This document shows positions 1 to 64,000 of a stretch of 64,000 nucleotides of DNA, piece by piece. Position 1 is the first letter of the stretch, and each line of letters opens with the position of its first letter. The notes below the pieces were generated by a model. It was not told where the DNA came from and searched no databases. It saw only the letters and a list, made by a program, of their open reading frames with translations. Location of the stretch: assembly GCF_000384815.1 (NCBI RefSeq), contig NZ_ARQF01000020.1:124001-188000 (forward strand), written 5' to 3'. The DNA comes from Halodesulfovibrio aestuarii DSM 17919 = ATCC 29578. GTDB taxonomy: Bacteria; Desulfobacterota; Desulfovibrionia; Desulfovibrionales; Desulfovibrionaceae. A program made the position numbers and the translations under genes.

Positions 1-94
1 CGTATCTCCGACGGGTGGGACTTTGCTCCTGCACCCCACAACAGGGAAACCTGTTAGCGAAGGCCGCATGTTAATAAAGTCGATTACGGCTTAA
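1..94 (+). CDS. possible 3' end of an upstream gene (partial)
   Basis: All three forward frames are open at the left edge, closing at 55-57, 72-74 and 92-94. The frame closing with TAA at 92-94 is favoured only because that stop lies about 10 bases before a strong terminator. Its last residues would read ...MLIKSITA. I cannot identify the protein from about 30 codons, and the frame choice is uncertain. Confidence 0.25.
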   Translation, partial: VSPTGGTLLLHPTTGKPVSEGRMLIKSITA

Positions 95-103
95 TCACGC
101 TTT

Positions 104-138
104 AAAAAAGGGTGGAGTTTTTAGCTCCACCCTTTTTT
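104..138. terminator. bidirectional rho-independent terminator
   Basis: An 8-bp GC-rich stem (GGGTGGAG at 110-117 with CTCCACCC at 125-132) has a 7-base loop, six A before it and six T after it. It separates the unidentified upstream gene from argJ. Confidence 0.9.
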
Positions 139-273
139 CGTTTAGAGAAAAATAATGAGGCATAATCCGCATCAAAACATAATCGACGGACTAAACTCGC
201 ACGCAAAAATCTTGGGAAGGGGTCTTAGGAGACAAAATAGAAAACAAATTACAATTGAACTTTATGCTATCCA

Positions 274-305
274 TTGACATTCTACGAACTCTCGCAAAGT
301 ATGAC
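274..305 (+). promoter_or_regulatory. candidate argJ promoter
   Basis: A perfect -35 hexamer TTGACA lies at 274-279. The best downstream match, TATGAC at 300-305, is at a long 20-base spacing, so the -10 assignment is weak. The rest of 139-355 shows no other recognisable element. Confidence 0.3.
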
Positions 306-355
306 GTTTGATTAATGAAACCACTTTTTAACCAGTAACAAAGACGAGAAATGCT

Positions 356-1534
356 GTGGATACTCCTAAGGGATACAAATACGCTGCCATTGAAGGAAAT
401 TTAAAGTATTCTGGCAGACTCGACCTCGCGCTTATCGTAAGTGAAACACCGTGCGTTGCTGCAGGTACATTTACTGCAAACAAATTTCAGGCTGCTCCTG
501 TGTTGGTTGCCAAAGAGCTTGTTGAAACTTCTTCTCGAGTTCAGGGTGTTATGATCAACGCAGGCAGCGCTAACGCATGCACCGGCGAAGAGGGAATTGC
601 AAACTGTAAACGTTCGCTGGAGCTTGTTACGTCACGCCTCGGACTTACACCGGACGCTATCCTCCCCGCTTCAACCGGTGTTATCGGCTTACAGTTTGAT
701 ATGAAAAAATGGGAAGCTGCTGCCCCGGTTCTGGCAGAAGCTGTGGGAAAACATACAGGTGATGATTTTGCGAAAGCTATCATGACCACAGACACGTTCC
801 CTAAGAAAGCCAGTCGCTCCATCACTGTTGACGGAAAAACTGTTACTATTGCCGGTATGGCGAAAGGAGCAGGTATGATCTGCCCTAATATGGCGACCAT
901 GCTGGGTACAGTTATCACCGACGCAAAGATTGATGCAGCAATGTGGAAGCGCATTGTGAAAACTGGTGTCGACAGCTCGTTCAACTGCGTTTCTGTTGAT
1001 GGCGATACTTCTACAAACGACTGTGTTCTTGCACTGGCTAACGGCGCAAGCGGGGCCAGTATTACAGAAGCCACTGAAGCAGAATTCCAGCAAGCAGTCA
1101 CCGCCATTATGCGCGAGTTATCCTACCAATTGGTACAGGACGGTGAAGGCGCCACCAAAGTAATGCAGATAATGGTTTCCGGCGCTAAAAATGACGCTGA
1201 AGCTGATCAGGTTGCCCGTACAGTGGGGCACTCCCCACTCGTTAAGACTGCCATCTATGGCAAAGACGCCAACTGGGGTCGTATTGTTGCGGCCATAGGT
1301 CGAAGCGGCGCTGAATTTGAAGCAAATGATGTGCAGCTTACTATGTGCGGTATTGAATTATTCAAAAACAGTCAGCCAACTGATGCAGACTTTGACACTC
1401 TGCTCAAACCATATTTAGAAAAACGTGATATTCTCATCGACATTGTTCTTGGAAACGGAGAAGGTAAAGCAGAATTATTTGCATCCGACCTTACGCACGA
1501 GTATATTAACATAAATGCGGATTATCGCAGTTAG
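356..1534 (+). CDS. argJ: ArgJ, bifunctional glutamate N-acetyltransferase / N-acetylglutamate synthase
   Basis: ArgJ moves the acetyl group from N-acetylornithine to glutamate and, in bifunctional forms, also acetylates glutamate from acetyl-CoA, in cytoplasmic arginine biosynthesis. The 392-residue protein has the normal family length. The autoproteolytic site is clear: GAGMICPNMATML at about residues 171-183, with Thr181 the predicted N-terminal nucleophile of the beta chain. The start is GTG at 356. The ATG at 351 is in another frame, and the N-terminus MDTPKGYKYA fits the family's usual opening. The Shine-Dalgarno sequence is weak (GACGAG about 6 bases upstream). The gene stands alone with no other arg gene beside it. 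Whether it is mono- or bifunctional cannot be decided from sequence alone. Confidence 0.95.
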   Translation: MDTPKGYKYAAIEGNLKYSGRLDLALIVSETPCVAAGTFTANKFQAAPVLVAKELVETSSRVQGVMINAGSANACTGEEGIANCKRSLELVTSRLGLTPDAILPASTGVIGLQFDMKKWEAAAPVLAEAVGKHTGDDFAKAIMTTDTFPKKASRSITVDGKTVTIAGMAKGAGMICPNMATMLGTVITDAKIDAAMWKRIVKTGVDSSFNCVSVDGDTSTNDCVLALANGASGASITEATEAEFQQAVTAIMRELSYQLVQDGEGATKVMQIMVSGAKNDAEADQVARTVGHSPLVKTAIYGKDANWGRIVAAIGRSGAEFEANDVQLTMCGIELFKNSQPTDADFDTLLKPYLEKRDILIDIVLGNGEGKAELFASDLTHEYININADYRS

Positions 1535-1598
1535 CAACGTTTTTCGCGCAACACAGTAAAAAAGGCCGCATAATTTAAAATTATTTTAAAAATTGCGC

Positions 1599-1626
1599 TT
1601 GACAGTTGCCCTTCGTTTTCTGTAAA
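1599..1626 (+). promoter_or_regulatory. candidate promoter of tRNA-Ser
   Basis: TTGACA at 1599-1604 is followed after 16 bases by TGTAAA at 1621-1626. An A/T-rich tract (1570-1592) precedes the -35 box and could act as an UP element, as is common for stable RNA genes. The predicted start is about 45 bases upstream of the mature tRNA. Confidence 0.55.
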
Positions 1627-1677
1627 CACTCTTTCGTCGCAACGGAGGAATTTCTTCGTTAAGACCACAAAAAACAC

Positions 1678-1771
1678 GGTGAGGTGTCCGAGCTGGCCGA
1701 AGGAGCTCCCCTGCTAAGGGAGTATACGCCTTAAAAGCGTATCGAGAGTTCGAATCTCTCCCTCATCGCCA
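1678..1771 (+). tRNA. tRNA-Ser (anticodon GCU)
   Basis: This is a 94-base class II tRNA with a long variable arm. The acceptor stem pairs GGTGAGG (1678-1684) with CCTCATC (1761-1767) with one G-U pair. The anticodon loop CTGCTAA places GCT at 1713-1715, reading AGC/AGU serine codons. The T-arm has TTCGAAT (1749-1755), and the terminal CCA (1769-1771) is encoded. Confidence 0.97.
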
Positions 1772-1781
1772 GTGTTTATAT

Positions 1782-1812
1782 GGGTTGTATCGCAAGATAC
1801 AACCCTTTTTTT
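1782..1812 (+). terminator. rho-independent terminator after tRNA-Ser
   Basis: A 10-bp perfect stem (GGGTTGTATC at 1782-1791 with GATACAACCC at 1796-1805) has a stable GCAA tetraloop and seven T at 1806-1812. The rest of 1813-2100 up to aspA shows nothing recognisable. Confidence 0.93.
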
Positions 1813-2116
1813 GTGCCGAGTATTCACCCAGCAGGCTACATTTGCCCTTCGATCTTTTACTATCTCCCCAATTATCTTAGCCGCATGCGGCACATGCCTA
1901 ATATACAACCTATCCAGTTAAAGATATTATGCTTTTCTAAAAAAAAGCACGGAAATACGCCTTTGGCAAAAGGCTGAAAATGAGACAGACTCAAGGCAAC
2001 GTGCCAATATCTGAACAACCCCAGATAACACTCGCGATTACGACTCTTTCATGTTTAACTGCTCTCAACGTTACCCTTTTATATTTTATCAACAGCCATC
2101 ACGTTGCGGAGTCCTT

Positions 2117-3505
2117 ATGAATGAGCAATATCGCATTGAGCACGACTCTCTTGGCGAGTTCCAAGTTCCAAAAGATGCGTACTACGGGGTACATACAGCC
2201 CGTGCGGTACAAAACTTCACCATCACCGGCATCCCCTTGCATCACTTTCCGGAGTTGGTAGTATCATTGGCGCGCGTTAAAAAAGCCTGCGCCCTGACAA
2301 ACTTTGAAAGCAAACTCCTCACAGATATTCAGGCAAATGCCATTATTGAAGCATGTGACGATATCATAGAAGGAGAGTTTCACGATCAATTTGTGGTCGA
2401 TATGATGCAGGGAGGCGCGGGCACATCTACAAACATGAACACCAACGAGGTTATTGCAAACCTTGCACTGGAAAAAATGGGGTTTGCAAAAGGTGACTAT
2501 ACACATCTGCACCCAAATGATCATGTTAACTGCTCGCAATCCACAAATGATGTTTATCCAACAAGTGCACGCATTGCTGTTTTGAGCAAATGCAAAGAGC
2601 TTACAGATCAACAACTGGAGCTAAGCGCAGCCTTCAAAGAACGGGCTGAAAAATTCAGTACAATCCTCAAAGTAGGCAGAACACAGTTACAAGACGCTGT
2701 ACCTATCACATTAGGATCAGAATTCGCAGCCTATGCAGTAACCATTGAAGAGGATGTGGAACGTGTGGAGCAACTTTCCCAGTTGCTCAAAGAAATCAAC
2801 CTTGGTGGCACTGCCATCGGTACCTGCATCAACACACCTCCGCACTTTTCGTACAAAGCAGTCCGGCACTTGAGTGAACTTGTGGGATACGAGCTTATCC
2901 CCGCAGCTAACCTTATCGAAGCGTCTTCAGACATGGGGGCATTCGTCACATTCTCAGGAACCCTTCGCCGTATTAGTGTCAAACTGTCCAAAATATGTAA
3001 TGATCTTAGGTTACTCAGCAGCGGCCCATGCGCAGGCTTCGGAGAAATTTCACTGCCTCCGGTGCAGGCTGGCTCTTCCATTATGCCGGGTAAAGTAAAT
3101 CCGGTTATACCAGAAGTCGTTAATCAGGTTGCATTTCAAGTTATCGGGCACGATGTTACTGTCACTATGGCTGCTGAAGCAGGACAACTTCAACTCAATG
3201 TCATGGAACCAGTTATCATCTTAAACGTACTTCAGTCCGTTCATATGCTAGTGAATGCAATGCGTGCCCTTGCTACAAAGTGCGTTAACGGCATAACAGC
3301 CAATGAAGAGCGCTGTACCGAACTTTTACATCACAGCTCTGTTATGGCGACTGCACTCGTGCCCATTATCGGTTACGAAAAGGCTGCGGACATAGCCAAA
3401 CTTTCCCTTAAAGAGCGTATTCCAGTTGCAAAAGCCGCAGCTCAACTTGGCATAATGACAGAAGAAGATGTCTATGAGACATTCAACACATGCCATTTGG
3501 CTTAA
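2117..3505 (+). CDS. aspA: aspartate ammonia-lyase
   Basis: This enzyme reversibly deaminates L-aspartate to fumarate and ammonia in the cytoplasm. In a sulfate reducer it can feed fumarate metabolism. The 462-residue protein belongs to the fumarase/aspartase superfamily: it has the signature loop GSSIMPGKVNP and the GRTQLQDAVP segment. AspA is preferred over class II fumarase because the N-terminus (RIEHDSLGEFQVPKDAYYG) and the LHHSSVMATAL segment near the end match aspartases. The open frame extends upstream to 2051. ATG 2117 is chosen because GCGGA precedes it at a proper distance and the conserved N-terminus begins there. It is a single-gene unit closed by a strong terminator. Confidence 0.93.
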   Translation: MNEQYRIEHDSLGEFQVPKDAYYGVHTARAVQNFTITGIPLHHFPELVVSLARVKKACALTNFESKLLTDIQANAIIEACDDIIEGEFHDQFVVDMMQGGAGTSTNMNTNEVIANLALEKMGFAKGDYTHLHPNDHVNCSQSTNDVYPTSARIAVLSKCKELTDQQLELSAAFKERAEKFSTILKVGRTQLQDAVPITLGSEFAAYAVTIEEDVERVEQLSQLLKEINLGGTAIGTCINTPPHFSYKAVRHLSELVGYELIPAANLIEASSDMGAFVTFSGTLRRISVKLSKICNDLRLLSSGPCAGFGEISLPPVQAGSSIMPGKVNPVIPEVVNQVAFQVIGHDVTVTMAAEAGQLQLNVMEPVIILNVLQSVHMLVNAMRALATKCVNGITANEERCTELLHHSSVMATALVPIIGYEKAADIAKLSLKERIPVAKAAAQLGIMTEEDVYETFNTCHLA

Positions 3506-3538
3506 CCACCTTCCTCTTTAATAACTGCTTATAAAAAA

Positions 3539-3576
3539 ACACCCCTGACAGAGTAACTCTGTCAGGGGTGTTTTTT
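3539..3576. terminator. bidirectional terminator between aspA and the RND operon
   Basis: A perfect 15-bp stem (3539-3553 with 3557-3571) has a 3-base loop, a T-run to 3576 and an A-run on the left side. It serves the convergent aspA and RND transcripts. Confidence 0.95.
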
Positions 3577-3598
3577 ATATCAGGATAATAGGTAGCGG

Positions 3599-6500
3599 CT
3601 AAGCGGCATCACCCGGTGCAGTAACTGCACCCTTGCGTTTTTCACTTTCTTCTATGGATTCTTTCAGAACTTCATCAGCATCGTCCTGTTTATGTGCTTC
3701 TTTATTGGTCAATTTTCCCCAGCGCGCTTTTGCACCATCTTTAAGGGAACAAAGCACAGGCACAACAAGCAGAGTAAGCATTGTTGCGACAAACAGACCA
3801 AAGATAACTGCAACAGCCATTGGACTCCACCATTCTGTAGAATCCGACTTCGTAATAAACGTGAACGTAAAGAAGTCAAAGCTCACGCCCACTGCCATCG
3901 GCAGGAGGCCGAGAATGGTTGTAATAGCAGTAAGTAACACTGGGCGGAAACGTGTAAGACCTGCCTTAACAAGTGCCTCACGAGTATTCATCCCTCTGAC
4001 ACGCAACTGTTCAAAATAGTCAATAAGTACAATTGCATTGTTAACAACAACTCCTGCCAGTGAAATTACTCCCACCCCTGTCATAACGACACCAAACGGC
4101 ATTCCACAAATAAGAAGCCCTCCGAACACGCCGATAAGGGACAATAGAACTGATGTAAGAATAATAAACGGTGTAGCCATTGAGTTAAACTGCGCCACAA
4201 GCACAAGGAAAATCAGGAAGATAGTTGCCACAAATGCTTCGGTAAGAAACTCCTGCGCTTTACGCTGCTCTTCCTGCTCACCGGTAAAGGTGTATGAGTA
4301 CCCACGAGGCCAGCTCATTTCTTTGAGACGTACGTTGAGTTCTCGAATCACATCGTTTGCAAGACGGCCTTCCACGTTTGCAGCAACTGTTACAACGCGC
4401 TTCTGATCTTTATGGTTGATAGCACCAAGACCGGAGGCAAGTTTAACAGATGCCACAGAGGTAAGCGGAATAGGCTCACCAGCAGAACCGGAGACCGTAA
4501 TTCTACGCAACGCTTTGATAGACTGACGTTCACTTTCAGGAAGCTTGGTCAAAATATCGTACTCATCTTTTCCTTCACGGAACACGCCGACTTTGACACC
4601 GTTAATTGCTGCTTTGATAGTATATGCAATTTTGTACGTATCAAGTCCGAGTAGTGCAGCACGCTCTTTATCAACACGAATTTGCACTTCCGGCTTGCCG
4701 GAAACAAAGTCGTCCTTAACGTCAACAGGGCCCGGTATATCACGCATTATCCCACGAATCTTTTCTACAAGCACACCGAGTTCTCGCATATCCTTGCCAT
4801 ACACTTCAAGGTTGATTGCAGAACCGGTAGGAGGGCCGCCTTTTTCTTCTTCAACTCGTACTTCAGCACCAGTGATCATAGAAGTGAGACGGGCACGTAC
4901 TTTATTAATGATATCAGAAGAAAGAATGCTACGCTCTGCAATCGGCTTAAAGTCCAAGGTTACAGCACCAAGGTGCGTACCGGTACCACCACCGCCGAAT
5001 GCTCCTCCAGAACCGGAACCGGTATTGGCAATAACAAAACGGACATCGTCATACTCAGCCCCTACACGTTCAACTACACGCATAAAACGGTCTGTAGCAT
5101 CCAGATTTGTTCCAACAGGAGCCTTAATGTTCACGTTTGCACGTGCAGGCTCTGTTTTTGGAAAGAACTCAACCCCTTTCCCGTAGGCTCCAAAAGAAAA
5201 AATAGATGCAAAAAACATCACCAAAGAGATTGCAAGCACGATGAAGCGATGATCCAGCGACCAGTTCAGCATCTTCAAATAAATGCGCCGTCCACCAGTT
5301 ATCCTTTCTTCGCCGTCCTCCCCAAAGTCAGGGGCAGACACAGTCTGGAACCGTGCTGAAAATACGGGGTTGATAACCAACGCTACAAAAAGAGATCCGA
5401 AAAGCGCAAGAATAACTGTACGTGGGAGATAGGACATAAATTCGCCCATGATACCCGGCCAGAAAATCATTGGAAAGAACGCGCCAACGGTTGTCAACGT
5501 GGAGGTAATAACAGGCCATGCAACCTCATTTGTACCGTCCAGTGCTGCCTTGTATCTGCTCTTTCCTTCCTGCATATGTCTGTAGATATTTTCAACAATA
5601 ACAATGCCGTTATCCACCAGCATCCCGAGTGCAAGAATAAGCGAAAACAGCACAACCATGTTGAGCGTAATATCCAGCATACGCAGCAACACAAAGGTGA
5701 TCAGCATGGAAAGCGGGATTGCAATAGAAACAAAAAATGCAGAGCAACCACCGATGAAGAAGAATACAATCGCAAGAACCAGTACCAACCCCGTAAGAAT
5801 ATTATTCTCAAGATCAGATACCATACTGCGTACGTCATCAGCTCTATCGCCGACAACATCAAGGCACAGCGTTGGCGGAAGGAACGTCTTTGCCTCTTCC
5901 AGTGCAACAGTAACGCCCTTGTTCACTTTAATAATATTCTCGCCACTGCGCTTAATAATTTGAAGAGTGACTGCATTCTGACCATTCATTCGGCTCCGCG
6001 TTACCGGATCTTTATAATGGTCTTTAATCGTTGCGATATCGCGAAGATATACGGGTTTCCCATCACGAACGAATGCGACAATATTATTGATCTCTGAAGG
6101 TGACTGAAAATCTTCCGGAACACGAACCTGATAGCGGGCATCGCCAATATTCATGGAGCCGCCCGGCATGTTAACGTTTCCCTTTTGAACTGAGTCAACC
6201 AGCGCACTAAACGGAACATTATACGCCCCGATGCGGTCAAGGTCGAACTCAACATGAATCTCACGCTCAAGACCACCAATAAGACGCGCGTCAAGAACGC
6301 CTGGAACTGATTCAAGTTTATCTTCTAAGTCTTCAGCAAAGACTTTCAGACGTTTCAGACTGAATGGGCCGGACAACACCACTTGCATTGTCGGCATATC
6401 AGAGAAATTTGCCTCTGAAACAAGCGGGTCATCTTCCAAATCACTCGGCAGGTCACCTTTTGCCTGATCTACCTTATCACGAACCTTTTGCAATGCATCA

Positions 6501-6805
6501 TCAATAATTACACTTGGTAAAAACTTAATTGCAATTGAAGATTCACCATCCAATGAAGTAGATCTAAGCTCCTCAACATCAGCAAGTCCTTTGAGTTTTC
6601 GCTCAAGAGGAATGGTAACCAGCTTTTCAATATCTTCAGGGGCAACACCCTCATATGCTGTATTTACAAAAACATACGGGATAGTAATGTCCGGCTCAGC
6701 TTCACGCGGGAGCGCAAAGTAGCTGCTTAGCCCGGCTAAAATTATGAGCCACAGTAATACAAATACTACAGACTGCCTCTTCAGCGCTACTTCGTTAAGT
6801 ATCAT
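3599..6805 (-). CDS. RND-family efflux permease (AcrB/HAE1-like)
   Basis: This is an inner-membrane proton-driven exporter subunit of 1068 residues, normal for AcrB-like pumps. Two tandem halves each carry an N-terminal membrane helix, a large periplasmic porter domain and a bundle of helices. The first-half motif reads LGMLVDNGIVIVENI and the tenth-helix region reads AGVVVNNAIVLIDY. The aspartate pair and lysine known from AcrB (D407/D408/K940) are therefore D-N and N here, a variant seen in many RND permeases. The gene overlaps the adaptor's stop by 4 bases (ATGA), so the two are translationally coupled. No outer-membrane TolC-like gene follows, and one would have to come from elsewhere. 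Substrate cannot be deduced. Confidence 0.93.
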   Translation of the reverse strand: MILNEVALKRQSVVFVLLWLIILAGLSSYFALPREAEPDITIPYVFVNTAYEGVAPEDIEKLVTIPLERKLKGLADVEELRSTSLDGESSIAIKFLPSVIIDDALQKVRDKVDQAKGDLPSDLEDDPLVSEANFSDMPTMQVVLSGPFSLKRLKVFAEDLEDKLESVPGVLDARLIGGLEREIHVEFDLDRIGAYNVPFSALVDSVQKGNVNMPGGSMNIGDARYQVRVPEDFQSPSEINNIVAFVRDGKPVYLRDIATIKDHYKDPVTRSRMNGQNAVTLQIIKRSGENIIKVNKGVTVALEEAKTFLPPTLCLDVVGDRADDVRSMVSDLENNILTGLVLVLAIVFFFIGGCSAFFVSIAIPLSMLITFVLLRMLDITLNMVVLFSLILALGMLVDNGIVIVENIYRHMQEGKSRYKAALDGTNEVAWPVITSTLTTVGAFFPMIFWPGIMGEFMSYLPRTVILALFGSLFVALVINPVFSARFQTVSAPDFGEDGEERITGGRRIYLKMLNWSLDHRFIVLAISLVMFFASIFSFGAYGKGVEFFPKTEPARANVNIKAPVGTNLDATDRFMRVVERVGAEYDDVRFVIANTGSGSGGAFGGGGTGTHLGAVTLDFKPIAERSILSSDIINKVRARLTSMITGAEVRVEEEKGGPPTGSAINLEVYGKDMRELGVLVEKIRGIMRDIPGPVDVKDDFVSGKPEVQIRVDKERAALLGLDTYKIAYTIKAAINGVKVGVFREGKDEYDILTKLPESERQSIKALRRITVSGSAGEPIPLTSVASVKLASGLGAINHKDQKRVVTVAANVEGRLANDVIRELNVRLKEMSWPRGYSYTFTGEQEEQRKAQEFLTEAFVATIFLIFLVLVAQFNSMATPFIILTSVLLSLIGVFGGLLICGMPFGVVMTGVGVISLAGVVVNNAIVLIDYFEQLRVRGMNTREALVKAGLTRFRPVLLTAITTILGLLPMAVGVSFDFFTFTFITKSDSTEWWSPMAVAVIFGLFVATMLTLLVVPVLCSLKDGAKARWGKLTNKEAHKQDDADEVLKESIEESEKRKGAVTAPGDAA

Positions 6806-7860
6806 CGAACATCCACCTTCACGCCGTCTTCAACTTCCCGCTGTCCTGCTACAATTAGGTTTTCACCTACATTCAGGCCGGCAAGAATTTGCACTCTGTC
6901 GCCATCAATAACCCCAAGAGTTACAGTGCGGGCTTCAGCTACGCCATCTTTTTCAATGAAGGCAATACGTTCTCCACCCTTGTCGATAACAGAGAAGAGA
7001 GGGACGGAAACAATATCACGAAGAGAGCGACGTACAAAACTTGCACGGGCAATCATACCAGGACGAATTCTGCCATCTGTATTCTTAACAATGATCCGGA
7101 CAGGAAAGGTGCGCGTTGCAGAGTCTGCTTTCCACGCAACAAAATCCACCACTCCGCTCCATTTTTCATTCGGATAGGCATCAAACATGACAGGTGCAGT
7201 TTGCCCTTTTGAGAGGTACCGAATATCCATTTCCGGAACATTAACTGTAATTTTAATCTGATCAACATTTACTATGGTGGCGATAGAATTACCCTGAGAT
7301 ACATATTCGCCCGGATCAACGTTTACTTTGTTTACAACACCAGAAACAGGAGACACGACAATGCCATGCTCAAACTGAACTTCCGCTTCGCGCAACTTTG
7401 TTTTTGCTACAGTAAATTCGGTTTCTGCCTGTTCCAGTTCTTCCCGAGAAAGCACATTGCCTTCATAAAGCTTTCTACGGCGCTTAAGCTGATGCTTCTT
7501 CATCGTGAGGTTGGCTTCAGCACGATCCTTTGCAGCCTGAAGCGCTTCAAGGTTAATGCGAACAACTTGTTCGTTGGCTTTAACAGAATCACCTTCTGTC
7601 ACACCAACCCATTCAATAAGGCCTTCCTGCTCAGCAGCTAACGAAACATCGAACATTGCTTCCGTTTCACCTGGCAACATAATTGTATCGGTAATTGCAG
7701 CAGGTTTAAGAGTCTCAACTTTTACCTTTACAACATACTCTTTTGCAGCTGGGACATTCTCTGCCTTCTCGCTTGCTACGCCGTTGCTACACGCCGTCAG
7801 CCCTACGGCTATACTGACAACAATCAACGCCGCACAAATTTGGAAAATCAATCTCTGCAT
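6802..7860 (-). CDS. RND efflux periplasmic adaptor lipoprotein (HlyD/AcrA family)
   Basis: This is the membrane-fusion protein that links the RND permease to an outer-membrane channel. The start is placed at 7860: a GGAG Shine-Dalgarno lies 7 bases upstream, and the protein then opens with a lipoprotein signal peptide whose lipobox is LTAC. The frame is open further upstream, but that would bury the signal peptide. The 352-residue product has the alpha-hairpin (KDRAEANLTMKKHQLKRRRK to about VAKTKLREAEVQ), a lipoyl/barrel-sandwich segment (GIVVSPVSGVVNKVNVDPGE) and a beta-barrel. The first 74 bases overlap the end of the TetR gene in another frame. It is coupled by a 4-base overlap to the permease gene. 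Confidence 0.9.
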   Translation of the reverse strand: MQRLIFQICAALIVVSIAVGLTACSNGVASEKAENVPAAKEYVVKVKVETLKPAAITDTIMLPGETEAMFDVSLAAEQEGLIEWVGVTEGDSVKANEQVVRINLEALQAAKDRAEANLTMKKHQLKRRRKLYEGNVLSREELEQAETEFTVAKTKLREAEVQFEHGIVVSPVSGVVNKVNVDPGEYVSQGNSIATIVNVDQIKITVNVPEMDIRYLSKGQTAPVMFDAYPNEKWSGVVDFVAWKADSATRTFPVRIIVKNTDGRIRPGMIARASFVRRSLRDIVSVPLFSVIDKGGERIAFIEKDGVAEARTVTLGVIDGDRVQILAGLNVGENLIVAGQREVEDGVKVDVR

Positions 7861-8593
7861 CCATCCACTCCGAATAATTCTTAATGCCTCCGATGGAGAA
7901 GGCTGTAATATGTTGTGCAATACCGAAGACATCTTCGTCAGAAAAAAACTTCTGATCACGAGCTAACAATAAATCATCAATGTGCATTGCGTAGAAAAAT
8001 AGTTGTGAAAAATAGCCGCTTGTCAGCGAATTTAACGTCTTGTCCTCCCACACATTACCAGTCATACCATCGACAATAGGGATAACCATCCCTCTAAGCT
8101 CAAGCCAATCCTTTTCTGTTACATGTAAAAATTCTTCAAAATCGTTAATGAAAGCATCAAGCAAGAGTTTGTTTAAGTTCCAGTACTCATCACCATGCGA
8201 AATCAACATTCCACTTAGACAACCTAGCGAAAAACCAAACAATCTCTCTTCCGGCGCTGCAAATTCTGGCACCCCTCCATGTAAGGGGTAAATTTTACGA
8301 GTGTCATATAAAAACTCCTCCAAAACAGCAGCCAACAATCTATTTTTATTACCAAAATGATAATTAACAGCTGAGACATTAGCATTTGCCGCAGTGCAAA
8401 TTTCACGCACTGTTGCATCATGTCCTTTCTGAGAAAAAACAGTACGCGCTGTATTAAAAATACGACTACGGGTATCTGACGCACTCTGCGCTTGATCACG
8501 GTGTTCTTTCCAAGCTTGTAATGCCTGCTCCCGCGACTGATAATAATTACGCGCAATTTCTTTAAACCGCGCCGAAATTATATTTTTATTCAT
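7787..8593 (-). CDS. TetR-family repressor of the RND operon
   Basis: The 268-residue protein has a TetR helix-turn-helix at about residues 40-90 (TRSRIFNTARTVFSQKGHDATVREI, then ANVSAVNYHFGNKNRLL). It is preceded by an unusual basic and polar N-terminal extension of about 40 residues. The C-terminal half is the divergent ligand-binding and dimer domain. The gene is first in the operon with the RND adaptor and permease, and its last 74 bases overlap the adaptor. A perfect inverted repeat lies inside its own promoter (8662-8678), which fits autorepression released by a pump substrate. The inducer is unknown. Confidence 0.88.
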   Translation of the reverse strand: MNKNIISARFKEIARNYYQSREQALQAWKEHRDQAQSASDTRSRIFNTARTVFSQKGHDATVREICTAANANVSAVNYHFGNKNRLLAAVLEEFLYDTRKIYPLHGGVPEFAAPEERLFGFSLGCLSGMLISHGDEYWNLNKLLLDAFINDFEEFLHVTEKDWLELRGMVIPIVDGMTGNVWEDKTLNSLTSGYFSQLFFYAMHIDDLLLARDQKFFSDEDVFGIAQHITAFSIGGIKNYSEWMDAEIDFPNLCGVDCCQYSRRADGV

Positions 8594-8657
8594 TCAAACC
8601 TCACCTCAAACAAATCCAACCAATATTCAAAGTTATATTTTAAGAATGTTTAAAGTT

Positions 8658-8686
8658 GTATTTCAAACACCGTTTGAATTTGTCAA
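8658..8686 (-). promoter_or_regulatory. promoter with overlapping palindromic operator for the TetR-RND operon
   Basis: Reading leftwards on the minus strand, a perfect -35 box TTGACA (complement of 8681-8686) is followed by the palindrome TTCAAAC-ACC-GTTTGAA (8662-8678) in the spacer region. The -10 box is not sharp. Beside it, AAAGTTATATTT (8629-8640) and AAAGTTGTATTT (8652-8663) repeat 23 bases apart. A palindrome between -35 and -10 is the usual TetR arrangement. Confidence 0.6.
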
Positions 8687-9090
8687 GAAAATTCTAATCT
8701 CCAATACAATATATACATTCTGATATAAAATTAAATAGTTACACTTTGACACAAAATTTTACTCACAATATAGCCACACTTTTGCTAAACAACATTATTT
8801 AACAAGCCTAAACAATAAGTTACAGCAACAAGAATTCCACACACAAACTGACAACAAATTAACGTCCTTGTTAATCCAACCGATATAATACTTATAATAG
8901 AACACGACACATACTTTTCAAACCAGCATTCACGTAATGAATATATATAAATTGATAATCAAAAATTCTTTTGCTGGATAAATTTTAAAAGTAGAGAGAA
9001 TATAAAATATATGCGAACTGAAACGACTATTTATTAAGTGTTACGTCATTATTAAGCAAATGATGTATCTAAAAGATTAATTATAACTAT
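8687..9090. other. AT-rich intergenic region
   Basis: About 400 bases of very AT-rich DNA separate the divergent TetR and chemoreceptor genes. No gene, stable RNA or clear terminator is visible. The chemoreceptor's ribosome site (GGGGACG, 9092-9098) follows. Confidence 0.6.
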
Positions 9091-9103
9091 TGGGGACGAA
9101 AAA

Positions 9104-11527
9104 ATGGAGCTAAATTTTAACCGTAAATTAATCGGCTCTGTGTTGTTTGTAATTTTTACACTGCTAAGCGTGCTTAGCTGGAACAACTACACTGTGTCAC
9201 ATGATGCATTGGAAAAACTTGGTAATCAATTTATCAAAACAATGGTCGTCGAATTAAAAGATAGTGTTGAAATGCAACACCAAATAACGCTTGAAAAACT
9301 TGAAACAGATATAAATGTTTTTGATGATGAAATTAAAAAACATGATGGGATTAGTCTTGATTCAGAGAATTTAATTACCACAAATATCACCAACCAGATT
9401 ACGAAACAGTCTGAACAAGTCACAATCCCTGCACTTTTGCTTGGTAATGGTGCCAATGCAACAATATTAAATAAAAGTAATAAACTCGTTGATGGCGTTC
9501 AATCCATGGTCGGAGGTACGGCAACAATATTTCAAGCTCTTCCCGGAAAGCTCCTTCGAGTTTCTACCAACGTAAAAAAACTTGATGGTACCCGTGCTAC
9601 AGGCACCTATATTCCTGCCAGCAGTCCCGTATACAAAACAGTAATGAGCGGGCAGACTTTCCGCGGCAAAGCCTATGTAGTAAACGCATGGTATGTAACA
9701 ACATATAAGCCCCTGAAAGATGCCGACGGTAATATCGTTGCCGTTGTCTACTGTGGTAGACCAATGATGACGCCCCCGTTACTCGAAATGATCAAAAAAA
9801 TCACGTATGACGGACATGGATACCCAATGATTGCCCGCTCCGACGGATCATTTGTATACCATCCAGATACGTCTTTGATGGTTAGTGGCAACATGAACGA
9901 CACAGAATTCGGCCGCATAATGCTGAAGAACAAAAATGGTTTTTCTCGCTACAAATATAATGGTGTGGAACATCTTTCATTTTCACAGATAATTGACGCC
10001 AGAGACTGGCACGTGTTCTTCACAATACCGGTAAAAGATCTCAGTCTCGGTGCTAATGACACGTTACAAAAATTGAGCATTGCCAGCATCATCGGCGGCA
10101 TTCTGATCTCAAGTCTTATTCTTATATTCTTGCTTCGCAAGCTGTTACGTCCCCTTGAAGAATTAGGAGAAACAACAAAAAAAATCGCAGCCGGAGACCT
10201 TAACGCACGTTCTGACTACCAGCTTAATGATGCCATCGGCAGCACTGTTGCTTCAGTTAATACGATGGTTGCCGAGCTCAAGAACAAGCTTGGATTTTCT
10301 GAAGGTGTCCTTAATGGCATTCCCACTCCGTGCTCCATAGTTGGGCCTGATTTCAACTTACTATGGATAAACCAACAGCTTTGTGACCTTATAGGAAAAG
10401 ACGGAACGCCAAATAGCTATATAGGAGAACGCTCTGGAAGTGTCTTCTACAACGACGCGAACCGTGAAACATTATCTGATCAGACGATTCAATCAGAAGA
10501 ACCTATTCACAAGGACATTGAGTTATTACATCCTTCGGGGAAAAAACTTCATATCGAGGTCAGTATCACCCCCTTCTATGACATGGACAAAAAACTGCTG
10601 GGCTCTGTAGCGTTCTGGCACGATATGACCGAAATTCGCGAAAACGAAGCTATAATCATTCATCAGAATGAACGCATTGCCGATACGGCAGCGCAGGCAC
10701 ATTCCATTGCAGACCAAGTATCCTCCGCTGCAGAAGAACTGTCCGCACAGGTAGAACAATGCAGGACAGGTGCCACTTCTCAGGCTGAACGCGTTGGAGA
10801 ATCCGCAATTGCTATTGAAGAAATGAATTCTACTACACTTGAAGTTGCCAGAAATGCCTCCGACGCAGCAGAAAATGCTGAAGATGCACGAATCACAGCT
10901 AATGAAGGTGCCGCCGTTGTCTCTCTGGTTGTTACTTCTATTGAGGACGTATATACCAACGCAAACTCAATGCGAACTACCCTCAACGAACTTGGGGCAC
11001 AGGCTGATGGAATCGGTAACATTATCAGTGTAATTAATGACATTGCCGACCAGACAAACCTGCTGGCACTGAACGCTGCTATCGAAGCTGCTCGTGCAGG
11101 TGAAGCAGGACGAGGCTTTGCTGTTGTTGCTGATGAGGTCCGTAAGCTTGCAGAAAAAACGATGAATGCGACGAAAGAAGTAGAATCTGTTGTACAAGGA
11201 ATCCAAACAAGTACTTCCAACACACTCAATCAAATGAATGAAGTGGCAGGGCTTGTCGAAAACACCACATCACATACGCAAGATGCTGGGAAAGCACTAA
11301 GCCAGATTGTTGATAGAGTAATGGAAACCTCAGACAGGGTTCGCTCCATTGCTACAGCAGCCGAAGAACAATCCGCAGCTGCAGAGCAAATCGCCAGTGC
11401 TACTGTCGAGGTAAACCGCCTTTCCGATGAATCAGCCCAAGCGCTTACGGAATCTTCATACGCAGTAGTGGAACTGTCCAAGCTGGCACAAAACCTTAAA
11501 ACACTCATCGACGACCTCAAACAATAA
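9104..11527 (+). CDS. methyl-accepting chemotaxis protein with Cache sensor, HAMP and PAS
   Basis: This is an 807-residue transmembrane chemoreceptor. The order is: membrane helix 1 (about 8-26), a periplasmic Cache_3-Cache_2-like sensor (about 35-320, including the segment [19 protein letters not shown]), membrane helix 2 (about 325-345), HAMP (about 346-400), a cytoplasmic PAS domain (about 403-515) and the methyl-accepting signalling domain (about 540-807). The hairpin tip reads [19 protein letters not shown]. The tip sequence should contact CheA/CheW. No other chemotaxis gene lies nearby. The ligand is unknown; related Cache receptors sense small organic acids. It is a single-gene unit with a GGGGACG ribosome site and its own terminator. 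Confidence 0.93.
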
Positions 11528-11539
11528 GTACTTCAAAAG

Positions 11540-11567
11540 AGCCCGTGTTCAACCCACGGGTTCTTTT
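11540..11567 (+). terminator. rho-independent terminator
   Basis: The stem pairs CCCGTG (11542-11547) with CACGGG (11555-11560), with flanking A/G-T/T pairs and a T-rich tail. It lies just after the chemoreceptor stop. The remaining bases to 11757 show no gene. Confidence 0.8.
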
Positions 11568-11768
11568 TTCCATCCTCCCTCTTCTCAACAGTACAACCAC
11601 ATCGTGTACAGAGAACCAACACTCTTCCAGAACTTCAGTACTTCACTCTCTGCATTATGAGTGATATGGCGTTATTAACGATATATCATTTCATGCAAGT
11701 GCATTTTGCAGCCATCACACGTTACTATTCATTCAATCGAGCACTGGCAGATTATACAGGAGAAGGCT

Positions 11769-12620
11769 GTGTTTACTGAAAAAGCCAATGAATGCATTAC
11801 ACACGCGCATCGCGGAGCACGAGCCTACGCGCCGGAAAACACCATGCCTGCATTTCGTAAAGCCCACGATCTAGGCGCTGAGGCGATTGAGCTTGATGTA
11901 AACCTGACCAAGGACGGATACGCGGTTATTTACCATGACTACGTACTTACCCGCACCACCAACATTGCAGAACTCCCGCATCTGCAAAAGCATGGTAAAA
12001 AAACAGGCATCCACCATCTCACACTCGACGAAGTACGCGTGCTAGATGCGGGCAAGTGGTATGCGGAAACCGACCCCCATGGACAAATTAACAACGGTGT
12101 CGTTCCTGCTGAAATCGCAGCCGCATTTGCCGGAACCACCATTCCGACTTTGGACGAGCTTCTAATTTTTATTAAAAGTTCAGGAATGCTGCTCAACCTT
12201 GAAATCAAAGATCAAACCCAAATAGGTGACCACAGTCACACCATCATACATACAATCCTTGAACAGATTTTCAAACATGATGTAAAAGAACAGACAATGA
12301 TCTCTTCCTTCAATCATGACTATCTAACAAAAATCTACGCAGAAATGCCTGATATGCCGTTAGGAGTTCTGACTGAAAAGCGCATTGAAAAGTCTGTTGA
12401 ATACTGCAAAAAACTTAACGCATCCGCGTTCCACCCATGTCGCACATTTACGACGGCAGATGATATTAAAAAACTGCGCGAGGCCGGACTGATGGTTAAC
12501 ATCTGGACAATCAACAGTGAACATGAGTTGTACGCCTTTGCACACTGGGGAACGAGCGGCCTGATCTCCGACTTTCCTGACCGTGCTCTTGCCGCCATAC
12601 AGGCAGTGCGCTCACGTTAA
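11769..12620 (+). CDS. glpQ: glycerophosphodiester phosphodiesterase
   Basis: The enzyme hydrolyses glycerophosphodiesters to glycerol-3-phosphate and an alcohol. The 283-residue protein shows the GDPD hallmarks: HAHRGARAYAPENTMPAF with catalytic His/Arg, then IELDVNLTKDGYAVIYHD with the metal-binding Glu/Asp and second His, and NLEIK in mid-protein. The start is GTG 11769 because AGGAG lies 6 bases before it; the open frame extends to a TTG at 11706 without a ribosome site. There is no signal peptide, so the product is cytoplasmic (UgpQ-like). dsdA begins 25 bases downstream on the same strand and is probably co-transcribed. Confidence 0.92.
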   Translation: MFTEKANECITHAHRGARAYAPENTMPAFRKAHDLGAEAIELDVNLTKDGYAVIYHDYVLTRTTNIAELPHLQKHGKKTGIHHLTLDEVRVLDAGKWYAETDPHGQINNGVVPAEIAAAFAGTTIPTLDELLIFIKSSGMLLNLEIKDQTQIGDHSHTIIHTILEQIFKHDVKEQTMISSFNHDYLTKIYAEMPDMPLGVLTEKRIEKSVEYCKKLNASAFHPCRTFTTADDIKKLREAGLMVNIWTINSEHELYAFAHWGTSGLISDFPDRALAAIQAVRSR

Positions 12621-12645
12621 CACCTAAAGCCAGCAGGGGTTGTTC

Positions 12646-13995
12646 ATGCCGACACCTTCAGAAAAGACTCTTCAAGAATGGAAAACAGATCCCATCATCC
12701 GTGATGCAACAGCACTGACTGAAACCATATGGTTCAACCCAAATACCCGTCCGCTTGCTGACGCAATGAAGCACATTACTCTCACAGAAGCAGACGTTAA
12801 AGATGCAGCAGCACGGCTGGAACGATTCCGTCCGTACATCGCGAAAGTCTTTCCTGAAACAAAGAAATTGCAAGGTCTTATAGAGTCTCCACTTCGTCGA
12901 ATCCCCCATATGCAAGAGGCACTTGAAAACCTTTTCAACCTGCAGCTCTCTGGAGAACTCCTGCTAAAATGCGACAGCCATCTCCCCATATCCGGTTCGA
13001 TAAAAGCCCGCGGAGGCATCTACGAAGTTCTCAGCTATGCGGAAAACCTTGCTCTTGATGCAGGTCTCCTTTCTTTTTCAGACGATTATTCCAAACTAGA
13101 CACCCCAGCCTTCCGTAAATTCTTCAGCAGCTACACCATAGCAGTCGGTTCCACGGGTAACCTTGGTCTATCAATCGGCATCATGGGTGCCCAGCTTGGA
13201 TTCTCAGTCAGCGTACATATGTCAGCAGATGCGAGAGAGTGGAAAAAAGAAATGCTGCGCTCAAAAGGCGTTAACGTCATCGAATATGATTCTGACTATT
13301 CTCTGGCCGTTGCCGAGGGACGAAAACAGGCTGAAGGCGATCAGCGTTGCCACTTTATTGACGACGAAAACTCTGTCACGCTTTTCATGGGATACGCCGT
13401 TGCTGGAGAACGACTAAAGAAACAATTAGCGGAGGCAAACATCACGGTAGATGCAGAACATCCGCTTTTTGTTTACCTCCCATGCGGTGTCGGTGGTGGC
13501 CCCGGCGGCGTTGCTTTCGGTCTTAAGCTTGCTTTCGGGGACAATGTACATTGCTTTTTTGCAGAGCCGACCCATTCTCCTGCCATGCTTATCGGTCTGT
13601 ACACGGGATTGCATGATGCCATTTCTGTTCAGGATTTTGGAATAGACAACCGCACGGCAGCAGATGGTCTTGCTGTCGGACGCCCTTCAGGCTTTGTCGG
13701 CAGCACATTGCAACATCTAATAGATGGTGCTCTTACCGTCAGTGATGATACAATGTTTGAGCTTCTGGCCTTGCTTGCAGATACAGAGGATATATGGATG
13801 GAACCATCCGCGCTTGCTGGCATGCCCGGTATTACACGCATTCAGCGCAGTAAAGACTATATCAAGCAGCATGCTCTGCAAGATCACATGAAAAACGCAA
13901 CGCACATCGCATGGGGTACAGGCGGAAGCATGGTTCCGCGCAAAGAGATGCAGAAATATTACGATTACGGTAGCAAATTATGTAACAAAGCCTAA
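12646..13995 (+). CDS. dsdA: D-serine dehydratase (ammonia-lyase)
   Basis: This PLP enzyme converts D-serine to pyruvate and ammonia. The 449-residue length matches DsdA. The PLP lysine sits in SGSIKARGG (Lys120). [12 protein letters not shown] is the substrate and phosphate loop, and [15 protein letters not shown] is the glycine-rich phosphate-binding loop. ATG 12646 is chosen over TTG 12640 because AGGGG lies 6 bases upstream. The gene follows glpQ closely. No dsdC regulator or D-serine permease is adjacent, so the source of substrate is not evident. Confidence 0.95.
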
Positions 13996-14146
13996 GCCGG
14001 CAACCTGTAAAGCATGTATCATCAGCATGTTAGCAAAGCAAAAAGAAGACAGCAGTCTTCTCCTTTCATCCAAACGTGTTACATGATATTGGCTCCGTAC
14101 CTAATACGATATTTTTACGCTATACATCATAATATAAGGATAGATC

Positions 14147-15880
14147 ATGACTGAACGTGAAACTCTTGCCCGCCGCGTTGATATGGCGGCTGGACGAACT
14201 CCAGTAGATACTCTCATTACCAACTGCAAAGTTGTCGATGTTTTCTCTCAGACCATTTTCGAAAGTTCTGTTGCCATCGGCGACGGTAAAATCGTCGGTT
14301 TCGGCGAATACGAAGCTGCAAAGACTATTGATGCTGCAGGTGGGTATGTTATGCCGGGGCTCATCGACGGTCACGTTCACATTGAATCCTCCGTTGTTTC
14401 CCCTGCCCAATTTGCAAAGTGTGTTCTTCCATACGGAACAACCACTATCGTTGCCGACCCGCATGAAATTGCCAACGTCTGCGGTCTGGAAGGCATTCGC
14501 TACATGTTGGATGCTTCAAAAGACTTGCCGCTCAACGTACGTATAATGCTTCCATCCTGCGTGCCGGCAACCCCGTTTGAACACTCTGGTGCTATTCTTG
14601 AAGCTAAAGAATTGTCAGAACTTATCGACCACGAAGGCGTGCATGGTCTTGCAGAGGTTATGAATTTCCCAGCCGTTATCAACAGTGACCCGGCAATGCT
14701 GGATAAGATATACATGGCTTCTTCCCGCAACCGCATCTCCGACGGGCACACTCCGGGCTTATCCGGTCGCGATCTCATCGCATACGCCGCAGCCGGAATC
14801 AAAACAGACCACGAGTGTTCAACCGTAGAAGAAATGCACGAACGCATACGCCTAGGCATGTACGTGCTCATCCGTGAAGGTTCTGCAACAAAAGACCTCC
14901 GTGCGCTTGCAAAAGGTCTTACCGATGCCAACTATCGCCGCTGCGTATTTTGTACTGATGATCGTGAACCGGCAGATATTCTTGCAAACGGTCATCTGAA
15001 TAAGAACCTCAAAATTGCTGTTGAAGAAGGCGTTGATGCTCTCCAAGCTATTACCATCGGTACCCTTAACGCGGCAGAATGCTACGGTCTCAAAGGTAAA
15101 GGCGCAATCGCGCCGGGATACGATGCTGATATCATGGTCGTTCGAGATCTCAGCGATTTTGAAGTAAGCCACGTGTTCACAAATGGCGAACATATTGCCA
15201 AAAACGGAGCCTTGCTTGTTGAACCACAGGAACTTGTTCGCGAATCCGTTCGCGATACAGTGAACCTCTCTGACATCTCTCTTGAAGATCTCAAACTCAA
15301 GCTTTCCAGCAATAAAGTTCGTACTATGCGCGTTATTCCAGACACAGTACTCACAGAATCCGTAATCAAAGATATTGTTCTGGATGAAGAAGGCTATTTT
15401 AACGCAAAACAAAACGAAGGACTCACTAAAATTGCTGTTGTAGAACGACACAATGCCACCGGAAACATCGGCCTTGGCATTTTCGAAAACTACCACATCA
15501 AAAATGGCGCAATAGCCACAACCATCGCACATGATTCTCACAACATCGTTGTTGCAGGTGATAACGACGCAGATATGCTCGTAGCCATTAACGACCTCAA
15601 AAAAATTGGCGGCGGCATTACACTTGTTCGCGACGGAAAAGTGCTCGACCATCTCTCACTGCCAATCGCAGGACTAATGTCTGATCAACCAGCACAGGAA
15701 GTTGCGACCCAAATGGAAAAGCTGCTTAACCTCGCTAAAGAATTTAACATCAACCCGAAGTTACAGCCGTTCATGACTCTCAGCTTCATGAGCCTCCCAG
15801 TAATCCCAGCGCTCAAGCTCACAGATGGTGGCCTCTTCGATGTGACTACCTTCTCTTTTGTGCCTATTGAAGCTGACTAA
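14147..15880 (+). CDS. ade: adenine deaminase
   Basis: This enzyme deaminates adenine to hypoxanthine in purine salvage. The 577-residue amidohydrolase shows the metal-binding HVHIE motif (His76, His78), PHEIANVCG, a conserved LAEVMNFP segment and SDGHTPGLSG, all typical of the Ade (AdeC) family. A TTDRE-type motif appears as FCTDDREPADI. The C-terminal domain (about 390-577) is the family's own. AAGGA lies 8 bases before the ATG. The gene is separated from dsdA by 151 bases that show nothing recognisable, so it may have its own promoter. A terminator lies about 170 bases downstream. Confidence 0.95.
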   Translation: MTERETLARRVDMAAGRTPVDTLITNCKVVDVFSQTIFESSVAIGDGKIVGFGEYEAAKTIDAAGGYVMPGLIDGHVHIESSVVSPAQFAKCVLPYGTTTIVADPHEIANVCGLEGIRYMLDASKDLPLNVRIMLPSCVPATPFEHSGAILEAKELSELIDHEGVHGLAEVMNFPAVINSDPAMLDKIYMASSRNRISDGHTPGLSGRDLIAYAAAGIKTDHECSTVEEMHERIRLGMYVLIREGSATKDLRALAKGLTDANYRRCVFCTDDREPADILANGHLNKNLKIAVEEGVDALQAITIGTLNAAECYGLKGKGAIAPGYDADIMVVRDLSDFEVSHVFTNGEHIAKNGALLVEPQELVRESVRDTVNLSDISLEDLKLKLSSNKVRTMRVIPDTVLTESVIKDIVLDEEGYFNAKQNEGLTKIAVVERHNATGNIGLGIFENYHIKNGAIATTIAHDSHNIVVAGDNDADMLVAINDLKKIGGGITLVRDGKVLDHLSLPIAGLMSDQPAQEVATQMEKLLNLAKEFNINPKLQPFMTLSFMSLPVIPALKLTDGGLFDVTTFSFVPIEAD

Positions 15881-15917
15881 CTAGGTAACAGTTGGCTCCA
15901 ACAACTAGGCTTCCTTT

Positions 15918-16254
15918 TTTGCCTCCGGCGGCCAAAGAACCTTGTTGAAACAAGGTCCTCTGGACTCTCCAAAAACTTTTAACTGCGAGTTTAGCCCGTT
16001 GGTTATATCGCCCCGCCGCTTATGCTCCACTACCCTTCGAAAAATAAAAGGGCTGTCCTTCATATGAGGGACAGCCCTTTTTTATTTAAACCAGTATGAT
16101 TAAGTCGCATGAAAACATTATGTACGGATGTTCTTCGCCTAATAAGTTTTTTTGGAGAATTTTAAAAAACTCTTGCGAGCTTTAGCCGTTTACGAATCTT
16201 TGAGCTTTACGGATAAAGACAACAGAGCGAGGCTCATAAGCCGCCGGAGGCAAA
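15918..16254. repeat. nested inverted intergenic repeats flanking the ade terminator
   Basis: Two blocks occur in inverted order around the terminator. TTTGCCTCCGGCGG (15918-15931) is the exact complement of CCGCCGGAGGCAAA (16241-16254). Inside them, TCTCCAAAAACTT (about 15966-15978) faces AAGTTTTTTTGGAGA (about 16144-16158). Each half looks like one copy of an intergenic element, and the two copies converge. No gene is present in 15881-16289. Confidence 0.65.
16047..16083 (+). terminator. rho-independent terminator of ade
   Basis: A perfect 12-bp stem (16047-16058 with 16069-16080) encloses a 10-base loop and is followed by a T-run ending at 16083. The A-run on the left would let it serve the opposite strand too. 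Confidence 0.92.
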
Positions 16255-16289
16255 CGTCGTAGACACAAAAGCGTCGCAGACCATGGGAG

Positions 16290-17462
16290 CTATTTAGTGT
16301 TGCCAAACAGCATATAGCGGAGCTCTGGCAAACTACGCCCTGTTTTTTTAGAAAACTTCAGGAGTTCTTCGTACTCAGGCTTAGAAATTTTCACTCCGTC
16401 GATACTATAGCTTTTCCCGGCCATCTCGCCGAAGGGAGTTTCTGTACGTTCTTCTTTGCGCGGCAGAAGAACACGTTCAGTCTTCTGTCTACGGAGACCT
16501 AACGTATGCGTGTGAGTAAAGAAAAGCTGTTCGATTTGTGCCAAGTCGGTTGGCTTGCAAAGAACTTTCAAACTGCCTGCTGGACGATTCTTTTTCATGA
16601 CCCCGGCGGTGAAGAAAACATCAAGCGCTCCAGCATCAATAAAAATATCAAAACAGCGCCCTAGTTCTTCACCGGTCAAATGATCGATATGACTTTCTAA
16701 CACGTAGATTTCATCAATTATTGCTTCTGATTCGGTAGGCATGGTTTGCTTTGGCATATCTGATTCAAGCAGGCTGATGCGCAGCCCGCCGCGAGATTCT
16801 CTTTGGCCATAACCGAGGCCTGTTTGCAAAAGAGTTCCTTCAGCGCCGGACGAAAAATCAGTTACAAGCTGATCTATGAGCAATGCACCGGTCGGAGTTA
16901 CGAGCTCCTGTTCACACTCTGTAGCAAATACGGGCTTTCCTTTGAGCAGTTCAAGAACAGCTGGCGCAGGAAGCGGCAATATTCCGTGCTCACACTCAAC
17001 TGTTCCGGAAAACCACGGTAGTTTTGATGCAACAATGTTGGTGACATCAAGCTGCTCAACAGCCCAGAAGGCACCGACAACATCGACGAGTGTGTCTATT
17101 GCACCCACTTCGTGAAAATGTATATCCTGCACAGCCTTACCGTGAACTGCTGCTTCAGTTTCCGCAAGACGCTGAAAAGCGTCAATTGAACGGGCTTGCA
17201 CCTCATTGGAAATGGCTAGTTTTTTGATGATAGCGACAATTTCCGGCAGATGCCGAAGCGGTTGCCCTTCAGGCCATTTTACAGATAAAGACGTCCCAAT
17301 AATGGACTGTCTCATTGTACTTAACGGTTCTATTGATACATAAATGCCTGCTTCAATAAAAATACGCTGCAACCGCGACAAATCAACACCCAGTTCATGC
17401 ATAGCAGCCAAAAACATATCACCGCCAAGCCCGAATCGACAATCAAGATACAGCGCTTTCAT
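16290..17462 (-). CDS. larC: LarC-type nickel insertion protein (nickel-pincer cofactor)
   Basis: LarC inserts nickel into the pyridinium-bisthiocarboxylate mononucleotide to finish the nickel-pincer (NPN) cofactor used by LarA-type racemases and epimerases. The 390-residue protein matches full-length LarC (DUF111): the N-terminus MKALYLDCRFGLGGDMFLAA, the segment VHGKAVQDIHFHEVGAIDTLVDVVG, and VTPTGALL in mid-protein. The N-terminus has CRFGLGGD where the family often has CFSGISGD. A GGAAA ribosome site lies upstream of ATG 17462. No larB, larE or larA is in the window. Confidence 0.9.
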   Translation of the reverse strand: MKALYLDCRFGLGGDMFLAAMHELGVDLSRLQRIFIEAGIYVSIEPLSTMRQSIIGTSLSVKWPEGQPLRHLPEIVAIIKKLAISNEVQARSIDAFQRLAETEAAVHGKAVQDIHFHEVGAIDTLVDVVGAFWAVEQLDVTNIVASKLPWFSGTVECEHGILPLPAPAVLELLKGKPVFATECEQELVTPTGALLIDQLVTDFSSGAEGTLLQTGLGYGQRESRGGLRISLLESDMPKQTMPTESEAIIDEIYVLESHIDHLTGEELGRCFDIFIDAGALDVFFTAGVMKKNRPAGSLKVLCKPTDLAQIEQLFFTHTHTLGLRRQKTERVLLPRKEERTETPFGEMAGKSYSIDGVKISKPEYEELLKFSKKTGRSLPELRYMLFGNTK

Positions 17463-17685
17463 TCTCTATTTCCTTTCATCACTGGGAAAGTAAGACGTCC
17501 TGCCAATACAAGACACATTATAAAACATTAATCGAATCTAATATCTACTAAGCGAACAGTTGTGCAAAGTACAGTCGCTTTGACATGACAATTTTCGCTT
17601 GTTCACCTACAAAATAAATGCTTATATATAAAACAAGTATACTATAAATGATTAAACGCACGAGTGTATATCAGGAGGAAAAATC

Positions 17686-18360
17686 ATGCTGGTTCGCGAC
17701 TGGATGGCAAAAGATGTAATTACTGTCTCGCCCGATACATCAATGATGAAGGCCTCCAAGGCTTTAAAAGCACACGACATTAGCCGTGTTCCCGTGGTGG
17801 ATCACAAAGGTCGTGTAGTTGGGATAGTCTCAGATAGAGATATAAAAGAAGCCTCCCCTTCCAAAGCTACGACGCTTGATGTTCACGAACTGTACTACCT
17901 GCTCTCCGAAATCAAAGTAAAAGACATCATGACGGTCGACCCGCTTGTCACAAGCCCAACCAATACCGTTGAAAATGCTGCCTTAATGATGATTGAAAAA
18001 GACTTTGGCGGCCTTCCTGTTGTTGATGACGAGGGAAAGCTGGTGGGCATAATTACTGTTAGTGACATATTTAATGTTCTCATCACCATCACCGGTGCTC
18101 GGCAGGGTGGTGTTCAATTCGGTATCCGCTTGCCAAACGAAGCAGGCACACTTCGCCCGATCCTGAAGATAATGCGCGAACATAAAGCTCGTATTGTCTC
18201 AATCCTTTCCTCTATGGAAGAAGAAGAAGGGAAAGGCACACGCGAAGTTAATATCCGTATCATGCCAATGGAGCGTACCAAGGAAAATCAGATCATTGAG
18301 GAGCTTAAAAAGCAATTTGATGTTACATTCTGGGCACGTGACAACGTTCACCCTCAATAG
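17686..18360 (+). CDS. CBS-pair and ACT domain protein (AcuB-like)
   Basis: This is a 224-residue soluble regulatory protein. Two CBS repeats occupy about residues 1-135 (MLVRDWMAKDVITVSPDTSM... and IKVKDIMTVDPLVTSPTNTV...), a module that binds adenine nucleotides. A C-terminal ACT-like domain (about 143-215, starting FGIRLPNEAGTLRPIL) usually binds small ligands such as amino acids. AGGAGG lies 7 bases before the ATG. The gene is divergent from larC across 223 bases in which I see no convincing promoter. The target is unknown. Confidence 0.88.
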   Translation: MLVRDWMAKDVITVSPDTSMMKASKALKAHDISRVPVVDHKGRVVGIVSDRDIKEASPSKATTLDVHELYYLLSEIKVKDIMTVDPLVTSPTNTVENAALMMIEKDFGGLPVVDDEGKLVGIITVSDIFNVLITITGARQGGVQFGIRLPNEAGTLRPILKIMREHKARIVSILSSMEEEEGKGTREVNIRIMPMERTKENQIIEELKKQFDVTFWARDNVHPQ

Positions 18361-18386
18361 AATATCACACGTTCAATGGATTTATG

Positions 18387-18416
18387 AGCGGCTCATTTAG
18401 AGCCGCTTTCTTTTTT
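18387..18416 (+). terminator. rho-independent terminator
   Basis: An 8-bp stem (AGCGGCTC 18387-18394 with GAGCCGCT 18400-18407), a 5-base loop and a T-rich tail close the CBS-ACT gene. Confidence 0.9.
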
Positions 18417-18450
18417 CAATTATCAGATGGGTGCTCAGCCCCGCAGTACT

Positions 18451-18477
18451 TGGCAAGTGCTCTATTCTCACTTGCCA
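18451..18477. other. isolated 9-bp hairpin in the intergenic region before dsrC
   Basis: TGGCAAGTG (18451-18459) pairs perfectly with CACTTGCCA (18469-18477) around a 9-base loop. There is no T-run, so it is not an ordinary terminator. The rest of 18417-18740 shows no gene. Confidence 0.45.
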
Positions 18478-18741
18478 GTTGTCAATGTCACAACCTTCAT
18501 GCTGCAACAATGCAACAAGTTTTATAATTCACACCAATCCCGCTCTAGATTACCTCTTCATACGGTTACATATTTTTAATCTGGCAGCTGTAACATACTA
18601 TTATTGGTGACAATACAGACACACTTGTACGCTTGTGTTTTTTGGAACACTGTGGCATCTTAGCGCCGTTGATAGCACTTCTTTTTTCTTTTTTTTATTC
18701 TGTAAGACAATAAGAAAAATTGAATTTTCTGGGCTTGCCCA

Positions 18742-18769
18742 TTGACAAAATGACTATCACGGCTTTAAC
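18742..18769 (+). promoter_or_regulatory. candidate dsrC promoter
   Basis: A perfect -35 TTGACA (18742-18747) is followed after 16 bases by TTTAAC (18764-18769, 4 of 6 consensus). Transcription from here gives a leader of about 135 bases before the dsrC ATG. Confidence 0.55.
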
Positions 18770-18777
18770 AAGTCAGT

Positions 18778-18858
18778 GTTTGCTTTGTAGAGCAAACCTG
18801 GATGGAGACAAGCGGTGGATCACTGCTTTACATCAGGTTGTCAGCTGTTGCTGCAACC
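18778..18858 (+). promoter_or_regulatory. structured 5' leader of dsrC (three consecutive hairpins)
   Basis: Hairpin 1 pairs GTTTGCT (18778-18784) with AGCAAAC (18791-18797). Hairpin 2 pairs AAGCGGTG (18810-18817) with CACTGCTT (18821-18828) with one wobble pair. Hairpin 3 pairs GGTTG (18836-18840) and CAGC (18842-18845) with GCTG (18850-18853) and CAACC (18854-18858), with one bulged base. It matches no riboswitch class I recognise. mRNA stabilisation of a highly expressed gene is one possible role. Confidence 0.5.
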
Positions 18859-18913
18859 CGGCATATGTCTGAGCTAAATATAACGCTTATAGACCATGTC
18901 CAAGGAGGACAAA

Positions 18914-19231
18914 ATGGCTGAAATTACTTATGAAGGTAAAACTTTCGAAGTTGATGAAGACGGCTTCCTGCTTAAGTTCGAAGAATGGTGCCCTGAGTGG
19001 GTAGATTACGTTAAAGAATCTGAAGGCATCTCTGAGATCTCTGAAGATCACCAGAAAATCCTCGACTTCCTTCAGGATTACTACAGAAAGAACGGTATCG
19101 CTCCTATGGTGCGTATCCTTTCTAAAAACACCGGCTTCAAATTGAAGCAGGTATACGAACTTTTCCCTTCCGGCCCAGGTAAGGGAGCATGTAAGATGGC
19201 TGGTCTTCCTAAGCCTACCGGCTGCGTATAG
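18914..19231 (+). CDS. dsrC: DsrC, sulfur-carrier protein of dissimilatory sulfite reduction
   Basis: DsrC is the small cytoplasmic partner of dissimilatory sulfite reductase. It carries the sulfur as a trisulfide that the DsrMKJOP membrane complex then reduces. The 105-residue protein ends in the diagnostic flexible arm GACKMAGLPKPTGCV with Cys93 and Cys104 separated by ten residues, so it is a true DsrC rather than a TusE-like form lacking one cysteine. ATG 18914 is chosen because AAGGAGGAC lies just upstream; the in-frame ATG at 18896 would put that site inside the gene. It is monocistronic, away from dsrAB, with its own promoter, long leader and terminator, as is usual in Desulfovibrio. 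Confidence 0.97.
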   Translation: MAEITYEGKTFEVDEDGFLLKFEEWCPEWVDYVKESEGISEISEDHQKILDFLQDYYRKNGIAPMVRILSKNTGFKLKQVYELFPSGPGKGACKMAGLPKPTGCV

Positions 19232-19258
19232 TCAGCTGATCTTACAATTTGAGCATGT

Positions 19259-19288
19259 AAAGCGGGAGTTTTCTCCCGCTTTTCTTTT
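19259..19288 (+). terminator. rho-independent terminator of dsrC
   Basis: A 10-bp stem (AAAGCGGGAG 19259-19268 with CTCCCGCTTT 19273-19282), a 4-base loop and a T-rich tail lie 28 bases after dsrC. Confidence 0.92.
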
Positions 19289-19415
19289 GTCTAAAAAACA
19301 TTATTCAGCATGTTACTCATTTCTCCCTCACAAAAACACACGTCCCCTCAATGCTTTCGCATCAAGGGGACACATGCCACAACTAAATCGCCTAACAGTT
19401 TGATATGAGAATAGC

Positions 19416-19691
19416 TTAATGCTCTGTAGTCATATCTGCGTTATCAAGCAAATCAATCCATTTCCTCTCTTCTTGCAACAACTCGCTTTCCAGAGCTAAT
19501 TGCACAGACTCTTGTGTTTCACGCATTGTCCCAAAAAGGTTTTCTACGTGCCCCACAATATTACGCATTATCTCGGGAGAGACGACAAAATCTCCGCAGT
19601 CATTTTTCTTAACGGAACGCAGCGTTCCAGAAAATTCTGAAAATTCTTTCCCAAGTTTTGAAATCATATCATCCATTGTATTTTTGAGCAC
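19416..19691 (-). CDS. hypothetical small helical protein
   Basis: I do not recognise this 91-residue protein. It is charged and predicted helical throughout (for example MISKLGKEFSEFSG and LALESELLQEERKWIDLL), with no signal peptide or membrane segment and one cysteine. A coiled-coil or small adaptor is plausible. The start is GTG 19691 because GGAGGG lies 5 bases upstream; the frame is open to a TTG at 19745 that has no ribosome site. It lies alone between dsrC (convergent) and a minus-strand purine-related operon. Confidence 0.6.
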   Translation of the reverse strand: MLKNTMDDMISKLGKEFSEFSGTLRSVKKNDCGDFVVSPEIMRNIVGHVENLFGTMRETQESVQLALESELLQEERKWIDLLDNADMTTEH

Positions 19692-20057
19692 GGTGACCCT
19701 CCAGCGTATATATTTCACTCTCTGATTCAGCCCTAACTCTTTCAACCATTCAAAAAAGTTAGAGGTTAAAGATGCCGCCTAAAACATCTGCAGAGAATAT
19801 GATCTACTAACCTAATTTTACTGTACTTTTTATCACAAAAACATTTTCTGCTCTTGCTTGAAAAGCACACTAGACCGGAGGTAGTTTTGCAACAAGTATA
19901 TTTTTTTCCACAAGGAATGGAAAGTTAGGAACAAATCCAAGTATATTAGTGATACACGGAGCTTTTTCATGTCAAAAAAAGGATCAACTATAACCAAGCT
20001 CATTTCAATAATTAAACTAACAGTAGCAACTAACGTATTCAAAAACCAATTATTTCT
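19692..20057. other. intergenic region
   Basis: About 360 AT-rich bases lie downstream of the nucleoside hydrolase and upstream of the small hypothetical gene. I see no convincing gene, terminator stem or RNA. A plus-strand reading frame from 19969 runs into the antisense of the hydrolase gene and is treated as spurious. Confidence 0.5.
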
Positions 20058-21131
20058 TCAAACGTTAGATTCTAATGAAACAGCCCGACTCAATAAATCG
20101 CACAGCAATTCTTCAGCCCTTGCAGTGTCTGCATTAACAGCAACTTTGACCTTCGGCAAAGCCGCGTTACCAGCAGTTTTACACAGAGAGCCTTCATCTT
20201 GTGGAAAAAGTTCATATCCTGCTAAAAAACTTGGAATGTCTGCACTCATATATCGGTATGTACATACTGACTTCTCTAGCAGGGAGAGTATCGTCAACGG
20301 ATCATGCATATGCGCACCAACAAGTTTGCGCTCAGCAATACTCCATTCAAGCCACGGCTCAATACTGCGAATGAGACTCTGCCCCAAAGCCCCTTTCGCA
20401 GCAGAGCGAACTTTTCGCACATGATTATTTCGTAAGTAAAAATGGCTGGTTACATTAGCAGTAATAAAGCAGACAGGTACACCAGCCTGCAACACTTCAA
20501 CAGTGGCCTGCTTATCATACCATGTATTAAATCTAAGCGTTGTTGCCCATATTTCCGGCGGAATATCCGCAGTGTCCCATTCAAAAGCAAGCTCCCCGTC
20601 TAGTGGGGCAAACGAGCCCCCCATATGTACAACCTCTTTTATAAGTGCCCCAATATCCGGTGCTTTTCGTAACGCCAGTGCAAGATTGGTAAAACTTCCC
20701 AGCACAACGACTATTATTTCATGAGGGTTTGCCCGCACTGCATCAATCAACACATCAGCACCGGATGGAAGCAAAGAAACATCACGAGCGGGGATATCGG
20801 GAGCATTTCTCCAATACGTTCTCTCCCGGCTTACTGATTTTGCATCCAAATACTGGTGATGTGCCTCTCTGTCACCAGAAAGGGGCGTTTCCGCCCCTAA
20901 TCCCACTGGAATATCTGAAATTCCGAATTGATCAAGAAGATACAACGTGTTTTGTGCGGCCTCATAGGCTCTACAATTACAAGCCGAGGCAACAATCGCC
21001 TTCACATCTATCTGCTTGGAAACAAGGCTTATGATTAGCGCAATGCCGTCATCCAGCTCGCGTACAGGCATTCCAAAGGAATTGTCTGTATCAATCACAA
21101 GTGAAATAGCATTATCATTTTTTAAGCACAT
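20058..21131 (-). CDS. nucleoside hydrolase family protein (IunH-like)
   Basis: The 357-residue protein belongs to the inosine-uridine nucleoside N-ribohydrolases, which split nucleosides into base and ribose with a bound calcium. The N-terminal Asp cluster reads DTD...ELDDGIAL, with about ten residues between DTD and DD. The family consensus is the compact DTDPGxDDAxA, so this metal loop is expanded. LGSFTNLALAL, VVHMGGSF and the late Asp in AHMHDPLT are normal family features. The gene begins 17 bases inside the end of the upstream binding-protein gene with a GGAAG ribosome site, so the two are coupled. The substrate (purine or other riboside) is not deducible. Confidence 0.85.
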   Translation of the reverse strand: MCLKNDNAISLVIDTDNSFGMPVRELDDGIALIISLVSKQIDVKAIVASACNCRAYEAAQNTLYLLDQFGISDIPVGLGAETPLSGDREAHHQYLDAKSVSRERTYWRNAPDIPARDVSLLPSGADVLIDAVRANPHEIIVVVLGSFTNLALALRKAPDIGALIKEVVHMGGSFAPLDGELAFEWDTADIPPEIWATTLRFNTWYDKQATVEVLQAGVPVCFITANVTSHFYLRNNHVRKVRSAAKGALGQSLIRSIEPWLEWSIAERKLVGAHMHDPLTILSLLEKSVCTYRYMSADIPSFLAGYELFPQDEGSLCKTAGNAALPKVKVAVNADTARAEELLCDLLSRAVSLESNV

Positions 21132-22344
21132 GCTCTTCCCAGCCTTTTTCCAACGCTTCCAACCACTCAGAAGGAATTTCAGGAACGGCTACGGCACTAA
21201 GTTCAGCAGGCTTCAAAGTTGCTTCACCAAGATTGACAGCAGCAAACTCCGTGACGGTTTCTGAAGGCAATTTATTCATATCAAGCGCAGGGAAATCTCC
21301 CCACATTGCTGGTGAAAATTTTGAAAGCTGTGCTTCTGGAGAAAGCAGATAGTTCATGACTACCAACGCACCGGATTTATTAGGAGCGTTCTTAGGAATT
21401 GCTGTAAAATGTGTGTTGAAAATGGAACCTTCTTTCATAACAAAAGTACGCACACTTTCTGGATATGTTCCATCCAGAATACGATTCTGAGCATGTGTAG
21501 GATGGTACGCCATCATCATGTCAATTTCACCTCGTGAAAACAGCGTAGCCTGAAATGCTGGATCTTTTGGATAGGCTCTTCCTTCCTGCCACAGATAGGG
21601 AGCAATCTCGTTCAGGTATGCCCAAAGCTTTGGCGCATTAGCATCAAACAAAGCCTGATCAAACCCGCCTAAGTACTGAGCATAACCACCTGTTACAGCA
21701 TAGAATACCTGACGAATAAATGCAGAACCGGTAAAGTCAGGTGGAGACGGATAAGTAAACCGTCCCGGATTTTTCTTCACCCAGTCTTTTAACTCAGCAA
21801 ATGATGTTGGGGGATTCGGCGTACGGGCACTGTCGTATTCAAAAACAAACTGGGCGCGACCGTACGGAGCCTCATACCCTTCCACGGGGTAGCCAAAATC
21901 TGTTGCAGCCTCATCTGGATTCACGAATGCGATGTAGTTAGGCAAAAGCTGCGTTACCGGCCCTTCAAGCAAATCTGCTTTACGTGCATTCTTAAAATTT
22001 TCACCATTGATCCATAGTAGATCAATACTGCCTGTGTTTTTCCCAGCACTCTTCTCAGCAAGCATCTTGTTCATGAAGACCGGCGCACTCATAGGCACAC
22101 GTTCAACCGTAATGTCATACTGTTTTTTTATTGCAGGGGCGACAACACTATCAATCCAGTCGTTAACGTTATTCATGCCACCATACATATAAAAACGGAC
22201 GGTTGTTCCCTTTGCATGGGCAACATGCTCATTCCAGCTGACATCCTGTACAGCCTGTTGTTTTTCTTCTGGACCACAACCAGCTACCAGAAAGAGAAGC
22301 AAACACATGATTCCTGTTGCCATCAAACGAAAGACCTGTTTCAC
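21115..22344 (-). CDS. extracellular solute-binding lipoprotein (YnjB-like ABC transporter component)
   Basis: The 409-residue protein opens with a lipoprotein signal peptide (lipobox VAGC, about residues 19-22) and has a family-1 type periplasmic binding fold. It resembles E. coli YnjB: VRFYMYGGMNNVNDWIDSVV, LLWINGENFKNA, MMMAYHPTHAQ and ALVVMNYLLSPEAQ are typical. YnjB-type proteins normally work with a permease and an ATPase, but neither is present here. Instead the next gene, overlapping by 17 bases, is a nucleoside hydrolase. This suggests a role in binding a nucleoside or related ligand, which is an inference from context. Bases 22345-22580 upstream hold no riboswitch I recognise. Confidence 0.85.
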   Translation of the reverse strand: MKQVFRLMATGIMCLLLFLVAGCGPEEKQQAVQDVSWNEHVAHAKGTTVRFYMYGGMNNVNDWIDSVVAPAIKKQYDITVERVPMSAPVFMNKMLAEKSAGKNTGSIDLLWINGENFKNARKADLLEGPVTQLLPNYIAFVNPDEAATDFGYPVEGYEAPYGRAQFVFEYDSARTPNPPTSFAELKDWVKKNPGRFTYPSPPDFTGSAFIRQVFYAVTGGYAQYLGGFDQALFDANAPKLWAYLNEIAPYLWQEGRAYPKDPAFQATLFSRGEIDMMMAYHPTHAQNRILDGTYPESVRTFVMKEGSIFNTHFTAIPKNAPNKSGALVVMNYLLSPEAQLSKFSPAMWGDFPALDMNKLPSETVTEFAAVNLGEATLKPAELSAVAVPEIPSEWLEALEKGWEEHVLKK

Positions 22345-22583
22345 AAGCTACCTCGATTTTTTTTAAATCCAACGGTGTCTGACCGACTGAAAAAACATTT
22401 GTCAGGGGGAAGGCATACGCAGTTTGTACCGCACTGTTCAGCCCAGTAGTGTAGAGTAGGAGATACAAGACAGCAACCACCTAAAAAAGCACGCTTTCTC
22501 CCCCTAACCGTATTTTACTGGCGTTCTTAATGTTGCCCAGAATGACAACTATAAAATTTTGATTCTCCTATCATTACGTATAG

Positions 22584-22617
22584 AAAAAGGCACTCTATCT
22601 AACAATAATAGAGTGCC
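22584..22617 (-). terminator. rho-independent terminator of the GntR-TauE operon
   Basis: On the minus strand a 10-bp stem (complement of GGCACTCTAT 22589-22598 with ATAGAGTGCC 22608-22617) is followed by a T-run (complement of 22584-22588). It lies 28 bases after the tauE-like stop. Confidence 0.88.
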
Positions 22618-22644
22618 TCTATAGATTCAATCAAATTGTATCAG

Positions 22645-23442
22645 TTAAAACAAACTCAAAAGCATCTTCGTTGCCACAACAAACAACAACACAGCGAAAA
22701 TTTTTGATAGTTTTGCTACAGGAAGAGCATGTGCGAGTTTTGCTCCCAGTGGAGCAGTAAACCAACTGGCACAAATTATACCTAAAAGAGCCGGAATATA
22801 TACATATCCCAAAGAATATGCAGGCGTTACAGGATCAGAAAATCCAGACACCACATACCCTAAAGTCCCAGCAAGCGCGATTGGAAGTCCAATGGCTGAT
22901 GCAGTCCCGATTGCAGCATGCATCGGTACATTACAAAATGAGAGAAACGGCACAGACATGGTACCACCACCGATACCAACGATACTGGATACCATGCCGA
23001 TAACACCACCAGCACCGGCAAGGCCTGCGGTTCCCGGAAGCTCCCGGCTGGCTTTAGGCTTAATTCCAAGTAGCATCTGCGAACCGACGTAGTACAAGAA
23101 GCAAACAAAAATCCCTTTCAGCAGGCCAGAAGACATATAGGAAGCAACCCCTGCCCCCACCAATCCGCCGACGATAATACCCGGCGTTACCAAACGAAAG
23201 ACATCCCAACGCACTGCACCACGTTTATCATGTGCTCTATAACTTGCGACAGAAGTAAAGATAATGGAAGCAAGAGACGTACCCAAGGCAAGATGCATCA
23301 GCACTTCCTGAGGAATTCCCTGCAAGGTAAAACTAAACACTAAAAGCGGAACAATAACCAATCCGCCACCAATACCAAGCAACCCTGCCAGCACACCAGC
23401 AAATGCACCAACGGCAAGATACAAAAGCACTACTGAAATCAT
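22645..23442 (-). CDS. TauE/SafE-family sulfite/organosulfonate exporter-like permease
   Basis: This is a 265-residue inner-membrane protein with about eight hydrophobic helices. The internal duplication typical of the TauE/SafE family is clear: LGIGGGLVIVPLLVF in the first half and VGIGGGTMSVPFLSF in the second. Members are proposed to export sulfite, sulfonates or related anions. The gene follows a GntR/FadR regulator by 39 bases and both share one terminator, so its expression probably responds to that regulator's ligand. The exact anion is unknown. Confidence 0.9.
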   Translation of the reverse strand: MISVVLLYLAVGAFAGVLAGLLGIGGGLVIVPLLVFSFTLQGIPQEVLMHLALGTSLASIIFTSVASYRAHDKRGAVRWDVFRLVTPGIIVGGLVGAGVASYMSSGLLKGIFVCFLYYVGSQMLLGIKPKASRELPGTAGLAGAGGVIGMVSSIVGIGGGTMSVPFLSFCNVPMHAAIGTASAIGLPIALAGTLGYVVSGFSDPVTPAYSLGYVYIPALLGIICASWFTAPLGAKLAHALPVAKLSKIFAVLLFVVATKMLLSLF

Positions 23443-23481
23443 AGACCTACTCCATTCTCATTAGAAAAACTGCAGGGGCGA

Positions 23482-24207
23482 TTATTCTTCCCCTTCCAAT
23501 TCGGAAAGCGCCAGCGATTCAACATACGCTATGTGCTCATACATTTCTTTTCGTGCCGTCTCAGGGTCTCTGGTTTCAAGCGCCCGTAAAATTCGTTCGT
23601 GCGTCTCAATTGCCCAATGCCTGCGATGACTGTTCTCCAAAGTAAATTCTAAACTCTGTGAAACAATGTCATGAATGCGCGTCACCATCTCCAACATAAC
23701 ACTGTTTCTGGTACCAGCCGCAATCAACTTATGAAATTCACAGTCTGCTTCGGAGCCATTACGCCCCTGACTGATATCATCTATCTGTTCATCCAAAACC
23801 CGCCGCAGCTCAACAAGCTCTTCTTCTGTAATATACCGTGCCGCAATGGCAGCTATTTGCGGTTCTATAACCTTCCGCAATTCAAGAACTTCAACATAGC
23901 GGCATTTATTTCTATCAAGCGCAGCGGAAACAGGTTTTCTGCCCTGTGCTTCTTCTATTTTGCGTACGTACGTGCCATCCCCCTGTCTTGAAAAAACAAG
24001 TCCTTGCTCTTCCAATTTACGTAAGGCTTCACGAACGCCATGGCGAGATACTGAGAAAATTTCTGAAAGCTTGCGTTCAGAAGGGAGTCTTTTCCCCGAA
24101 GGGAATTCACCACTGGTTATCAGGTCACGCAACTGGTCGGCTATATGTTCATGCACCCGACGTTGCTTTGTTCTCCGGTTGCCCGTTTCCTTTTTTGATG
24201 ACGACAT
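23482..24207 (-). CDS. GntR-family (FadR subfamily) transcriptional regulator
   Basis: The 241-residue protein has an N-terminal winged helix (about 15-85: HEHIADQLRDLITSGEFPSG, LPSERKLSEIFSVSRHGVRE) and a C-terminal FCD ligand domain (about 105-230) with metal-ligand candidates in EADCEFHKLI and IETHERIL. FCD regulators usually sense small carboxylic acids such as lactate or pyruvate. A perfect TTGGTC-A-GACCAA type palindrome of the FadR/PdhR/LldR kind lies 61 bases upstream of the start (24268-24282), pointing to autoregulation and control of the downstream exporter. Confidence 0.92.
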   Translation of the reverse strand: MSSSKKETGNRRTKQRRVHEHIADQLRDLITSGEFPSGKRLPSERKLSEIFSVSRHGVREALRKLEEQGLVFSRQGDGTYVRKIEEAQGRKPVSAALDRNKCRYVEVLELRKVIEPQIAAIAARYITEEELVELRRVLDEQIDDISQGRNGSEADCEFHKLIAAGTRNSVMLEMVTRIHDIVSQSLEFTLENSHRRHWAIETHERILRALETRDPETARKEMYEHIAYVESLALSELEGEE

Positions 24208-24267
24208 TACCCACTCCTTACGTATTTCAACTCAAGTTACTATGAGCAGGTTAACCCAGCTATCCAG

Positions 24268-24282
24268 ATTGGTCAGACCAAT
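24268..24282. promoter_or_regulatory. FadR/PdhR-type operator palindrome
   Basis: ATTGGTC-A-GACCAAT is a perfect 15-base palindrome that contains the TGGTNNNACCA core recognised by FCD-type GntR regulators. It sits directly upstream of the minus-strand GntR gene. Confidence 0.75.
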
Positions 24283-24318
24283 ACAGACTTGATAGCAAGC
24301 ACCAAATCGTCTGTAAAC

Positions 24319-24342
24319 AAAAAAGACCGCAATATTGCGGTC
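24319..24342 (-). terminator. rho-independent terminator of the CadC-type regulator
   Basis: GACCGCAATATTGCGGTC (24325-24342) is an 18-base perfect palindrome that folds as a 6-bp stem with a 6-base loop. On the minus strand it is followed by six T (complement of 24319-24324). Confidence 0.85.
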
Positions 24343-24473
24343 CCAACTTTAACAAAGCATCTTTGTACACATGTAATTCTATATTTACAAAATAAACAAT
24401 CAGTTATCGTGCTCTCATTGCAGTGTCAGACATTGCCTCTTCCCGTGCTAAAACACCTCATTTTTTGTACTTG

Positions 24474-24848
24474 CTACCCTTCCAGAACATGCTCAAGCGC
24501 CGTAGAAAGCAGTGTTGTAACATGGTCATCAGCAAGGGAATAATATACATTTTTCCCAGATTTCCGATACCGCACCAGCTTTGCAGTTCGTAACAACCGT
24601 AACTGATGCGAAACAGCAGGCTGACTCATCCCGATAATAGTAACAAGGTCACATACACATAGTTCATGATGCGACAAAGCGTTCAGGATACGTACACGTG
24701 TCCCGTCACCTAAAATTTTAAATAATTCCGAAAGACTACTTATATGCTCATTTGGAAGCATAGCTTTTTGTACTTTTGCCACAGCTTCATCATGAACACA
24801 TGTTATTTGACAAACAGGTGTAATTTCTGCCACCCGCTCCTCCTGCAA
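24474..24848 (-). CDS. ArsR/SmtB-family metal sensor, CadC type (Cd/Pb/Zn)
   Basis: The 124-residue winged-helix repressor keeps both metal sites known in staphylococcal CadC. The alpha3N cysteines Cys13, Cys17, Cys64 and Cys66 (CVC in ELCVCDL) have the same spacing as CadC Cys7/11/58/60. The alpha5 ligands Asp107, His109, His120 and Glu123 match CadC Asp101/His103/His114/Glu117. The recognition helix reads MSQPAVSHQLRLLRTAKLV. It therefore should bind Cd/Pb at alpha3N and Zn at alpha5 and release DNA. No cadA-type ATPase or other metal-resistance gene lies beside it; the nearest metal-related product is the small HMA2-like protein about 2.4 kb away on the same strand. The target is unidentified. 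Confidence 0.93.
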   Translation of the reverse strand: MQEERVAEITPVCQITCVHDEAVAKVQKAMLPNEHISSLSELFKILGDGTRVRILNALSHHELCVCDLVTIIGMSQPAVSHQLRLLRTAKLVRYRKSGKNVYYSLADDHVTTLLSTALEHVLEG

Positions 24849-24939
24849 TGTTAGTATGCTACAACGCCATTCCGATTCCCCGCAACAATACGTTAGTCTA
24901 CTGGGAAAGTCTATTTAGGCCTCTTCATAAAGATTAACG

Positions 24940-26958
24940 CTATTCGCTGACAATCACAGCACAAATAGGAACGGCTGCCCGAACCAGCGTACCCCCATCT
25001 TTAAACGATAAAATGTTCAACGTCCCGTTTACAAGCTCTACACGTTCACGCATGCTCCCGAGCCCCACACCTGATCTTGAACAAGTATCTATGCAAAATC
25101 CAACACCGTCATCTTGTACATATAACACACAGCTATCACCTTCCTGCTTGATATGAAGCCATATATTACTCCCCTTACTGTGCTTTGCCGCATTAGAAAG
25201 CGCCTCTTGTGCCACACGGAATAAAACCGTTTTCTGCAATTCACTGAAAACTTGTTCCGATAGATCAAAGGTACTGGAAAATGAAAATGCAGGATGCAAA
25301 ATAGACGCCTCGTTCAGCAACCAACGCAATGCAGAAATAAGACCAAGATCGTCAAGAATTGTCGGCCTCAATGCCATAATGATACGGCGTAGCTCAACAC
25401 TTGCGCCCTGTAGTAATTCAATCATTTTAGAAAGGCTGTCGGGCGACACATCTGCGCCCTGCTCTACTCGCGCCACCTCACTTTCCAGTAAATATTTGAT
25501 ACCGGAAATTGTCTGCGCCGTGCTGTCATGCAACTCCCGTCCGATTCGTTTTCGCTCATCTTCCTGAGCAGAAAGAACTCGCTTTGAAAGCAACTTCATT
25601 TGTTCTGTAGTGCGCTTTTCAAACGTCACATCTTCTGCATAAATCGCAACGGCATTGATATCCAGACTCTCTGTAAATACAGGATAAAAAGAGACCTTCC
25701 AGCACCGATTCACATCTGTTTCTATATGCTCAGCCATTCCCATAACAAGAGCAGCATCAAACGCACCACGCCATGCATTCACCACTTGCTCATTCAACAC
25801 ATCAAATAAGTTCACGCCCCCTGAAGCTTGCTCGGCTGCTTTGAACTCCTGCCCTGCAGCATGATTCATTGTGATCACAAACCCTTGAGGATCAACAAGC
25901 AAAGCACAATCGCTCGTTGCGTTCATTAAGGCTTTAAGGTTATTCTTATGCTCATGCATCTTACGTTCAGCTTCAATTCGTTCGCTGATATCAATAGTAA
26001 ACGAGTAAACTAAGCTACGCCCTTTGTCTTTAGCCCCCACAAAACGCACTTCAACATACCGCATTTCATCGTTGGCCTGACGATGAAGCGCCGTGAATGA
26101 AGCCTGCCCCAAACGTTTTACTTCTTCTATCCTGTCCTGAATGGCAGAAACGGACATACCCGTAACCTTCTGCAAGGGCTGTCCAATCATGTCATCAAGT
26201 TCATACCCATAAAATTCTGCTGCACCAGCGTTCGCTTCTTCAATTTCAAAGGTTTCAGTATCCCATAAAAAGCGGATGCCGTGCTCGTTTAAAAAAATAT
26301 TCCGAAACCGCTCTTCGCTTTCAATCAATGCCTGTTGCTGGCGTTTACTCCACAACACATGTTCTTCGAGCGTGTTATTAACTTTTGCAAGAATTGCTGT
26401 GCGATCTTTTACACGCTCTTCAAGCTCATCACGGGTTTGCTTTAGTTCAATCTGTGCGGCCTTCTGGTGCGTAATATCTGTTGCGGAATATAAATATACA
26501 ACACCCACATCATCAGCCTGCACAATCTGTGTCCGGGTTTCAAACCATACATACGCACCATGTTCGCTTAATTTACAACATTCGCCACATGCTTCTTTCT
26601 GACTATCCCTAACTGCGAAGACTTGTTGTCCAACACAACGCCAAAAGCTCGTCTTTTTCCGTGCCATCCCTTCAACGTCAGCACCTTCCAACGTTCCAAA
26701 AAACTGCTCAAACAGTTTGTTCCAGTACATTGGGCTACATGTTTCCGAAAAGAGTGCAATGGCCACTGGTTCTGAATCCAGCACCTTGCTCAATAACTCA
26801 TAAGGAAGAACTGGTCGTTCCGTGGAAGCCTCTTCAGGACAGCGAAACATTTCCGTATCACAGCTCTGCTGCGCAACGAAGGGTCTAGCGCATGCAGCAC
26901 CCGGTGGTTCATTACCATTGCCTTTTTTACCTTCTCTTTTCCCTGATACCCCTGTCAT
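24940..26958 (-). CDS. PAS-domain sensor histidine kinase (NarL-type, HisKA_3)
   Basis: The 672-residue protein has no signal peptide or membrane helices, so it is probably cytoplasmic. After a low-complexity N-terminus (about 1-45) come three PAS domains: about 50-165, about 215-335 and about 345-460. The second is preceded by a coiled-coil (QIELKQTRDELEERVKDRT). The kinase core has the HisKA_3 motif ERKRIGRELHDSTAQ (His phosphorylation site) and an HATPase_c domain at the C-terminus (AQEALSNAAKHSKGS, then VQDDGVGF). This type partners with NarL/FixJ-like response regulators, but none is adjacent, so it is an orphan. The first PAS region has a clustered CGECC that might bind metal or be redox-active; that is speculative. 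Confidence 0.9.
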   Translation of the reverse strand: MTGVSGKREGKKGNGNEPPGAACARPFVAQQSCDTEMFRCPEEASTERPVLPYELLSKVLDSEPVAIALFSETCSPMYWNKLFEQFFGTLEGADVEGMARKKTSFWRCVGQQVFAVRDSQKEACGECCKLSEHGAYVWFETRTQIVQADDVGVVYLYSATDITHQKAAQIELKQTRDELEERVKDRTAILAKVNNTLEEHVLWSKRQQQALIESEERFRNIFLNEHGIRFLWDTETFEIEEANAGAAEFYGYELDDMIGQPLQKVTGMSVSAIQDRIEEVKRLGQASFTALHRQANDEMRYVEVRFVGAKDKGRSLVYSFTIDISERIEAERKMHEHKNNLKALMNATSDCALLVDPQGFVITMNHAAGQEFKAAEQASGGVNLFDVLNEQVVNAWRGAFDAALVMGMAEHIETDVNRCWKVSFYPVFTESLDINAVAIYAEDVTFEKRTTEQMKLLSKRVLSAQEDERKRIGRELHDSTAQTISGIKYLLESEVARVEQGADVSPDSLSKMIELLQGASVELRRIIMALRPTILDDLGLISALRWLLNEASILHPAFSFSSTFDLSEQVFSELQKTVLFRVAQEALSNAAKHSKGSNIWLHIKQEGDSCVLYVQDDGVGFCIDTCSRSGVGLGSMRERVELVNGTLNILSFKDGGTLVRAAVPICAVIVSE

Positions 26959-27148
26959 GCAACTCTCCAGTTCTTATGTCGACTTTCCGACCAGTTATAT
27001 CACACTCGTACGGAAACTAACATTGATTGCAAAACATTACCCTGCATTCTAAGAATTTTCTCCGTAATATTTATCCTTAACAGCCACTACAAAGCCCCAT
27101 AAAAAGACCTTTAGCACAGTAACGCACTATTATTAATACTTATAATAA

Positions 27149-27188
27149 CAAAAACACCCCGCAGATAGTAGTATCTGCGGGGTGTTTT
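27149..27188. terminator. strong terminator downstream of the HMA2-like gene
   Basis: A 14-bp stem (27154-27167 with 27172-27185) has a 4-base loop, an A-run on the left and a T-run on the right. On the minus strand it closes the HMA2-like gene. Confidence 0.93.
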
Positions 27189-27260
27189 TCATTGTGAAAA
27201 ATATATGACTTCTTTCTCTTAGAAAGAAGATCGTCAACTATGTTCTACTTAACCTTTGCG

Positions 27261-27569
27261 TTACACACCTACGCTGTCCATAAGCTCAGTGGCAAGTTGT
27301 GCAATACGATCCTGATCATCGCTGGAGAGCAATTCCTGCAATGCTTCAAACGGCAACACAGTACTATCGTAGTCGACAGTTAATGTTTGCGTAAAAATAT
27401 TCAGATTGGTCTTCTTAATAACAGAACTTCCACCTTTAGCTGCATGCTGCAATTGCGTTAACTTAGGGTGGTTTCGAATAGCTAAATTCACTTTTACCTT
27501 CAATCTTCCCGGCGTATGTTTTTTTACAGTAAGGTATTCTTTTAACTCTGCTAAAACACGTAAATCCAT
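27261..27569 (-). CDS. small HMA2-like (heavy-metal-associated fold) protein
   Basis: The 102-residue protein carries the pattern HTPGRLKVKV...LTVDYD, which resembles HMA_2-type domains that begin with HxPGRLRVR and end with an LxVxYD strand. These have a ferredoxin-like fold without the usual CxxC metal site; no cysteine is present, so metal binding itself is doubtful. ATG 27569 is chosen because family members begin MD-RVLAELK-like just before the domain; the frame is open to 27617. It is divergent from the long cluster that starts at 27705, with 135 bases between the start codons. Confidence 0.65.
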   Translation of the reverse strand: MDLRVLAELKEYLTVKKHTPGRLKVKVNLAIRNHPKLTQLQHAAKGGSSVIKKTNLNIFTQTLTVDYDSTVLPFEALQELLSSDDQDRIAQLATELMDSVGV

Positions 27570-27704
27570 TATTCCATGTCCCCTGCGATAACTCGCATCA
27601 GAAGCAATCTGATGCATTATAAATGATACTATTTTTAAAAAAAATGCAGTGGTTCTCTACCACTTCAACCCGTTAATTGCAAACCACATCAAGGCAGTTT
27701 AACC

Positions 27705-28880
27705 ATGCATAATTACAACAAATCAATGATATGGAACATGACAAGAAACTGTAATTTTCAATGTTCATACTGTTATTTTCCGCATACTAACGGTAAAATA
27801 ATAAATTATATCTCTATTGAAACGTTACTTCGCTTTCTTAATAAGAATAATAACAGCTGGCTAGTTAACATGACTGGAGGTGAACCATTTCTATATCCTA
27901 ATTTCGTCTCACTTTGTGAGCAACTTACACAAAAGCATTACATAGGGGTAGATACAAATCTTAGTTTATCAGCCCAGATAAAAGAATTTGCAAAAAGGGT
28001 TTCTCCATCAAAAGTTAATGATATCTATGCGTCGTTACATATTGAAGAACGTGAAAGAAAAAATGCAGTCCCACAATTTATTCAAAATTACCATATCCTT
28101 GCTAGTGCAGGATTCGCAATTAAAGTTAATTACGTACTGCATCCTTCGCTGGAAAAACGATATCCTGATGACATTTCATTTTTCAAAGAGAACGGAGTCC
28201 CCATTACGCCTCGCCCGTTCAAAGGAATCTACAACAATCTAAAATATCCACAGAATTATTCCCAAACCATCAAAAATATATTTACAAGCCACCCTGCTGC
28301 GGGAACAAAAATGGTTTTTAACTTCCGTGGGATAGACTGCAAAAGTGGCTGTTCATTCATTCGAATGGAACCTAATGGGACAATCTTCCGCTGCCCGGGG
28401 GATAGAACCGTTCTCGGCAATATTCATGACAATGTTACACTCAATGCAGGTGCCACTCCTTGTGCGGTAGACAGGTGTCCATGCCAAGGCATCAACTATG
28501 TAGACCTGAACCCGGCAGAGGGATGGTTTATTGAGGGAATGCGGTCATTTATCACTGGTTCAGAAAAGAATGCCGAGCATGCCTTCCGCCAAACGTTGCT
28601 CTATGACAGCGAACATTCCAGCGCATTGAATAATATTGGCGTATTCGCTTTCGATAGTGGAGATTATACGCATGCCAAACGCCTTTTTGAACATGCCCAT
28701 AATATTCATCCACACATTCCGCTATATAAACAAAATCTTTCTATACTAGAGGGTGTTATCAACGAGAAAACAACTTCCAGTATGCATCCGGAAGTAAGTG
28801 AAATAGTACGCCCGTGTGCAACTACAGCCGAATACTATGTTACGACCGGGCAAGCGATACCAATGGCAGAGGAAAATTAG
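27705..28880 (+). CDS. radical SAM protein with SPASM-like cysteines and TPR tail
   Basis: The 391-residue protein has the radical SAM cluster motif CNFQCSYCYF (Cys16, Cys20, Cys23) followed by the SAM-binding GGEP segment (TGGEPFLYP). A second cysteine-rich region, CKSGCSFIRMEPNGTIFRC then CAVDRCPC, resembles auxiliary-cluster (SPASM/twitch) domains that act on peptides or carbohydrates. Residues about 275-345 form tetratricopeptide-like helices (AEHAFRQTLLYDSEHSSALNN, GDYTHAKRLFEHAHNIHP). It is the first gene of a 19-kb co-directional cluster of glycosyltransferase and export genes. The substrate is unknown; modification of a peptide or sugar precursor would fit. Coding AT content appears somewhat higher than in its neighbours. 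Confidence 0.85.
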   Translation: MHNYNKSMIWNMTRNCNFQCSYCYFPHTNGKIINYISIETLLRFLNKNNNSWLVNMTGGEPFLYPNFVSLCEQLTQKHYIGVDTNLSLSAQIKEFAKRVSPSKVNDIYASLHIEERERKNAVPQFIQNYHILASAGFAIKVNYVLHPSLEKRYPDDISFFKENGVPITPRPFKGIYNNLKYPQNYSQTIKNIFTSHPAAGTKMVFNFRGIDCKSGCSFIRMEPNGTIFRCPGDRTVLGNIHDNVTLNAGATPCAVDRCPCQGINYVDLNPAEGWFIEGMRSFITGSEKNAEHAFRQTLLYDSEHSSALNNIGVFAFDSGDYTHAKRLFEHAHNIHPHIPLYKQNLSILEGVINEKTTSSMHPEVSEIVRPCATTAEYYVTTGQAIPMAEEN

Positions 28881-28994
28881 AGGTTTAACATCCTGTATTA
28901 CAAAAACAATAATACTCTTTTCCCCCATAATGATTCACAGACTTAAATACTTGCATACGACTGTGAACTTCTTACCAAGGTGCAGCAATTACTC

Positions 28995-30200
28995 ATGAGT
29001 TCTACATATAACATCCTCATGTATTCCCATGATACTTACGGACTTGGGCACATCCGAAGAACAATGGCTATCGCACGGAACTTAAGCGCTCCCGGTGTTA
29101 ATATTCTTATCCTTACAGGATCCCCCATTGCCGGCCGCTTCCCGATTCCCTTCGGGGTCGATTTTGTGCGTATTCCGGGTATGATCAAACAAAGCAACAC
29201 TGTCTATGTGCCTCACTCCATAAAAGTAAACCCCCAGAAGGCATTGGAAATACGGCAAGAGATAATTACTGCCACAGCAAAATCCTTTGATCCGGATCTC
29301 TTCATCGTGGACAAAGTTCCCGTAGGACTCAAAGGGGAAGTTCTGCCCGTGCTCCAATGGTTTAAAACTTCACGTCCTGACACTAACGTCGTGCTCGGAT
29401 TGCGTGATATTTTAGACGATTCTGCATCAACACGTGCAGAATGGAATGACAAAAACTACTTTAATGTGCTGGAGAACCTGTACTCGGAAATATGGATTTA
29501 CGGACAAGAAAATTTTTACAATCCTATTGTTGAATACGGACTGCCCTCCTCCATAAGCAATAAATGTGTCTTTACCGGCTACATCCCCCGCGAGACCCCA
29601 AATAAAAAAATCACCCTCAAGCACCTCCTGAACGGAAACGGGAACGGGATCAATGACTCCTGCAAACTGATCGTTGTCACTGCAGGCGGCGGAGGTGATG
29701 GCTACCACATGCTGGATACCTACCTTTCAATGGTAGAAGAAACGCCGGATCTTCCGTTTAAAACCTATATGGTATCGGGACCTTTTGTCCCCCAGGACTT
29801 GCAGGACTCTCTTGCAAAACGAGCCAAAAAGGCTGGCGTAATCTTCGCTACCTTCCATAAAAGGTTAGAAAAAATTATGGCGGCAGCAGACCTTGTTGTG
29901 AGTATGGGCGGATACAATACCATCTGCGAAATTTTGTCCCTTAAAAAAACGTCGCTCATTATCCCACGTGAAAGTCCGCGTCTGGAGCAACTCATCCGTG
30001 CAAGGGTATTACAATCCGCCAAACTGGCAGACTACATTAAATGGGACTGCCTCACCACGTCTTCACTGCGTGACAAAGTAATCACCATGCTGGAAGACTC
30101 TTCGCAATACGAACAAAGTATCAACGCATTTTCCATGACTGGACTTGAAATCATCCGTTCTCGGCTCTCCGAATTCAAGGGAGACACCATCGATGCATAA
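28995..30200 (+). CDS. predicted glycosyltransferase, MurG-like GT-B fold (COG4671 type)
   Basis: The roughly 401-residue protein opens with ILMYSHDTYGLGHIRRTMAIA, the GHxxR-type motif of MurG-like glycosyltransferases and of the COG4671 group. Its C-terminal donor domain has VVTAGGGGDGYHM and VSMGGYNTICEILSL, the glycosyltransferase family 28 signature region. The start is either GTG 28980 or ATG 28995; ATG is preferred but neither has a strong ribosome site. The protein resembles the product of the gene at 33314 in the same cluster. The last 8 bases overlap the next glycosyltransferase gene. Donor and acceptor are unknown. Confidence 0.82.
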   Translation: MSSTYNILMYSHDTYGLGHIRRTMAIARNLSAPGVNILILTGSPIAGRFPIPFGVDFVRIPGMIKQSNTVYVPHSIKVNPQKALEIRQEIITATAKSFDPDLFIVDKVPVGLKGEVLPVLQWFKTSRPDTNVVLGLRDILDDSASTRAEWNDKNYFNVLENLYSEIWIYGQENFYNPIVEYGLPSSISNKCVFTGYIPRETPNKKITLKHLLNGNGNGINDSCKLIVVTAGGGGDGYHMLDTYLSMVEETPDLPFKTYMVSGPFVPQDLQDSLAKRAKKAGVIFATFHKRLEKIMAAADLVVSMGGYNTICEILSLKKTSLIIPRESPRLEQLIRARVLQSAKLADYIKWDCLTTSSLRDKVITMLEDSSQYEQSINAFSMTGLEIIRSRLSEFKGDTIDA

Positions 30201-31557
30201 CACTCCAACGCTCGGTATGATCCTGAAAGGGTATCCCCGCATATCAGAAACTTTTATTTCCAATGAAATAAAATTGTTAGAAGAGCAAGGCTTTACCATT
30301 CATATTTTTTCAATGCGGAAACCGCGTGAAAAATTTTCGCATAAGTCTGTAAAATCCATCCACGCAACAGTTACCTATCTTCCGGAATATCTTTCTCTTG
30401 GATTCCCACGTCTGCTGTGGAACACGCTCTTATGTGCCCTTCTACACACAACCACATTCTGTAATACCTTTAAATTTTTCCTCTCCCGCTTTTCAGGAAC
30501 CAATAAAGTACATACATGGATCAAACACTTTATGCAGGCGTGTGTAGTTGCCAATAATATTGAGTCTAAAAACATCACACACCTTCACAGCCATTTTGCG
30601 CATACCCCGACATCTGTCGCCATGTACGCAGCAAAACTTGCCGGCATTCCGTTCAGTTTTACCGCACATGCAAAAGATATTTACACGCAACATCCCAAAC
30701 GGGTTGCAGAAAAAATGCAGCAGGCACTGTTTGCCGTTACATGTACAAAATACAATAAACTTGCCTTAGAAACGATTGCTCGTTCTTTCCCTGCGCCTAA
30801 AGCACCACCACACTATGCGCTGCCCCCCATAGAGGACGGCTCTCCCATACGGACTCCACAGCCCGGCTACTGTCCGGTACATACTATCTATCACGGGATA
30901 GACCTATCCCTTTTCTCTACCAGACAAAACGGTCTCACTACCCATACGCCCTATTCAATTCTTACCGTGGCCCGTCTAGTGGAAAAAAAGGGGCTGGACA
31001 CAATCTTAGAAAGTCTGCGTCTTCTCTTTTTACGCAATATCCCATTCAGATACACACTTATTGGTGAGGGCCCGCTTCTCGGTAAACTTGAAGAGATAGT
31101 CTACAAGTATGGACTAACAGATTTTGTTCGCTTCACCGGCACGCTGCCTCACGAGGATGTGCTGCGCCATTACCGCAAAGCCGATGTGTTCCTTCTCGGA
31201 TGTACAACAGCGCAGGATGGAGACAGGGATGGTATTCCCAACGTACTGGCAGAAGCCATGGCAATGGGAGTCCCTGTTGTTGCAACCCGTGTTTCAGGAA
31301 TTCCTGAGCTCGTAGAACACAATAAATCAGGCTTGCTTGTTCCATGCAACAACGCCGAGGAACTGGCCAAGGCCACAGAATGCCTGCTCACCGATGAAGC
31401 TCTGCGGCAGACCATCATTTCCGGTGCCGAACGTAAGGTTCATAAAGTCTTCAACAACAGACAGCTAATTGTACAGCTCGGTAATATTTTTGAAGAAAAT
31501 GGTATCACCAGAGAGGAAGCAGATACAATGTCAGAAATGGAGTGGTCATCTTCATGA
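30193..31557 (+). CDS. glycosyltransferase family 4 protein
   Basis: The 454-residue GT-B enzyme has KGYPRISETFISNEI at its N-terminus, a motif common in exopolysaccharide GT4 proteins. A THLHSHFAHTPTSVAMYAAKLAGIPFSFTAHAKDIY-like region (quoted here only in outline) includes the acceptor-site THAHAKDI-type histidine. The nucleotide-sugar site contains TVARLVEKKGLD, and GIPNVLAEAMAMGVPVVATR carries the EX7E-type signature. ATG 30193 follows an AGGGAGA ribosome site; the frame is open to 30145. It overlaps both neighbours (8 bases before, 4 bases after), so it is translationally coupled. Confidence 0.9.
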   Translation: MHNTPTLGMILKGYPRISETFISNEIKLLEEQGFTIHIFSMRKPREKFSHKSVKSIHATVTYLPEYLSLGFPRLLWNTLLCALLHTTTFCNTFKFFLSRFSGTNKVHTWIKHFMQACVVANNIESKNITHLHSHFAHTPTSVAMYAAKLAGIPFSFTAHAKDIYTQHPKRVAEKMQQALFAVTCTKYNKLALETIARSFPAPKAPPHYALPPIEDGSPIRTPQPGYCPVHTIYHGIDLSLFSTRQNGLTTHTPYSILTVARLVEKKGLDTILESLRLLFLRNIPFRYTLIGEGPLLGKLEEIVYKYGLTDFVRFTGTLPHEDVLRHYRKADVFLLGCTTAQDGDRDGIPNVLAEAMAMGVPVVATRVSGIPELVEHNKSGLLVPCNNAEELAKATECLLTDEALRQTIISGAERKVHKVFNNRQLIVQLGNIFEENGITREEADTMSEMEWSSS

Positions 31558-32663
31558 AAATTGCGTTCTGTACCCCGTTCAAACCGCTGACACACCCGCG
31601 CATATCCGGCGATGTGACTATTGCGGAAGATTTAGCGACGTTTTTCCAGAATCAAGGGCACGAAATATGGATCGTACCTCAATTATCCACTCGGTATATT
31701 TGGAAACGACCTCGCAACTGGGGACATATCTACGCAACCATGCAGCTTGTTAAAGAAAATATACAAAACGAAAAACCGGATGTGTGGTTTACATACCACT
31801 CATACTACAAGGCACCAGATATTCTCGGCACTATGGCAGCAAGAGAACAAATACCTTACGCAATATTTGCCCCTTCCCACGCTCCAAAACGAAAAAAGGA
31901 CTGGAGCACTAAGCCGGGGTATTACCTCAATAAAAAAGCACTGCAACACGCAACACATATTTTTGCGAACAAACAACGAGACCTTGAGGGACTAAGCCAT
32001 ATTGTCCCGCCAAGTCATCTCACTTTCATTCCACCCGGAATCCGCACAGATATTTTCACACGGAATGAAACGTTGCGCGCAGAAAAACGCACTGCATGGA
32101 ATGCAACAGACAGTATTGTTGTGCTGACAATTGCCATGCTGAGAAAAGGAACAAAATCAGAAGGTGTGGAACACGTCATCACCGCCTGCAGTGACCTTGC
32201 ATATCAAGGGCACGACATCAAACTGATCATTGCGGGAGACGGCGTTATGCGTCCATATCTGGAAGAAGTCGCGCATAAGTTCTTACCAAACAGGCACATA
32301 TTTTTAGGCATCGTCCCTTCTAAAGAGCTGCCGGCACTCTATTCCAGTTGCGATATTTTTGCCTTCCCCGGCATAAATGAAGGTCTTGGCATGGTCTATC
32401 TGGAAGCGCAAAGTTGTGGGTTACCAGTTGTGGCGTGGGATCATGATGGAGCACCGCAAGTGGTCAACAATGGCACTACAGGCATCATCACTCCATCGTA
32501 CGACAATAACGCGTTTTCACAGGCTATAGGCAAACTTGCAGCATCGCCAGACCTGCGAACGGCCATGGGTGCAGCCGCAACAAAACATACTGCGACAAAT
32601 CATAACATCCGGCAGAATTATGCCGAGTTAGACGCAAAGCTTCGAGCCATTGCACAACAGTAA
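31554..32663 (+). CDS. glycosyltransferase family 4 protein
   Basis: The 369-residue GT-B protein starts MKIAFCTPFKPLTHPRISGD. It has a Rossmann donor domain with VLTIAMLRKGTKSEGVEHVI, a conserved IIAGDGVMRPYLEE strand and the GT4 signature FAFPGINEGLGMVYLEAQSC (EX7E). ATG 31554 gives a classic ATGA overlap with the preceding GT4 gene; an upstream in-frame GTG at 31542 is less likely. Together with the neighbouring transferases it should add successive sugars to one glycan. The sugars cannot be named from sequence. Confidence 0.9.
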   Translation: MKIAFCTPFKPLTHPRISGDVTIAEDLATFFQNQGHEIWIVPQLSTRYIWKRPRNWGHIYATMQLVKENIQNEKPDVWFTYHSYYKAPDILGTMAAREQIPYAIFAPSHAPKRKKDWSTKPGYYLNKKALQHATHIFANKQRDLEGLSHIVPPSHLTFIPPGIRTDIFTRNETLRAEKRTAWNATDSIVVLTIAMLRKGTKSEGVEHVITACSDLAYQGHDIKLIIAGDGVMRPYLEEVAHKFLPNRHIFLGIVPSKELPALYSSCDIFAFPGINEGLGMVYLEAQSCGLPVVAWDHDGAPQVVNNGTTGIITPSYDNNAFSQAIGKLAASPDLRTAMGAAATKHTATNHNIRQNYAELDAKLRAIAQQ

Positions 32664-32696
32664 CAACAGTCAAGACGACATACGCCAGAGGTTACC

Positions 32697-33314
32697 ATGA
32701 AACAAACGTATATTGGTCTCCTACGCCATGCCCCCACAGGATGGAACTCTGTCAAACGAATTCAGGGACAACATGATGTTTCACTTCCGCAAGAAAGTTA
32801 CGATATCATCAGCGAATGGATTCCATCCATCATGCAATATCCATGGACACGTATCCTCACCAGTGATCTTGCACGTGCCTACCATACCGCGCTTGCACTT
32901 AACAAACATACAAACGTTCCTATTGAACGTGATCCTCGCCTACGTGAACAAGATTGGGGAGCATGGGCAGGTCATACCATTCAGGATCTGCGCGAAACGA
33001 CCCCCGAAGAAATAGCACGTCAGGAAGCTGCAGGATGGGAGTTCAAACCACCGGGCGGCGAAAGCAGGATAGAGGTACTTAACAGGACCCTTGAAGCGAT
33101 GCATGAAGCAACCCGACGATGGAACGGAGAACACATCTTGATCGTAACCCATTATGGCAACATTGCGTCCATTGCCAACCACCTCATGCATACAAAGTTC
33201 CTTCCCGAAGAAGGAAAGCTTATCAAAAAACATGCACTACATCGCCTGATTGCAGAACAAACTGCACCTGAAACAACACAATATTCAATCCTCTCCATTA
33301 ATGAGGTGATCTGA
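32697..33314 (+). CDS. histidine phosphatase superfamily protein
   Basis: The 205-residue protein is a phosphoglycerate mutase-like phosphatase. The catalytic motif is LLRHAPTGWN (RHA in place of the common RHG), the second half has DPRLREQDWGAWAG with the proton-donor Glu, and VTHYGNI holds the second catalytic His. In a glycan cluster a phosphosugar or lipid-phosphate substrate is likely; related enzymes include CobC and GmhB-like phosphatases. An AGAGG ribosome site precedes the ATG. The stop overlaps the next start by one base (TGATG), so the genes are coupled. Confidence 0.85.
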   Translation: MKQTYIGLLRHAPTGWNSVKRIQGQHDVSLPQESYDIISEWIPSIMQYPWTRILTSDLARAYHTALALNKHTNVPIERDPRLREQDWGAWAGHTIQDLRETTPEEIARQEAAGWEFKPPGGESRIEVLNRTLEAMHEATRRWNGEHILIVTHYGNIASIANHLMHTKFLPEEGKLIKKHALHRLIAEQTAPETTQYSILSINEVI

Positions 33315-34516
33315 TGCGCGTAGTCCACTACTGTCAGCATGTGCTCGGCATGGGGCATTTTTTCCGCAGTCTGGAAATAGACAAGGCTCTCGTTGATCAT
33401 GAAGTAACACTTGTTACCGGCGGCACTCCTTTATCCATCACCTACCCCCCGCATGTACAAGTAATCGAACTGCCCCCTCTTTCCATGGACGAAGAGTTCG
33501 GAGCCTTCATCCGTACAGATAAAGACGGCTCCAAACATATTCTCTCAGAAGCAGAGCTTGAAATCATTAAACTCCAGCGTACCGACATTCTTACTGAAAC
33601 ACTCAAGGCATTGCAGCCCGATGTTTTTTTAATTGAACTCTTCCCGTTCGGACGCAAGCAGTTCAGTTTTGAGCTTATGCCCGTCCTTGAACTCGCCAAG
33701 CAAAATGCATTTCCCAACATGTACACCATATGCAGTGTGCGTGATATTCTTGTAGAAAAAACGAAACAGCAACAATTCGAAGAACGTGTACTTTCTATCC
33801 TGAACTCATATTTCGATGCTGTTCTTGTACATACAGACCCGAAAGTTATCACGCTGGACGCCACATTCCCCCGTATTAACGAGATCACAATTCCGATCTA
33901 CAACACCGGATACATAACACCACTTCCACACGATCTCTGCCCTGAAGCAGTGCGAGAATCCCTTTCTATCACACCTGATACGCCATTCATTCTCGGCAGT
34001 ATCGGCAGCGGATCTGTACATCCGGAAATCATGCAGCAACTCGCAGCCGCCTCTATTTTGCTCAACAGAACCACCCCGCACAGACTGCTGATTTCCACTG
34101 GTCCTTTTATGCAACCTGATGCCCGAACACGCATTCAAGAGCTTTGCGCACCGTACCCGCACATTACTGTTACTGATTTTATCTCTGATTTCATTACACA
34201 TCTCAGCGCAGCCGATCTCTCCCTTAGTATGGCCGGATACAATACAACAATGAATCTGCTGGCAGTAGACACGTTCGGACTGGTTTTTCCTTTTGATCAA
34301 AATAGAGAACAACGCATGCGATCAACCAGCCTTGAAAAACTTGGAGCACTCAAAATTCTTGAACAGAAAGAGATGGAACCAGACCGCCTCAGCGCAATAC
34401 TTGAGCAGTATGTCAACACTCCTGCGCCACCGCCGCAACACTACGTTGACCTGCAAGGAGCAATGAAGTCTGTTCGGATATTGGAACAACTATTACAAAG
34501 TAAGGCCGTTGGGTAA
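33314..34516 (+). CDS. second predicted MurG-like glycosyltransferase (COG4671 type)
   Basis: The 400-residue protein begins MRVVHYCQHVLGMGHFFRS, the same GxGHxxR-type motif as the gene at 28995 but with Phe-Phe-Arg replacing the usual pattern. The C-terminal half has ILGSIGSGSVHPE and LSLSMAGYNTTMNLLAVDT, matching the donor-binding region of GT28-like enzymes. The two proteins probably arose by duplication and could act on successive steps. GAGGTGA lies 5 bases before the ATG. It follows the phosphatase with a one-base overlap. Confidence 0.82.
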   Translation: MRVVHYCQHVLGMGHFFRSLEIDKALVDHEVTLVTGGTPLSITYPPHVQVIELPPLSMDEEFGAFIRTDKDGSKHILSEAELEIIKLQRTDILTETLKALQPDVFLIELFPFGRKQFSFELMPVLELAKQNAFPNMYTICSVRDILVEKTKQQQFEERVLSILNSYFDAVLVHTDPKVITLDATFPRINEITIPIYNTGYITPLPHDLCPEAVRESLSITPDTPFILGSIGSGSVHPEIMQQLAAASILLNRTTPHRLLISTGPFMQPDARTRIQELCAPYPHITVTDFISDFITHLSAADLSLSMAGYNTTMNLLAVDTFGLVFPFDQNREQRMRSTSLEKLGALKILEQKEMEPDRLSAILEQYVNTPAPPPQHYVDLQGAMKSVRILEQLLQSKAVG

Positions 34517-34600
34517 CTCGAAGCTTACACTACCCGCCCCTTTGAAATCAGTTTATTTTTTATGATAAATGATACGTTGTGAACCGTGGGAGGGAACACT

Positions 34601-35404
34601 ATGGCAAAACAACGACCGTACATTTCAGCACTATGGCATGCAGTCCCTTCCAACATTCAAGAGTTGCTTGCACAGACCATCCAAGCTGGTGTGGAAGCCC
34701 ATAAAACCAATGGGCGCCCTATGGGAAAAATTCCGTCAATATTTTTTCGCGCAGATGACATCGCTATCCCTTCAACAGCCTGCCGGAACATGCTTCGTAT
34801 TTTTGCTGAATACGACACCCCTCTGGGGCTGGCAGTTGTTCCCGCATGGAGCACTGCCGCCCATGTTGAGGCACTGTTGTCAGTCGCACCTGAGAAAAAT
34901 CACCTCTGGTGCTGGCACCAGCACGGCTGGTCTCACGTGAACCATGCAACGCATGGCCGAAGCTGCGAATTTGGCAACGACAGAAAACATGAGGAATGTG
35001 CTGAGGAGTTGCAACAAGGTCATGACACCCTGAAATCATTGTTCGGTGATACGTTCTATCCGGTATTCACACCACCGTGGAATAGAATTTCCGACTCGAA
35101 CATCCAAATTTTAAAAGACATCGGTTGGAAAGCAATCTCCCGCACAGCTTCTGCACCCTATCAAAAGATTTTACCGGATATTCCGGTTAATGTTGATCTG
35201 CACACACGGAACGAACTGACTGCAGCAAGCGGTTGGAAGGGATTACTGGCAGAGCTGCGTGCCGGAATTGCCTCCGGCCGTTGTGGAGTAATGATGCATC
35301 ATGACAGAATGAACAGCGCCGCCGAGGAGTTTCTGCAACGCCTGCTGATAATCTTACAAAGCTACCCCGTACAGCCTGTTCCCATATATTCCTATATGCT
35401 ATGA
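34601..35404 (+). CDS. polysaccharide deacetylase-like protein
   Basis: The 267-residue protein shows a NodB-like layout: a paired-aspartate motif in FFRADDIA (about residue 50), a HxxxH metal motif in WHQHGWSHVNH (about 110-120) and FTPPWNRIS for motif 3. The fold should remove acetyl groups from an N-acetylated sugar. There is no signal peptide, so action is on a cytoplasmic, probably lipid-linked, intermediate. ATG 34601 is chosen over GTG 34586 because GGGAGGG lies between them at the right distance. An 84-base gap separates it from the preceding gene. Confidence 0.8.
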   Translation: MAKQRPYISALWHAVPSNIQELLAQTIQAGVEAHKTNGRPMGKIPSIFFRADDIAIPSTACRNMLRIFAEYDTPLGLAVVPAWSTAAHVEALLSVAPEKNHLWCWHQHGWSHVNHATHGRSCEFGNDRKHEECAEELQQGHDTLKSLFGDTFYPVFTPPWNRISDSNIQILKDIGWKAISRTASAPYQKILPDIPVNVDLHTRNELTAASGWKGLLAELRAGIASGRCGVMMHHDRMNSAAEEFLQRLLIILQSYPVQPVPIYSYML

Positions 35405-35480
35405 TGGTGGTTACTCATTATTTTGCTCAACCATAGAACGCAACATTATTGCATACAGGCCGGACAGACTACCTGCTTGC

Positions 35481-35511
35481 ATATTTTCAGAAAAAATTTT
35501 CCATGAAAATA
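35481..35511. promoter_or_regulatory. AT-rich inverted repeat before the transport half of the cluster
   Basis: TATTTTCA (35482-35489) pairs with TGAAAATA (35504-35511) across an A/T-rich loop. It lies in the largest gap inside the cluster (35405-35550, 146 bases). It could be an operator or weak terminator dividing the glycosyltransferase half from the export half; the function is not shown. Confidence 0.35.
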
Positions 35512-35550
35512 CCCTGATTACTATGGTGAGCAGCAACCGTAGGAACAGCT

Positions 35551-36243
35551 ATGCCGGAACAATCGTCACACACCGGATTTTTCACCCACGAGGCAGGCCA
35601 GAGTATCGGCTTTCCGTGGAGTAAATCTTTTGACTTTGCGGTTCAAAGTTTGCGGAACCGGTTCACACGCTCACTTATTACTATGAGCAGTCTAATCCTT
35701 GCGGTTGCTTTTCTTGCATTCATTTTGGTCAGTCTGGACATCGCCACAGGACTTATCAAATTCGGCGGCTCCCAGTTTGCCTCACTCCTCACAGAAATGG
35801 GGTTTGATGTTAACACCGCCCTCGGCACGGTAACAACCGGCCCTAAAGAACGCTGGATCGTCCTTCTCTCACTTCTCGTATGCACCGTCGGTATTATCAA
35901 CGCACAACTTATGTCCGTTACCGAACGGTTCCGTATTATCGGTATATTCAAATGCCTTGGAGCGCTTGATTCCATCATCTTGCGCCTATTCCTCATAGAA
36001 GCAGCGCTTATCGGCATCATCGGTGCCGCAATAGGTGCTGCCGCAGGCATTGCCTTTGCGTTCCTTAACGGTCTGGTAAATTTCGGTGTAGCATCGTTGA
36101 TTCTAGTATCGCTGATGAATGTCTTCATCTCGTTTCTTATTGCTACGGGTACAGGATTTGCGTTGAGCATTATCGGTGTATTGTACCCTGCCATTCTTGC
36201 TGCACGCATGGAACCAGTAAAAGCACTTAACGCACAGCACTAG
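35551..36243 (+). CDS. short FtsX-like ABC permease subunit
   Basis: The 230-residue membrane protein has the four-helix FtsX/MacB topology. Helix 1 (about 42-65, RFTRSLITMSSLILAVAFLA) is followed by a short external loop of only about 50 residues, then three C-terminal helices. It carries the cytoplasmic coupling segment SVTERFRIIGIFKCLGALDS, typical of MacB-type permeases. It lacks the big periplasmic domain of LolC/MacB, so that part is presumably supplied by the 1658-residue partner encoded at 37871. A TAGGAA ribosome site precedes the ATG. A SAM methyltransferase gene starts 9 bases downstream. Confidence 0.83.
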   Translation: MPEQSSHTGFFTHEAGQSIGFPWSKSFDFAVQSLRNRFTRSLITMSSLILAVAFLAFILVSLDIATGLIKFGGSQFASLLTEMGFDVNTALGTVTTGPKERWIVLLSLLVCTVGIINAQLMSVTERFRIIGIFKCLGALDSIILRLFLIEAALIGIIGAAIGAAAGIAFAFLNGLVNFGVASLILVSLMNVFISFLIATGTGFALSIIGVLYPAILAARMEPVKALNAQH

Positions 36244-36252
36244 GAAGTACTC

Positions 36253-37149
36253 ATGCCACGCACGTTCTTCCCCTCAAAACGCCATCGCATGCTCACTGCA
36301 TTGTGGTACTTGTTACGAAAGCCTCATAAGGCATTGAAATCCATTTATCGCGACAGACACGATGCTCTATGGTGGCAACAATACGTCACAAAGTCCTACG
36401 GGCTGGAACTGGGCCTGCCGCAGGTAGACCTGCTCGATCTTATTCCTGAATTTGAAGAAACAATTTCGCCATATGCTATGCTGGAAGCCGCCGCAACACC
36501 TATGGATATTGCCCTGCTCAAAGGACTCGCCCGATCATACGACGCGTGTGATTATCTGGAAATCGGGAGATGGCGCGGTGAGTCCATCACAAATGTAGCT
36601 CCGCACACAAGGACCTGCTTTTCTCTCAGTTTATCACCGGCACAGCAGGCACAAGCCGGGTTCAGCAATTCCATGATCCGGCAGGACGGGTTCTTTATCA
36701 CGCCTACGCAGTATCCCAACATCACATGTATAGACTGCGATACGCTCTCGTTTGATTTTTCTACTCTTACAAAAAACTTTGATCTTATTTTTGTCGATGG
36801 TGACCACCATGCAGCCGCTGTTGCCAGTGACACCCGAAATATTTTCCCTTTGTTGAAAGACGATAATTCCATGATTGTATGGCATGATTACGCAAATTCA
36901 CCGGAAAAAATTCGCTGGGCTGTACTGGCAGGAATTCTGGACGGCCTTCCGGCAAACGAACATCAGTACCTGTACCATGCTTCAAACACCCTTTGCGCCA
37001 TCTACACTCGCAAAAAACTGTCCGCAACATATCAGGGGTTTGCCATAACTCCGGATAAAATTTTTGAAGTTACCATCCGCGCCCACAAGCTGGAGACACC
37101 GGCAATAGGGTATAGTCAGGGAGAGGCTCGATGGACGAAAAACAGATAA
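36253..37149 (+). CDS. class I SAM-dependent methyltransferase
   Basis: In the 298-residue protein, residues about 80-230 look like a Methyltransf_24-type Rossmann domain: CDYLEIGRWRGESITNVAP for the SAM loop (EIGRWRGES in place of EIG.. GxS), FDLIFVDGDHHAAAV, and MIVWHDYANSPEKIRW. Such enzymes methylate sugars or small molecules. The last 19 bases overlap the ABC ATPase gene, so expression is coupled to the transporter. Target unknown; O-methylation of the exported glycan is one possibility. Confidence 0.78.
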   Translation: MPRTFFPSKRHRMLTALWYLLRKPHKALKSIYRDRHDALWWQQYVTKSYGLELGLPQVDLLDLIPEFEETISPYAMLEAAATPMDIALLKGLARSYDACDYLEIGRWRGESITNVAPHTRTCFSLSLSPAQQAQAGFSNSMIRQDGFFITPTQYPNITCIDCDTLSFDFSTLTKNFDLIFVDGDHHAAAVASDTRNIFPLLKDDNSMIVWHDYANSPEKIRWAVLAGILDGLPANEHQYLYHASNTLCAIYTRKKLSATYQGFAITPDKIFEVTIRAHKLETPAIGYSQGEARWTKNR

Positions 37150-37871
37150 TTGTCCGGGTTGAAGGCGTTAAGAAGACCTTCAAAATGGGTAAGCAGCTTG
37201 TACATGCATTGCGCGGCATTAATCTGGAAATTTATGCCGGTGAATATCTATCTATTATGGGGGCTTCCGGTAGCGGAAAAAGTACGTTGTTCAACATGAT
37301 CGGTGGGCTGGATAAGCCTACAGAAGGAAAAGTTTTTATCGATGAAGTAGATATTTCTCAGCTGGATGCCTACGAGCTTGCATGGCTGCGCAACCGGAAA
37401 ATCGGCTATATCTTCCAGACATTCAACATCATTCCAACGTTGACCGCGCTGGAAAATGTTACCCTGCCTATGATCTTTGCAGGAATGCATAATGAAGCTG
37501 CAACGGAAAAAGGATTACAGCTGCTTGACCTTGTTGGACTGGGCTCCCGTCATCAGCATAAGCCTCTGGAATTATCCGGTGGTCAGCAGCAGCGTGTAGC
37601 CATTGCTCGTTCTTTCGCAAACGATCCGACAATTATTCTTGCGGATGAACCTACGGGCAACCTGGACAATCGCACCGGCGAAGAAGTCATTGAGTTGTTG
37701 CGTACTCTGTGCAGAGAACGCGGAGTAACCATTATTACGGCTACACACGATTACAAAATGATCAGCGTATCCGACCGCGTAGTGTGGGTTAAAGACGGAC
37801 GAGTTGATAAAGAAGAACACCGCGACGAACTTAAAATTTCTCTTGGTACCATCGGGGAGAAGGAGCACTAA
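37131..37871 (+). CDS. ABC transporter ATPase (LolD/MacB family)
   Basis: The 246-residue ATPase has all motifs: Walker [10 protein letters not shown] (about 44-52), Q-loop IFQTFN, signature [14 protein letters not shown], Walker [13 protein letters not shown] and the H-loop ATHD. LolD/MacB/FtsE-type ATPases pair with FtsX-like permeases and often use the energy for mechanical work in the periplasm instead of classical transport. Here the partners are the small FtsX protein upstream and the giant FtsX protein downstream. An AGGGAGAGG ribosome site lies inside the end of the methyltransferase gene; its stop overlaps the next start by one base (TAATG). Confidence 0.93.
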
Positions 37872-40800
37872 TGAACTCCATCTTTACCATACCGCCCCAT
37901 AAGGGTTCCACCGCACCAAACATAATGATCTTCATTATGCTCTGTCTTATACTCTGCACTACAGTTCAAACTGGCTATGCACGTAAGTCCACAAACAGCG
38001 ACAGGAAATTCAAACTGACCACAACGGCTCTTTCTTTACTGCAAGAAAGGTTCACAGGGTCGCAAGGTGCAAAAGAAGCAGCGCGCTTTATCCATGAACA
38101 ACTCAAAACAGACTTTTCTGCCCATAAGTCTGTGACAACCGGTATCCAGTCATATCTCTTGCCCGTTACCCACTTCAAAGTAGGTACCCTTAGAAGAACA
38201 GACACATTACACCAGCAAAGTATAACGCTTCCCCCCTTGCGCCTCAATGCGGTCACACCATCAACCACCTCGGAAAAAGGCATCACAGGGCATGTAATAT
38301 ACGTTAAGGGGGGAGAGCTTGCAGAGTTCAACGGCAAGGATGTGCAGGGTGCTATCGTCATTATGGATTTAGCATCCGGAAAAAACTGGATTAATGCGGC
38401 ACAACTTGGTGCATCTGCACTCATTTATGTAGATGAAGGAAACGCCACGCCTCCTACCAAAGCACTCTTTAACGATAAGTTTGAACTTACGCCTATCAAC
38501 TTTCCCCGATTCTGGATCTCCCGCGAAAAAGCTGCGGAGTTTTTTGGTGACCTTAACTCGCTATACGAACAAACGCTGCCGAAAGATCCGGTAACAAAAG
38601 TCACAGTTTCCGCCAATATTGAATGGGTTCAGGCAGAAGGCGAAAACGTCTGGGCTTTTATTCCCGGCACAGGCACAGATGCCGACAGCAAATTTATGCT
38701 CGTAGAAGCGTTTTATGATGCAGCCGCATTTGTTCCGGAACATGCCCCCGGAGCAGATGAATCGACTTCTATTGCAACCTTACTGTCCATTGCTGAGCAA
38801 CTAAGAAAGAATCCGCCGAAAGCATCCGTACTGTTACTTGCCACATCCGGCCACTCACAGAGCAATGCGGGGATGCGCTCTTTCGCGTCGCTATTAACGC
38901 AAAAGCTGAGTGATATAAAAGACTCTTCTACTCAACTTGCTCAAAAAGCATCAGATACCAGAGACACCATCGCACTTCTTCATAATCCAGAGCTATTCTC
39001 CACACCGGAATCTTTGAATATATATTCATCAAGGGAACGTGAACTTTTTCGCACTGCATTGGATTCTGTATCCAAAACGCAAGTTGACCTTTTCACCCGC
39101 GAAGTTGTCCGGTTACGCCTTGCGGCAACAGGTTCAAGTGAAGATTCTAAACGAATTAAAGAACTGGCGGCAAAACGCCTTGAACTCAGAAACGTGGTCT
39201 GGCTAAGTTCAAAAGTACAAGCACAAAATCCTGTTCCACCTGAAGAACTTAGGATCTTGCGCAACTTGGTATCTCTTGCGCTTGCAGAACAGCAGGAAAG
39301 ATTTGCAGATCTCATCATCCGGTTACGCAGCGCAGACAGCAAACTCCTCCTGAAAGAAGCCATCGGCGAACGCACCATGCAAGCAGGATTCGGACTCTAT
39401 CTATCTACCCATGGCACTGGTGTCGGCGGATTTACTCGAGGATATTTATATGAATTGAAAGCGAGTATTAACCGCACATCATTCTTCAGTCCATTGTCTG
39501 AGCTGGTGACTGAAAACGCTAAGAAACTGCCGAACTACGATACATTATGGCAAGATTCGCTTCATCCGACTCCAACGACACCATGGCAAAGTTATCTTCC
39601 GGATCTCCCAACATTCGACAGCGAAGTTCTGGCGATTGCGGGCTTTCCGATGATCAGTATTGCCTCACTTCACGATTTCCGTCCGCTATGGGGAACCCCG
39701 CACGACGTTCTGGCAGCAACAGACCAAAAATATGCACTGGAACAGAATCAGTTCGTCACGTCGCTTATTGCCAACATTGCAAATGAAAGTCTGCCCGATA
39801 TTGAACGAGGCAGAAACGGCCTTGCCACACTGGGAGGAAGTGTCAACCTGCAAAGACAAGGAGAACCTTTTCCAGATAAACCTGCCGTAGGCACACTGGT
39901 TCTTACTTATCAAGGTCCTTCCCGTTTCTACGCCATGGTTAACACGGACGGCAGCTTTGAATTGCCGGGGCTTGCCACATCACAGCAAACCATCCATAAG
40001 GCTGTCATAGAAGCGTATAAGCTCGCTCCGGATACTGGTCTAGCAGTGTGGGCCGTGGATAAGCCGAGTACCGGCAAAAGCAATTACCGTGTCAAAATGC
40101 GCCGCAATACTATGGGAACCCAACTCACCATGTTTGATTGTGCGCAATCAACTCTTTTCAATTTACTTGATGCACGGACACTTGCGTACTTATATCGAAC
40201 TGAAATTATTGATGCACGAACTGAAACCAGTCCGTTACGCTACTGGTATTCAAGACTGGATACTCGTGATTCTACGCTGGGGACTTTTTTCCTTGAGCCG
40301 GACGTCCCGTTCAAGCTCACCCTTTCGGATACTGTCCTCGGTAAAAAAGTTCTGCTGCTAAACAACACCCAGAAAGACCCGCTTGGCAAAGGCTATCTTA
40401 TAAGTAAATGGCCCGTCATTCCGTTCACAGAATACCATGCCGCGAAAGACATGTGGACACTACTCATCCCCCGGATCAAAAATCTGGAAGAAAAGGGCAT
40501 CAACAACGAGCGAATTTCCAATCTGTATCAACAAGCACAACTACTGCTTGAGCAAGCAGAACAATACTACCAGCAAAAAGACTGGGTTGGTCTGATGAAC
40601 ACATCACGAGCATCCCTTGCTACGGCTTCTCTTGTTTACAATGATATTGAAGGAACCCAAAGGGACGTTCTCTCCGGTGTACTTTTCTATATTGCTCTGT
40701 TTGTGCCGTTTGCCTATTGCCTTGAACGTCTGTTCTTCGGTTTTTCCTCCATCTACAAACGCATTATTGCGTTCCTCGGCCTACTCACGGTTACTATTAT

Positions 40801-42847
40801 TCTAGTTTATTTTGTTCATCCGGCATTCCAGCTGACCTACAGCCCGCTCATTGTTATTCTGGCATTTTTTATCATCGGGCTTTCGTTTCTTGTGTCCATG
40901 CTCATATTCCTGCGCTTCGAACGGGAGGTCAAAATTTTTCAGGAGCAGGCACACAATATTCGAGTAACGGAGGCAAACAAGAGTGCAACTTTTGTAGCAG
41001 CTATGGCTATTGGAGTAAGCAACCTGCGCCGTAGACCTCTGCGTACAGCACTGACAATTACAACACTCACAATCCTGACATTCACTATTATGAATTTTAC
41101 CTCCACCAAAAGTATACGCACTGCCGGATGGGTAGAATTCAGCACTTCAGCGCCATACTACGGCCTGCTTCTTAAGAATCCTAACTGGCGGGATATGCCG
41201 GTTGAAACATTACAAGTAACAAATGATCTGTTCGGCCAAGAAGGAATCATCGCCCCGCGCGTCTGGTTCGAAATCGAAGACAAAACCCGTGCCCCGTTCC
41301 TGCCGATGAAATACAACGGGAAGGAATCATCCGCACGGGCACTTATCGGACTAGCCCCTTCTGAAAGTGATATGAGTTCATTACGCAAACATCTTGTATC
41401 CGGCTCATGGTTTAACGAAAGCGACCAGCACTCCATTATCCTGCCGGAAGAGATCGCAAACCAGCTGGGCATAACACACGTAGGGGCCATTGCGCCTAAA
41501 ATCACCTTTTGGGGAATTCCCTATACAGTACGCGGCATTATTAAAAACAAGGCACTTGCAGAAAGCAAAGATCTTGACGGCGAACCGATTACGCCAATCA
41601 TTTATCCTAACATTGCCGCCTCTGACCTAAGCGAAACCGAGGCGGAAGCGTTGAACCGTGGAGAAGACTTACTCCGCTATGAAAGCCGGTACGAACACAT
41701 AAGCGGCGCACGCACGGTTATCATTCCAGCACGCACCCTTCTTTCTGAAGGTGGCTCCCTTAAAGCTGTTGCTATTAAAACAGGGAAAGACAAACCCGAT
41801 GATGTTAACCATGGTTTACTGAACCTTGGCTACCGATTCGGTATGCTTGTATTCAGCGGTACAACTTCGGGGACATATTTATATTATGCTTCGAATTTCA
41901 TCAGTTACAGTGGCCTCTCCGCTATTCTCATTCCTATCGGCATTGCGGTACTGATCGTTTTAAACACCATGATCGGTTCTGTGTATGAACGACGCGGTGA
42001 AATTGGTGTATACACATCTGTAGGGTTGGCACCGTCTCATGTTGCCTTCCTCTTCGTGGCAGAATCACTAGCCTTTGCGGTTATCAGTGCTGTCTTCGGC
42101 TATCTCATAGCACAAACTGTATCCGGATTTATGGCCGGCACAGAACTATGGGCAGGTATGACTGCCAACTATTCATCCACAGCCGGTGTTATGGCCATGC
42201 TGCTCATCATTATTGTTGTACTCATATCCTCGATATATCCTTCCAGAGTTGCATCAGAAATTGCTATTCCAGACGTCACCCGTGCATGGAAACTTCCGGA
42301 AGCGGTAGGCGATGTCATGCGCATTGAACTGCCGTTTCTCGTAAGAAGCTCAGAGCAGGCCTTCGCCGGAGGGTTCCTGTTTGAGTACTACAACGGACAT
42401 GCTGGCATATCACATGGCGCCTTTTCCACTCAGGATATTACGTGCAGCTTCCTGCCTCCGGATAATCTTGTTGAACAGGGACTCATTCCTGATTCAGTTC
42501 AACAGGACACCGCAGGCGACGCCTGTCTCACCTTTGATTTCAAAACATGGCTTGCTCCCTTTGACTTTGGGGTGCGCCAGAACGTGCAGCTTATTATGTG
42601 CCCGTCTGAATCGCATCACGGGTTTAAAGAAATCCATGTCATTCTTACCCGCGAAGCAGGAGAAAAACGCGTGTGGCAAAACCTTAACAAGCCGTTTCTG
42701 CATGGTTTGCGCAAGCAGCTTCTTGTATGGCGGTCTATAGAAAAAAGCGCGCGCTCAACCTACGAAAGAGACTTAAAAACCGCCCTTGCTAAAAAGGGGA
42801 AAGACATCCCGCACACAGCGATAGAGAACAAAGGAGATAGCGCATGA
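37871..42847 (+). CDS. giant FtsX-type permease with degenerate M28 peptidase-like ectodomain
   Basis: This 1658-residue membrane protein starts with a hydrophobic signal/anchor (about 17-36). Residues about 45-640 look like an M28/PA-domain peptidase: a PA-like insert (GHVIYVKGGELAEFNGKDV) and then FMLVEAFYDAAAF, GADESTSIATLLSIAEQL and LLLATSGHSQSNAGMRSF. In active M28 enzymes these segments contain HxD, ADDNASG and EE; here they read FYD (281-283), ADES (295-298) and GH (327-328), so the zinc ligands are mostly lost. Three helices lie at about 935-1020, an FtsX helix at about 1055-1075, a MacB-like periplasmic domain at about 1080-1340, and three final helices at about 1350-1460 with the coupling segment SVYERRGEIGVYTSVGL. 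A soluble C-terminal tail of about 180 residues follows. It is coupled to the ATPase before and the transporter-like gene after. Confidence 0.85.
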   Translation: MNSIFTIPPHKGSTAPNIMIFIMLCLILCTTVQTGYARKSTNSDRKFKLTTTALSLLQERFTGSQGAKEAARFIHEQLKTDFSAHKSVTTGIQSYLLPVTHFKVGTLRRTDTLHQQSITLPPLRLNAVTPSTTSEKGITGHVIYVKGGELAEFNGKDVQGAIVIMDLASGKNWINAAQLGASALIYVDEGNATPPTKALFNDKFELTPINFPRFWISREKAAEFFGDLNSLYEQTLPKDPVTKVTVSANIEWVQAEGENVWAFIPGTGTDADSKFMLVEAFYDAAAFVPEHAPGADESTSIATLLSIAEQLRKNPPKASVLLLATSGHSQSNAGMRSFASLLTQKLSDIKDSSTQLAQKASDTRDTIALLHNPELFSTPESLNIYSSRERELFRTALDSVSKTQVDLFTREVVRLRLAATGSSEDSKRIKELAAKRLELRNVVWLSSKVQAQNPVPPEELRILRNLVSLALAEQQERFADLIIRLRSADSKLLLKEAIGERTMQAGFGLYLSTHGTGVGGFTRGYLYELKASINRTSFFSPLSELVTENAKKLPNYDTLWQDSLHPTPTTPWQSYLPDLPTFDSEVLAIAGFPMISIASLHDFRPLWGTPHDVLAATDQKYALEQNQFVTSLIANIANESLPDIERGRNGLATLGGSVNLQRQGEPFPDKPAVGTLVLTYQGPSRFYAMVNTDGSFELPGLATSQQTIHKAVIEAYKLAPDTGLAVWAVDKPSTGKSNYRVKMRRNTMGTQLTMFDCAQSTLFNLLDARTLAYLYRTEIIDARTETSPLRYWYSRLDTRDSTLGTFFLEPDVPFKLTLSDTVLGKKVLLLNNTQKDPLGKGYLISKWPVIPFTEYHAAKDMWTLLIPRIKNLEEKGINNERISNLYQQAQLLLEQAEQYYQQKDWVGLMNTSRASLATASLVYNDIEGTQRDVLSGVLFYIALFVPFAYCLERLFFGFSSIYKRIIAFLGLLTVTIILVYFVHPAFQLTYSPLIVILAFFIIGLSFLVSMLIFLRFEREVKIFQEQAHNIRVTEANKSATFVAAMAIGVSNLRRRPLRTALTITTLTILTFTIMNFTSTKSIRTAGWVEFSTSAPYYGLLLKNPNWRDMPVETLQVTNDLFGQEGIIAPRVWFEIEDKTRAPFLPMKYNGKESSARALIGLAPSESDMSSLRKHLVSGSWFNESDQHSIILPEEIANQLGITHVGAIAPKITFWGIPYTVRGIIKNKALAESKDLDGEPITPIIYPNIAASDLSETEAEALNRGEDLLRYESRYEHISGARTVIIPARTLLSEGGSLKAVAIKTGKDKPDDVNHGLLNLGYRFGMLVFSGTTSGTYLYYASNFISYSGLSAILIPIGIAVLIVLNTMIGSVYERRGEIGVYTSVGLAPSHVAFLFVAESLAFAVISAVFGYLIAQTVSGFMAGTELWAGMTANYSSTAGVMAMLLIIIVVLISSIYPSRVASEIAIPDVTRAWKLPEAVGDVMRIELPFLVRSSEQAFAGGFLFEYYNGHAGISHGAFSTQDITCSFLPPDNLVEQGLIPDSVQQDTAGDACLTFDFKTWLAPFDFGVRQNVQLIMCPSESHHGFKEIHVILTREAGEKRVWQNLNKPFLHGLRKQLLVWRSIEKSARSTYERDLKTALAKKGKDIPHTAIENKGDSA

Positions 42848-44820
42848 ACACGTTACGGCTCCCCGCTCTAGTCTTTGCTATTCTTCTCGGTATACTTATG
42901 TGCGCAGCCGGGCCATTCAACACTGCATGGCTCGGAGGAACGCCACTCGGCGGCGGGCACTTCCCCCTCGCCCCCTTCTTTATTTCCTTTATCTTATTTA
43001 TTGTTACAGCAATTATTGCCGCATCAACAAAGACAAATCCCATACTCAACGGCACAGAACAACTTGTCACATGGTTATTTATGGTCATCGGAATTGGTAT
43101 TGGCTATTCCGGCCTTGCAGAATCATTTTTTCTTAATATTACCGCACCAATCTATTACCAGAGCGGCGGCTACAGCTGGGTCAAGACGCTAACTCCGTAT
43201 CTTCCAGACTCGTGGTACATGAACAGTCCCTCCGTAGTAAAACCGTTATATGAAGGTTTTGTCGGTGGACACGACATGAGCATCCTGCAGGTAGTACAAC
43301 AAATTCCATGGGCTGCATGGACAGGAGTTATGACACTATGGGGGTTGTTCATTATGATGGCATACCTCACCATGCTCTGCCTCGTTAACCTGTTTGGCAG
43401 ACAGTGGATAGAAAATGAACGCATAAACTTTCCACTCCTACGCGTGCCGCAATTTTTGAGTGAAGCACTAGATGCCGGGAAGATGCGCGAGTTTCTTACA
43501 AATAAATTCCTCTTGTGGGGCATCGGAATTCCGGTGTTTCTCCACATGATTAACGGGCTGAGTTATCACTATCCATCTATCCCGCAACTGCCGCTGCTGG
43601 TTCTTGCCGGACAATATTTCCCCAAATATGGTCTTTTTTCCGGCTTTAATAAGTTACAATTGTATATTGTTCCTGCGTACATCGGCTTTGCGTTCCTTGC
43701 CACACGACAAATTGCATTCAGTTTCTGGTTCTTCTACATCTTTGGCGCACTTTTCATGGGAATATTGTATGTTATGGGATTCAATGTTCCCCAATCTGCC
43801 ATGGGCATTACCTTCGGTCCCAACCTTGCCCGTCCGGCAGAAGCTACAGTTATCGGTGCCACATTCATATTCTTCCTGTTTATTCTCTGGCTTGCCCGTG
43901 AACACTTAGTCAACGTCTTCAAGACGGGACTTCACAATACAAAAGTTTACCAAGGTGAAATTATACCTGCTACATGGTCACTTTGGGGAGCTGTTATCGG
44001 CATCGGCGCAATGATGGTCTGGTGTCATTCGTTCGGTATGTCTATCGGCGGCTCAGTTATCATGCCAGTTGCATTTTTTATGATTCTGCTAGTTGTATCA
44101 CGCGTTATTACACAAGGTGGATTGCCACAGTTTATGCTCACAGCCGCCCCCTCCGACGGACTTACCTCAATATTGGGAACCCGCTTTCTGGGAATGGCCG
44201 GAATTGCTCTCACGACTGTTATGCAGAAGATGATGTTTCTTGATGTGCAAGAGTCGCTTATGCCGAACCTTGTGCACGGTAATAAAATTTCCGAGCACAC
44301 AAAAAGCAAACGACGCTTCTTTATCGCGCTGACAATCTTGCTTGCCTTGTGCGTATGCACAGCATTTTGTTCAATGCTTATTCTTGGATACAAAACAGGT
44401 CTGCGCGATTTAAAACTGGAAGTGCAAACGCAGTCAGTCCTCTCTATTTATGAAAATGCAGGCAGACTGATTGACGCACCACTGAGTGCGAATTCGTGGA
44501 TCACCTCGTTTGCAATCGTTGGTGCTATAGTCATGGGTGTCCTTGTATTCTGCTTCTACAAATTTCCATGGTGGCCGCTTCACCCTTTAGGCTTTCTTGC
44601 AGCCTACAGCAAAAGCATGCGTATTCTCTGGGTCTGCTTCTTTCTTGGATGGCTTTGTAACTATCTGGTACTGCACTATGGCGGCACTGCCCTCTATAAA
44701 AAAGTACAAATGACTTTTGTGGGACTCATTATCGGCGATATGCTTATGGGAGGAACGTGGGCTATTGTAAGTTTATTCTCCGGAATTGTGTATCCAGTCT
44801 TTCCAGTGCTGGGAGGATAG
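42844..44820 (+). CDS. polytopic membrane protein, DUF6785/DUF6784 (OPT-like)
   Basis: The 658-residue protein is hydrophobic throughout, with about 14-16 predicted helices. Features such as GGGHFPLAPFFISF near the N-terminus, an NERINFPLLRVPQFL loop and FLHMINGLSYHYPSIPQLP fit proteins annotated DUF6785 followed by DUF6784 that are related to oligopeptide (OPT) transporters. I assign this from memory of the family and without a search. It overlaps the giant permease by 4 bases (ATGA) with a GGAGA ribosome site, and the second OPT-like gene begins 3 bases after its stop. The transported substrate is unknown; a lipid-linked or peptide-linked glycan would fit the cluster. Confidence 0.7.
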   Translation: MNTLRLPALVFAILLGILMCAAGPFNTAWLGGTPLGGGHFPLAPFFISFILFIVTAIIAASTKTNPILNGTEQLVTWLFMVIGIGIGYSGLAESFFLNITAPIYYQSGGYSWVKTLTPYLPDSWYMNSPSVVKPLYEGFVGGHDMSILQVVQQIPWAAWTGVMTLWGLFIMMAYLTMLCLVNLFGRQWIENERINFPLLRVPQFLSEALDAGKMREFLTNKFLLWGIGIPVFLHMINGLSYHYPSIPQLPLLVLAGQYFPKYGLFSGFNKLQLYIVPAYIGFAFLATRQIAFSFWFFYIFGALFMGILYVMGFNVPQSAMGITFGPNLARPAEATVIGATFIFFLFILWLAREHLVNVFKTGLHNTKVYQGEIIPATWSLWGAVIGIGAMMVWCHSFGMSIGGSVIMPVAFFMILLVVSRVITQGGLPQFMLTAAPSDGLTSILGTRFLGMAGIALTTVMQKMMFLDVQESLMPNLVHGNKISEHTKSKRRFFIALTILLALCVCTAFCSMLILGYKTGLRDLKLEVQTQSVLSIYENAGRLIDAPLSANSWITSFAIVGAIVMGVLVFCFYKFPWWPLHPLGFLAAYSKSMRILWVCFFLGWLCNYLVLHYGGTALYKKVQMTFVGLIIGDMLMGGTWAIVSLFSGIVYPVFPVLGG

Positions 44821-44823
44821 ACC

Positions 44824-46779
44824 ATGTATCAAGATAAAGAATTACAAGAATATCGTGATCTACTTCAGCCACCTACCGAGTTTGAGCAAGGCTTTGACTG
44901 GAAAACCATAATCGGTGCCATATTTATTGGCTTCCTGATGATGCCGGGCAGCATGTACTTGCAACTCGTCATCGGTCAGGGCATCGGCCCTGCTGCGCGC
45001 TGGGTTACGATTATTCTCTTCGCAGAAGTAGCAAAGCGTTCGTACACCGAACTAAAACAACAGGAAGTATTTCTTCTATTTTACATGGCAGGTGCCGCTC
45101 TTGCATCACCATTTTCGGGTCTATTATGGAACCAGTACCTTGTGCAGTCGGACGCTGCAAAGATGCTCGGACTCACCGAATTTATTCCTACATGGATTGC
45201 ACCTCAACCCGGTTCAGAAGCCCTCACAGGAAGAACCTTTTTTCATCAGGACTGGCTCATCCCGATATTGCTTCTTGTGGGTGCGCAAATAGTTCAGCGA
45301 ATTGACCACTTCGGGCTGGGCTATGCTCTCTACCGCCTCACATCCGATGTAGAAAAGCTACCGTTCCCGATGGCGCCAGTGGGAGCCTTGGGCACTATGG
45401 CACTGGCTGAGTCAACTGAAGACCGCAAATCCGGTTGGAAGTGGAGAACCTTCTCTATTGGCGGTGTCATCGGACTTGCCTTCGGTTTTTTCTATATACT
45501 GCTTCCGGCACTCTCCGGCTTGCTTTTTGAAGAACCCATACGCTTAATTCCAATCCCGTGGATTGAACTGACACGCCATACGGAAGCTGTTCTTCCTGCA
45601 GTGGCGACAGGGTTACAGTTCGATCTGACGCTGGTCTTTGTGGGTATGGTACTCCCTTTCTGGGCAGTTATCGGCGGACTTGTGGGGCTACTTGTTACCA
45701 TAGCCGCCAACCCTATCCTATTTGATATAGGCATCCTCCATCGTTGGAAACCGGGAATGGAAACCGTTGAAACAGTTTTTGCAAACAACTTTGACTTCTA
45801 CATGTCCTTTGGTATCGGGCTAGGGCTTGCCATTGCCATCATCGGTATCTGGCAAGTAATCCGTTCTTTCAGATCACAAAGTGGCGATCTGGACTTTTCG
45901 AAACTCTTCAACCCGCCCGCAGGACGCGGTGATATTAACTTCTGGCTTTCCATAGGCATATACGTCTTCTCGACCGTCACATACACACTTATCTGCCGCT
46001 GGCTTGTTCCTAGTTTCCCCTGGATTTTTTTCCTGCTCTACGGTTTTGTCTACACTCCTATAGCATCATACATCAGTGCCCGTATGGAAGGTATTGTCGG
46101 ACAATTTGTCTCTCTACCGTTCGTACGTGAAGCAAGTTTTATAGCCGGAGCAAAGTACTTTGGATATAGCGGAATAGAAATCTGGTATGCTCCGATTCCG
46201 TTACATAACTATGGGGAGGCAACGGTACAATTCCGAGAAATCGAACTTACCGGCACAAATCTGCGCGGTATCATCAAGGCAGAGTTTGTAGTCTTTCCGA
46301 TTGTAATTATAGCCTCTCTTCTCTTCTCACAATTTCTGTGGAGACTGGCTCCAATTCCGTCGGCAAGTTACCCTTATGCTCAAAAAATATGGCACTTGCA
46401 GGCATTAAACTCACTCCTTCTGCAATCGTCCACCCTTGAAGGAAACTCTCTCTTCTATCAGGCTCTGAGTCTTTCCTATGTGGGTTCCGGTATCGGTCTC
46501 GGACTTATCATGTATGCATTCCTGTCCGTATTCGGGCTCCCAGTCATGCTTATTTATGGCGTTGTACGCGGACTTGGGCAATCCACACCTCACGGAATAA
46601 TTCTGGAAGTTATCGGTGCTCTTTTAGGCCGCTACTTCTTCTTGAAAAAATACGGCAAACAATGGCGACATTATGCTCCAGTCCTTCTTGCCGGATTCTC
46701 CTGCGGCATGGGACTCACCGGTATGCTTGCCATGGGCTGCACACTTATCCTGAAATCGTTAAGTCAGCTTGCTTACTAA
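44824..46779 (+). CDS. second OPT-like polytopic membrane protein
   Basis: The 651-residue, roughly 15-helix protein is related in layout to the preceding one. Recognisable stretches include GQGIGPAARWVTIILFAEVAK, QQEVFLLFYMAG, EKLPFPMAPVGALG (similar to the LPFPxA.. motif of OPT transporters) and VEAFANNF-like VETVFANNFDFYMSFGIG. A GGGAGGA ribosome site lies 6 bases before the ATG. The two proteins may form a heteromer. This is the last gene of the cluster; a hairpin follows 72 bases later. Confidence 0.72.
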   Translation: MYQDKELQEYRDLLQPPTEFEQGFDWKTIIGAIFIGFLMMPGSMYLQLVIGQGIGPAARWVTIILFAEVAKRSYTELKQQEVFLLFYMAGAALASPFSGLLWNQYLVQSDAAKMLGLTEFIPTWIAPQPGSEALTGRTFFHQDWLIPILLLVGAQIVQRIDHFGLGYALYRLTSDVEKLPFPMAPVGALGTMALAESTEDRKSGWKWRTFSIGGVIGLAFGFFYILLPALSGLLFEEPIRLIPIPWIELTRHTEAVLPAVATGLQFDLTLVFVGMVLPFWAVIGGLVGLLVTIAANPILFDIGILHRWKPGMETVETVFANNFDFYMSFGIGLGLAIAIIGIWQVIRSFRSQSGDLDFSKLFNPPAGRGDINFWLSIGIYVFSTVTYTLICRWLVPSFPWIFFLLYGFVYTPIASYISARMEGIVGQFVSLPFVREASFIAGAKYFGYSGIEIWYAPIPLHNYGEATVQFREIELTGTNLRGIIKAEFVVFPIVIIASLLFSQFLWRLAPIPSASYPYAQKIWHLQALNSLLLQSSTLEGNSLFYQALSLSYVGSGIGLGLIMYAFLSVFGLPVMLIYGVVRGLGQSTPHGIILEVIGALLGRYFFLKKYGKQWRHYAPVLLAGFSCGMGLTGMLAMGCTLILKSLSQLAY

Positions 46780-46851
46780 CAATATGTCTACTTACCTCTA
46801 CACAGTACGCCGCAATTTCACGTAACAAACTATCTTATTAAAAAAGAAAAC

Positions 46852-46887
46852 AAACCGGAAAATCGTTTCACGATTTTCCGGTTTATT
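46852..46887 (+). terminator. terminator-like hairpin at the end of the cluster
   Basis: A perfect 14-bp stem (AAACCGGAAAATCG 46852-46865 with its complement 46871-46884) has a 5-base loop. The T-tract is short (TTTAT), so it is a moderate rho-independent terminator. Confidence 0.75.
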
Positions 46888-47276
46888 GCTTCCCTATGCC
46901 TGTTATTGACAGAGCTTAATCCAAACTTATTATCTAATAGTGCACTCAAGACTTCATTCATCCTTTTCACGTACGTCCGGTACATAGTGCTTCCTTCACA
47001 GAATGAGGTTCATCCTGTAACTAAAAGCACTGCAATATCACACAACTTACGTTACGCATTCTTTCATCATGTTAACGCATAACGTCGATGTGCTGTTGCC
47101 ATCAATAAACAATGTTCATTCTGATTATTTCCAGTTCTTTCTCGTTATGCAACATCCTGCCATCTTTTAAATAACGGCTTGTGTTGTGTAACACTATGAG
47201 CAGGAAATAAAAGCGTTGTCCTCACTCGAAGTCACGATACAGTGGGGACTCCTGAATGTTCAGATATAAATCTTCC
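46888..47276. promoter_or_regulatory. regulatory region upstream of fdhE
   Basis: About 390 bases without a gene. Two inverted repeats stand out: ACGTTACGC (about 47049-47057) facing GCATAACGT (about 47077-47085), and the compact GTGTT-GTGT-AACAC (47181-47194). Either could be an operator for the formate dehydrogenase maturation operon. No clear -10/-35 pair is visible. Confidence 0.35.
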
Positions 47277-47288
47277 TGAGGAGATAGA

Positions 47289-48170
47289 ATGGAATTTAAT
47301 CTGGAATTAGAAACTAAAAGACTTGAACGTAAACTTACACATATCGCTGAAAAAGGTTTTCTACCTCAAGCTCTTTTACAAATCGTAAGCAACACGGCAG
47401 TGCTGCAACTTGCAAGCCGTGCTAAAATTTCTGTGCAGCCGCTACAGCCTCAGGTAACATCAGGCATGCACATTCAAGGCGCACCGCTTGTAACCAGAGC
47501 TGCGTTTACATACGACCCTAAAGAAACTGCTATTCTTTTTGGAAAATTGCTGGCTATGCTGGATAACGCTGAAGAACCGCTGGCATCTTCTGCTGTCAAA
47601 CTCCGCAACGCCATTGAAAATAAAGAATTAAGCATTCAGGAAGCATGTGATGCATTTATTGCAGATGACAACATGTTCTTCGCAGACTGGGCTGCCCGCA
47701 TTCCAGAATCTCCAAGTCTCGTACGCTTTCTGGCTCAAGGCAGCCTAACTCCGTCATTACAAGTACAAACAGATCTTTTGAAGGAACACAGAAACGACGA
47801 AGAACCGTGGCCGTACGGGCACTGCCCACACTGCGGATCTCAGCCTTTAATTGCTTCTTTAAAAGAAAAGGAAGGGTTCAAGCACCTTACCTGCTCATTC
47901 TGCCGCCTTGAATACCGGGCAAAACGCCTTCAGTGTGCGTTTTGTGGAGAAGAGGATCATAACAAGCTTGAATACTTTAAAGCGGATGGCGAGCCTGGAT
48001 ACGAAGTACACGTATGTAAAACATGCAGCTGCTATATCAAAGTTAGCGATTTCCGCGAACTCGACCGCGTGAGTATCCCCGTTCTTGATGACCTTGAATC
48101 TCTCACTCTCGACATTCTGGCACGTAAACAAGGATACGCTCGCCCTACACTCTCAGCATGGGGGTTCTAA
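47289..48170 (+). CDS. fdhE: FdhE, formate dehydrogenase maturation/accessory protein
   Basis: The 293-residue cytoplasmic protein binds iron through paired CxxC motifs and helps mature formate dehydrogenase. The C-terminal half shows them clearly: CPHCGSQP, CSFCRLEY, CAFCGEEDH and CKTCSCYIKV (between about residues 179 and 258). The N-terminal half is the helical FdhE domain. A GAGGAGA ribosome site precedes the ATG. The stop overlaps the fdhD start by one base (TAATG). The operon fdhE-fdhD-mobA-moaA lies about 9 kb from fdhAB. Confidence 0.93.
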   Translation: MEFNLELETKRLERKLTHIAEKGFLPQALLQIVSNTAVLQLASRAKISVQPLQPQVTSGMHIQGAPLVTRAAFTYDPKETAILFGKLLAMLDNAEEPLASSAVKLRNAIENKELSIQEACDAFIADDNMFFADWAARIPESPSLVRFLAQGSLTPSLQVQTDLLKEHRNDEEPWPYGHCPHCGSQPLIASLKEKEGFKHLTCSFCRLEYRAKRLQCAFCGEEDHNKLEYFKADGEPGYEVHVCKTCSCYIKVSDFRELDRVSIPVLDDLESLTLDILARKQGYARPTLSAWGF

Positions 48171-48889
48171 TGACGAAAAGTAAAACTCACTCCAGCTGCG
48201 AACCGAAACCAATTACGGTTACGCAGTATAAAGACGGTCAGTGGGCTGTTCATCCTGACATCGTAAGTATTGAAGTACCGATCAAACTAAACTTCGAAGG
48301 TGAGTCACATACGCTCTGGGCGTGGCCGGAAAACCTTGGAGATCTGGTTGCAGGTCACGCACTGCTCGACCTTGACGGAGGCAGTGCTAAAACTACGGTT
48401 GAGAAAGTCTGTAATGACGAATTTACCGTAACCATCGGCGACACCATTGAAAACAATCTTGAACCGGGAAAACTCCACGGTTCAGAGATACTCAGCGCTA
48501 TCGCAACTTTTATTGAAGAAGAAGGCCAGTGGCACGGTACTGGTTGCTTCCATCGTGCAGGTGCATACAACGCAAAAACCCACACAATGCTTCACCGCAC
48601 TGAAGATATTGGACGGCATAACTGTATTGACCGTCTTGCAGGATGGGCAAGCCGTACGGAAACCCCTCTGTCCGGCCTTGTCCTCATGATTTCTGCACGG
48701 GTGACAGCAAGCCTGTGTGCTAAAGCCATTCGCGCCGGATACAAGTTTATCATCAGCCGCTCTGCTGTAACAAGTGCTGCCATTGCAATGGCACAGGAGC
48801 ATGATGTTACACTAGTAGGCTTTGCCCGTGATCAGGAAAAACGCTTTACCGTTTTTCACGATTTACAGACTCCGAGGGTTCTGACCTAA
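48170..48889 (+). CDS. fdhD: FdhD-family sulfurtransferase, lacking the CxxC loop
   Basis: FdhD transfers sulfur from IscS to the molybdenum/tungsten cofactor of formate dehydrogenase. The 239-residue protein keeps the family core: WAWPENLGDLVAGHALLD, GTGCFHRAGAY, EDIGRHNCIDRLAG, ISARVTASLCAKA and VTLVGFARD. The central loop that in E. coli FdhD contains Cys121-Gly-Val-Cys124 is missing; the segment between FTVTIGDTIENN and LHGSEILSAI has no cysteine. Sulfur relay, if it occurs, must use another cysteine such as that in TGCFH. ATG 48170 is chosen (TAATG coupling with fdhE); the frame is open to 48158. Confidence 0.88.
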   Translation: MTKSKTHSSCEPKPITVTQYKDGQWAVHPDIVSIEVPIKLNFEGESHTLWAWPENLGDLVAGHALLDLDGGSAKTTVEKVCNDEFTVTIGDTIENNLEPGKLHGSEILSAIATFIEEEGQWHGTGCFHRAGAYNAKTHTMLHRTEDIGRHNCIDRLAGWASRTETPLSGLVLMISARVTASLCAKAIRAGYKFIISRSAVTSAAIAMAQEHDVTLVGFARDQEKRFTVFHDLQTPRVLT

Positions 48890-49503
48890 TGCATAAAAGC
48901 GGTTCTGAACATCTCACCGGAATCGTTCTAGCCGGTGGGTTAAGCTCCCGCATGGGGCATGATAAGACCCGTATCCATGTGCATGGAGATTCCGAACCAG
49001 ATCTGCTTGTATACACGTGCAGGCTGCTCGAATCGGTATGCTCAGAAGTCTGGATTTCCAGTAGAGATATACGGCCGCACGCTGACGGCTACCTCTGGGT
49101 TAAAGACGAAATTGAAGGTAAGGGGCCTATAGGCGGTGTAATGACCTCCTTGCGTGCAGCGCAAGGCCCTATCCTTGTACTGTCCTGTGACCTTCCGTTT
49201 ATGAACAAGGAAATACTGCAAAAACTCATCAGCTTCTGGAAACAAAGGCCTGTAGGGACACTACATACGACCTTTGTGCAGGAAGAAACTGGTTTTATTG
49301 AAGCGCTAGTCTCTATTTACGAACTCGAGGCACTGCCTCTTTTTGAACAGGCGATCGATGACAGGATGTACAAATTAAGTCAGGTTGTTCCTAAGGATCA
49401 GCAATACTGTTTGCCGTATGACCAACAGGAATCACTACCATTCTTTAACGTAAACTATCCCGCAGACCTTGAAATGGCCCGGAGGATCATAGCTGCAATA
49501 TGA
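48889..49503 (+). CDS. mobA: molybdenum cofactor guanylyltransferase
   Basis: MobA attaches GMP to molybdopterin to make the bis-MGD cofactor that DMSO-reductase-type enzymes such as FdhA require. The 204-residue protein has the nucleotide-binding signature VLAGGLSSRMGHDKT (about 13-27), IGGVMTSLRAA and LVLSCDLPFMNKE with the metal-binding Asp. It overlaps fdhD by one base and moaA by four, so all four genes are translationally coupled. Confidence 0.92.
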   Translation: MHKSGSEHLTGIVLAGGLSSRMGHDKTRIHVHGDSEPDLLVYTCRLLESVCSEVWISSRDIRPHADGYLWVKDEIEGKGPIGGVMTSLRAAQGPILVLSCDLPFMNKEILQKLISFWKQRPVGTLHTTFVQEETGFIEALVSIYELEALPLFEQAIDDRMYKLSQVVPKDQQYCLPYDQQESLPFFNVNYPADLEMARRIIAAI

Positions 49504-50534
49504 CACATACAACATCTAGTTCCCAGACAACGTCCTCCGTTGCTCTTACCGACAACCACGGGCGCACTGTCAATTACCTGCGTGTTTCGATTACTGACCG
49601 CTGTAACCTGCGTTGCATGTACTGCTGGTCTGCCGACGGGATGGAGTTTATCCCTCACAAAAACATTATTACGTATGAAGAGATTGTCAGGCTCGTGGAT
49701 ATTTCCGTTAACATGGGAGTCAGTAAAGTACGCCTTACCGGAGGCGAGCCGTTTGCCCGACGCAATTTTCTTGATCTGGTCAAAATGCTGCGGTCCAGAC
49801 ATCCTGATCTGGACTTGCGCCTTACCACAAACGCAACATTGATGAATGGTAAAGCAAAAGCGTTAGCTGACCTTGGCGTCCGTTATATAAACATTTCTCT
49901 GGATACGTTTGACCGCAAAAAATTCCAGAGTATTACAGGACGCGACATGCTTCGCAACGTAACACGTTCCATTGATGAATGTTTAGCAAACGGGCTTGGG
50001 GTAAAAATCAACACTGTTGCGCTTAAAGGCATCAATGATGATGAACTGCCTGTCTTTGTTAACTTTGCACGGAACAATCCGGTGGACGTACGTTTTATCG
50101 AGTTTATGCCTATGGGCAGTTGCAGCGCATGGAATGAAAGTAACTTTTGGTCTGCTGATGATATTTTAGAAGAAGCCGGAAAGCTGGCTGTCCTCACAAA
50201 ACTTGAAAAGGGAGAACGACGTTCCGGACCGGCAAAGCTGTTCGGGATAAAAGGTGGCAAAGGGCGCCTCGGCTTCATTACACCTATGTCAAACCACTTC
50301 TGTTCTTCCTGCAACAGGCTACGCATCACTGCTAACGGCATGTTGCGTACCTGCTTGTTCTCCGACAGCGAAATTGATTTACGTGCGATGCTACGCAACT
50401 CCTCCATTACTGATGGAGATATTGCCAATGTCATGCGTGAGGCTAATGCAAATAAACCGCTAGGAGTTGAGCTTCTTAAGGCCAAAAAACAAAATGAAGT
50501 GGCGATAAAACGTATGAACGCCATTGGCGGGTAG
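49500..50534 (+). CDS. moaA: GTP 3',8-cyclase MoaA (radical SAM)
   Basis: MoaA carries out the first step of molybdopterin synthesis, converting GTP to the cyclic 3',8-dihydro intermediate. The 344-residue enzyme has the N-terminal cluster motif CNLRCMYCW, the SAM-binding LTGGEPF, and the C-terminal cluster ligands CSSCNRLRITANGMLRTC. It ends in the double glycine GG that MoaA needs for activity. It is the last gene of the maturation operon. It overlaps mobA by 4 bases and is followed by a terminator. Confidence 0.95.
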   Translation: MTHTTSSSQTTSSVALTDNHGRTVNYLRVSITDRCNLRCMYCWSADGMEFIPHKNIITYEEIVRLVDISVNMGVSKVRLTGGEPFARRNFLDLVKMLRSRHPDLDLRLTTNATLMNGKAKALADLGVRYINISLDTFDRKKFQSITGRDMLRNVTRSIDECLANGLGVKINTVALKGINDDELPVFVNFARNNPVDVRFIEFMPMGSCSAWNESNFWSADDILEEAGKLAVLTKLEKGERRSGPAKLFGIKGGKGRLGFITPMSNHFCSSCNRLRITANGMLRTCLFSDSEIDLRAMLRNSSITDGDIANVMREANANKPLGVELLKAKKQNEVAIKRMNAIGG

Positions 50535-50578
50535 TCATTACCATAGACCACTACGATCCGCCCCGACCTTGTTTGAAA

Positions 50579-50620
50579 AAAAGATGAATGGCTGCAGTAT
50601 TGCATCCATTCATCTTTTTT
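50579..50620 (+). terminator. rho-independent terminator of the fdhE-fdhD-mobA-moaA operon
   Basis: AAGATGAATGG (50581-50591) pairs with CCATTCATCTT (50606-50616), extended by A-T pairs, with a T-run to 50620. The interval to 50830 holds no gene. Confidence 0.9.
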
Positions 50621-50841
50621 ATTAGCAAGTCAGCAGGAATCTATCTTTACACTTGTACCACATTGTAAAGCTACAATTTTCACCACAACACCCCACGACA
50701 ATGACAACATAACACCTACAGACTAATGTATTGCTTTAACTGACCGATCCCAATGAAGTATGAGCAAGAAAAAACTCCAGCCATCCGCACCGATTCTCTC
50801 TCCACATTTTCACACTCAACCCAATATGACCGGAGTTACAC

Positions 50842-52965
50842 ATGAATTTCAAATCGTTAAAGCTAAAACTGCTTGTGCAGATTTCAGCCTGCTTCCTTGT
50901 GTTTATTGGACTTCTTCTCGCCATTTCAATCAGCTCGTCATACAATGAAGCGAATGAATCAGCGCGTCTTTTCTCTAACGAAGTTGTAAACAAGCAACAG
51001 TTAGCAATTGATGAACAATTTAATCAAGGCTTTACTATTGCCCGAACCCTTTCACAAACAATTAAGGGAATACTTAGTGCGGACACCCCGAAAAGCCGGG
51101 AGCAGGTTGTTCAAATTTTAAAAGATGTTGCTATCAGCAACCCGAATTTGTTTGGAGTTTGGCTCGCCTTTGAACCTAACGCCTTCGATAATGACGACGC
51201 TTACCTTAATGAAAAGACATACAGTCTGGACAGTGGTCAATTTGCCCCATACTGGAGCCGTTCCGAAGGAACATTACATCTGGCTCCATGCCCACCGCTA
51301 AACGATACGTGGTATACGCACAGCCGTGACACTCGCCAAGAGTTCGCCACTGAAGTTACAACCTATAAAACTTCATCAGGTTCCACTTACAGCGTTTCCA
51401 GTCTCTCTGTTCCAATTATCATGAACGGGAAAGTGCTCGGCGTTGTCGGCGTTGATCTTTCAACTGATTTTCTCAACAACATCGTGGACACACTTACCGC
51501 ATTCAATGGAAAATGCAGTTTAACACTCGTATCTTCAAGTGGAAAAATTCAGGCTCACACAGGCAATCCAGACGCTCTGGGAACGAATATCGACACAATT
51601 ATCCCACGCGGTAGCTCCCTGCTACAACGCACACAGCAGAATAAAGTTATACAGACAGAAGATGAAAACTTCTTATATTTTTTCGTACCGGTTCAACTCG
51701 GCAATGCAAACGATAACTGGGCGGTAGCCTTATCTGTAGCTAAAGACGTTGCACTTGTTAATGCAAAGAACTTAACCATAAAACTGATTCTGCTAGGCAT
51801 GCTATGCATTCTCGGCGCGCTCGGTGTCACATTCTATCTTGCCGGATTTATCGCCCGCCCAATCATCCAAAGTTCTGACGTTATCACCCAAATTGCACAA
51901 GGAAACCTGTCTGCCCGTTGTAATCCGAATGGACGCGATGAAATTGCAGCAATGCAACACGCTGTGAACTCCATGGCAGAAACACTTCAGCAAAACATCC
52001 ACGAAATTGAACATAATATGAAGGAAGCACGCGTCCGCTCAGAAGAAGCCGAACAAGCAACAACTCAAGCAAAAACTGCTGAAGAAAGCGCACGACAAGC
52101 TTATAATCAGAGCCAGGAAGCTGCTAAAGAACTTGATAAACTTGTACTGAATCTCACATCTGCTTCATCAGAGCTAAATTCACAGATTCTTAGCACCGCA
52201 GAGGGAGTACACCAACAAGACGCGCGAAACAGCGAAACCGCAACTGCTATGGAAGAGATGAACAGCACTATTCTGGAAGTTGCAAGAAATGCTTCTGAAG
52301 CGGCTACAAGTGTAGATGTTGTTTTCAATGAAGCAGAATCCGGCCTTGCAGTGGTAAGTGAGTCAGTTTCTACTATTAAAAATGTATCTAACCTTTCAGA
52401 ACAGCTCACAAAAGAAATGAGCGGGCTTGGCAAGCAGGTTGAATCCATTGGAGAGATACTTAATGTAATCAGCGACATAGCAGACCAGACAAATTTACTT
52501 GCCCTTAACGCAGCCATTGAAGCAGCACGGGCAGGCGATGCAGGCCGCGGGTTTGCCGTTGTAGCAGATGAAGTGCGTAAACTTGCCGAAAACACAATGG
52601 AAGCAACGGGTCGTGTAGGAGCGGCTATACAGAGCATTCAAACCGAAACACAGCAAAACATAGAAGCTATGGCCAATACCGCCAGTGCGGTTGAAAACGC
52701 CACAGATCTGGTCACCCAGTCCGGAGAAGCCTTTGAGCGCATTGTTGCTAAAATCACTCCTGCTACGGATCAGGTAAGAGCCATTGCAACAGCAGCAGAA
52801 CAACAATCAGCCGCCAGCGAAGAAATTACTCTGGCTATTGAAGAAATCAGTCGCATTTCTTCTATGACGACAGATAAGATGAAAGAAGCAGAATCAGCCG
52901 TACATGATGTAAATTCTGTTTCTGATTCACTCAAAGCAACAATGAATAAATTATTATCACTTTAA
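50842..52965 (+). CDS. methyl-accepting chemotaxis protein with dCache sensor
   Basis: The 707-residue chemoreceptor has membrane helix 1 at about 10-30, a periplasmic dCache_1-type domain at about 35-300 (including [15 protein letters not shown] and [18 protein letters not shown], hallmarks of the dCache fold), and helix 2 at about 310-335. HAMP is at about 336-390, followed by a long coiled coil rich in Glu/Ala, and the signalling domain has the tip [19 protein letters not shown]. There is no PAS domain, unlike the receptor at 9104. A GGAG site lies 7 bases before the ATG. dCache ligands are often amino acids or organic acids; the ligand here is unknown. Confidence 0.93.
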
Positions 52966-52984
52966 TTAGCACTATTCAAAAATA

Positions 52985-53024
52985 GACATAAAAAAAGCGA
53001 CCCCGAGGTCGCTTTTTTTATGTC
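52985..53024. terminator. very long bidirectional terminator
   Basis: GACAT, seven A and GCGACC (52985-53002) are perfectly complementary to GGTCGC, seven T and ATGTC (53007-53024), an 18-bp stem with a 4-base loop. It serves the convergent chemoreceptor and lipoprotein genes. Confidence 0.95.
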
Positions 53025-53035
53025 ATATTTATAGA

Positions 53036-53512
53036 CTAATACGGAAGAACTCTTGCTCGTCCATTCGGCGATGTTACAACACGAACACGCTGCCCAACGC
53101 TATAATTTGATCCTTCAGCAGCCTGAACTATAGAGACAGAGTTTCCGGAATCTAATTTTACAGTTATCTGCACGCCGTTGGTTTTCTGAAACTCATCTTC
53201 GGCCAGTGCACCAGCAGCAGCACCAATAATTGCACCACCTACCGCGCCAAGAACCCGTCCAGATCCGCCGCCAATTTGACTACCAAGGACACCGCCAGCA
53301 ACACCGCCGCCAACCAAACCGACGCCTGTGTTGTCGTCTTTAATGGTAACCGCGTTAATACGTGTAATTGTTCCGTAACTGATTTTGTCAGCCTGCATCG
53401 CTTGATCGCCGGAGTACACATTTGGATTATATCTGTTTGTACAACCTGCTAGAATTGCTAACGCCAGCAATACCAGAAGCAGTTGATACCGTTTGGTTAT
53501 TGACCAGATCAT
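53036..53512 (-). CDS. glycine-zipper 2TM outer-membrane lipoprotein (SlyB/Pcp-like)
   Basis: The 158-residue protein has a lipoprotein signal peptide ending in LAGC (Cys at about residue 24) and a glycine-zipper region at about 63-103 (VGLVGGGVAGGVLGSQIGGG, then LGAVGGAIIGAAAGALAE). It ends in a small beta domain (VQITVKLDSGNSVSIVQ, GQRVRVV). This matches SlyB/Pcp-type envelope lipoproteins, which stabilise the outer membrane under stress. AGGAGG lies 5 bases before the ATG. It is monocistronic. Confidence 0.88.
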   Translation of the reverse strand: MIWSITKRYQLLLVLLALAILAGCTNRYNPNVYSGDQAMQADKISYGTITRINAVTIKDDNTGVGLVGGGVAGGVLGSQIGGGSGRVLGAVGGAIIGAAAGALAEDEFQKTNGVQITVKLDSGNSVSIVQAAEGSNYSVGQRVRVVTSPNGRARVLPY

Positions 53513-53655
53513 GTCTCACCTCCTGATAGTTAGGTACCCTGTAAAAAATACGAAAAAGTCACCTATCCGAACACGATTTTTTTGACCCCATCCCGTTAGT
53601 TCGAGTATTTGAAGTCAAAAAAACTATTTAACTATCAAGTATTGTTGACAATATT

Positions 53656-54354
53656 TTACAGTTGCACATCCTGTATATTATCTACAAAGGTTGCAAATCT
53701 GGTCACACCCATTATTTCAAAAACATTGCGGAAGTTCTCTGACAAACCAGAAATAACAACTTTTCCGCCGTCATTATAAAATGAACGAATTGAGTCGGTC
53801 AGCAAGGCAATCGCAGCACCGTTAATAGAGGTATTTTCTGTAAAATCCAAAACGATTCGCTGAGCCCTTCCTGCGCCTTTAAACGCATGTTTTATTTCTG
53901 CTTCATCCGCAGTTCCAAGTGTACCGCGAACGCTAACTACCATCGTATCACTTGTAAATCGCGTGGCCAGTGTTATAAATTTTTCCGTGTTCAACTTAAT
54001 ACGCTCTTCAACACGTTCCAAAGCTTTTTCAAGAACTTCAAGACGGAGAGGCTTATTGATAAAGTCGGTGGCATCAAGGTGTAACGCCTGAATAGCAACA
54101 TCCATATCGCCATGCCCTGTAATAACAACGACTTCAACATTAGGCTCGTCTTCTTTAAGACGACTAAGCACTTCAATGCCATCCATACCGGGCATTTTAA
54201 TGTCAGTTAACACCAGCGGCGGACGATGTTCCGCAAAAACCTCAAGTCCACGTTCTCCGGAATTAGCTAACAAAACCTCATGCCCCAACGTACTCAATAA
54301 CAATTGAAACATTGTTAGTGTAGGTTGCTCATCATCAATAACTAAAATCTTCAT
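53656..54354 (-). CDS. response regulator with receiver and STAS domains
   Basis: The 232-residue protein has a receiver domain (about 1-120: IDDEQ acidic pocket, phospho-acceptor Asp51 in VLTDIKMPG, conserved Thr/Lys in VITGHGDMD and INKPL). It is followed by a STAS domain (about 130-230) like anti-sigma-factor antagonists: VVSVRGTLGTADEAEI, IVLDFTENTSINGAAIALL. The usual Ser phosphorylation site of SpoIIAA-type STAS (DSSG) is replaced by SINGA, so control may be by protein interaction only. It is the last gene of an operon with a kinase and binding protein; it begins 15 bases after the kinase stop. Confidence 0.9.
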   Translation of the reverse strand: MKILVIDDEQPTLTMFQLLLSTLGHEVLLANSGERGLEVFAEHRPPLVLTDIKMPGMDGIEVLSRLKEDEPNVEVVVITGHGDMDVAIQALHLDATDFINKPLRLEVLEKALERVEERIKLNTEKFITLATRFTSDTMVVSVRGTLGTADEAEIKHAFKGAGRAQRIVLDFTENTSINGAAIALLTDSIRSFYNDGGKVVISGLSENFRNVFEIMGVTRFATFVDNIQDVQL

Positions 54355-54369
54355 ACAAATTACCTTTCC

Positions 54370-56367
54370 CTAATTGGCTACTCGAGCCACCTCTTGACGC
54401 GGGAAACGAACAGTAAAGCATGTGCCTTCACCTACTGTGCTTAGAATACTGAGCTCTCCCCCATACTCACGCACAATACCGTAGGATATAGCAAGGCCAA
54501 GCCCCATTCCTTGCCCTGTGGCCTTTGTTGTGAAGAACGGTTCAAATACCTTCTCCGCCACATGGTCAGGAATACCGGTTCCGTTATCTTCAACCGAAAC
54601 AGATACCCCATCATCGTCATATTCTGTTCGAATCAGAATACGGCCTCTCACATCCCTTCCATCTTCATTTCTTTCTACAATAGCGTCACGGGCATTAATT
54701 ACTAGATTCAACAACACCTGCTGCAACTTGTTGTGCTGTGCAGTAATGTACGGCAGTTCCGAATCTAGTTCTGTGACAATATGAACATCCTCAATAAGGA
54801 ATTGTCTGCTAAGTAATGAAACAACAGACCCTACCGGCTCGTTCAAATTTACATCTTCAAGCAACAAGTCCGCTTTTCGACCGAACGACCTGAGTGTATT
54901 TATGATGTCAGAAGCCCTGTCGACCTGTGTGCTAATTTCAGTAACAACTTGTACATACTGCTCCGGCGGGATTTCAATACCCTGCTCGTGCACCATTGAT
55001 AAGAAATCACTGCCCATACGGATGGCATTCAATGGCTGATTAAGCTCATGTGCTACCCCAGTGGACATTTCACCAAGAGACTTCATCTTAGATGCCTGAA
55101 TAAGCTGAGCATCTTTTTCTACAATATCAGTAACATCGGTTGTCGCAACAATAATCGCCGGACGGGTGCGGTAACTGATAAGACAGGCTGTCAAGTTGAC
55201 ATACATAGGAATTCCGTCTTTGCGTAAATGCACAATACGCGCAGACTTCATCGCCTCAGCACACAGCTCATCATTGCCGAAGTATTCAAAACATTCTTTT
55301 GCATGCTCTTCACCAAGCACCGAATAGGGCATACCAACCAGTTCATCACGAGTATACCCGTAAAGTTCCTCTGTCCGCGGGTTTGCATCCACCAATTTCC
55401 GAGTCTGCACATCCACGACAAAAATAGGATCAGGCCCGCTGCGGAAGAGTGACCGATAAGTATTTTCTGATTCCTGCAATCTGCGACGGTACAACCGGAT
55501 AGACCACACCATATTGCGAAAGGATGTAGTTAGCTGCTGAACCTCATCACCATCACTCGGCTCATTATAAAATGCACATTTTTTACAACGATGCGGTCTT
55601 GCCTCTGTTTTGCCGGAGCCCATCCGCTGTTCATCAAAATGCCAACAAGGCAAATCCGTATCATGAAAGGCAGGACACGCTATCTGCTCCTCAGTATTAA
55701 TAAGGTCTGAAGAGGAAAAATTACCTCGCGATAGGTCATCTGAAATTTTGGTCAAAGTCATGACAGGATCGGCTATATATTTTGCTAACCTATGACTAAC
55801 CCAAAAAGTAATAATAATGACCGCAGAGATAAACCCTAAGAACATTGCGCGCAACTTACCCACAAGGTTATCTATATGCGCCTTAGATAACCCCACATGA
55901 ACCGTACCTATTTGATAAATACCCTCTTTAATGGGTACTGCAATATCATACGCTTCATGCCCTCCAAATGGCACAATCTCAACGCTCTTTTCTACCTTAT
56001 GCGTAACGGGGTTAATACCCTTTAACCTTTTAGGAAAGGGAGTTGTAAACGTATGGCTCATAACCTTTCCGTTTTTCCCTTCAACATAGATATACGCGAC
56101 AAGATTTCTACGCTCGTAGAGCTGCTTTTCATCAAAAAGCACACTTAGCAGGTGGTCTGTGTCATTTTCTAAAATATATTCTGTGCCACGTGTTGCCACG
56201 CTATGCGCAATAGCTGTCCCCCGCATTTCAAGTTCCTGCGTCAGCCCGGAAATAAGTATCCAGCGCGCAAGCAAAGCGATAGTGCCGCTAATAAGCAAAA
56301 TGACTATCAGAATAGAAAAGAAGAATTTATTCTTCAAACTGAGTTGTGCAAATTTTGAGCGAATCAT
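54370..56367 (-). CDS. membrane sensor histidine kinase with Cys-rich insert in HAMP
   Basis: The 665-residue protein has membrane helix 1 (about 15-38), a periplasmic sensor (about 40-172), helix 2 (about 173-192) and a HAMP region (about 193-290) interrupted by an insert with Cys231, Cys241, Cys261 and Cys264 (CPAFH, CWHF, CKKCAFY). A PAS domain follows (about 300-415), then HisKA with His440 in [12 protein letters not shown] and HATPase_c ([25 protein letters not shown]). The start overlaps the stop of the upstream binding-protein gene by 4 bases. The kinase probably senses that protein's ligand and signals to the receiver-STAS protein. The cysteine insert may bind a metal or cluster. Confidence 0.92.
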
Positions 56368-57611
56368 TGGATAACAGGCTCCTCAAGTTTGACCAAAGCA
56401 CTACGCTTTAACAATCGGTCAATATCGTCAATCAATTTAAATTCGCCATTGTCCAACACGGTATAGTACACCATATCCAAGCCCTGATGATCGTTAGGAG
56501 TGAAGGCTACAGAAGCATATCCACCAAGCGGTAAATCCATCGATTCCAATGCATTCATAAAACATTCTCGGGTTAGACTCCGTCCAGCCCTGCGCAATCC
56601 TTCAACCAGAACCCGTGCATTCAAATACCCTTCAAGGCCGACTGCACTAGGCACGTCTTCCGGATAATATACTTTCAGGTGGCGCACATAATCATCTGCA
56701 ATCCCCATCAGGTCACCAACCTGATGCGCAGAAGGAGGGGGAACAACCTGCGAAACAAGCACGTCTCCCTTTATGCCGTCCGGCAAACGTCTGGCAAGCT
56801 CTTCCGCACCAACAAAAGATACATTAAAAAACACGGCGTCCAGCCCGAGGGCATCCGCTTTTTTAATAAATTCTGCGCAAGGCTCGTAGGTACCTACAAG
56901 AACAACAGCATCCGGCTGAGCTCCAACTATACGCTGCAGCGCCTCATCTATGTTCATTCGACCCCGAACATATGAGCCACGTGCAACGGGTGCAAGCCCT
57001 ACTTCACGCAAAGCAAGCTCTGTTCCCGTAAGCCCGTCAAATCCATATGCATCGTATTGATAAAAAACTGCAATCCGTTTGCATTTCATTTTGGATACAA
57101 GCAAATCAACAGCCGCTTTCGTTTCCTGATAGTAAGATGCGCGGATATTAAAGACATACGGATTAAAAGGCACACGCAATGCATTAGCCCCTGTAAAGGC
57201 ACCAATTAATGGAATTTGTGCTTCTTCAATAAGTGGTAAGACACGAACTGTAGTGGGAGTTCCAACAAAGCCGAAAAGAGAAAAGACATTTCCGCGACTA
57301 ATCAGCTCATGCGTATTGGCAAGACATCTGGTGGGATCATACCCGTCATTAATAGCCTGTAATGTAATAAGCCTGCCATGCACGCCTCCAAGAGCGTTAA
57401 CATTGCGTAAATAGCATAATGCACCACGCAATGTTTGTATCCCCAGATAACTTGCATGTCCTTCCAGAGCCAGCGAAGAACCAAGGGTAATTTCCGTGGA
57501 AGAGACACCAGGAACCGTGACATGCTGCACAGTTTTTTTCACTTCCGTTTCACATCCTAACAGTACAACACAGAGCACTGCACAAGCCGCAAACTTCAAT
57601 GCATTACGCAT
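56364..57611 (-). CDS. periplasmic-binding lipoprotein (LivJ-like), likely sensor for the adjacent kinase
   Basis: The 415-residue protein has a lipoprotein signal peptide (lipobox LLGC, Cys19 or 20) and a type I periplasmic binding fold (Peripla_BP_6): ITLGSSLALEGHASYLG, LITLQAINDGYDPTRC, VFSLFGFVGTPTTVRVLPL, IAVFYQYDAYGFDG and VGLEGYLNARVLVEGLR. LivJ-type proteins bind amino acids or other small organic ligands. No branched-chain permease or ATPase is present; instead it is coupled by a 4-base overlap to a histidine kinase, so it probably works as a signal receptor. ATG 57611 is followed by a proper signal peptide. Confidence 0.92.
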   Translation of the reverse strand: MRNALKFAACAVLCVVLLGCETEVKKTVQHVTVPGVSSTEITLGSSLALEGHASYLGIQTLRGALCYLRNVNALGGVHGRLITLQAINDGYDPTRCLANTHELISRGNVFSLFGFVGTPTTVRVLPLIEEAQIPLIGAFTGANALRVPFNPYVFNIRASYYQETKAAVDLLVSKMKCKRIAVFYQYDAYGFDGLTGTELALREVGLAPVARGSYVRGRMNIDEALQRIVGAQPDAVVLVGTYEPCAEFIKKADALGLDAVFFNVSFVGAEELARRLPDGIKGDVLVSQVVPPPSAHQVGDLMGIADDYVRHLKVYYPEDVPSAVGLEGYLNARVLVEGLRRAGRSLTRECFMNALESMDLPLGGYASVAFTPNDHQGLDMVYYTVLDNGEFKLIDDIDRLLKRSALVKLEEPVIQ

Positions 57612-57850
57612 ACACGCTCCCTGGAAAAGTAGGAAAAAACAAAGGTACTCTTCTTATATGATGTATACTCTCAGGTAGTTAACCGCAAGTTCTTTGTAAG
57701 TAACAGCTGTGTCTTACAACCATGCTACGCTGATCTATACAGCATTTTGAAAATTTTATAATGCATTAACATTTCAAATTCTTGTTTGTACAACCAACTA
57801 AAAAGAATGTAGTTCTTGCACCAGTGTCAATTTAGCAGTAAGTATGTTCT

Positions 57851-58726
57851 ATGCAAGAAACAGCAGTTTTCGACATCTCAATGCTTAATTCTGAAGAGGC
57901 AGCATTAGAATACCTTCTTTCTTTTTGTTGGCCTTCCGGAGTGCGCTTCTGCCCAAGATGCGGACAGCACAAGCTTTATAAGCTCTCAGGAGGACGCTAT
58001 CGCTGCGCGACTTGCAAATATACTTTTCAAGATTTCAGTGGGCGCTGGATTAACAACGGCAGCCTGCCTTCATCTACTTGGCTCCATCTCGCACACATGT
58101 TCCTGCAAGAATATACAGTGCACGAACTGGCACAGGAAGTTAACCTTTCCTACAATGCTGCCTACAAAGCAGTAACCACTATTCGTTTCGCCTTACTTGC
58201 GCACGCAACAGATGCGCGACAACTTCTCGGGCCTGAAACCGGTCTTGGCAAATACATTAAAGGAAAGAAACTTACAGGTGCACCACCTGCAAGAGCCAAG
58301 GGTGCTATCCCTGTTTTTGGTATCATGGAGCGTAACGGCTGGGTCTTTATTGACCTCGTCAGTGGCATAGAGGCTGAAACCGTTTTCCATTTCAACCACA
58401 GTTTCCATCTTGCTCTTTTCCGTGCCGGAAACATCATATACACGGGTAAATACCGTCAGTATGATGCTCTTATTCTGTGCGGAGATGACTCCTTACCGTA
58501 TGAGTATATACGAAAATATGATCATGACTTTCCGATAAAAGAAGGGTCCTTCTGGGAATTCGGTCATTCCCGACTAAAGCGTTTTAAAGGGATTACACCG
58601 CAACGCTTCCCGCTTTACCTCAAGGAACTCGAGTTCCGCTACAACAACAGAGATGGAGACACGCTCTCCCTTCTTCTGTCCCAGCTGTGCGATCTTGTTC
58701 CTGACTTCACCCCTTTCAAAAAGTAG
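57851..58726 (+). CDS. IS1595-type transposase-like protein, probably inactive or domesticated
   Basis: The 291-residue protein has the IS1595 zinc ribbon (Cys34, Cys37, Cys52, Cys55 in CPRCG...CATC), a helix-turn-helix (VHELAQEVNLSYNAAYKAV) and a DDE-like domain with family landmarks IPVFGIMERNGWVFIDLV and LKRFKGITPQRFPLYLKELEFRYNNR. The usual first Asp (D-E-T/S-Y/F in ISXO2 types) is not visible at LLGPETGLGKY, and the second (T-D-G) reads TGK. The enzyme would then lack its catalytic triad. I see no terminal inverted repeats or target duplication around it. It may now be a DNA-binding regulator. fdhA starts 533 bases downstream in the same direction. Confidence 0.78.
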   Translation: MQETAVFDISMLNSEEAALEYLLSFCWPSGVRFCPRCGQHKLYKLSGGRYRCATCKYTFQDFSGRWINNGSLPSSTWLHLAHMFLQEYTVHELAQEVNLSYNAAYKAVTTIRFALLAHATDARQLLGPETGLGKYIKGKKLTGAPPARAKGAIPVFGIMERNGWVFIDLVSGIEAETVFHFNHSFHLALFRAGNIIYTGKYRQYDALILCGDDSLPYEYIRKYDHDFPIKEGSFWEFGHSRLKRFKGITPQRFPLYLKELEFRYNNRDGDTLSLLLSQLCDLVPDFTPFKK

Positions 58727-58770
58727 CAACACCGTAAAATTTTTACATGTAGAGTAGTTGCGTCCAATCG

Positions 58771-58812
58771 AGTGCCAAACTATGCGCATAACCAGTGTCA
58801 AACCATGAGCAT
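58771..58812. repeat. tandem 19-bp direct repeat upstream of fdhA
   Basis: GTGCCAAACTATGCGCATA (58771-58789) and GTGTCAAACCATGAGCATA (58794-58812) match at 16 of 19 bases, spaced 23 bases start to start (about two helical turns). This is the pattern of a paired regulator-binding site. Confidence 0.6.
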
Positions 58813-58929
58813 ATGTTTTTCTCATCACCATAACATGCTGAATTTTAAAACTATACACGCTATACCGAGTGCTGTAGACCCCCTAAGCTCTCTTCTTTTG
58901 TATAACAACATCATTCATCGCTAAGCTAC

Positions 58930-58969
58930 TTTCATCATAATGATTTCATTGTGTTTTCATCACAGTGAT
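58930..58969. repeat. second tandem operator-like repeat with internal palindromes
   Basis: TTTCATCATAATGAT (58930-58944) and TTTCATCACAGTGAT (58955-58969) match at 13 of 15 bases. Each contains an 11-bp perfect palindrome (ATCAT-A-ATGAT and ATCAC-A-GTGAT). They lie about 290-330 bases before the fdhA start codon, just upstream of a small ORF. Confidence 0.6.
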
Positions 58970-58991
58970 CAATTTTGGAAGGGGTTTTTTT

Positions 58992-59234
58992 ATGGAACGA
59001 AAAATTCGTTCTCAACACGATGAAGTGATGTTGCTTCCTTTTTCCGGACTTGGGACTACCTTGTCCTGCGCTAACGCGCATGCCGCGTTGTGTAAACTTA
59101 CTCTCATCCCAACCGGAAAAAAATCTGACTCTGTTCGACCGTTGCTGCCTACTGCATTCATTTCCGTATACAATGGATATGGTTCCGGATTCGGCATGCT
59201 AATAGCGCTTGGTCGAGAAACCAGAGGGCGCTAA
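58992..59234 (+). CDS. possible small upstream ORF of the fdhAB operon
   Basis: ATG 58992 has a good ribosome site (GGAAGGGG 7 bases upstream) and opens an 80-codon frame ending at 59234, 25 bases before fdhA. I do not recognise the product (MERKIRSQHDEVMLLPFSG at the start; glycine-rich YNGYGSGFGML near the end). It could be a small protein, a leader peptide coupling translation to fdhA, or chance. No signal peptide is obvious. Confidence 0.35.
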   Translation: MERKIRSQHDEVMLLPFSGLGTTLSCANAHAALCKLTLIPTGKKSDSVRPLLPTAFISVYNGYGSGFGMLIALGRETRGR

Positions 59235-59259
59235 CAGTGCTTCATTATCAGGAGGAACA

Positions 59260-62200
59260 ATGACAGTCTCACGCAGGCAATTCCTCAAGCTTTCTGCAGG
59301 CGCTGCCACCGCGTCTGCTTTTGGCGGTCTAGGCATTTCCTTAAAGCCAACCGTCGCGAAAGCTGAGCTCCAAAAACTTAAATGGGCTAAGCAGACAACA
59401 TCCGTATGTTGTTACTGTGCTGTAGGTTGCGGCCTTATTGTACACACAGCCGAAGACGGAACCGGCCGCGCAATTAACGTAGAAGGCGATCCGGATCATC
59501 CAATCAATGAGGGTGCCCTCTGCGCTAAAGGCGCTTCCATCTGGCAACTCGCAGAAAACGCAAACCGTCCTCAGACTCCATTATATCGTGCACCTAACAG
59601 CACAGAATGGAAATCCGTTTCATGGGACTGGGCGCTCTCAGAAATCGCTAAACGCGTAAAACATACCCGCGACCGATCTTTCCAGCTCAAAAATGAAAAA
59701 GGCGAACAGGTCAACCGCACCGAAGCCATAGCGTCTGCTGGCTCAGCAGCTATGGATAACGAAGAGTGCTGGGCATATCAGTCATTACTCAGATCTCTTG
59801 GATTGGTATACGTAGAACATCAGGCGCGCATCTGACACAGCGCAACTGTAGCGGCTCTGGCAGAGTCGTTTGGACGCGGTGCGATGACAAACCACTGGAT
59901 CGATCTAAAGAACAGTGACTGTGTATTAATCATGGGCAGCAACGCTGCCGAGAACCACCCGATTTCTTTTAAGTGGGTAATGAAAGCCAAAGACAACGGC
60001 GCAACACTTATCCATGTAGACCCCCGCTTTACTCGTACCTCTGCAAAATGTGATGTGTACGCCCCTATTCGTTCAGGAGCGGATATTCCGTTCCTCGGCG
60101 GTCTGATCAAATACATCCTTGATAACAATAAGTACTTCCATGACTACGTTGTTAACTACACCAACGCATCTTTTGTAGTGGGTAAAGACTACACATTTGA
60201 TGACGGATTATTCTCCGGTTTCGACCCGAAAAAGAGCACCTATGACAAATCTAAATGGGCTTTTGAAGTGGACGACAAAGGAGTTCCGGTCCGTGACGAA
60301 TCCTTGAAGAATCCGCGTTGCGTATTCAACCTGCTTAAAAAACACTTTGCACGTTACGACGTAGATACCGTTTCCACCGTTACCGGAACCCCAAAAGAAG
60401 ACATCCTTACAGTTTATAAAACATATGCAGCGTCCGGTGCGCCGGATAAATCTGCAACTATCATGTATGCAATGGGATGGACTCAGCACACAGTCGGTGT
60501 TCAAAACATTCGCACCATGGCGATGGTACAGCTCCTTCTTGGTAACATCGGCGTTGCCGGTGGCGGTGTTAACGCGTTGCGTGGTGAATCCAACGTACAG
60601 GGTTCCACAGACCACTGTCTGCTCGTCCATATTCTGCCGGGCTACCTCGGCACTCCGAAATCAAAATGGGCAGACCTTGCAGCATATAACAAAAACTGTA
60701 CTCCTAAATCTGCTGATCCTATGTCCGCCAACTGGTGGGGTAACAAGCCTAAGTATGTATCCAGTTTTGTGAAATCAATGTATCCGGTAGCATCCCTAGA
60801 AAAGGGGTACGAAATGCTGCCAAAACTTGATGCGCACAAGCCGATGACAGAATACTACTGGCTTTCCATGTTTGAAAAAATGCACAAAGGCCAGTTTGAC
60901 GGCTTCTTTGCATGGGGACAGAACCCTGCCTGCGGTGGTGCAAACGCCAACAAAAACCGTGAAGCAATGGCTGAACTTGACTGGCTTGTTAACGTAAACA
61001 TCTTCGATAATGAAACAGCATCGTTCTGGCGCGGGCCGAATATGAAGCCCGAAGATATCAAGACGGAAGTATTCTTCCTTCCATGTGCTGTTTCCATTGA
61101 AAAGGAAGGTTCCGTCACCAACTCCGGCCGCTGGATGCAGTGGCGTTACCGAGGGCCAAAACCATATGGTCAGACCCTTCCTGACGGAGATATAATCCTT
61201 AAACTCACCGACAAAATCCAACAACTCTACAAAACAGAGGGCGGCGCCTATCCTGACCCTATCGTAAGCCTTGGTTTACAAGACTGGCAGAACAGCCATG
61301 GCCATTTTGACGCACATGGCATTGCTAAACTTATCAACGGTTACTTCATGAAAGATACCGAGATTAAAGGCAAACTGTTCAAAAAAGGTCAGCAGGTCCC
61401 GAGCTTTGCATACCTCAAAGATGACGGCTCAACCTGTTCCGGCAACTGGCTCTACTGCGGGTCCTATACAGATAAGGGCAACATGGCTGCCCGACGTGAC
61501 AAAACCCAGAATGACGCACAAGCAAATATCGGCTTGTATCCAAACTGGGCATGGTGTTGGCCTGTAAACCGCCGTATTCTCTACAACCGTGCATCCGTTG
61601 ACCTCACCGGTAAGCCATATGCACCTAAAAAAGCTGTTATCAAATGGACTGGAGACAAAACTAAGTGGCAGGGCGACGTTCCTGACGGTGGATGGAAACC
61701 GGGCACTAAGCATGCGTTCATCATGCGCAAACACGGCTTCGGCCAGCTCTACGGCCCGGGTCGAGCAGAGGGACCATTCCCCGAACATTATGAACCGCTC
61801 GAATGTCCTATAGCGAAGAATCCGTTCTCTTCACAGCTGCATAACCCTACTGCGTTCCAGATTGCCAGTGAGGAAAAAGCTGTTGCCAACCCGCGCTTCC
61901 CATATGTCGGTACAACCTACCGTGTAACCGAGCATTGGCAGACCGGCCTTATGACCCGTTATCAAGGCTGGTTACTTGAAGCAGAGCCGCAGCTGTTCTG
62001 CGAAATCAGTGAAGACCTTGCGAAAAAAGAAAATATTGCCAACGGCGAGACTGTTCATGTTTCCAGTCTGCGCGGCAAGCTCGAGTGTGTTGCCATCGTA
62101 ACTAAACGCATCAAGCCTTACAAAGTCCATGGTCAGGACGTACATCTCGTTGGCCTGCCTTGGCATTATGGCTGGGTGACACCGAAAAACGGTGGTGATT

Positions 62201-62298
62201 CTGCAAACCTCCTCACACCTTCTGTGGGCGACCCTAACACCGGTATTCCGGAAACCAAGGCGTTCATGGTCAACGTGAGCAAGATAAAGAGAGCGTAA
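59260..62298 (+). CDS. fdhA: selenocysteine-containing periplasmic formate dehydrogenase, catalytic subunit
   Basis: FdhA oxidises formate to CO2 with a W/Mo bis-MGD cofactor in the periplasm. The 1012-residue protein starts at ATG 59260 (AGGAGGAAC upstream) with a Tat signal (SRRQFLKLSAGAA). A [4Fe-4S] site follows: Cys50/51, Cys53, Cys57 and Cys88 (CCYCAVGCG...CAKG). The in-frame TGA at 59833-59835 is codon 192 and lies in EHQARI-U-HS, the position of the catalytic selenocysteine in the Desulfovibrio FdhAB family; a candidate SECIS hairpin lies directly downstream. The frame continues without other stops to 62298. Conserved molybdopterin-binding segments include MGSNAAENHPISFKW, MYAMGWTQHTVG and AWGQNPACGG. 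It is followed after 3 bases by fdhB. Confidence 0.96.
59852..59868 (+). promoter_or_regulatory. candidate SECIS hairpin for selenocysteine insertion in fdhA
   Basis: CGGCTCT (59852-59858) pairs with AGAGTCG (59862-59868), with one G-U pair, around a GGC loop. It starts 17 bases after the UGA, where bacterial SECIS elements sit, and has the unpaired G typical of the apical loop. Confidence 0.7.
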
Positions 62299-62301
62299 GT
62301 C

Positions 62302-63012
62302 ATGGCAAAGAAATTCTTCGTTGATCTTACCCGCTGTACGGCATGCCGTGGCTGTCAGGTTGCGTGCAAGCAATGGAAAAAGCTTCCGGCTGAAGCAACT
62401 GTCAACTGGGGTTCACATCAAAACCCTAAGGACCTTAGCTTCAATACGCTGCGGCTTGTCCGTTTCGAGGAAATCGTAAACAATGGTAAAGTTGACTGGC
62501 TATTCTTCCCAGAACAATGCCGACACTGTTACGAGCCGCCTTGCCTCGGGCAGGCGGAACTCGATGACGAACGCGCAGTTATTCAGGACGAAGCAACAGG
62601 CGCAGTTATTTTTACCGAGTACACCAAAAATGTTGATGCTGACGGCGTTCGCGAGGCGTGCCCGTATGATATTCCGCGCAAGGATCCTGCAACGGGACAA
62701 CTCTCAAAATGCGATATGTGCATTGACCGTATTCAAAACGGTATGAAGCCAGCCTGTGTTCTTTCCTGCCCGACAGGTGCTATGACCTTCGGTGACGAAG
62801 ACGAAATCGACGCACTGGCAAAGGATCGACTCGCAGCAGCACAAAAGCGCTATCCAGAAGCCGTCCTCGGTGATCCGGATGATGTACGTGTGGTCTACCT
62901 GTTCCAACAGGATCCTGCAAAATACTTTAAAAAGGCTATTGCAGCCGCATCCCCTAATATGATGAATCGTAAGCAGATGTTTGCACGTCTGCTCGGCACC
63001 TCAAAGGCATAG
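62302..63012 (+). CDS. fdhB: formate dehydrogenase iron-sulfur (beta) subunit
   Basis: The 236-residue electron-transfer subunit has ferredoxin-type cysteine motifs: CTACRGCQVACKQW (about 12-25), CRHCYEPPCLGQAE (about 74), then CPYDIPRKD, CDMCIDRI and ACVLSCPTGAM. The number of clusters (three or four [4Fe-4S]) cannot be fixed from these alone. There is no membrane anchor or signal peptide of its own, so it is probably co-exported with FdhA by the Tat route (hitchhiker), as in soluble Desulfovibrio FdhAB. No cytochrome subunit gene follows; soluble periplasmic cytochrome c3 would be the likely acceptor. Confidence 0.95.
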   Translation: MAKKFFVDLTRCTACRGCQVACKQWKKLPAEATVNWGSHQNPKDLSFNTLRLVRFEEIVNNGKVDWLFFPEQCRHCYEPPCLGQAELDDERAVIQDEATGAVIFTEYTKNVDADGVREACPYDIPRKDPATGQLSKCDMCIDRIQNGMKPACVLSCPTGAMTFGDEDEIDALAKDRLAAAQKRYPEAVLGDPDDVRVVYLFQQDPAKYFKKAIAAASPNMMNRKQMFARLLGTSKA

Positions 63013-63031
63013 CAATTCACGCTCCTGATAG

Positions 63032-63068
63032 AGAGGCATGCAGTCCACCATCTGCATGCCTCTTTTTT
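63032..63068 (+). terminator. rho-independent terminator of fdhAB
   Basis: A perfect 12-bp stem (AGAGGCATGCAG 63032-63043 with CTGCATGCCTCT 63052-63063), an 8-base loop and a T-run follow fdhB by 20 bases. Confidence 0.94.
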
Positions 63069-63233
63069 AAATTCAGAAATGTCATCTTCAAATTTTTTTA
63101 TAGTGTGCCAACGCCCTACCTATAAAAATTAAAAAAGCCCCACCTGATATCAAGCTCGAAGTTCTTCTCCTCCATGCTTTTTATTAGATGAGGCCTCTTA
63201 TGGCTTATGTATTGATCGTGTTAGCTGACATTA

Positions 63234-64000
63234 CTAAAAAGTAACCCCTAACTCTACAGCCCCGCCATACACTCCACTCCCACCGTATGCACCAGCTACA
63301 TCCAAATGAAATGCACCAAATGGAGAAAATCCTAAACCAGCAGTCACTGTTCCCGGAATAGTTCCGAGCATGTCGTATCGGTAGCCGGCACGCAGCTGAA
63401 CCCAGTCAAAAGCATTTATTTCAGCACCGACTCCGACAAACTGCGTGTCATCGAAGGAGTTACTAAAGCTGTTAATCGTGCCGGTAACATTATCAAAACG
63501 TTCGCGCTTTGTTAATTCGACATCAGCAGAAAGAGTAATCCAATCTATAGGAGTATACGCGGTCCCCACCGTAACCATCGGGTTAAGTTTGTACTCCCCT
63601 TTCACAGCGGATAACCCTTTGCCATTCCCATCGATATCAAAAGATTTCGGAACAAGGTTCTGAGCAGTAACAGCAAATGTCACATCGTAATGGGTTGTAA
63701 AAGCGACTCCAAGGTCAACATTACCTGTAAATTCAGAGTGTTTAAAGTCATCCAATTCGACATCGTCACTATCAAAAGAATCAACTTTCTGCACATATTT
63801 CATTGTCCGTACTTCTTGAAGTTTTGGACTAACGCCAACATAAAGGTCACCATACTTCACGGTAAACTTTTTAGCGAATGTCACCCCGTACTCTGTGGCA
63901 TTAAATAGAAATGCACCACCCTGAGACTGTAACGGGTTGCCCGCAATTGCATTAGCGACATCAGCATCAATATCTCCAATATCACCAAAGCCAAAAGAAT
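63234..64000 (-). CDS. TraF-like outer-membrane beta-barrel protein (partial, 5' end outside window)
   Basis: The reading frame is open to the window edge, so at least 255 C-terminal codons are present and the N-terminus is missing. The sequence has alternating amphipathic strands with aromatic ends (YGDLYVGVSPKLQ, GVAFTTHYDVTFAVTAQNL, VQLRAGYRYDML, GAFHLDVAGAYGG) and closes with a terminal VELGVTF, a typical barrel end with C-terminal Phe. The pattern resembles the conjugal-transfer TraF (TraF_2) barrel family, which is widespread outside conjugation systems. An internal GTG at 63884 gives a false shorter start. Function unknown. Confidence 0.75.
   Translation of the reverse strand, partial: SFGFGDIGDIDADVANAIAGNPLQSQGGAFLFNATEYGVTFAKKFTVKYGDLYVGVSPKLQEVRTMKYVQKVDSFDSDDVELDDFKHSEFTGNVDLGVAFTTHYDVTFAVTAQNLVPKSFDIDGNGKGLSAVKGEYKLNPMVTVGTAYTPIDWITLSADVELTKRERFDNVTGTINSFSNSFDDTQFVGVGAEINAFDWVQLRAGYRYDMLGTIPGTVTAGLGFSPFGAFHLDVAGAYGGSGVYGGAVELGVTF

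Follow-up and report, generated by a model that had tools for sequence, protein, structure and literature searches.

The 13 genes at positions 27705-46779 of the window (the whole 64-kb stretch of Halodesulfovibrio aestuarii DNA analysed here) comprise two conserved modules, a glycan synthesis module (g02-g07) and a membrane machine (g08 and g10-g13), which are near-completely retained together across genomes, even when they are unlinked. We consider the chances about even that the cluster is a two-module envelope glycan system in which the first module builds a glycan and the second moves it.

All 13 open reading frames lie on the plus strand, as the sequence-only reading had described, and neighbouring frames overlap by 56, 16, 1, 19, 1, and 4 bases in the mechanical ORF list. 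The first module, in the order GT28-GT4-GT4-histidine phosphatase-GT28-deacetylase, begins with g02 (28980..30200), a GT28-C-type glycosyltransferase that we take to be COG4671-like and that was a universal component by its distribution. It is followed by two GT4 glycosyltransferases, g03 (30145..31557) and g04 (31542..32663), a histidine phosphatase with RHA and HYG motifs (g05, 32697..33314), a second GT28-C-type glycosyltransferase assigned by the tree to a paralogue clade separate from g02 (g06, 33314..34516), and a polysaccharide-deacetylase-like protein with RADD and HGWSH motifs (g07, 34586..35404). The probable start of g03 is an internal ATG at 30193 (Met17), which reduces the g02/g03 overlap from 56 bases to 8; alignments to g03 homologues begin at about residue 19-25. 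The second module consists of a small FtsX-domain permease of 230 aa with little periplasmic part (g08, 35551..36243), a LolD/MacB/DevA-type ABC ATPase (g10, 37131..37871), a giant permease of 1,658 aa with pseudo-M28 and FtsX domains (g11, 37871..42847), a polytopic membrane protein with DUF6785 and DUF6784 domains (g12, 42844..44820), and an orphan polytopic membrane protein (g13, 44824..46779). The two other genes are accessory and, within the stretches covered by the search, confined to particular lineages: g09 (36253..37149) is a methyltransferase (PF13578), and g01 (27705..28880) is a radical SAM protein with a CX3CX2C motif at residue 16 and a C-terminal TPR-like part, homologues of which were found only in L032, L033, and G582, and in G668 beside an unlinked g02. 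Pfam agreed with the families first read from the letters, namely the radical SAM-TPR protein (its TPR match under the cut-off), four glycosyltransferases of two types, a phosphatase, a deacetylase-like protein, a methyltransferase, an ATPase, and two FtsX-type permeases. An 18-pair, terminator-like inverted repeat listed on the minus strand only (46849..46887), 70 bp past g13, is a possible 3' boundary of the cluster; 34 such sites were found, compared to 19 expected by chance.

The claim that the usual exporters are missing from the cluster also stood. No Pfam match to Wzx, Wzy, Wza, or ABC-2 permease families was found among the 13 proteins (E<=0.001), and no outer-membrane partner was recognised among them. 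Similarly, no member of the Wzx/Wzy, Wzm/Wzt, or MsbA/PglK systems was recognised in the cluster, the likeness to these being one of inferred role, and the Poly_export domain of Wza/Wzc-type capsule export was absent from the whole source genome, which is 99.99% complete.

The distribution of the two modules was surveyed in one phylum, with a plasmid search in addition, in genomes that are phylogenetically non-independent. The giant g11, g13, and close relatives of g02 occurred in an identical set of 28 of 395 phylum genomes, representing 12 families, where "close" means at least 313 bits, a limit set after a gap between 313 and 232 bits had been seen. Ten of the 38 genomes with a g11 search match had the FtsX domain only and were not scored as carrying g11. 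Matches split over contigs did count, and g11 was matched as two pieces in G135, G233, and G390, which are among the 28. A set of 348 class genomes repeated the pattern: 102 had both g02 and g13, 98 of them new relative to the phylum set, one had g13 only, two had g02 only, and 243 had neither. Of the three single-gene exceptions, two fit assembly gaps and one carries an MsbA-type exporter. In-frame stops interrupt some of the g02 matches (G088 in the phylum set, 8 of 104 in the class set). Within the source genus, seven of ten genomes have g02 and g13, and the other three lack both, as well as g11. Because co-occurrence was near-perfect in two genome sets, the pairing of the modules goes beyond chance, which supports the earlier proposal that glycan synthesis and a LolD/FtsX machine belong to a real functional system. 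The conserved neighbourhood expected by that reading was only partly found. The modules are often scattered, with g02 outside the retrieved exporter stretch in 19 of 27 other phylum genomes, and, among the 102 double-positive class genomes, with g02 and g13 separated by over 30 kb or placed on separate contigs in 61; nonetheless both are retained, and g02, g03, and g04 stay together in 16 of the 19 unlinked g02 stretches.

Where a g02 relative occurs without the machine, an MsbA-type (ABC_membrane) exporter adjoins it in six of seven genomes, five recognised by Pfam and the sixth, in G400, because it is 97% identical to one of those five. The exception is G355, which has a distant g02 relative (25%, on a long tree branch) and in which neither the machine nor an MsbA-type gene was found. 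The swap is not strictly exclusive, since three machine-bearing genomes (G026, G105, and G254) have an ABC_membrane-like gene in the retrieved stretches. A search of plasmids gave no match to g13. In alphaproteobacterial plasmid loci of Sulfitobacter, Azospirillum, Phyllobacterium, and S. meliloti (pSymB), the glycosyltransferase order is as in the cluster and the exporter differs: all four have an ABC_membrane/MsbA-like exporter, with Dpp-type ABC genes and an ATPase gene carrying the oligo_HPY (oligopeptide-transporter) domain near the module. The full g02-g03-g04-g05-g06-g07 order was present in two of the four plasmid loci and reduced in the other two, and the deacetylase and histidine phosphatase were found in two of the four. 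The NCBIfam best match of the Sulfitobacter exporter was MsbA, far under the model cut-off, and the Sulfitobacter and Azospirillum exporters carry a cNMP-binding domain. In the tree, from which our filters excluded the Azospirillum g02, alphaproteobacterial orthologues of g02 and g06 fell in the same two clades as those of the cluster. The S. meliloti msbA2 operon is placed at pSymB 930-960 kb in the published account (PMC3687685), and no homologue of g02-g07 was found in that interval, so on this placement the operon is not the S. meliloti counterpart. Taken together, the exporter swap and the co-occurrence indicate that the machine most likely exports the glycan in place of MsbA-type exporters.

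The presence of PF00005 in g10 and PF02687 in g08 and g11 places these proteins in the type VII ABC (FtsX/MacB/Lol) superfamily. Walker A and B, LSGGQ, and His loop motifs are all present in g10. The giant g11 has an N-terminal hydrophobic segment followed by PA (match just below the cut-off) and pseudo-M28 aminopeptidase domains, a long periplasmic part, extra transmembrane segments, the FtsX permease, and a C-terminal domain. Its permease end is MacB/LolF-like by profile, with YtrF also matched, and a profile match of its N-terminus to the aminopeptidase 2ek8 (6.1e-16) suggests an M28 fold. The metal-ligand His and the catalytic Glu pair, scored against what we take to be the M28 motif, were missing in 26 of 26 g11 sequences, and both Asp were retained in all 26; with the site lost, we rejected an active M28 peptidase. 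A literature search for peptidase M28, FtsX, and permease in combination returned nothing.

These features also fit a different role, in which the FtsX, ATPase, and giant proteins are a mechanosignalling or hydrolase-regulating unit of the FtsEX/YtrF type, the dead peptidase domain senses or holds peptides, and another system exports the glycan. FtsX-domain complexes are not transporters in every case, and type VII ABC proteins can serve signalling instead; the very large periplasmic part of g11, its lost peptidase site, and its YtrF match are in keeping with this, and the source genome encodes five ABC_membrane proteins, all outside the cluster. We nonetheless regard this explanation as unlikely, given that g02 and the machine are co-retained near-perfectly, that an MsbA-type exporter adjoins g02 in most genomes lacking the machine, and that the large polytopic g12 and g13, present in all 29 genomes scored (at thresholds of our own choice), fit transport better.

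The cluster resembles LolCDE in its LolD-like ATPase and FtsX-domain permeases, but its proteins fall under the curated cut-offs: LolD was the best model for g10 at 233.6 bits (cut-off 307.75), and the LolC/E model (cut-off 362.45 bits) scored 37.5 for g08 and 14.7 for g11. A lolC/E gene above the cut-off (407.7 bits) lies elsewhere in the source genome, on contig C18, and the pseudo-M28 domain of the giant, g12, and g13 are additional to the Lol system. MacB likewise has an ATPase and permease of this superfamily, but here the ATPase is unfused, with separate genes g10 and g11. DevBCA, the heterocyst glycolipid exporter, belongs to the same ATPase/permease superfamily (g10 scored 204.9 bits against the DevA model, cut-off 295.8), but an HlyD-type adaptor is absent among the 13 genes. 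The Lol-like character of g10 and of the permease suggests that the cargo could be a glycosylated lipoprotein or peptide, to which sugars are added in the cytoplasm before the machine delivers it to the outer membrane; the M28 fold is a peptide-binding fold, and the oligo_HPY ATPase genes near the alphaproteobacterial modules point the same way. We consider this quite unlikely. MsbA is a carrier of lipid-linked cargo, and the swap partners are MsbA-like; furthermore, recurrent-gene clustering recognised no conserved lipoprotein or peptide gene, in noisy ORF lists that left out ORFs under 90-100 aa and were swamped by antisense ORFs around unlinked g02 in GC-rich genomes.

The polytopic proteins had been read as two OPT-like proteins, a reading that sequence does not support: PF03169 had no match in the source genome at E<=10, a setting at which 5 of 14 control genomes gave matches, 2 above the cut-off, and none to g13 at E<=1. 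g12 passed the Pfam gathering score for DUF6785 (459.7 bits) and DUF6784 (106.1 bits). No match to g13 was found in Pfam (E<=1), NCBIfam (E<=0.1), or PDB sequences (E<=1), and PDB profile searches with g12 and g13 gave no useful match. The two have no profile relation, which rules out a single family. Structure prediction of g13 from three sequences gave a pLDDT of 30.5, and literature searches for DUF6785, DUF6784, and COG4671 returned nothing. When g11, g12, and g13 were each aligned with their homologues, conservation was highest in g13, at 68-97% identity. The Dpp-type genes near the four alphaproteobacterial modules would be matched here if g12 and g13 served uptake, salvaging fragments of glycan or peptide and leaving export to the FtsX motor, but we find this improbable, as neither protein has a detectable OPT relation and conservation of g13 above that of g11 and g12 is unusual in an accessory uptake gene. 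That the co-occurrence reflects joint inheritance or transfer with no functional dependence is very improbable, despite the patchy distribution, in the source genus included, and the possibility that clusters move horizontally, because the g02/g13 counts in 348 class genomes, with the modules distant or on separate contigs in most double-positive genomes, are not what hitch-hiking predicts.

In the envelope glycan system that we favour, g02, g03, g04, and g06, often with g05 and g07, would assemble a glycan at the cytoplasmic face, probably attached to a lipid or a lipid carrier. The lipid-linked glycan may then be carried or assembled across the inner membrane by g12 and g13; a flippase-like role for g13 is guesswork. 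The g10 ATPase and the g08-g11 permease pair would act as a type VII (Lol/MacB/FtsX) motor that extracts the glycan from the outer leaflet, with the dead M28 domain of g11 as a putative periplasmic binding arm. Both the direction of transport and this division of labour among the module 2 proteins are inferred. Somewhat more tentatively, the machine may represent a route of glycan or glycolipid export new to Gram-negatives, in which a type VII motor with a giant pseudo-peptidase arm, and g12/g13 as flippase and/or polymerase, replace Wzx/Wzy or MsbA-type transporters.

The machine is common to about three in ten class genomes (g13 in 103 of 348), and its most conserved protein, g13, has no Pfam or NCBIfam model or PDB sequence relative. 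If it is a glycan exporter, it would add one more route to the few known by which sugars cross the envelope, and a single glycan-synthesis module could be paired with wholly different exporters. It would also offer a way into the surface chemistry of sulfate reducers, a matter of relevance to biofilms and corrosion.

A giant pseudo-M28/FtsX permease (g11, 1,658 aa), the orphan polytopic protein g13, and close matches (313 bits and above) to the GT28-C-type glycosyltransferase g02, all encoded in the plus-strand cluster at 27705-46779, were each found in 28 of 395 phylum genomes. The three sets were identical, comprising the same 28 genomes, which represent 12 families and 20 of the 246 genera. 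Matches to g11 were found in 38 genomes in all, ten of these to the FtsX domain only, and weaker g02 relatives occurred in six further genomes of the 395. Assuming independence, the chance of exact coincidence would be about 10^-43 counted over genomes, or 10^-29 counted over genera, but because genomes are not independent these figures only say that the matching is not accidental, and nothing more. A replication sample of 348 class genomes, searched with g13 and g02 and with the giant checked in nine, held g13 in 103 genomes, g02 in 104, both in 102 and neither in 243; 98 of the 102 double positives were absent from the first sample. Among the exceptions, G668 had g02 and a giant ending ~2.5 kb from the contig end, the expected place of g12 (a DUF6785 protein) and g13, while G680, which is 82% complete, had g13 and the giant; g13 was not found in the former nor g02 in the latter, and both fit assembly gaps. 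G400 encodes a g02 relative (31-41% identity) in one 425-aa ORF with an MsbA-type exporter close by, and the giant was not found when this genome was checked. Within Halodesulfovibrio, three of ten genomes (G584, G585 and G590) were without g02, g13 and g11, so the cluster was gained or lost inside the genus.

In position these genes were more loosely associated. Of the 102 class genomes, 41 had g02 less than 30 kb from g13, 27 had the two genes more than 50 kb apart on one contig, and 34 had them on different contigs, in some cases perhaps because the assembly is fragmented. In the phylum set, 19 of 27 genomes had g02 beyond the fetched exporter stretch (~22 kb away in G088). Among the 19 g02 stretches examined, 16 had it grouped with the GT4 glycosyltransferases g03 and g04; the others held g02-g03 (G254 and G390) or g02 alone (G088). 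Genes g12-g13 were separate from the giant in G254 and G295, and g13 was separate from g12 in G073.

Component presence was scored in 29 genomes (27 phylum genomes and two named Halodesulfovibrio) at thresholds of our choosing, using the giant's surroundings fetched from 26 other phylum genomes and extra stretches for unlinked parts and G390. Present in 29 of 29 were g02, g03, the LolD-like ATPase g10, g11, g12 and g13, followed by the small FtsX permease g08 (27), g04 (26), the second GT28-C-type enzyme g06 (24), the deacetylase-like g07 (12), the His-phosphatase g05 (11), and the radical SAM protein g01 and methyltransferase g09 (two each), where counts under 29 are minima because the search covered fetched stretches only. 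Given their low counts, g01 and g09 look like accessories; both were also present in G582, another Halodesulfovibrio genome, and g01 adjoins the unlinked g02 of G668.

The window is part of contig C20 in a genome of 3.55 Mb. The 13 ORFs and the order proposed in the sequence-only reading held against the ORF list, and most, not all, of its family assignments agreed with Pfam. Halodesulfovibrio spirochaetisodalis and Halodesulfovibrio sp. N3 keep all 13 genes in the same order, as well as the order of the FdhE-FdhD-MobA-MoaA genes that follow, which form a compact operon (47289-50534, its third gene MobA-like) that serves the maturation of molybdenum cofactor and formate dehydrogenase. The terminator listing places an 18-pair hairpin, a minus-strand terminator-like site, 70 bp 3' of g13. 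Elsewhere in the window, GC falls to 0.366 at 8001-10000, near a TetR-like regulator (7787-8593, minus strand) and a chemoreceptor-like gene (9104-11527), both named by eye.

The g10 protein has ABC ATPase motifs, and its nearest models were LolD, MacB and similar, with scores below cut-offs; g08 is an FtsX-domain protein of 230 aa that scarcely extends into the periplasm. The giant begins with a hydrophobic segment followed by PA and an M28-aminopeptidase fold (2ek8, E 6.1e-16), and its permease is MacB/LolF-like. All 26 of the 26 sequences have another residue (F, P, S, R or A) in place of the metal-binding His of M28 and lack the Glu pair, with both Asp kept. Judged by these residues the domain is a dead peptidase and, with the peptidase site lost, it probably has a binding rather than a cutting role. 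Pfam places g12 in DUF6785/DUF6784, a family with no match in 14 control genomes, and g13 had no relative among Pfam, NCBIfam and PDB sequences. Mean column identity, in alignments of similar genome sets, was 81% for g13 compared with 57% for g12 and 44% for g11. Outside the cluster, the genome encodes one lolC/E above cut-off and five proteins with the ABC_membrane domain of MsbA-type exporters, and no Wza-type Poly_export domain was found in it. The literature searched mentioned neither DUF6785, DUF6784 or COG4671 nor peptidase M28, FtsX and permease jointly, which is not proof of absence because most subscription papers and all preprints fall outside its coverage.

Seven genomes (G323, G243, G056, G117, G014, G355 and G400) had a g02 relative without the machine (g08 and g10-g13). 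An ABC_membrane exporter adjoins g02 in six of them, recognized by Pfam in G323, G117, G014, G243 and G056 and by 97% identity to the G014 exporter in G400; none was found beside the g02 relative of G355, which is distant (25%) and on a very long tree branch. In G117 (L114), a MacB-type permease/ATPase pair and a PLD-like protein (5480-9041) lie on one side of the g02 relative, and two APH-type kinases (15116-17591) on the other, past the MsbA-type exporter. A plasmid search returned g02 relatives in 276 records, some of which, for example those of E. coli, are probably other glycosyltransferases. Of four plasmid loci read, those of Sulfitobacter and Azospirillum have the full order GT28-GT4-GT4-His-phosphatase-GT28-deacetylase, as in g02-g07, and those of Phyllobacterium and S. 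meliloti have GT28-GT4-GT28. All four of these alphaproteobacterial loci encode an ABC_membrane exporter (by Pfam) and a double ATPase with oligo_HPY, and two were also confirmed to encode a family-5 solute-binding protein. Two alphaproteobacterial exporters belonging to this glycan module, in L087 (17045-20149) and L088 (1334-4480), match the ATPase weakly and contain a cyclic-nucleotide-binding domain.

In a maximum-likelihood tree of 65 glycosyltransferases, g02 and g06 fell into separate clades, the first including three alphaproteobacterial sequences and the second four; since both have such members, the g02/g06 pair predates the split. The g02 sequences of 29 machine-bearing genomes formed a single supported clade (99/99). 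G026, which also has the machine, fell outside it; ~8 kb upstream of its giant lies an ABC exporter gene of the alphaproteobacterial type. The fetched stretches of the machine-bearing G105 and G254 include ABC_membrane-like genes too. Because these three genomes combine both, the exporter swap holds as a trend and not as a strict rule.

The task of MsbA-type exporters is to transport lipid-linked cargo over the inner membrane; that of type-VII ABC motors is to pull cargo out of the outer leaflet or the periplasm. If a type-VII motor does stand in for an MsbA-type exporter, another part must carry the glycan across, and g12 and g13 are the candidates within the set. The glycan would be synthesized by g02-g07, after which we infer that it would cross the inner membrane via g12/g13 and be extracted by g08/g10/g11. 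In several f71 and f91 family genomes (e.g., G187; L069, 6201-7892) the protein after g13 is two-part, with a DUF2064 domain and a second half that is GT2-like by eye. Between g07 and g08 in G105 (L046), a gene set including a DegT-family aminotransferase (9037-10212) and a PMT-family transferase (13926-15815) resembles, by eye, an arn operon for L-Ara4N modification of lipid A, a hint that lipid A or LPS may be involved. The cargo may also contain peptide, given that peptide-like themes occur in both versions of the system: the dead aminopeptidase fold in the machine, and the oligopeptide-type ABC genes in the alphaproteobacterial version.
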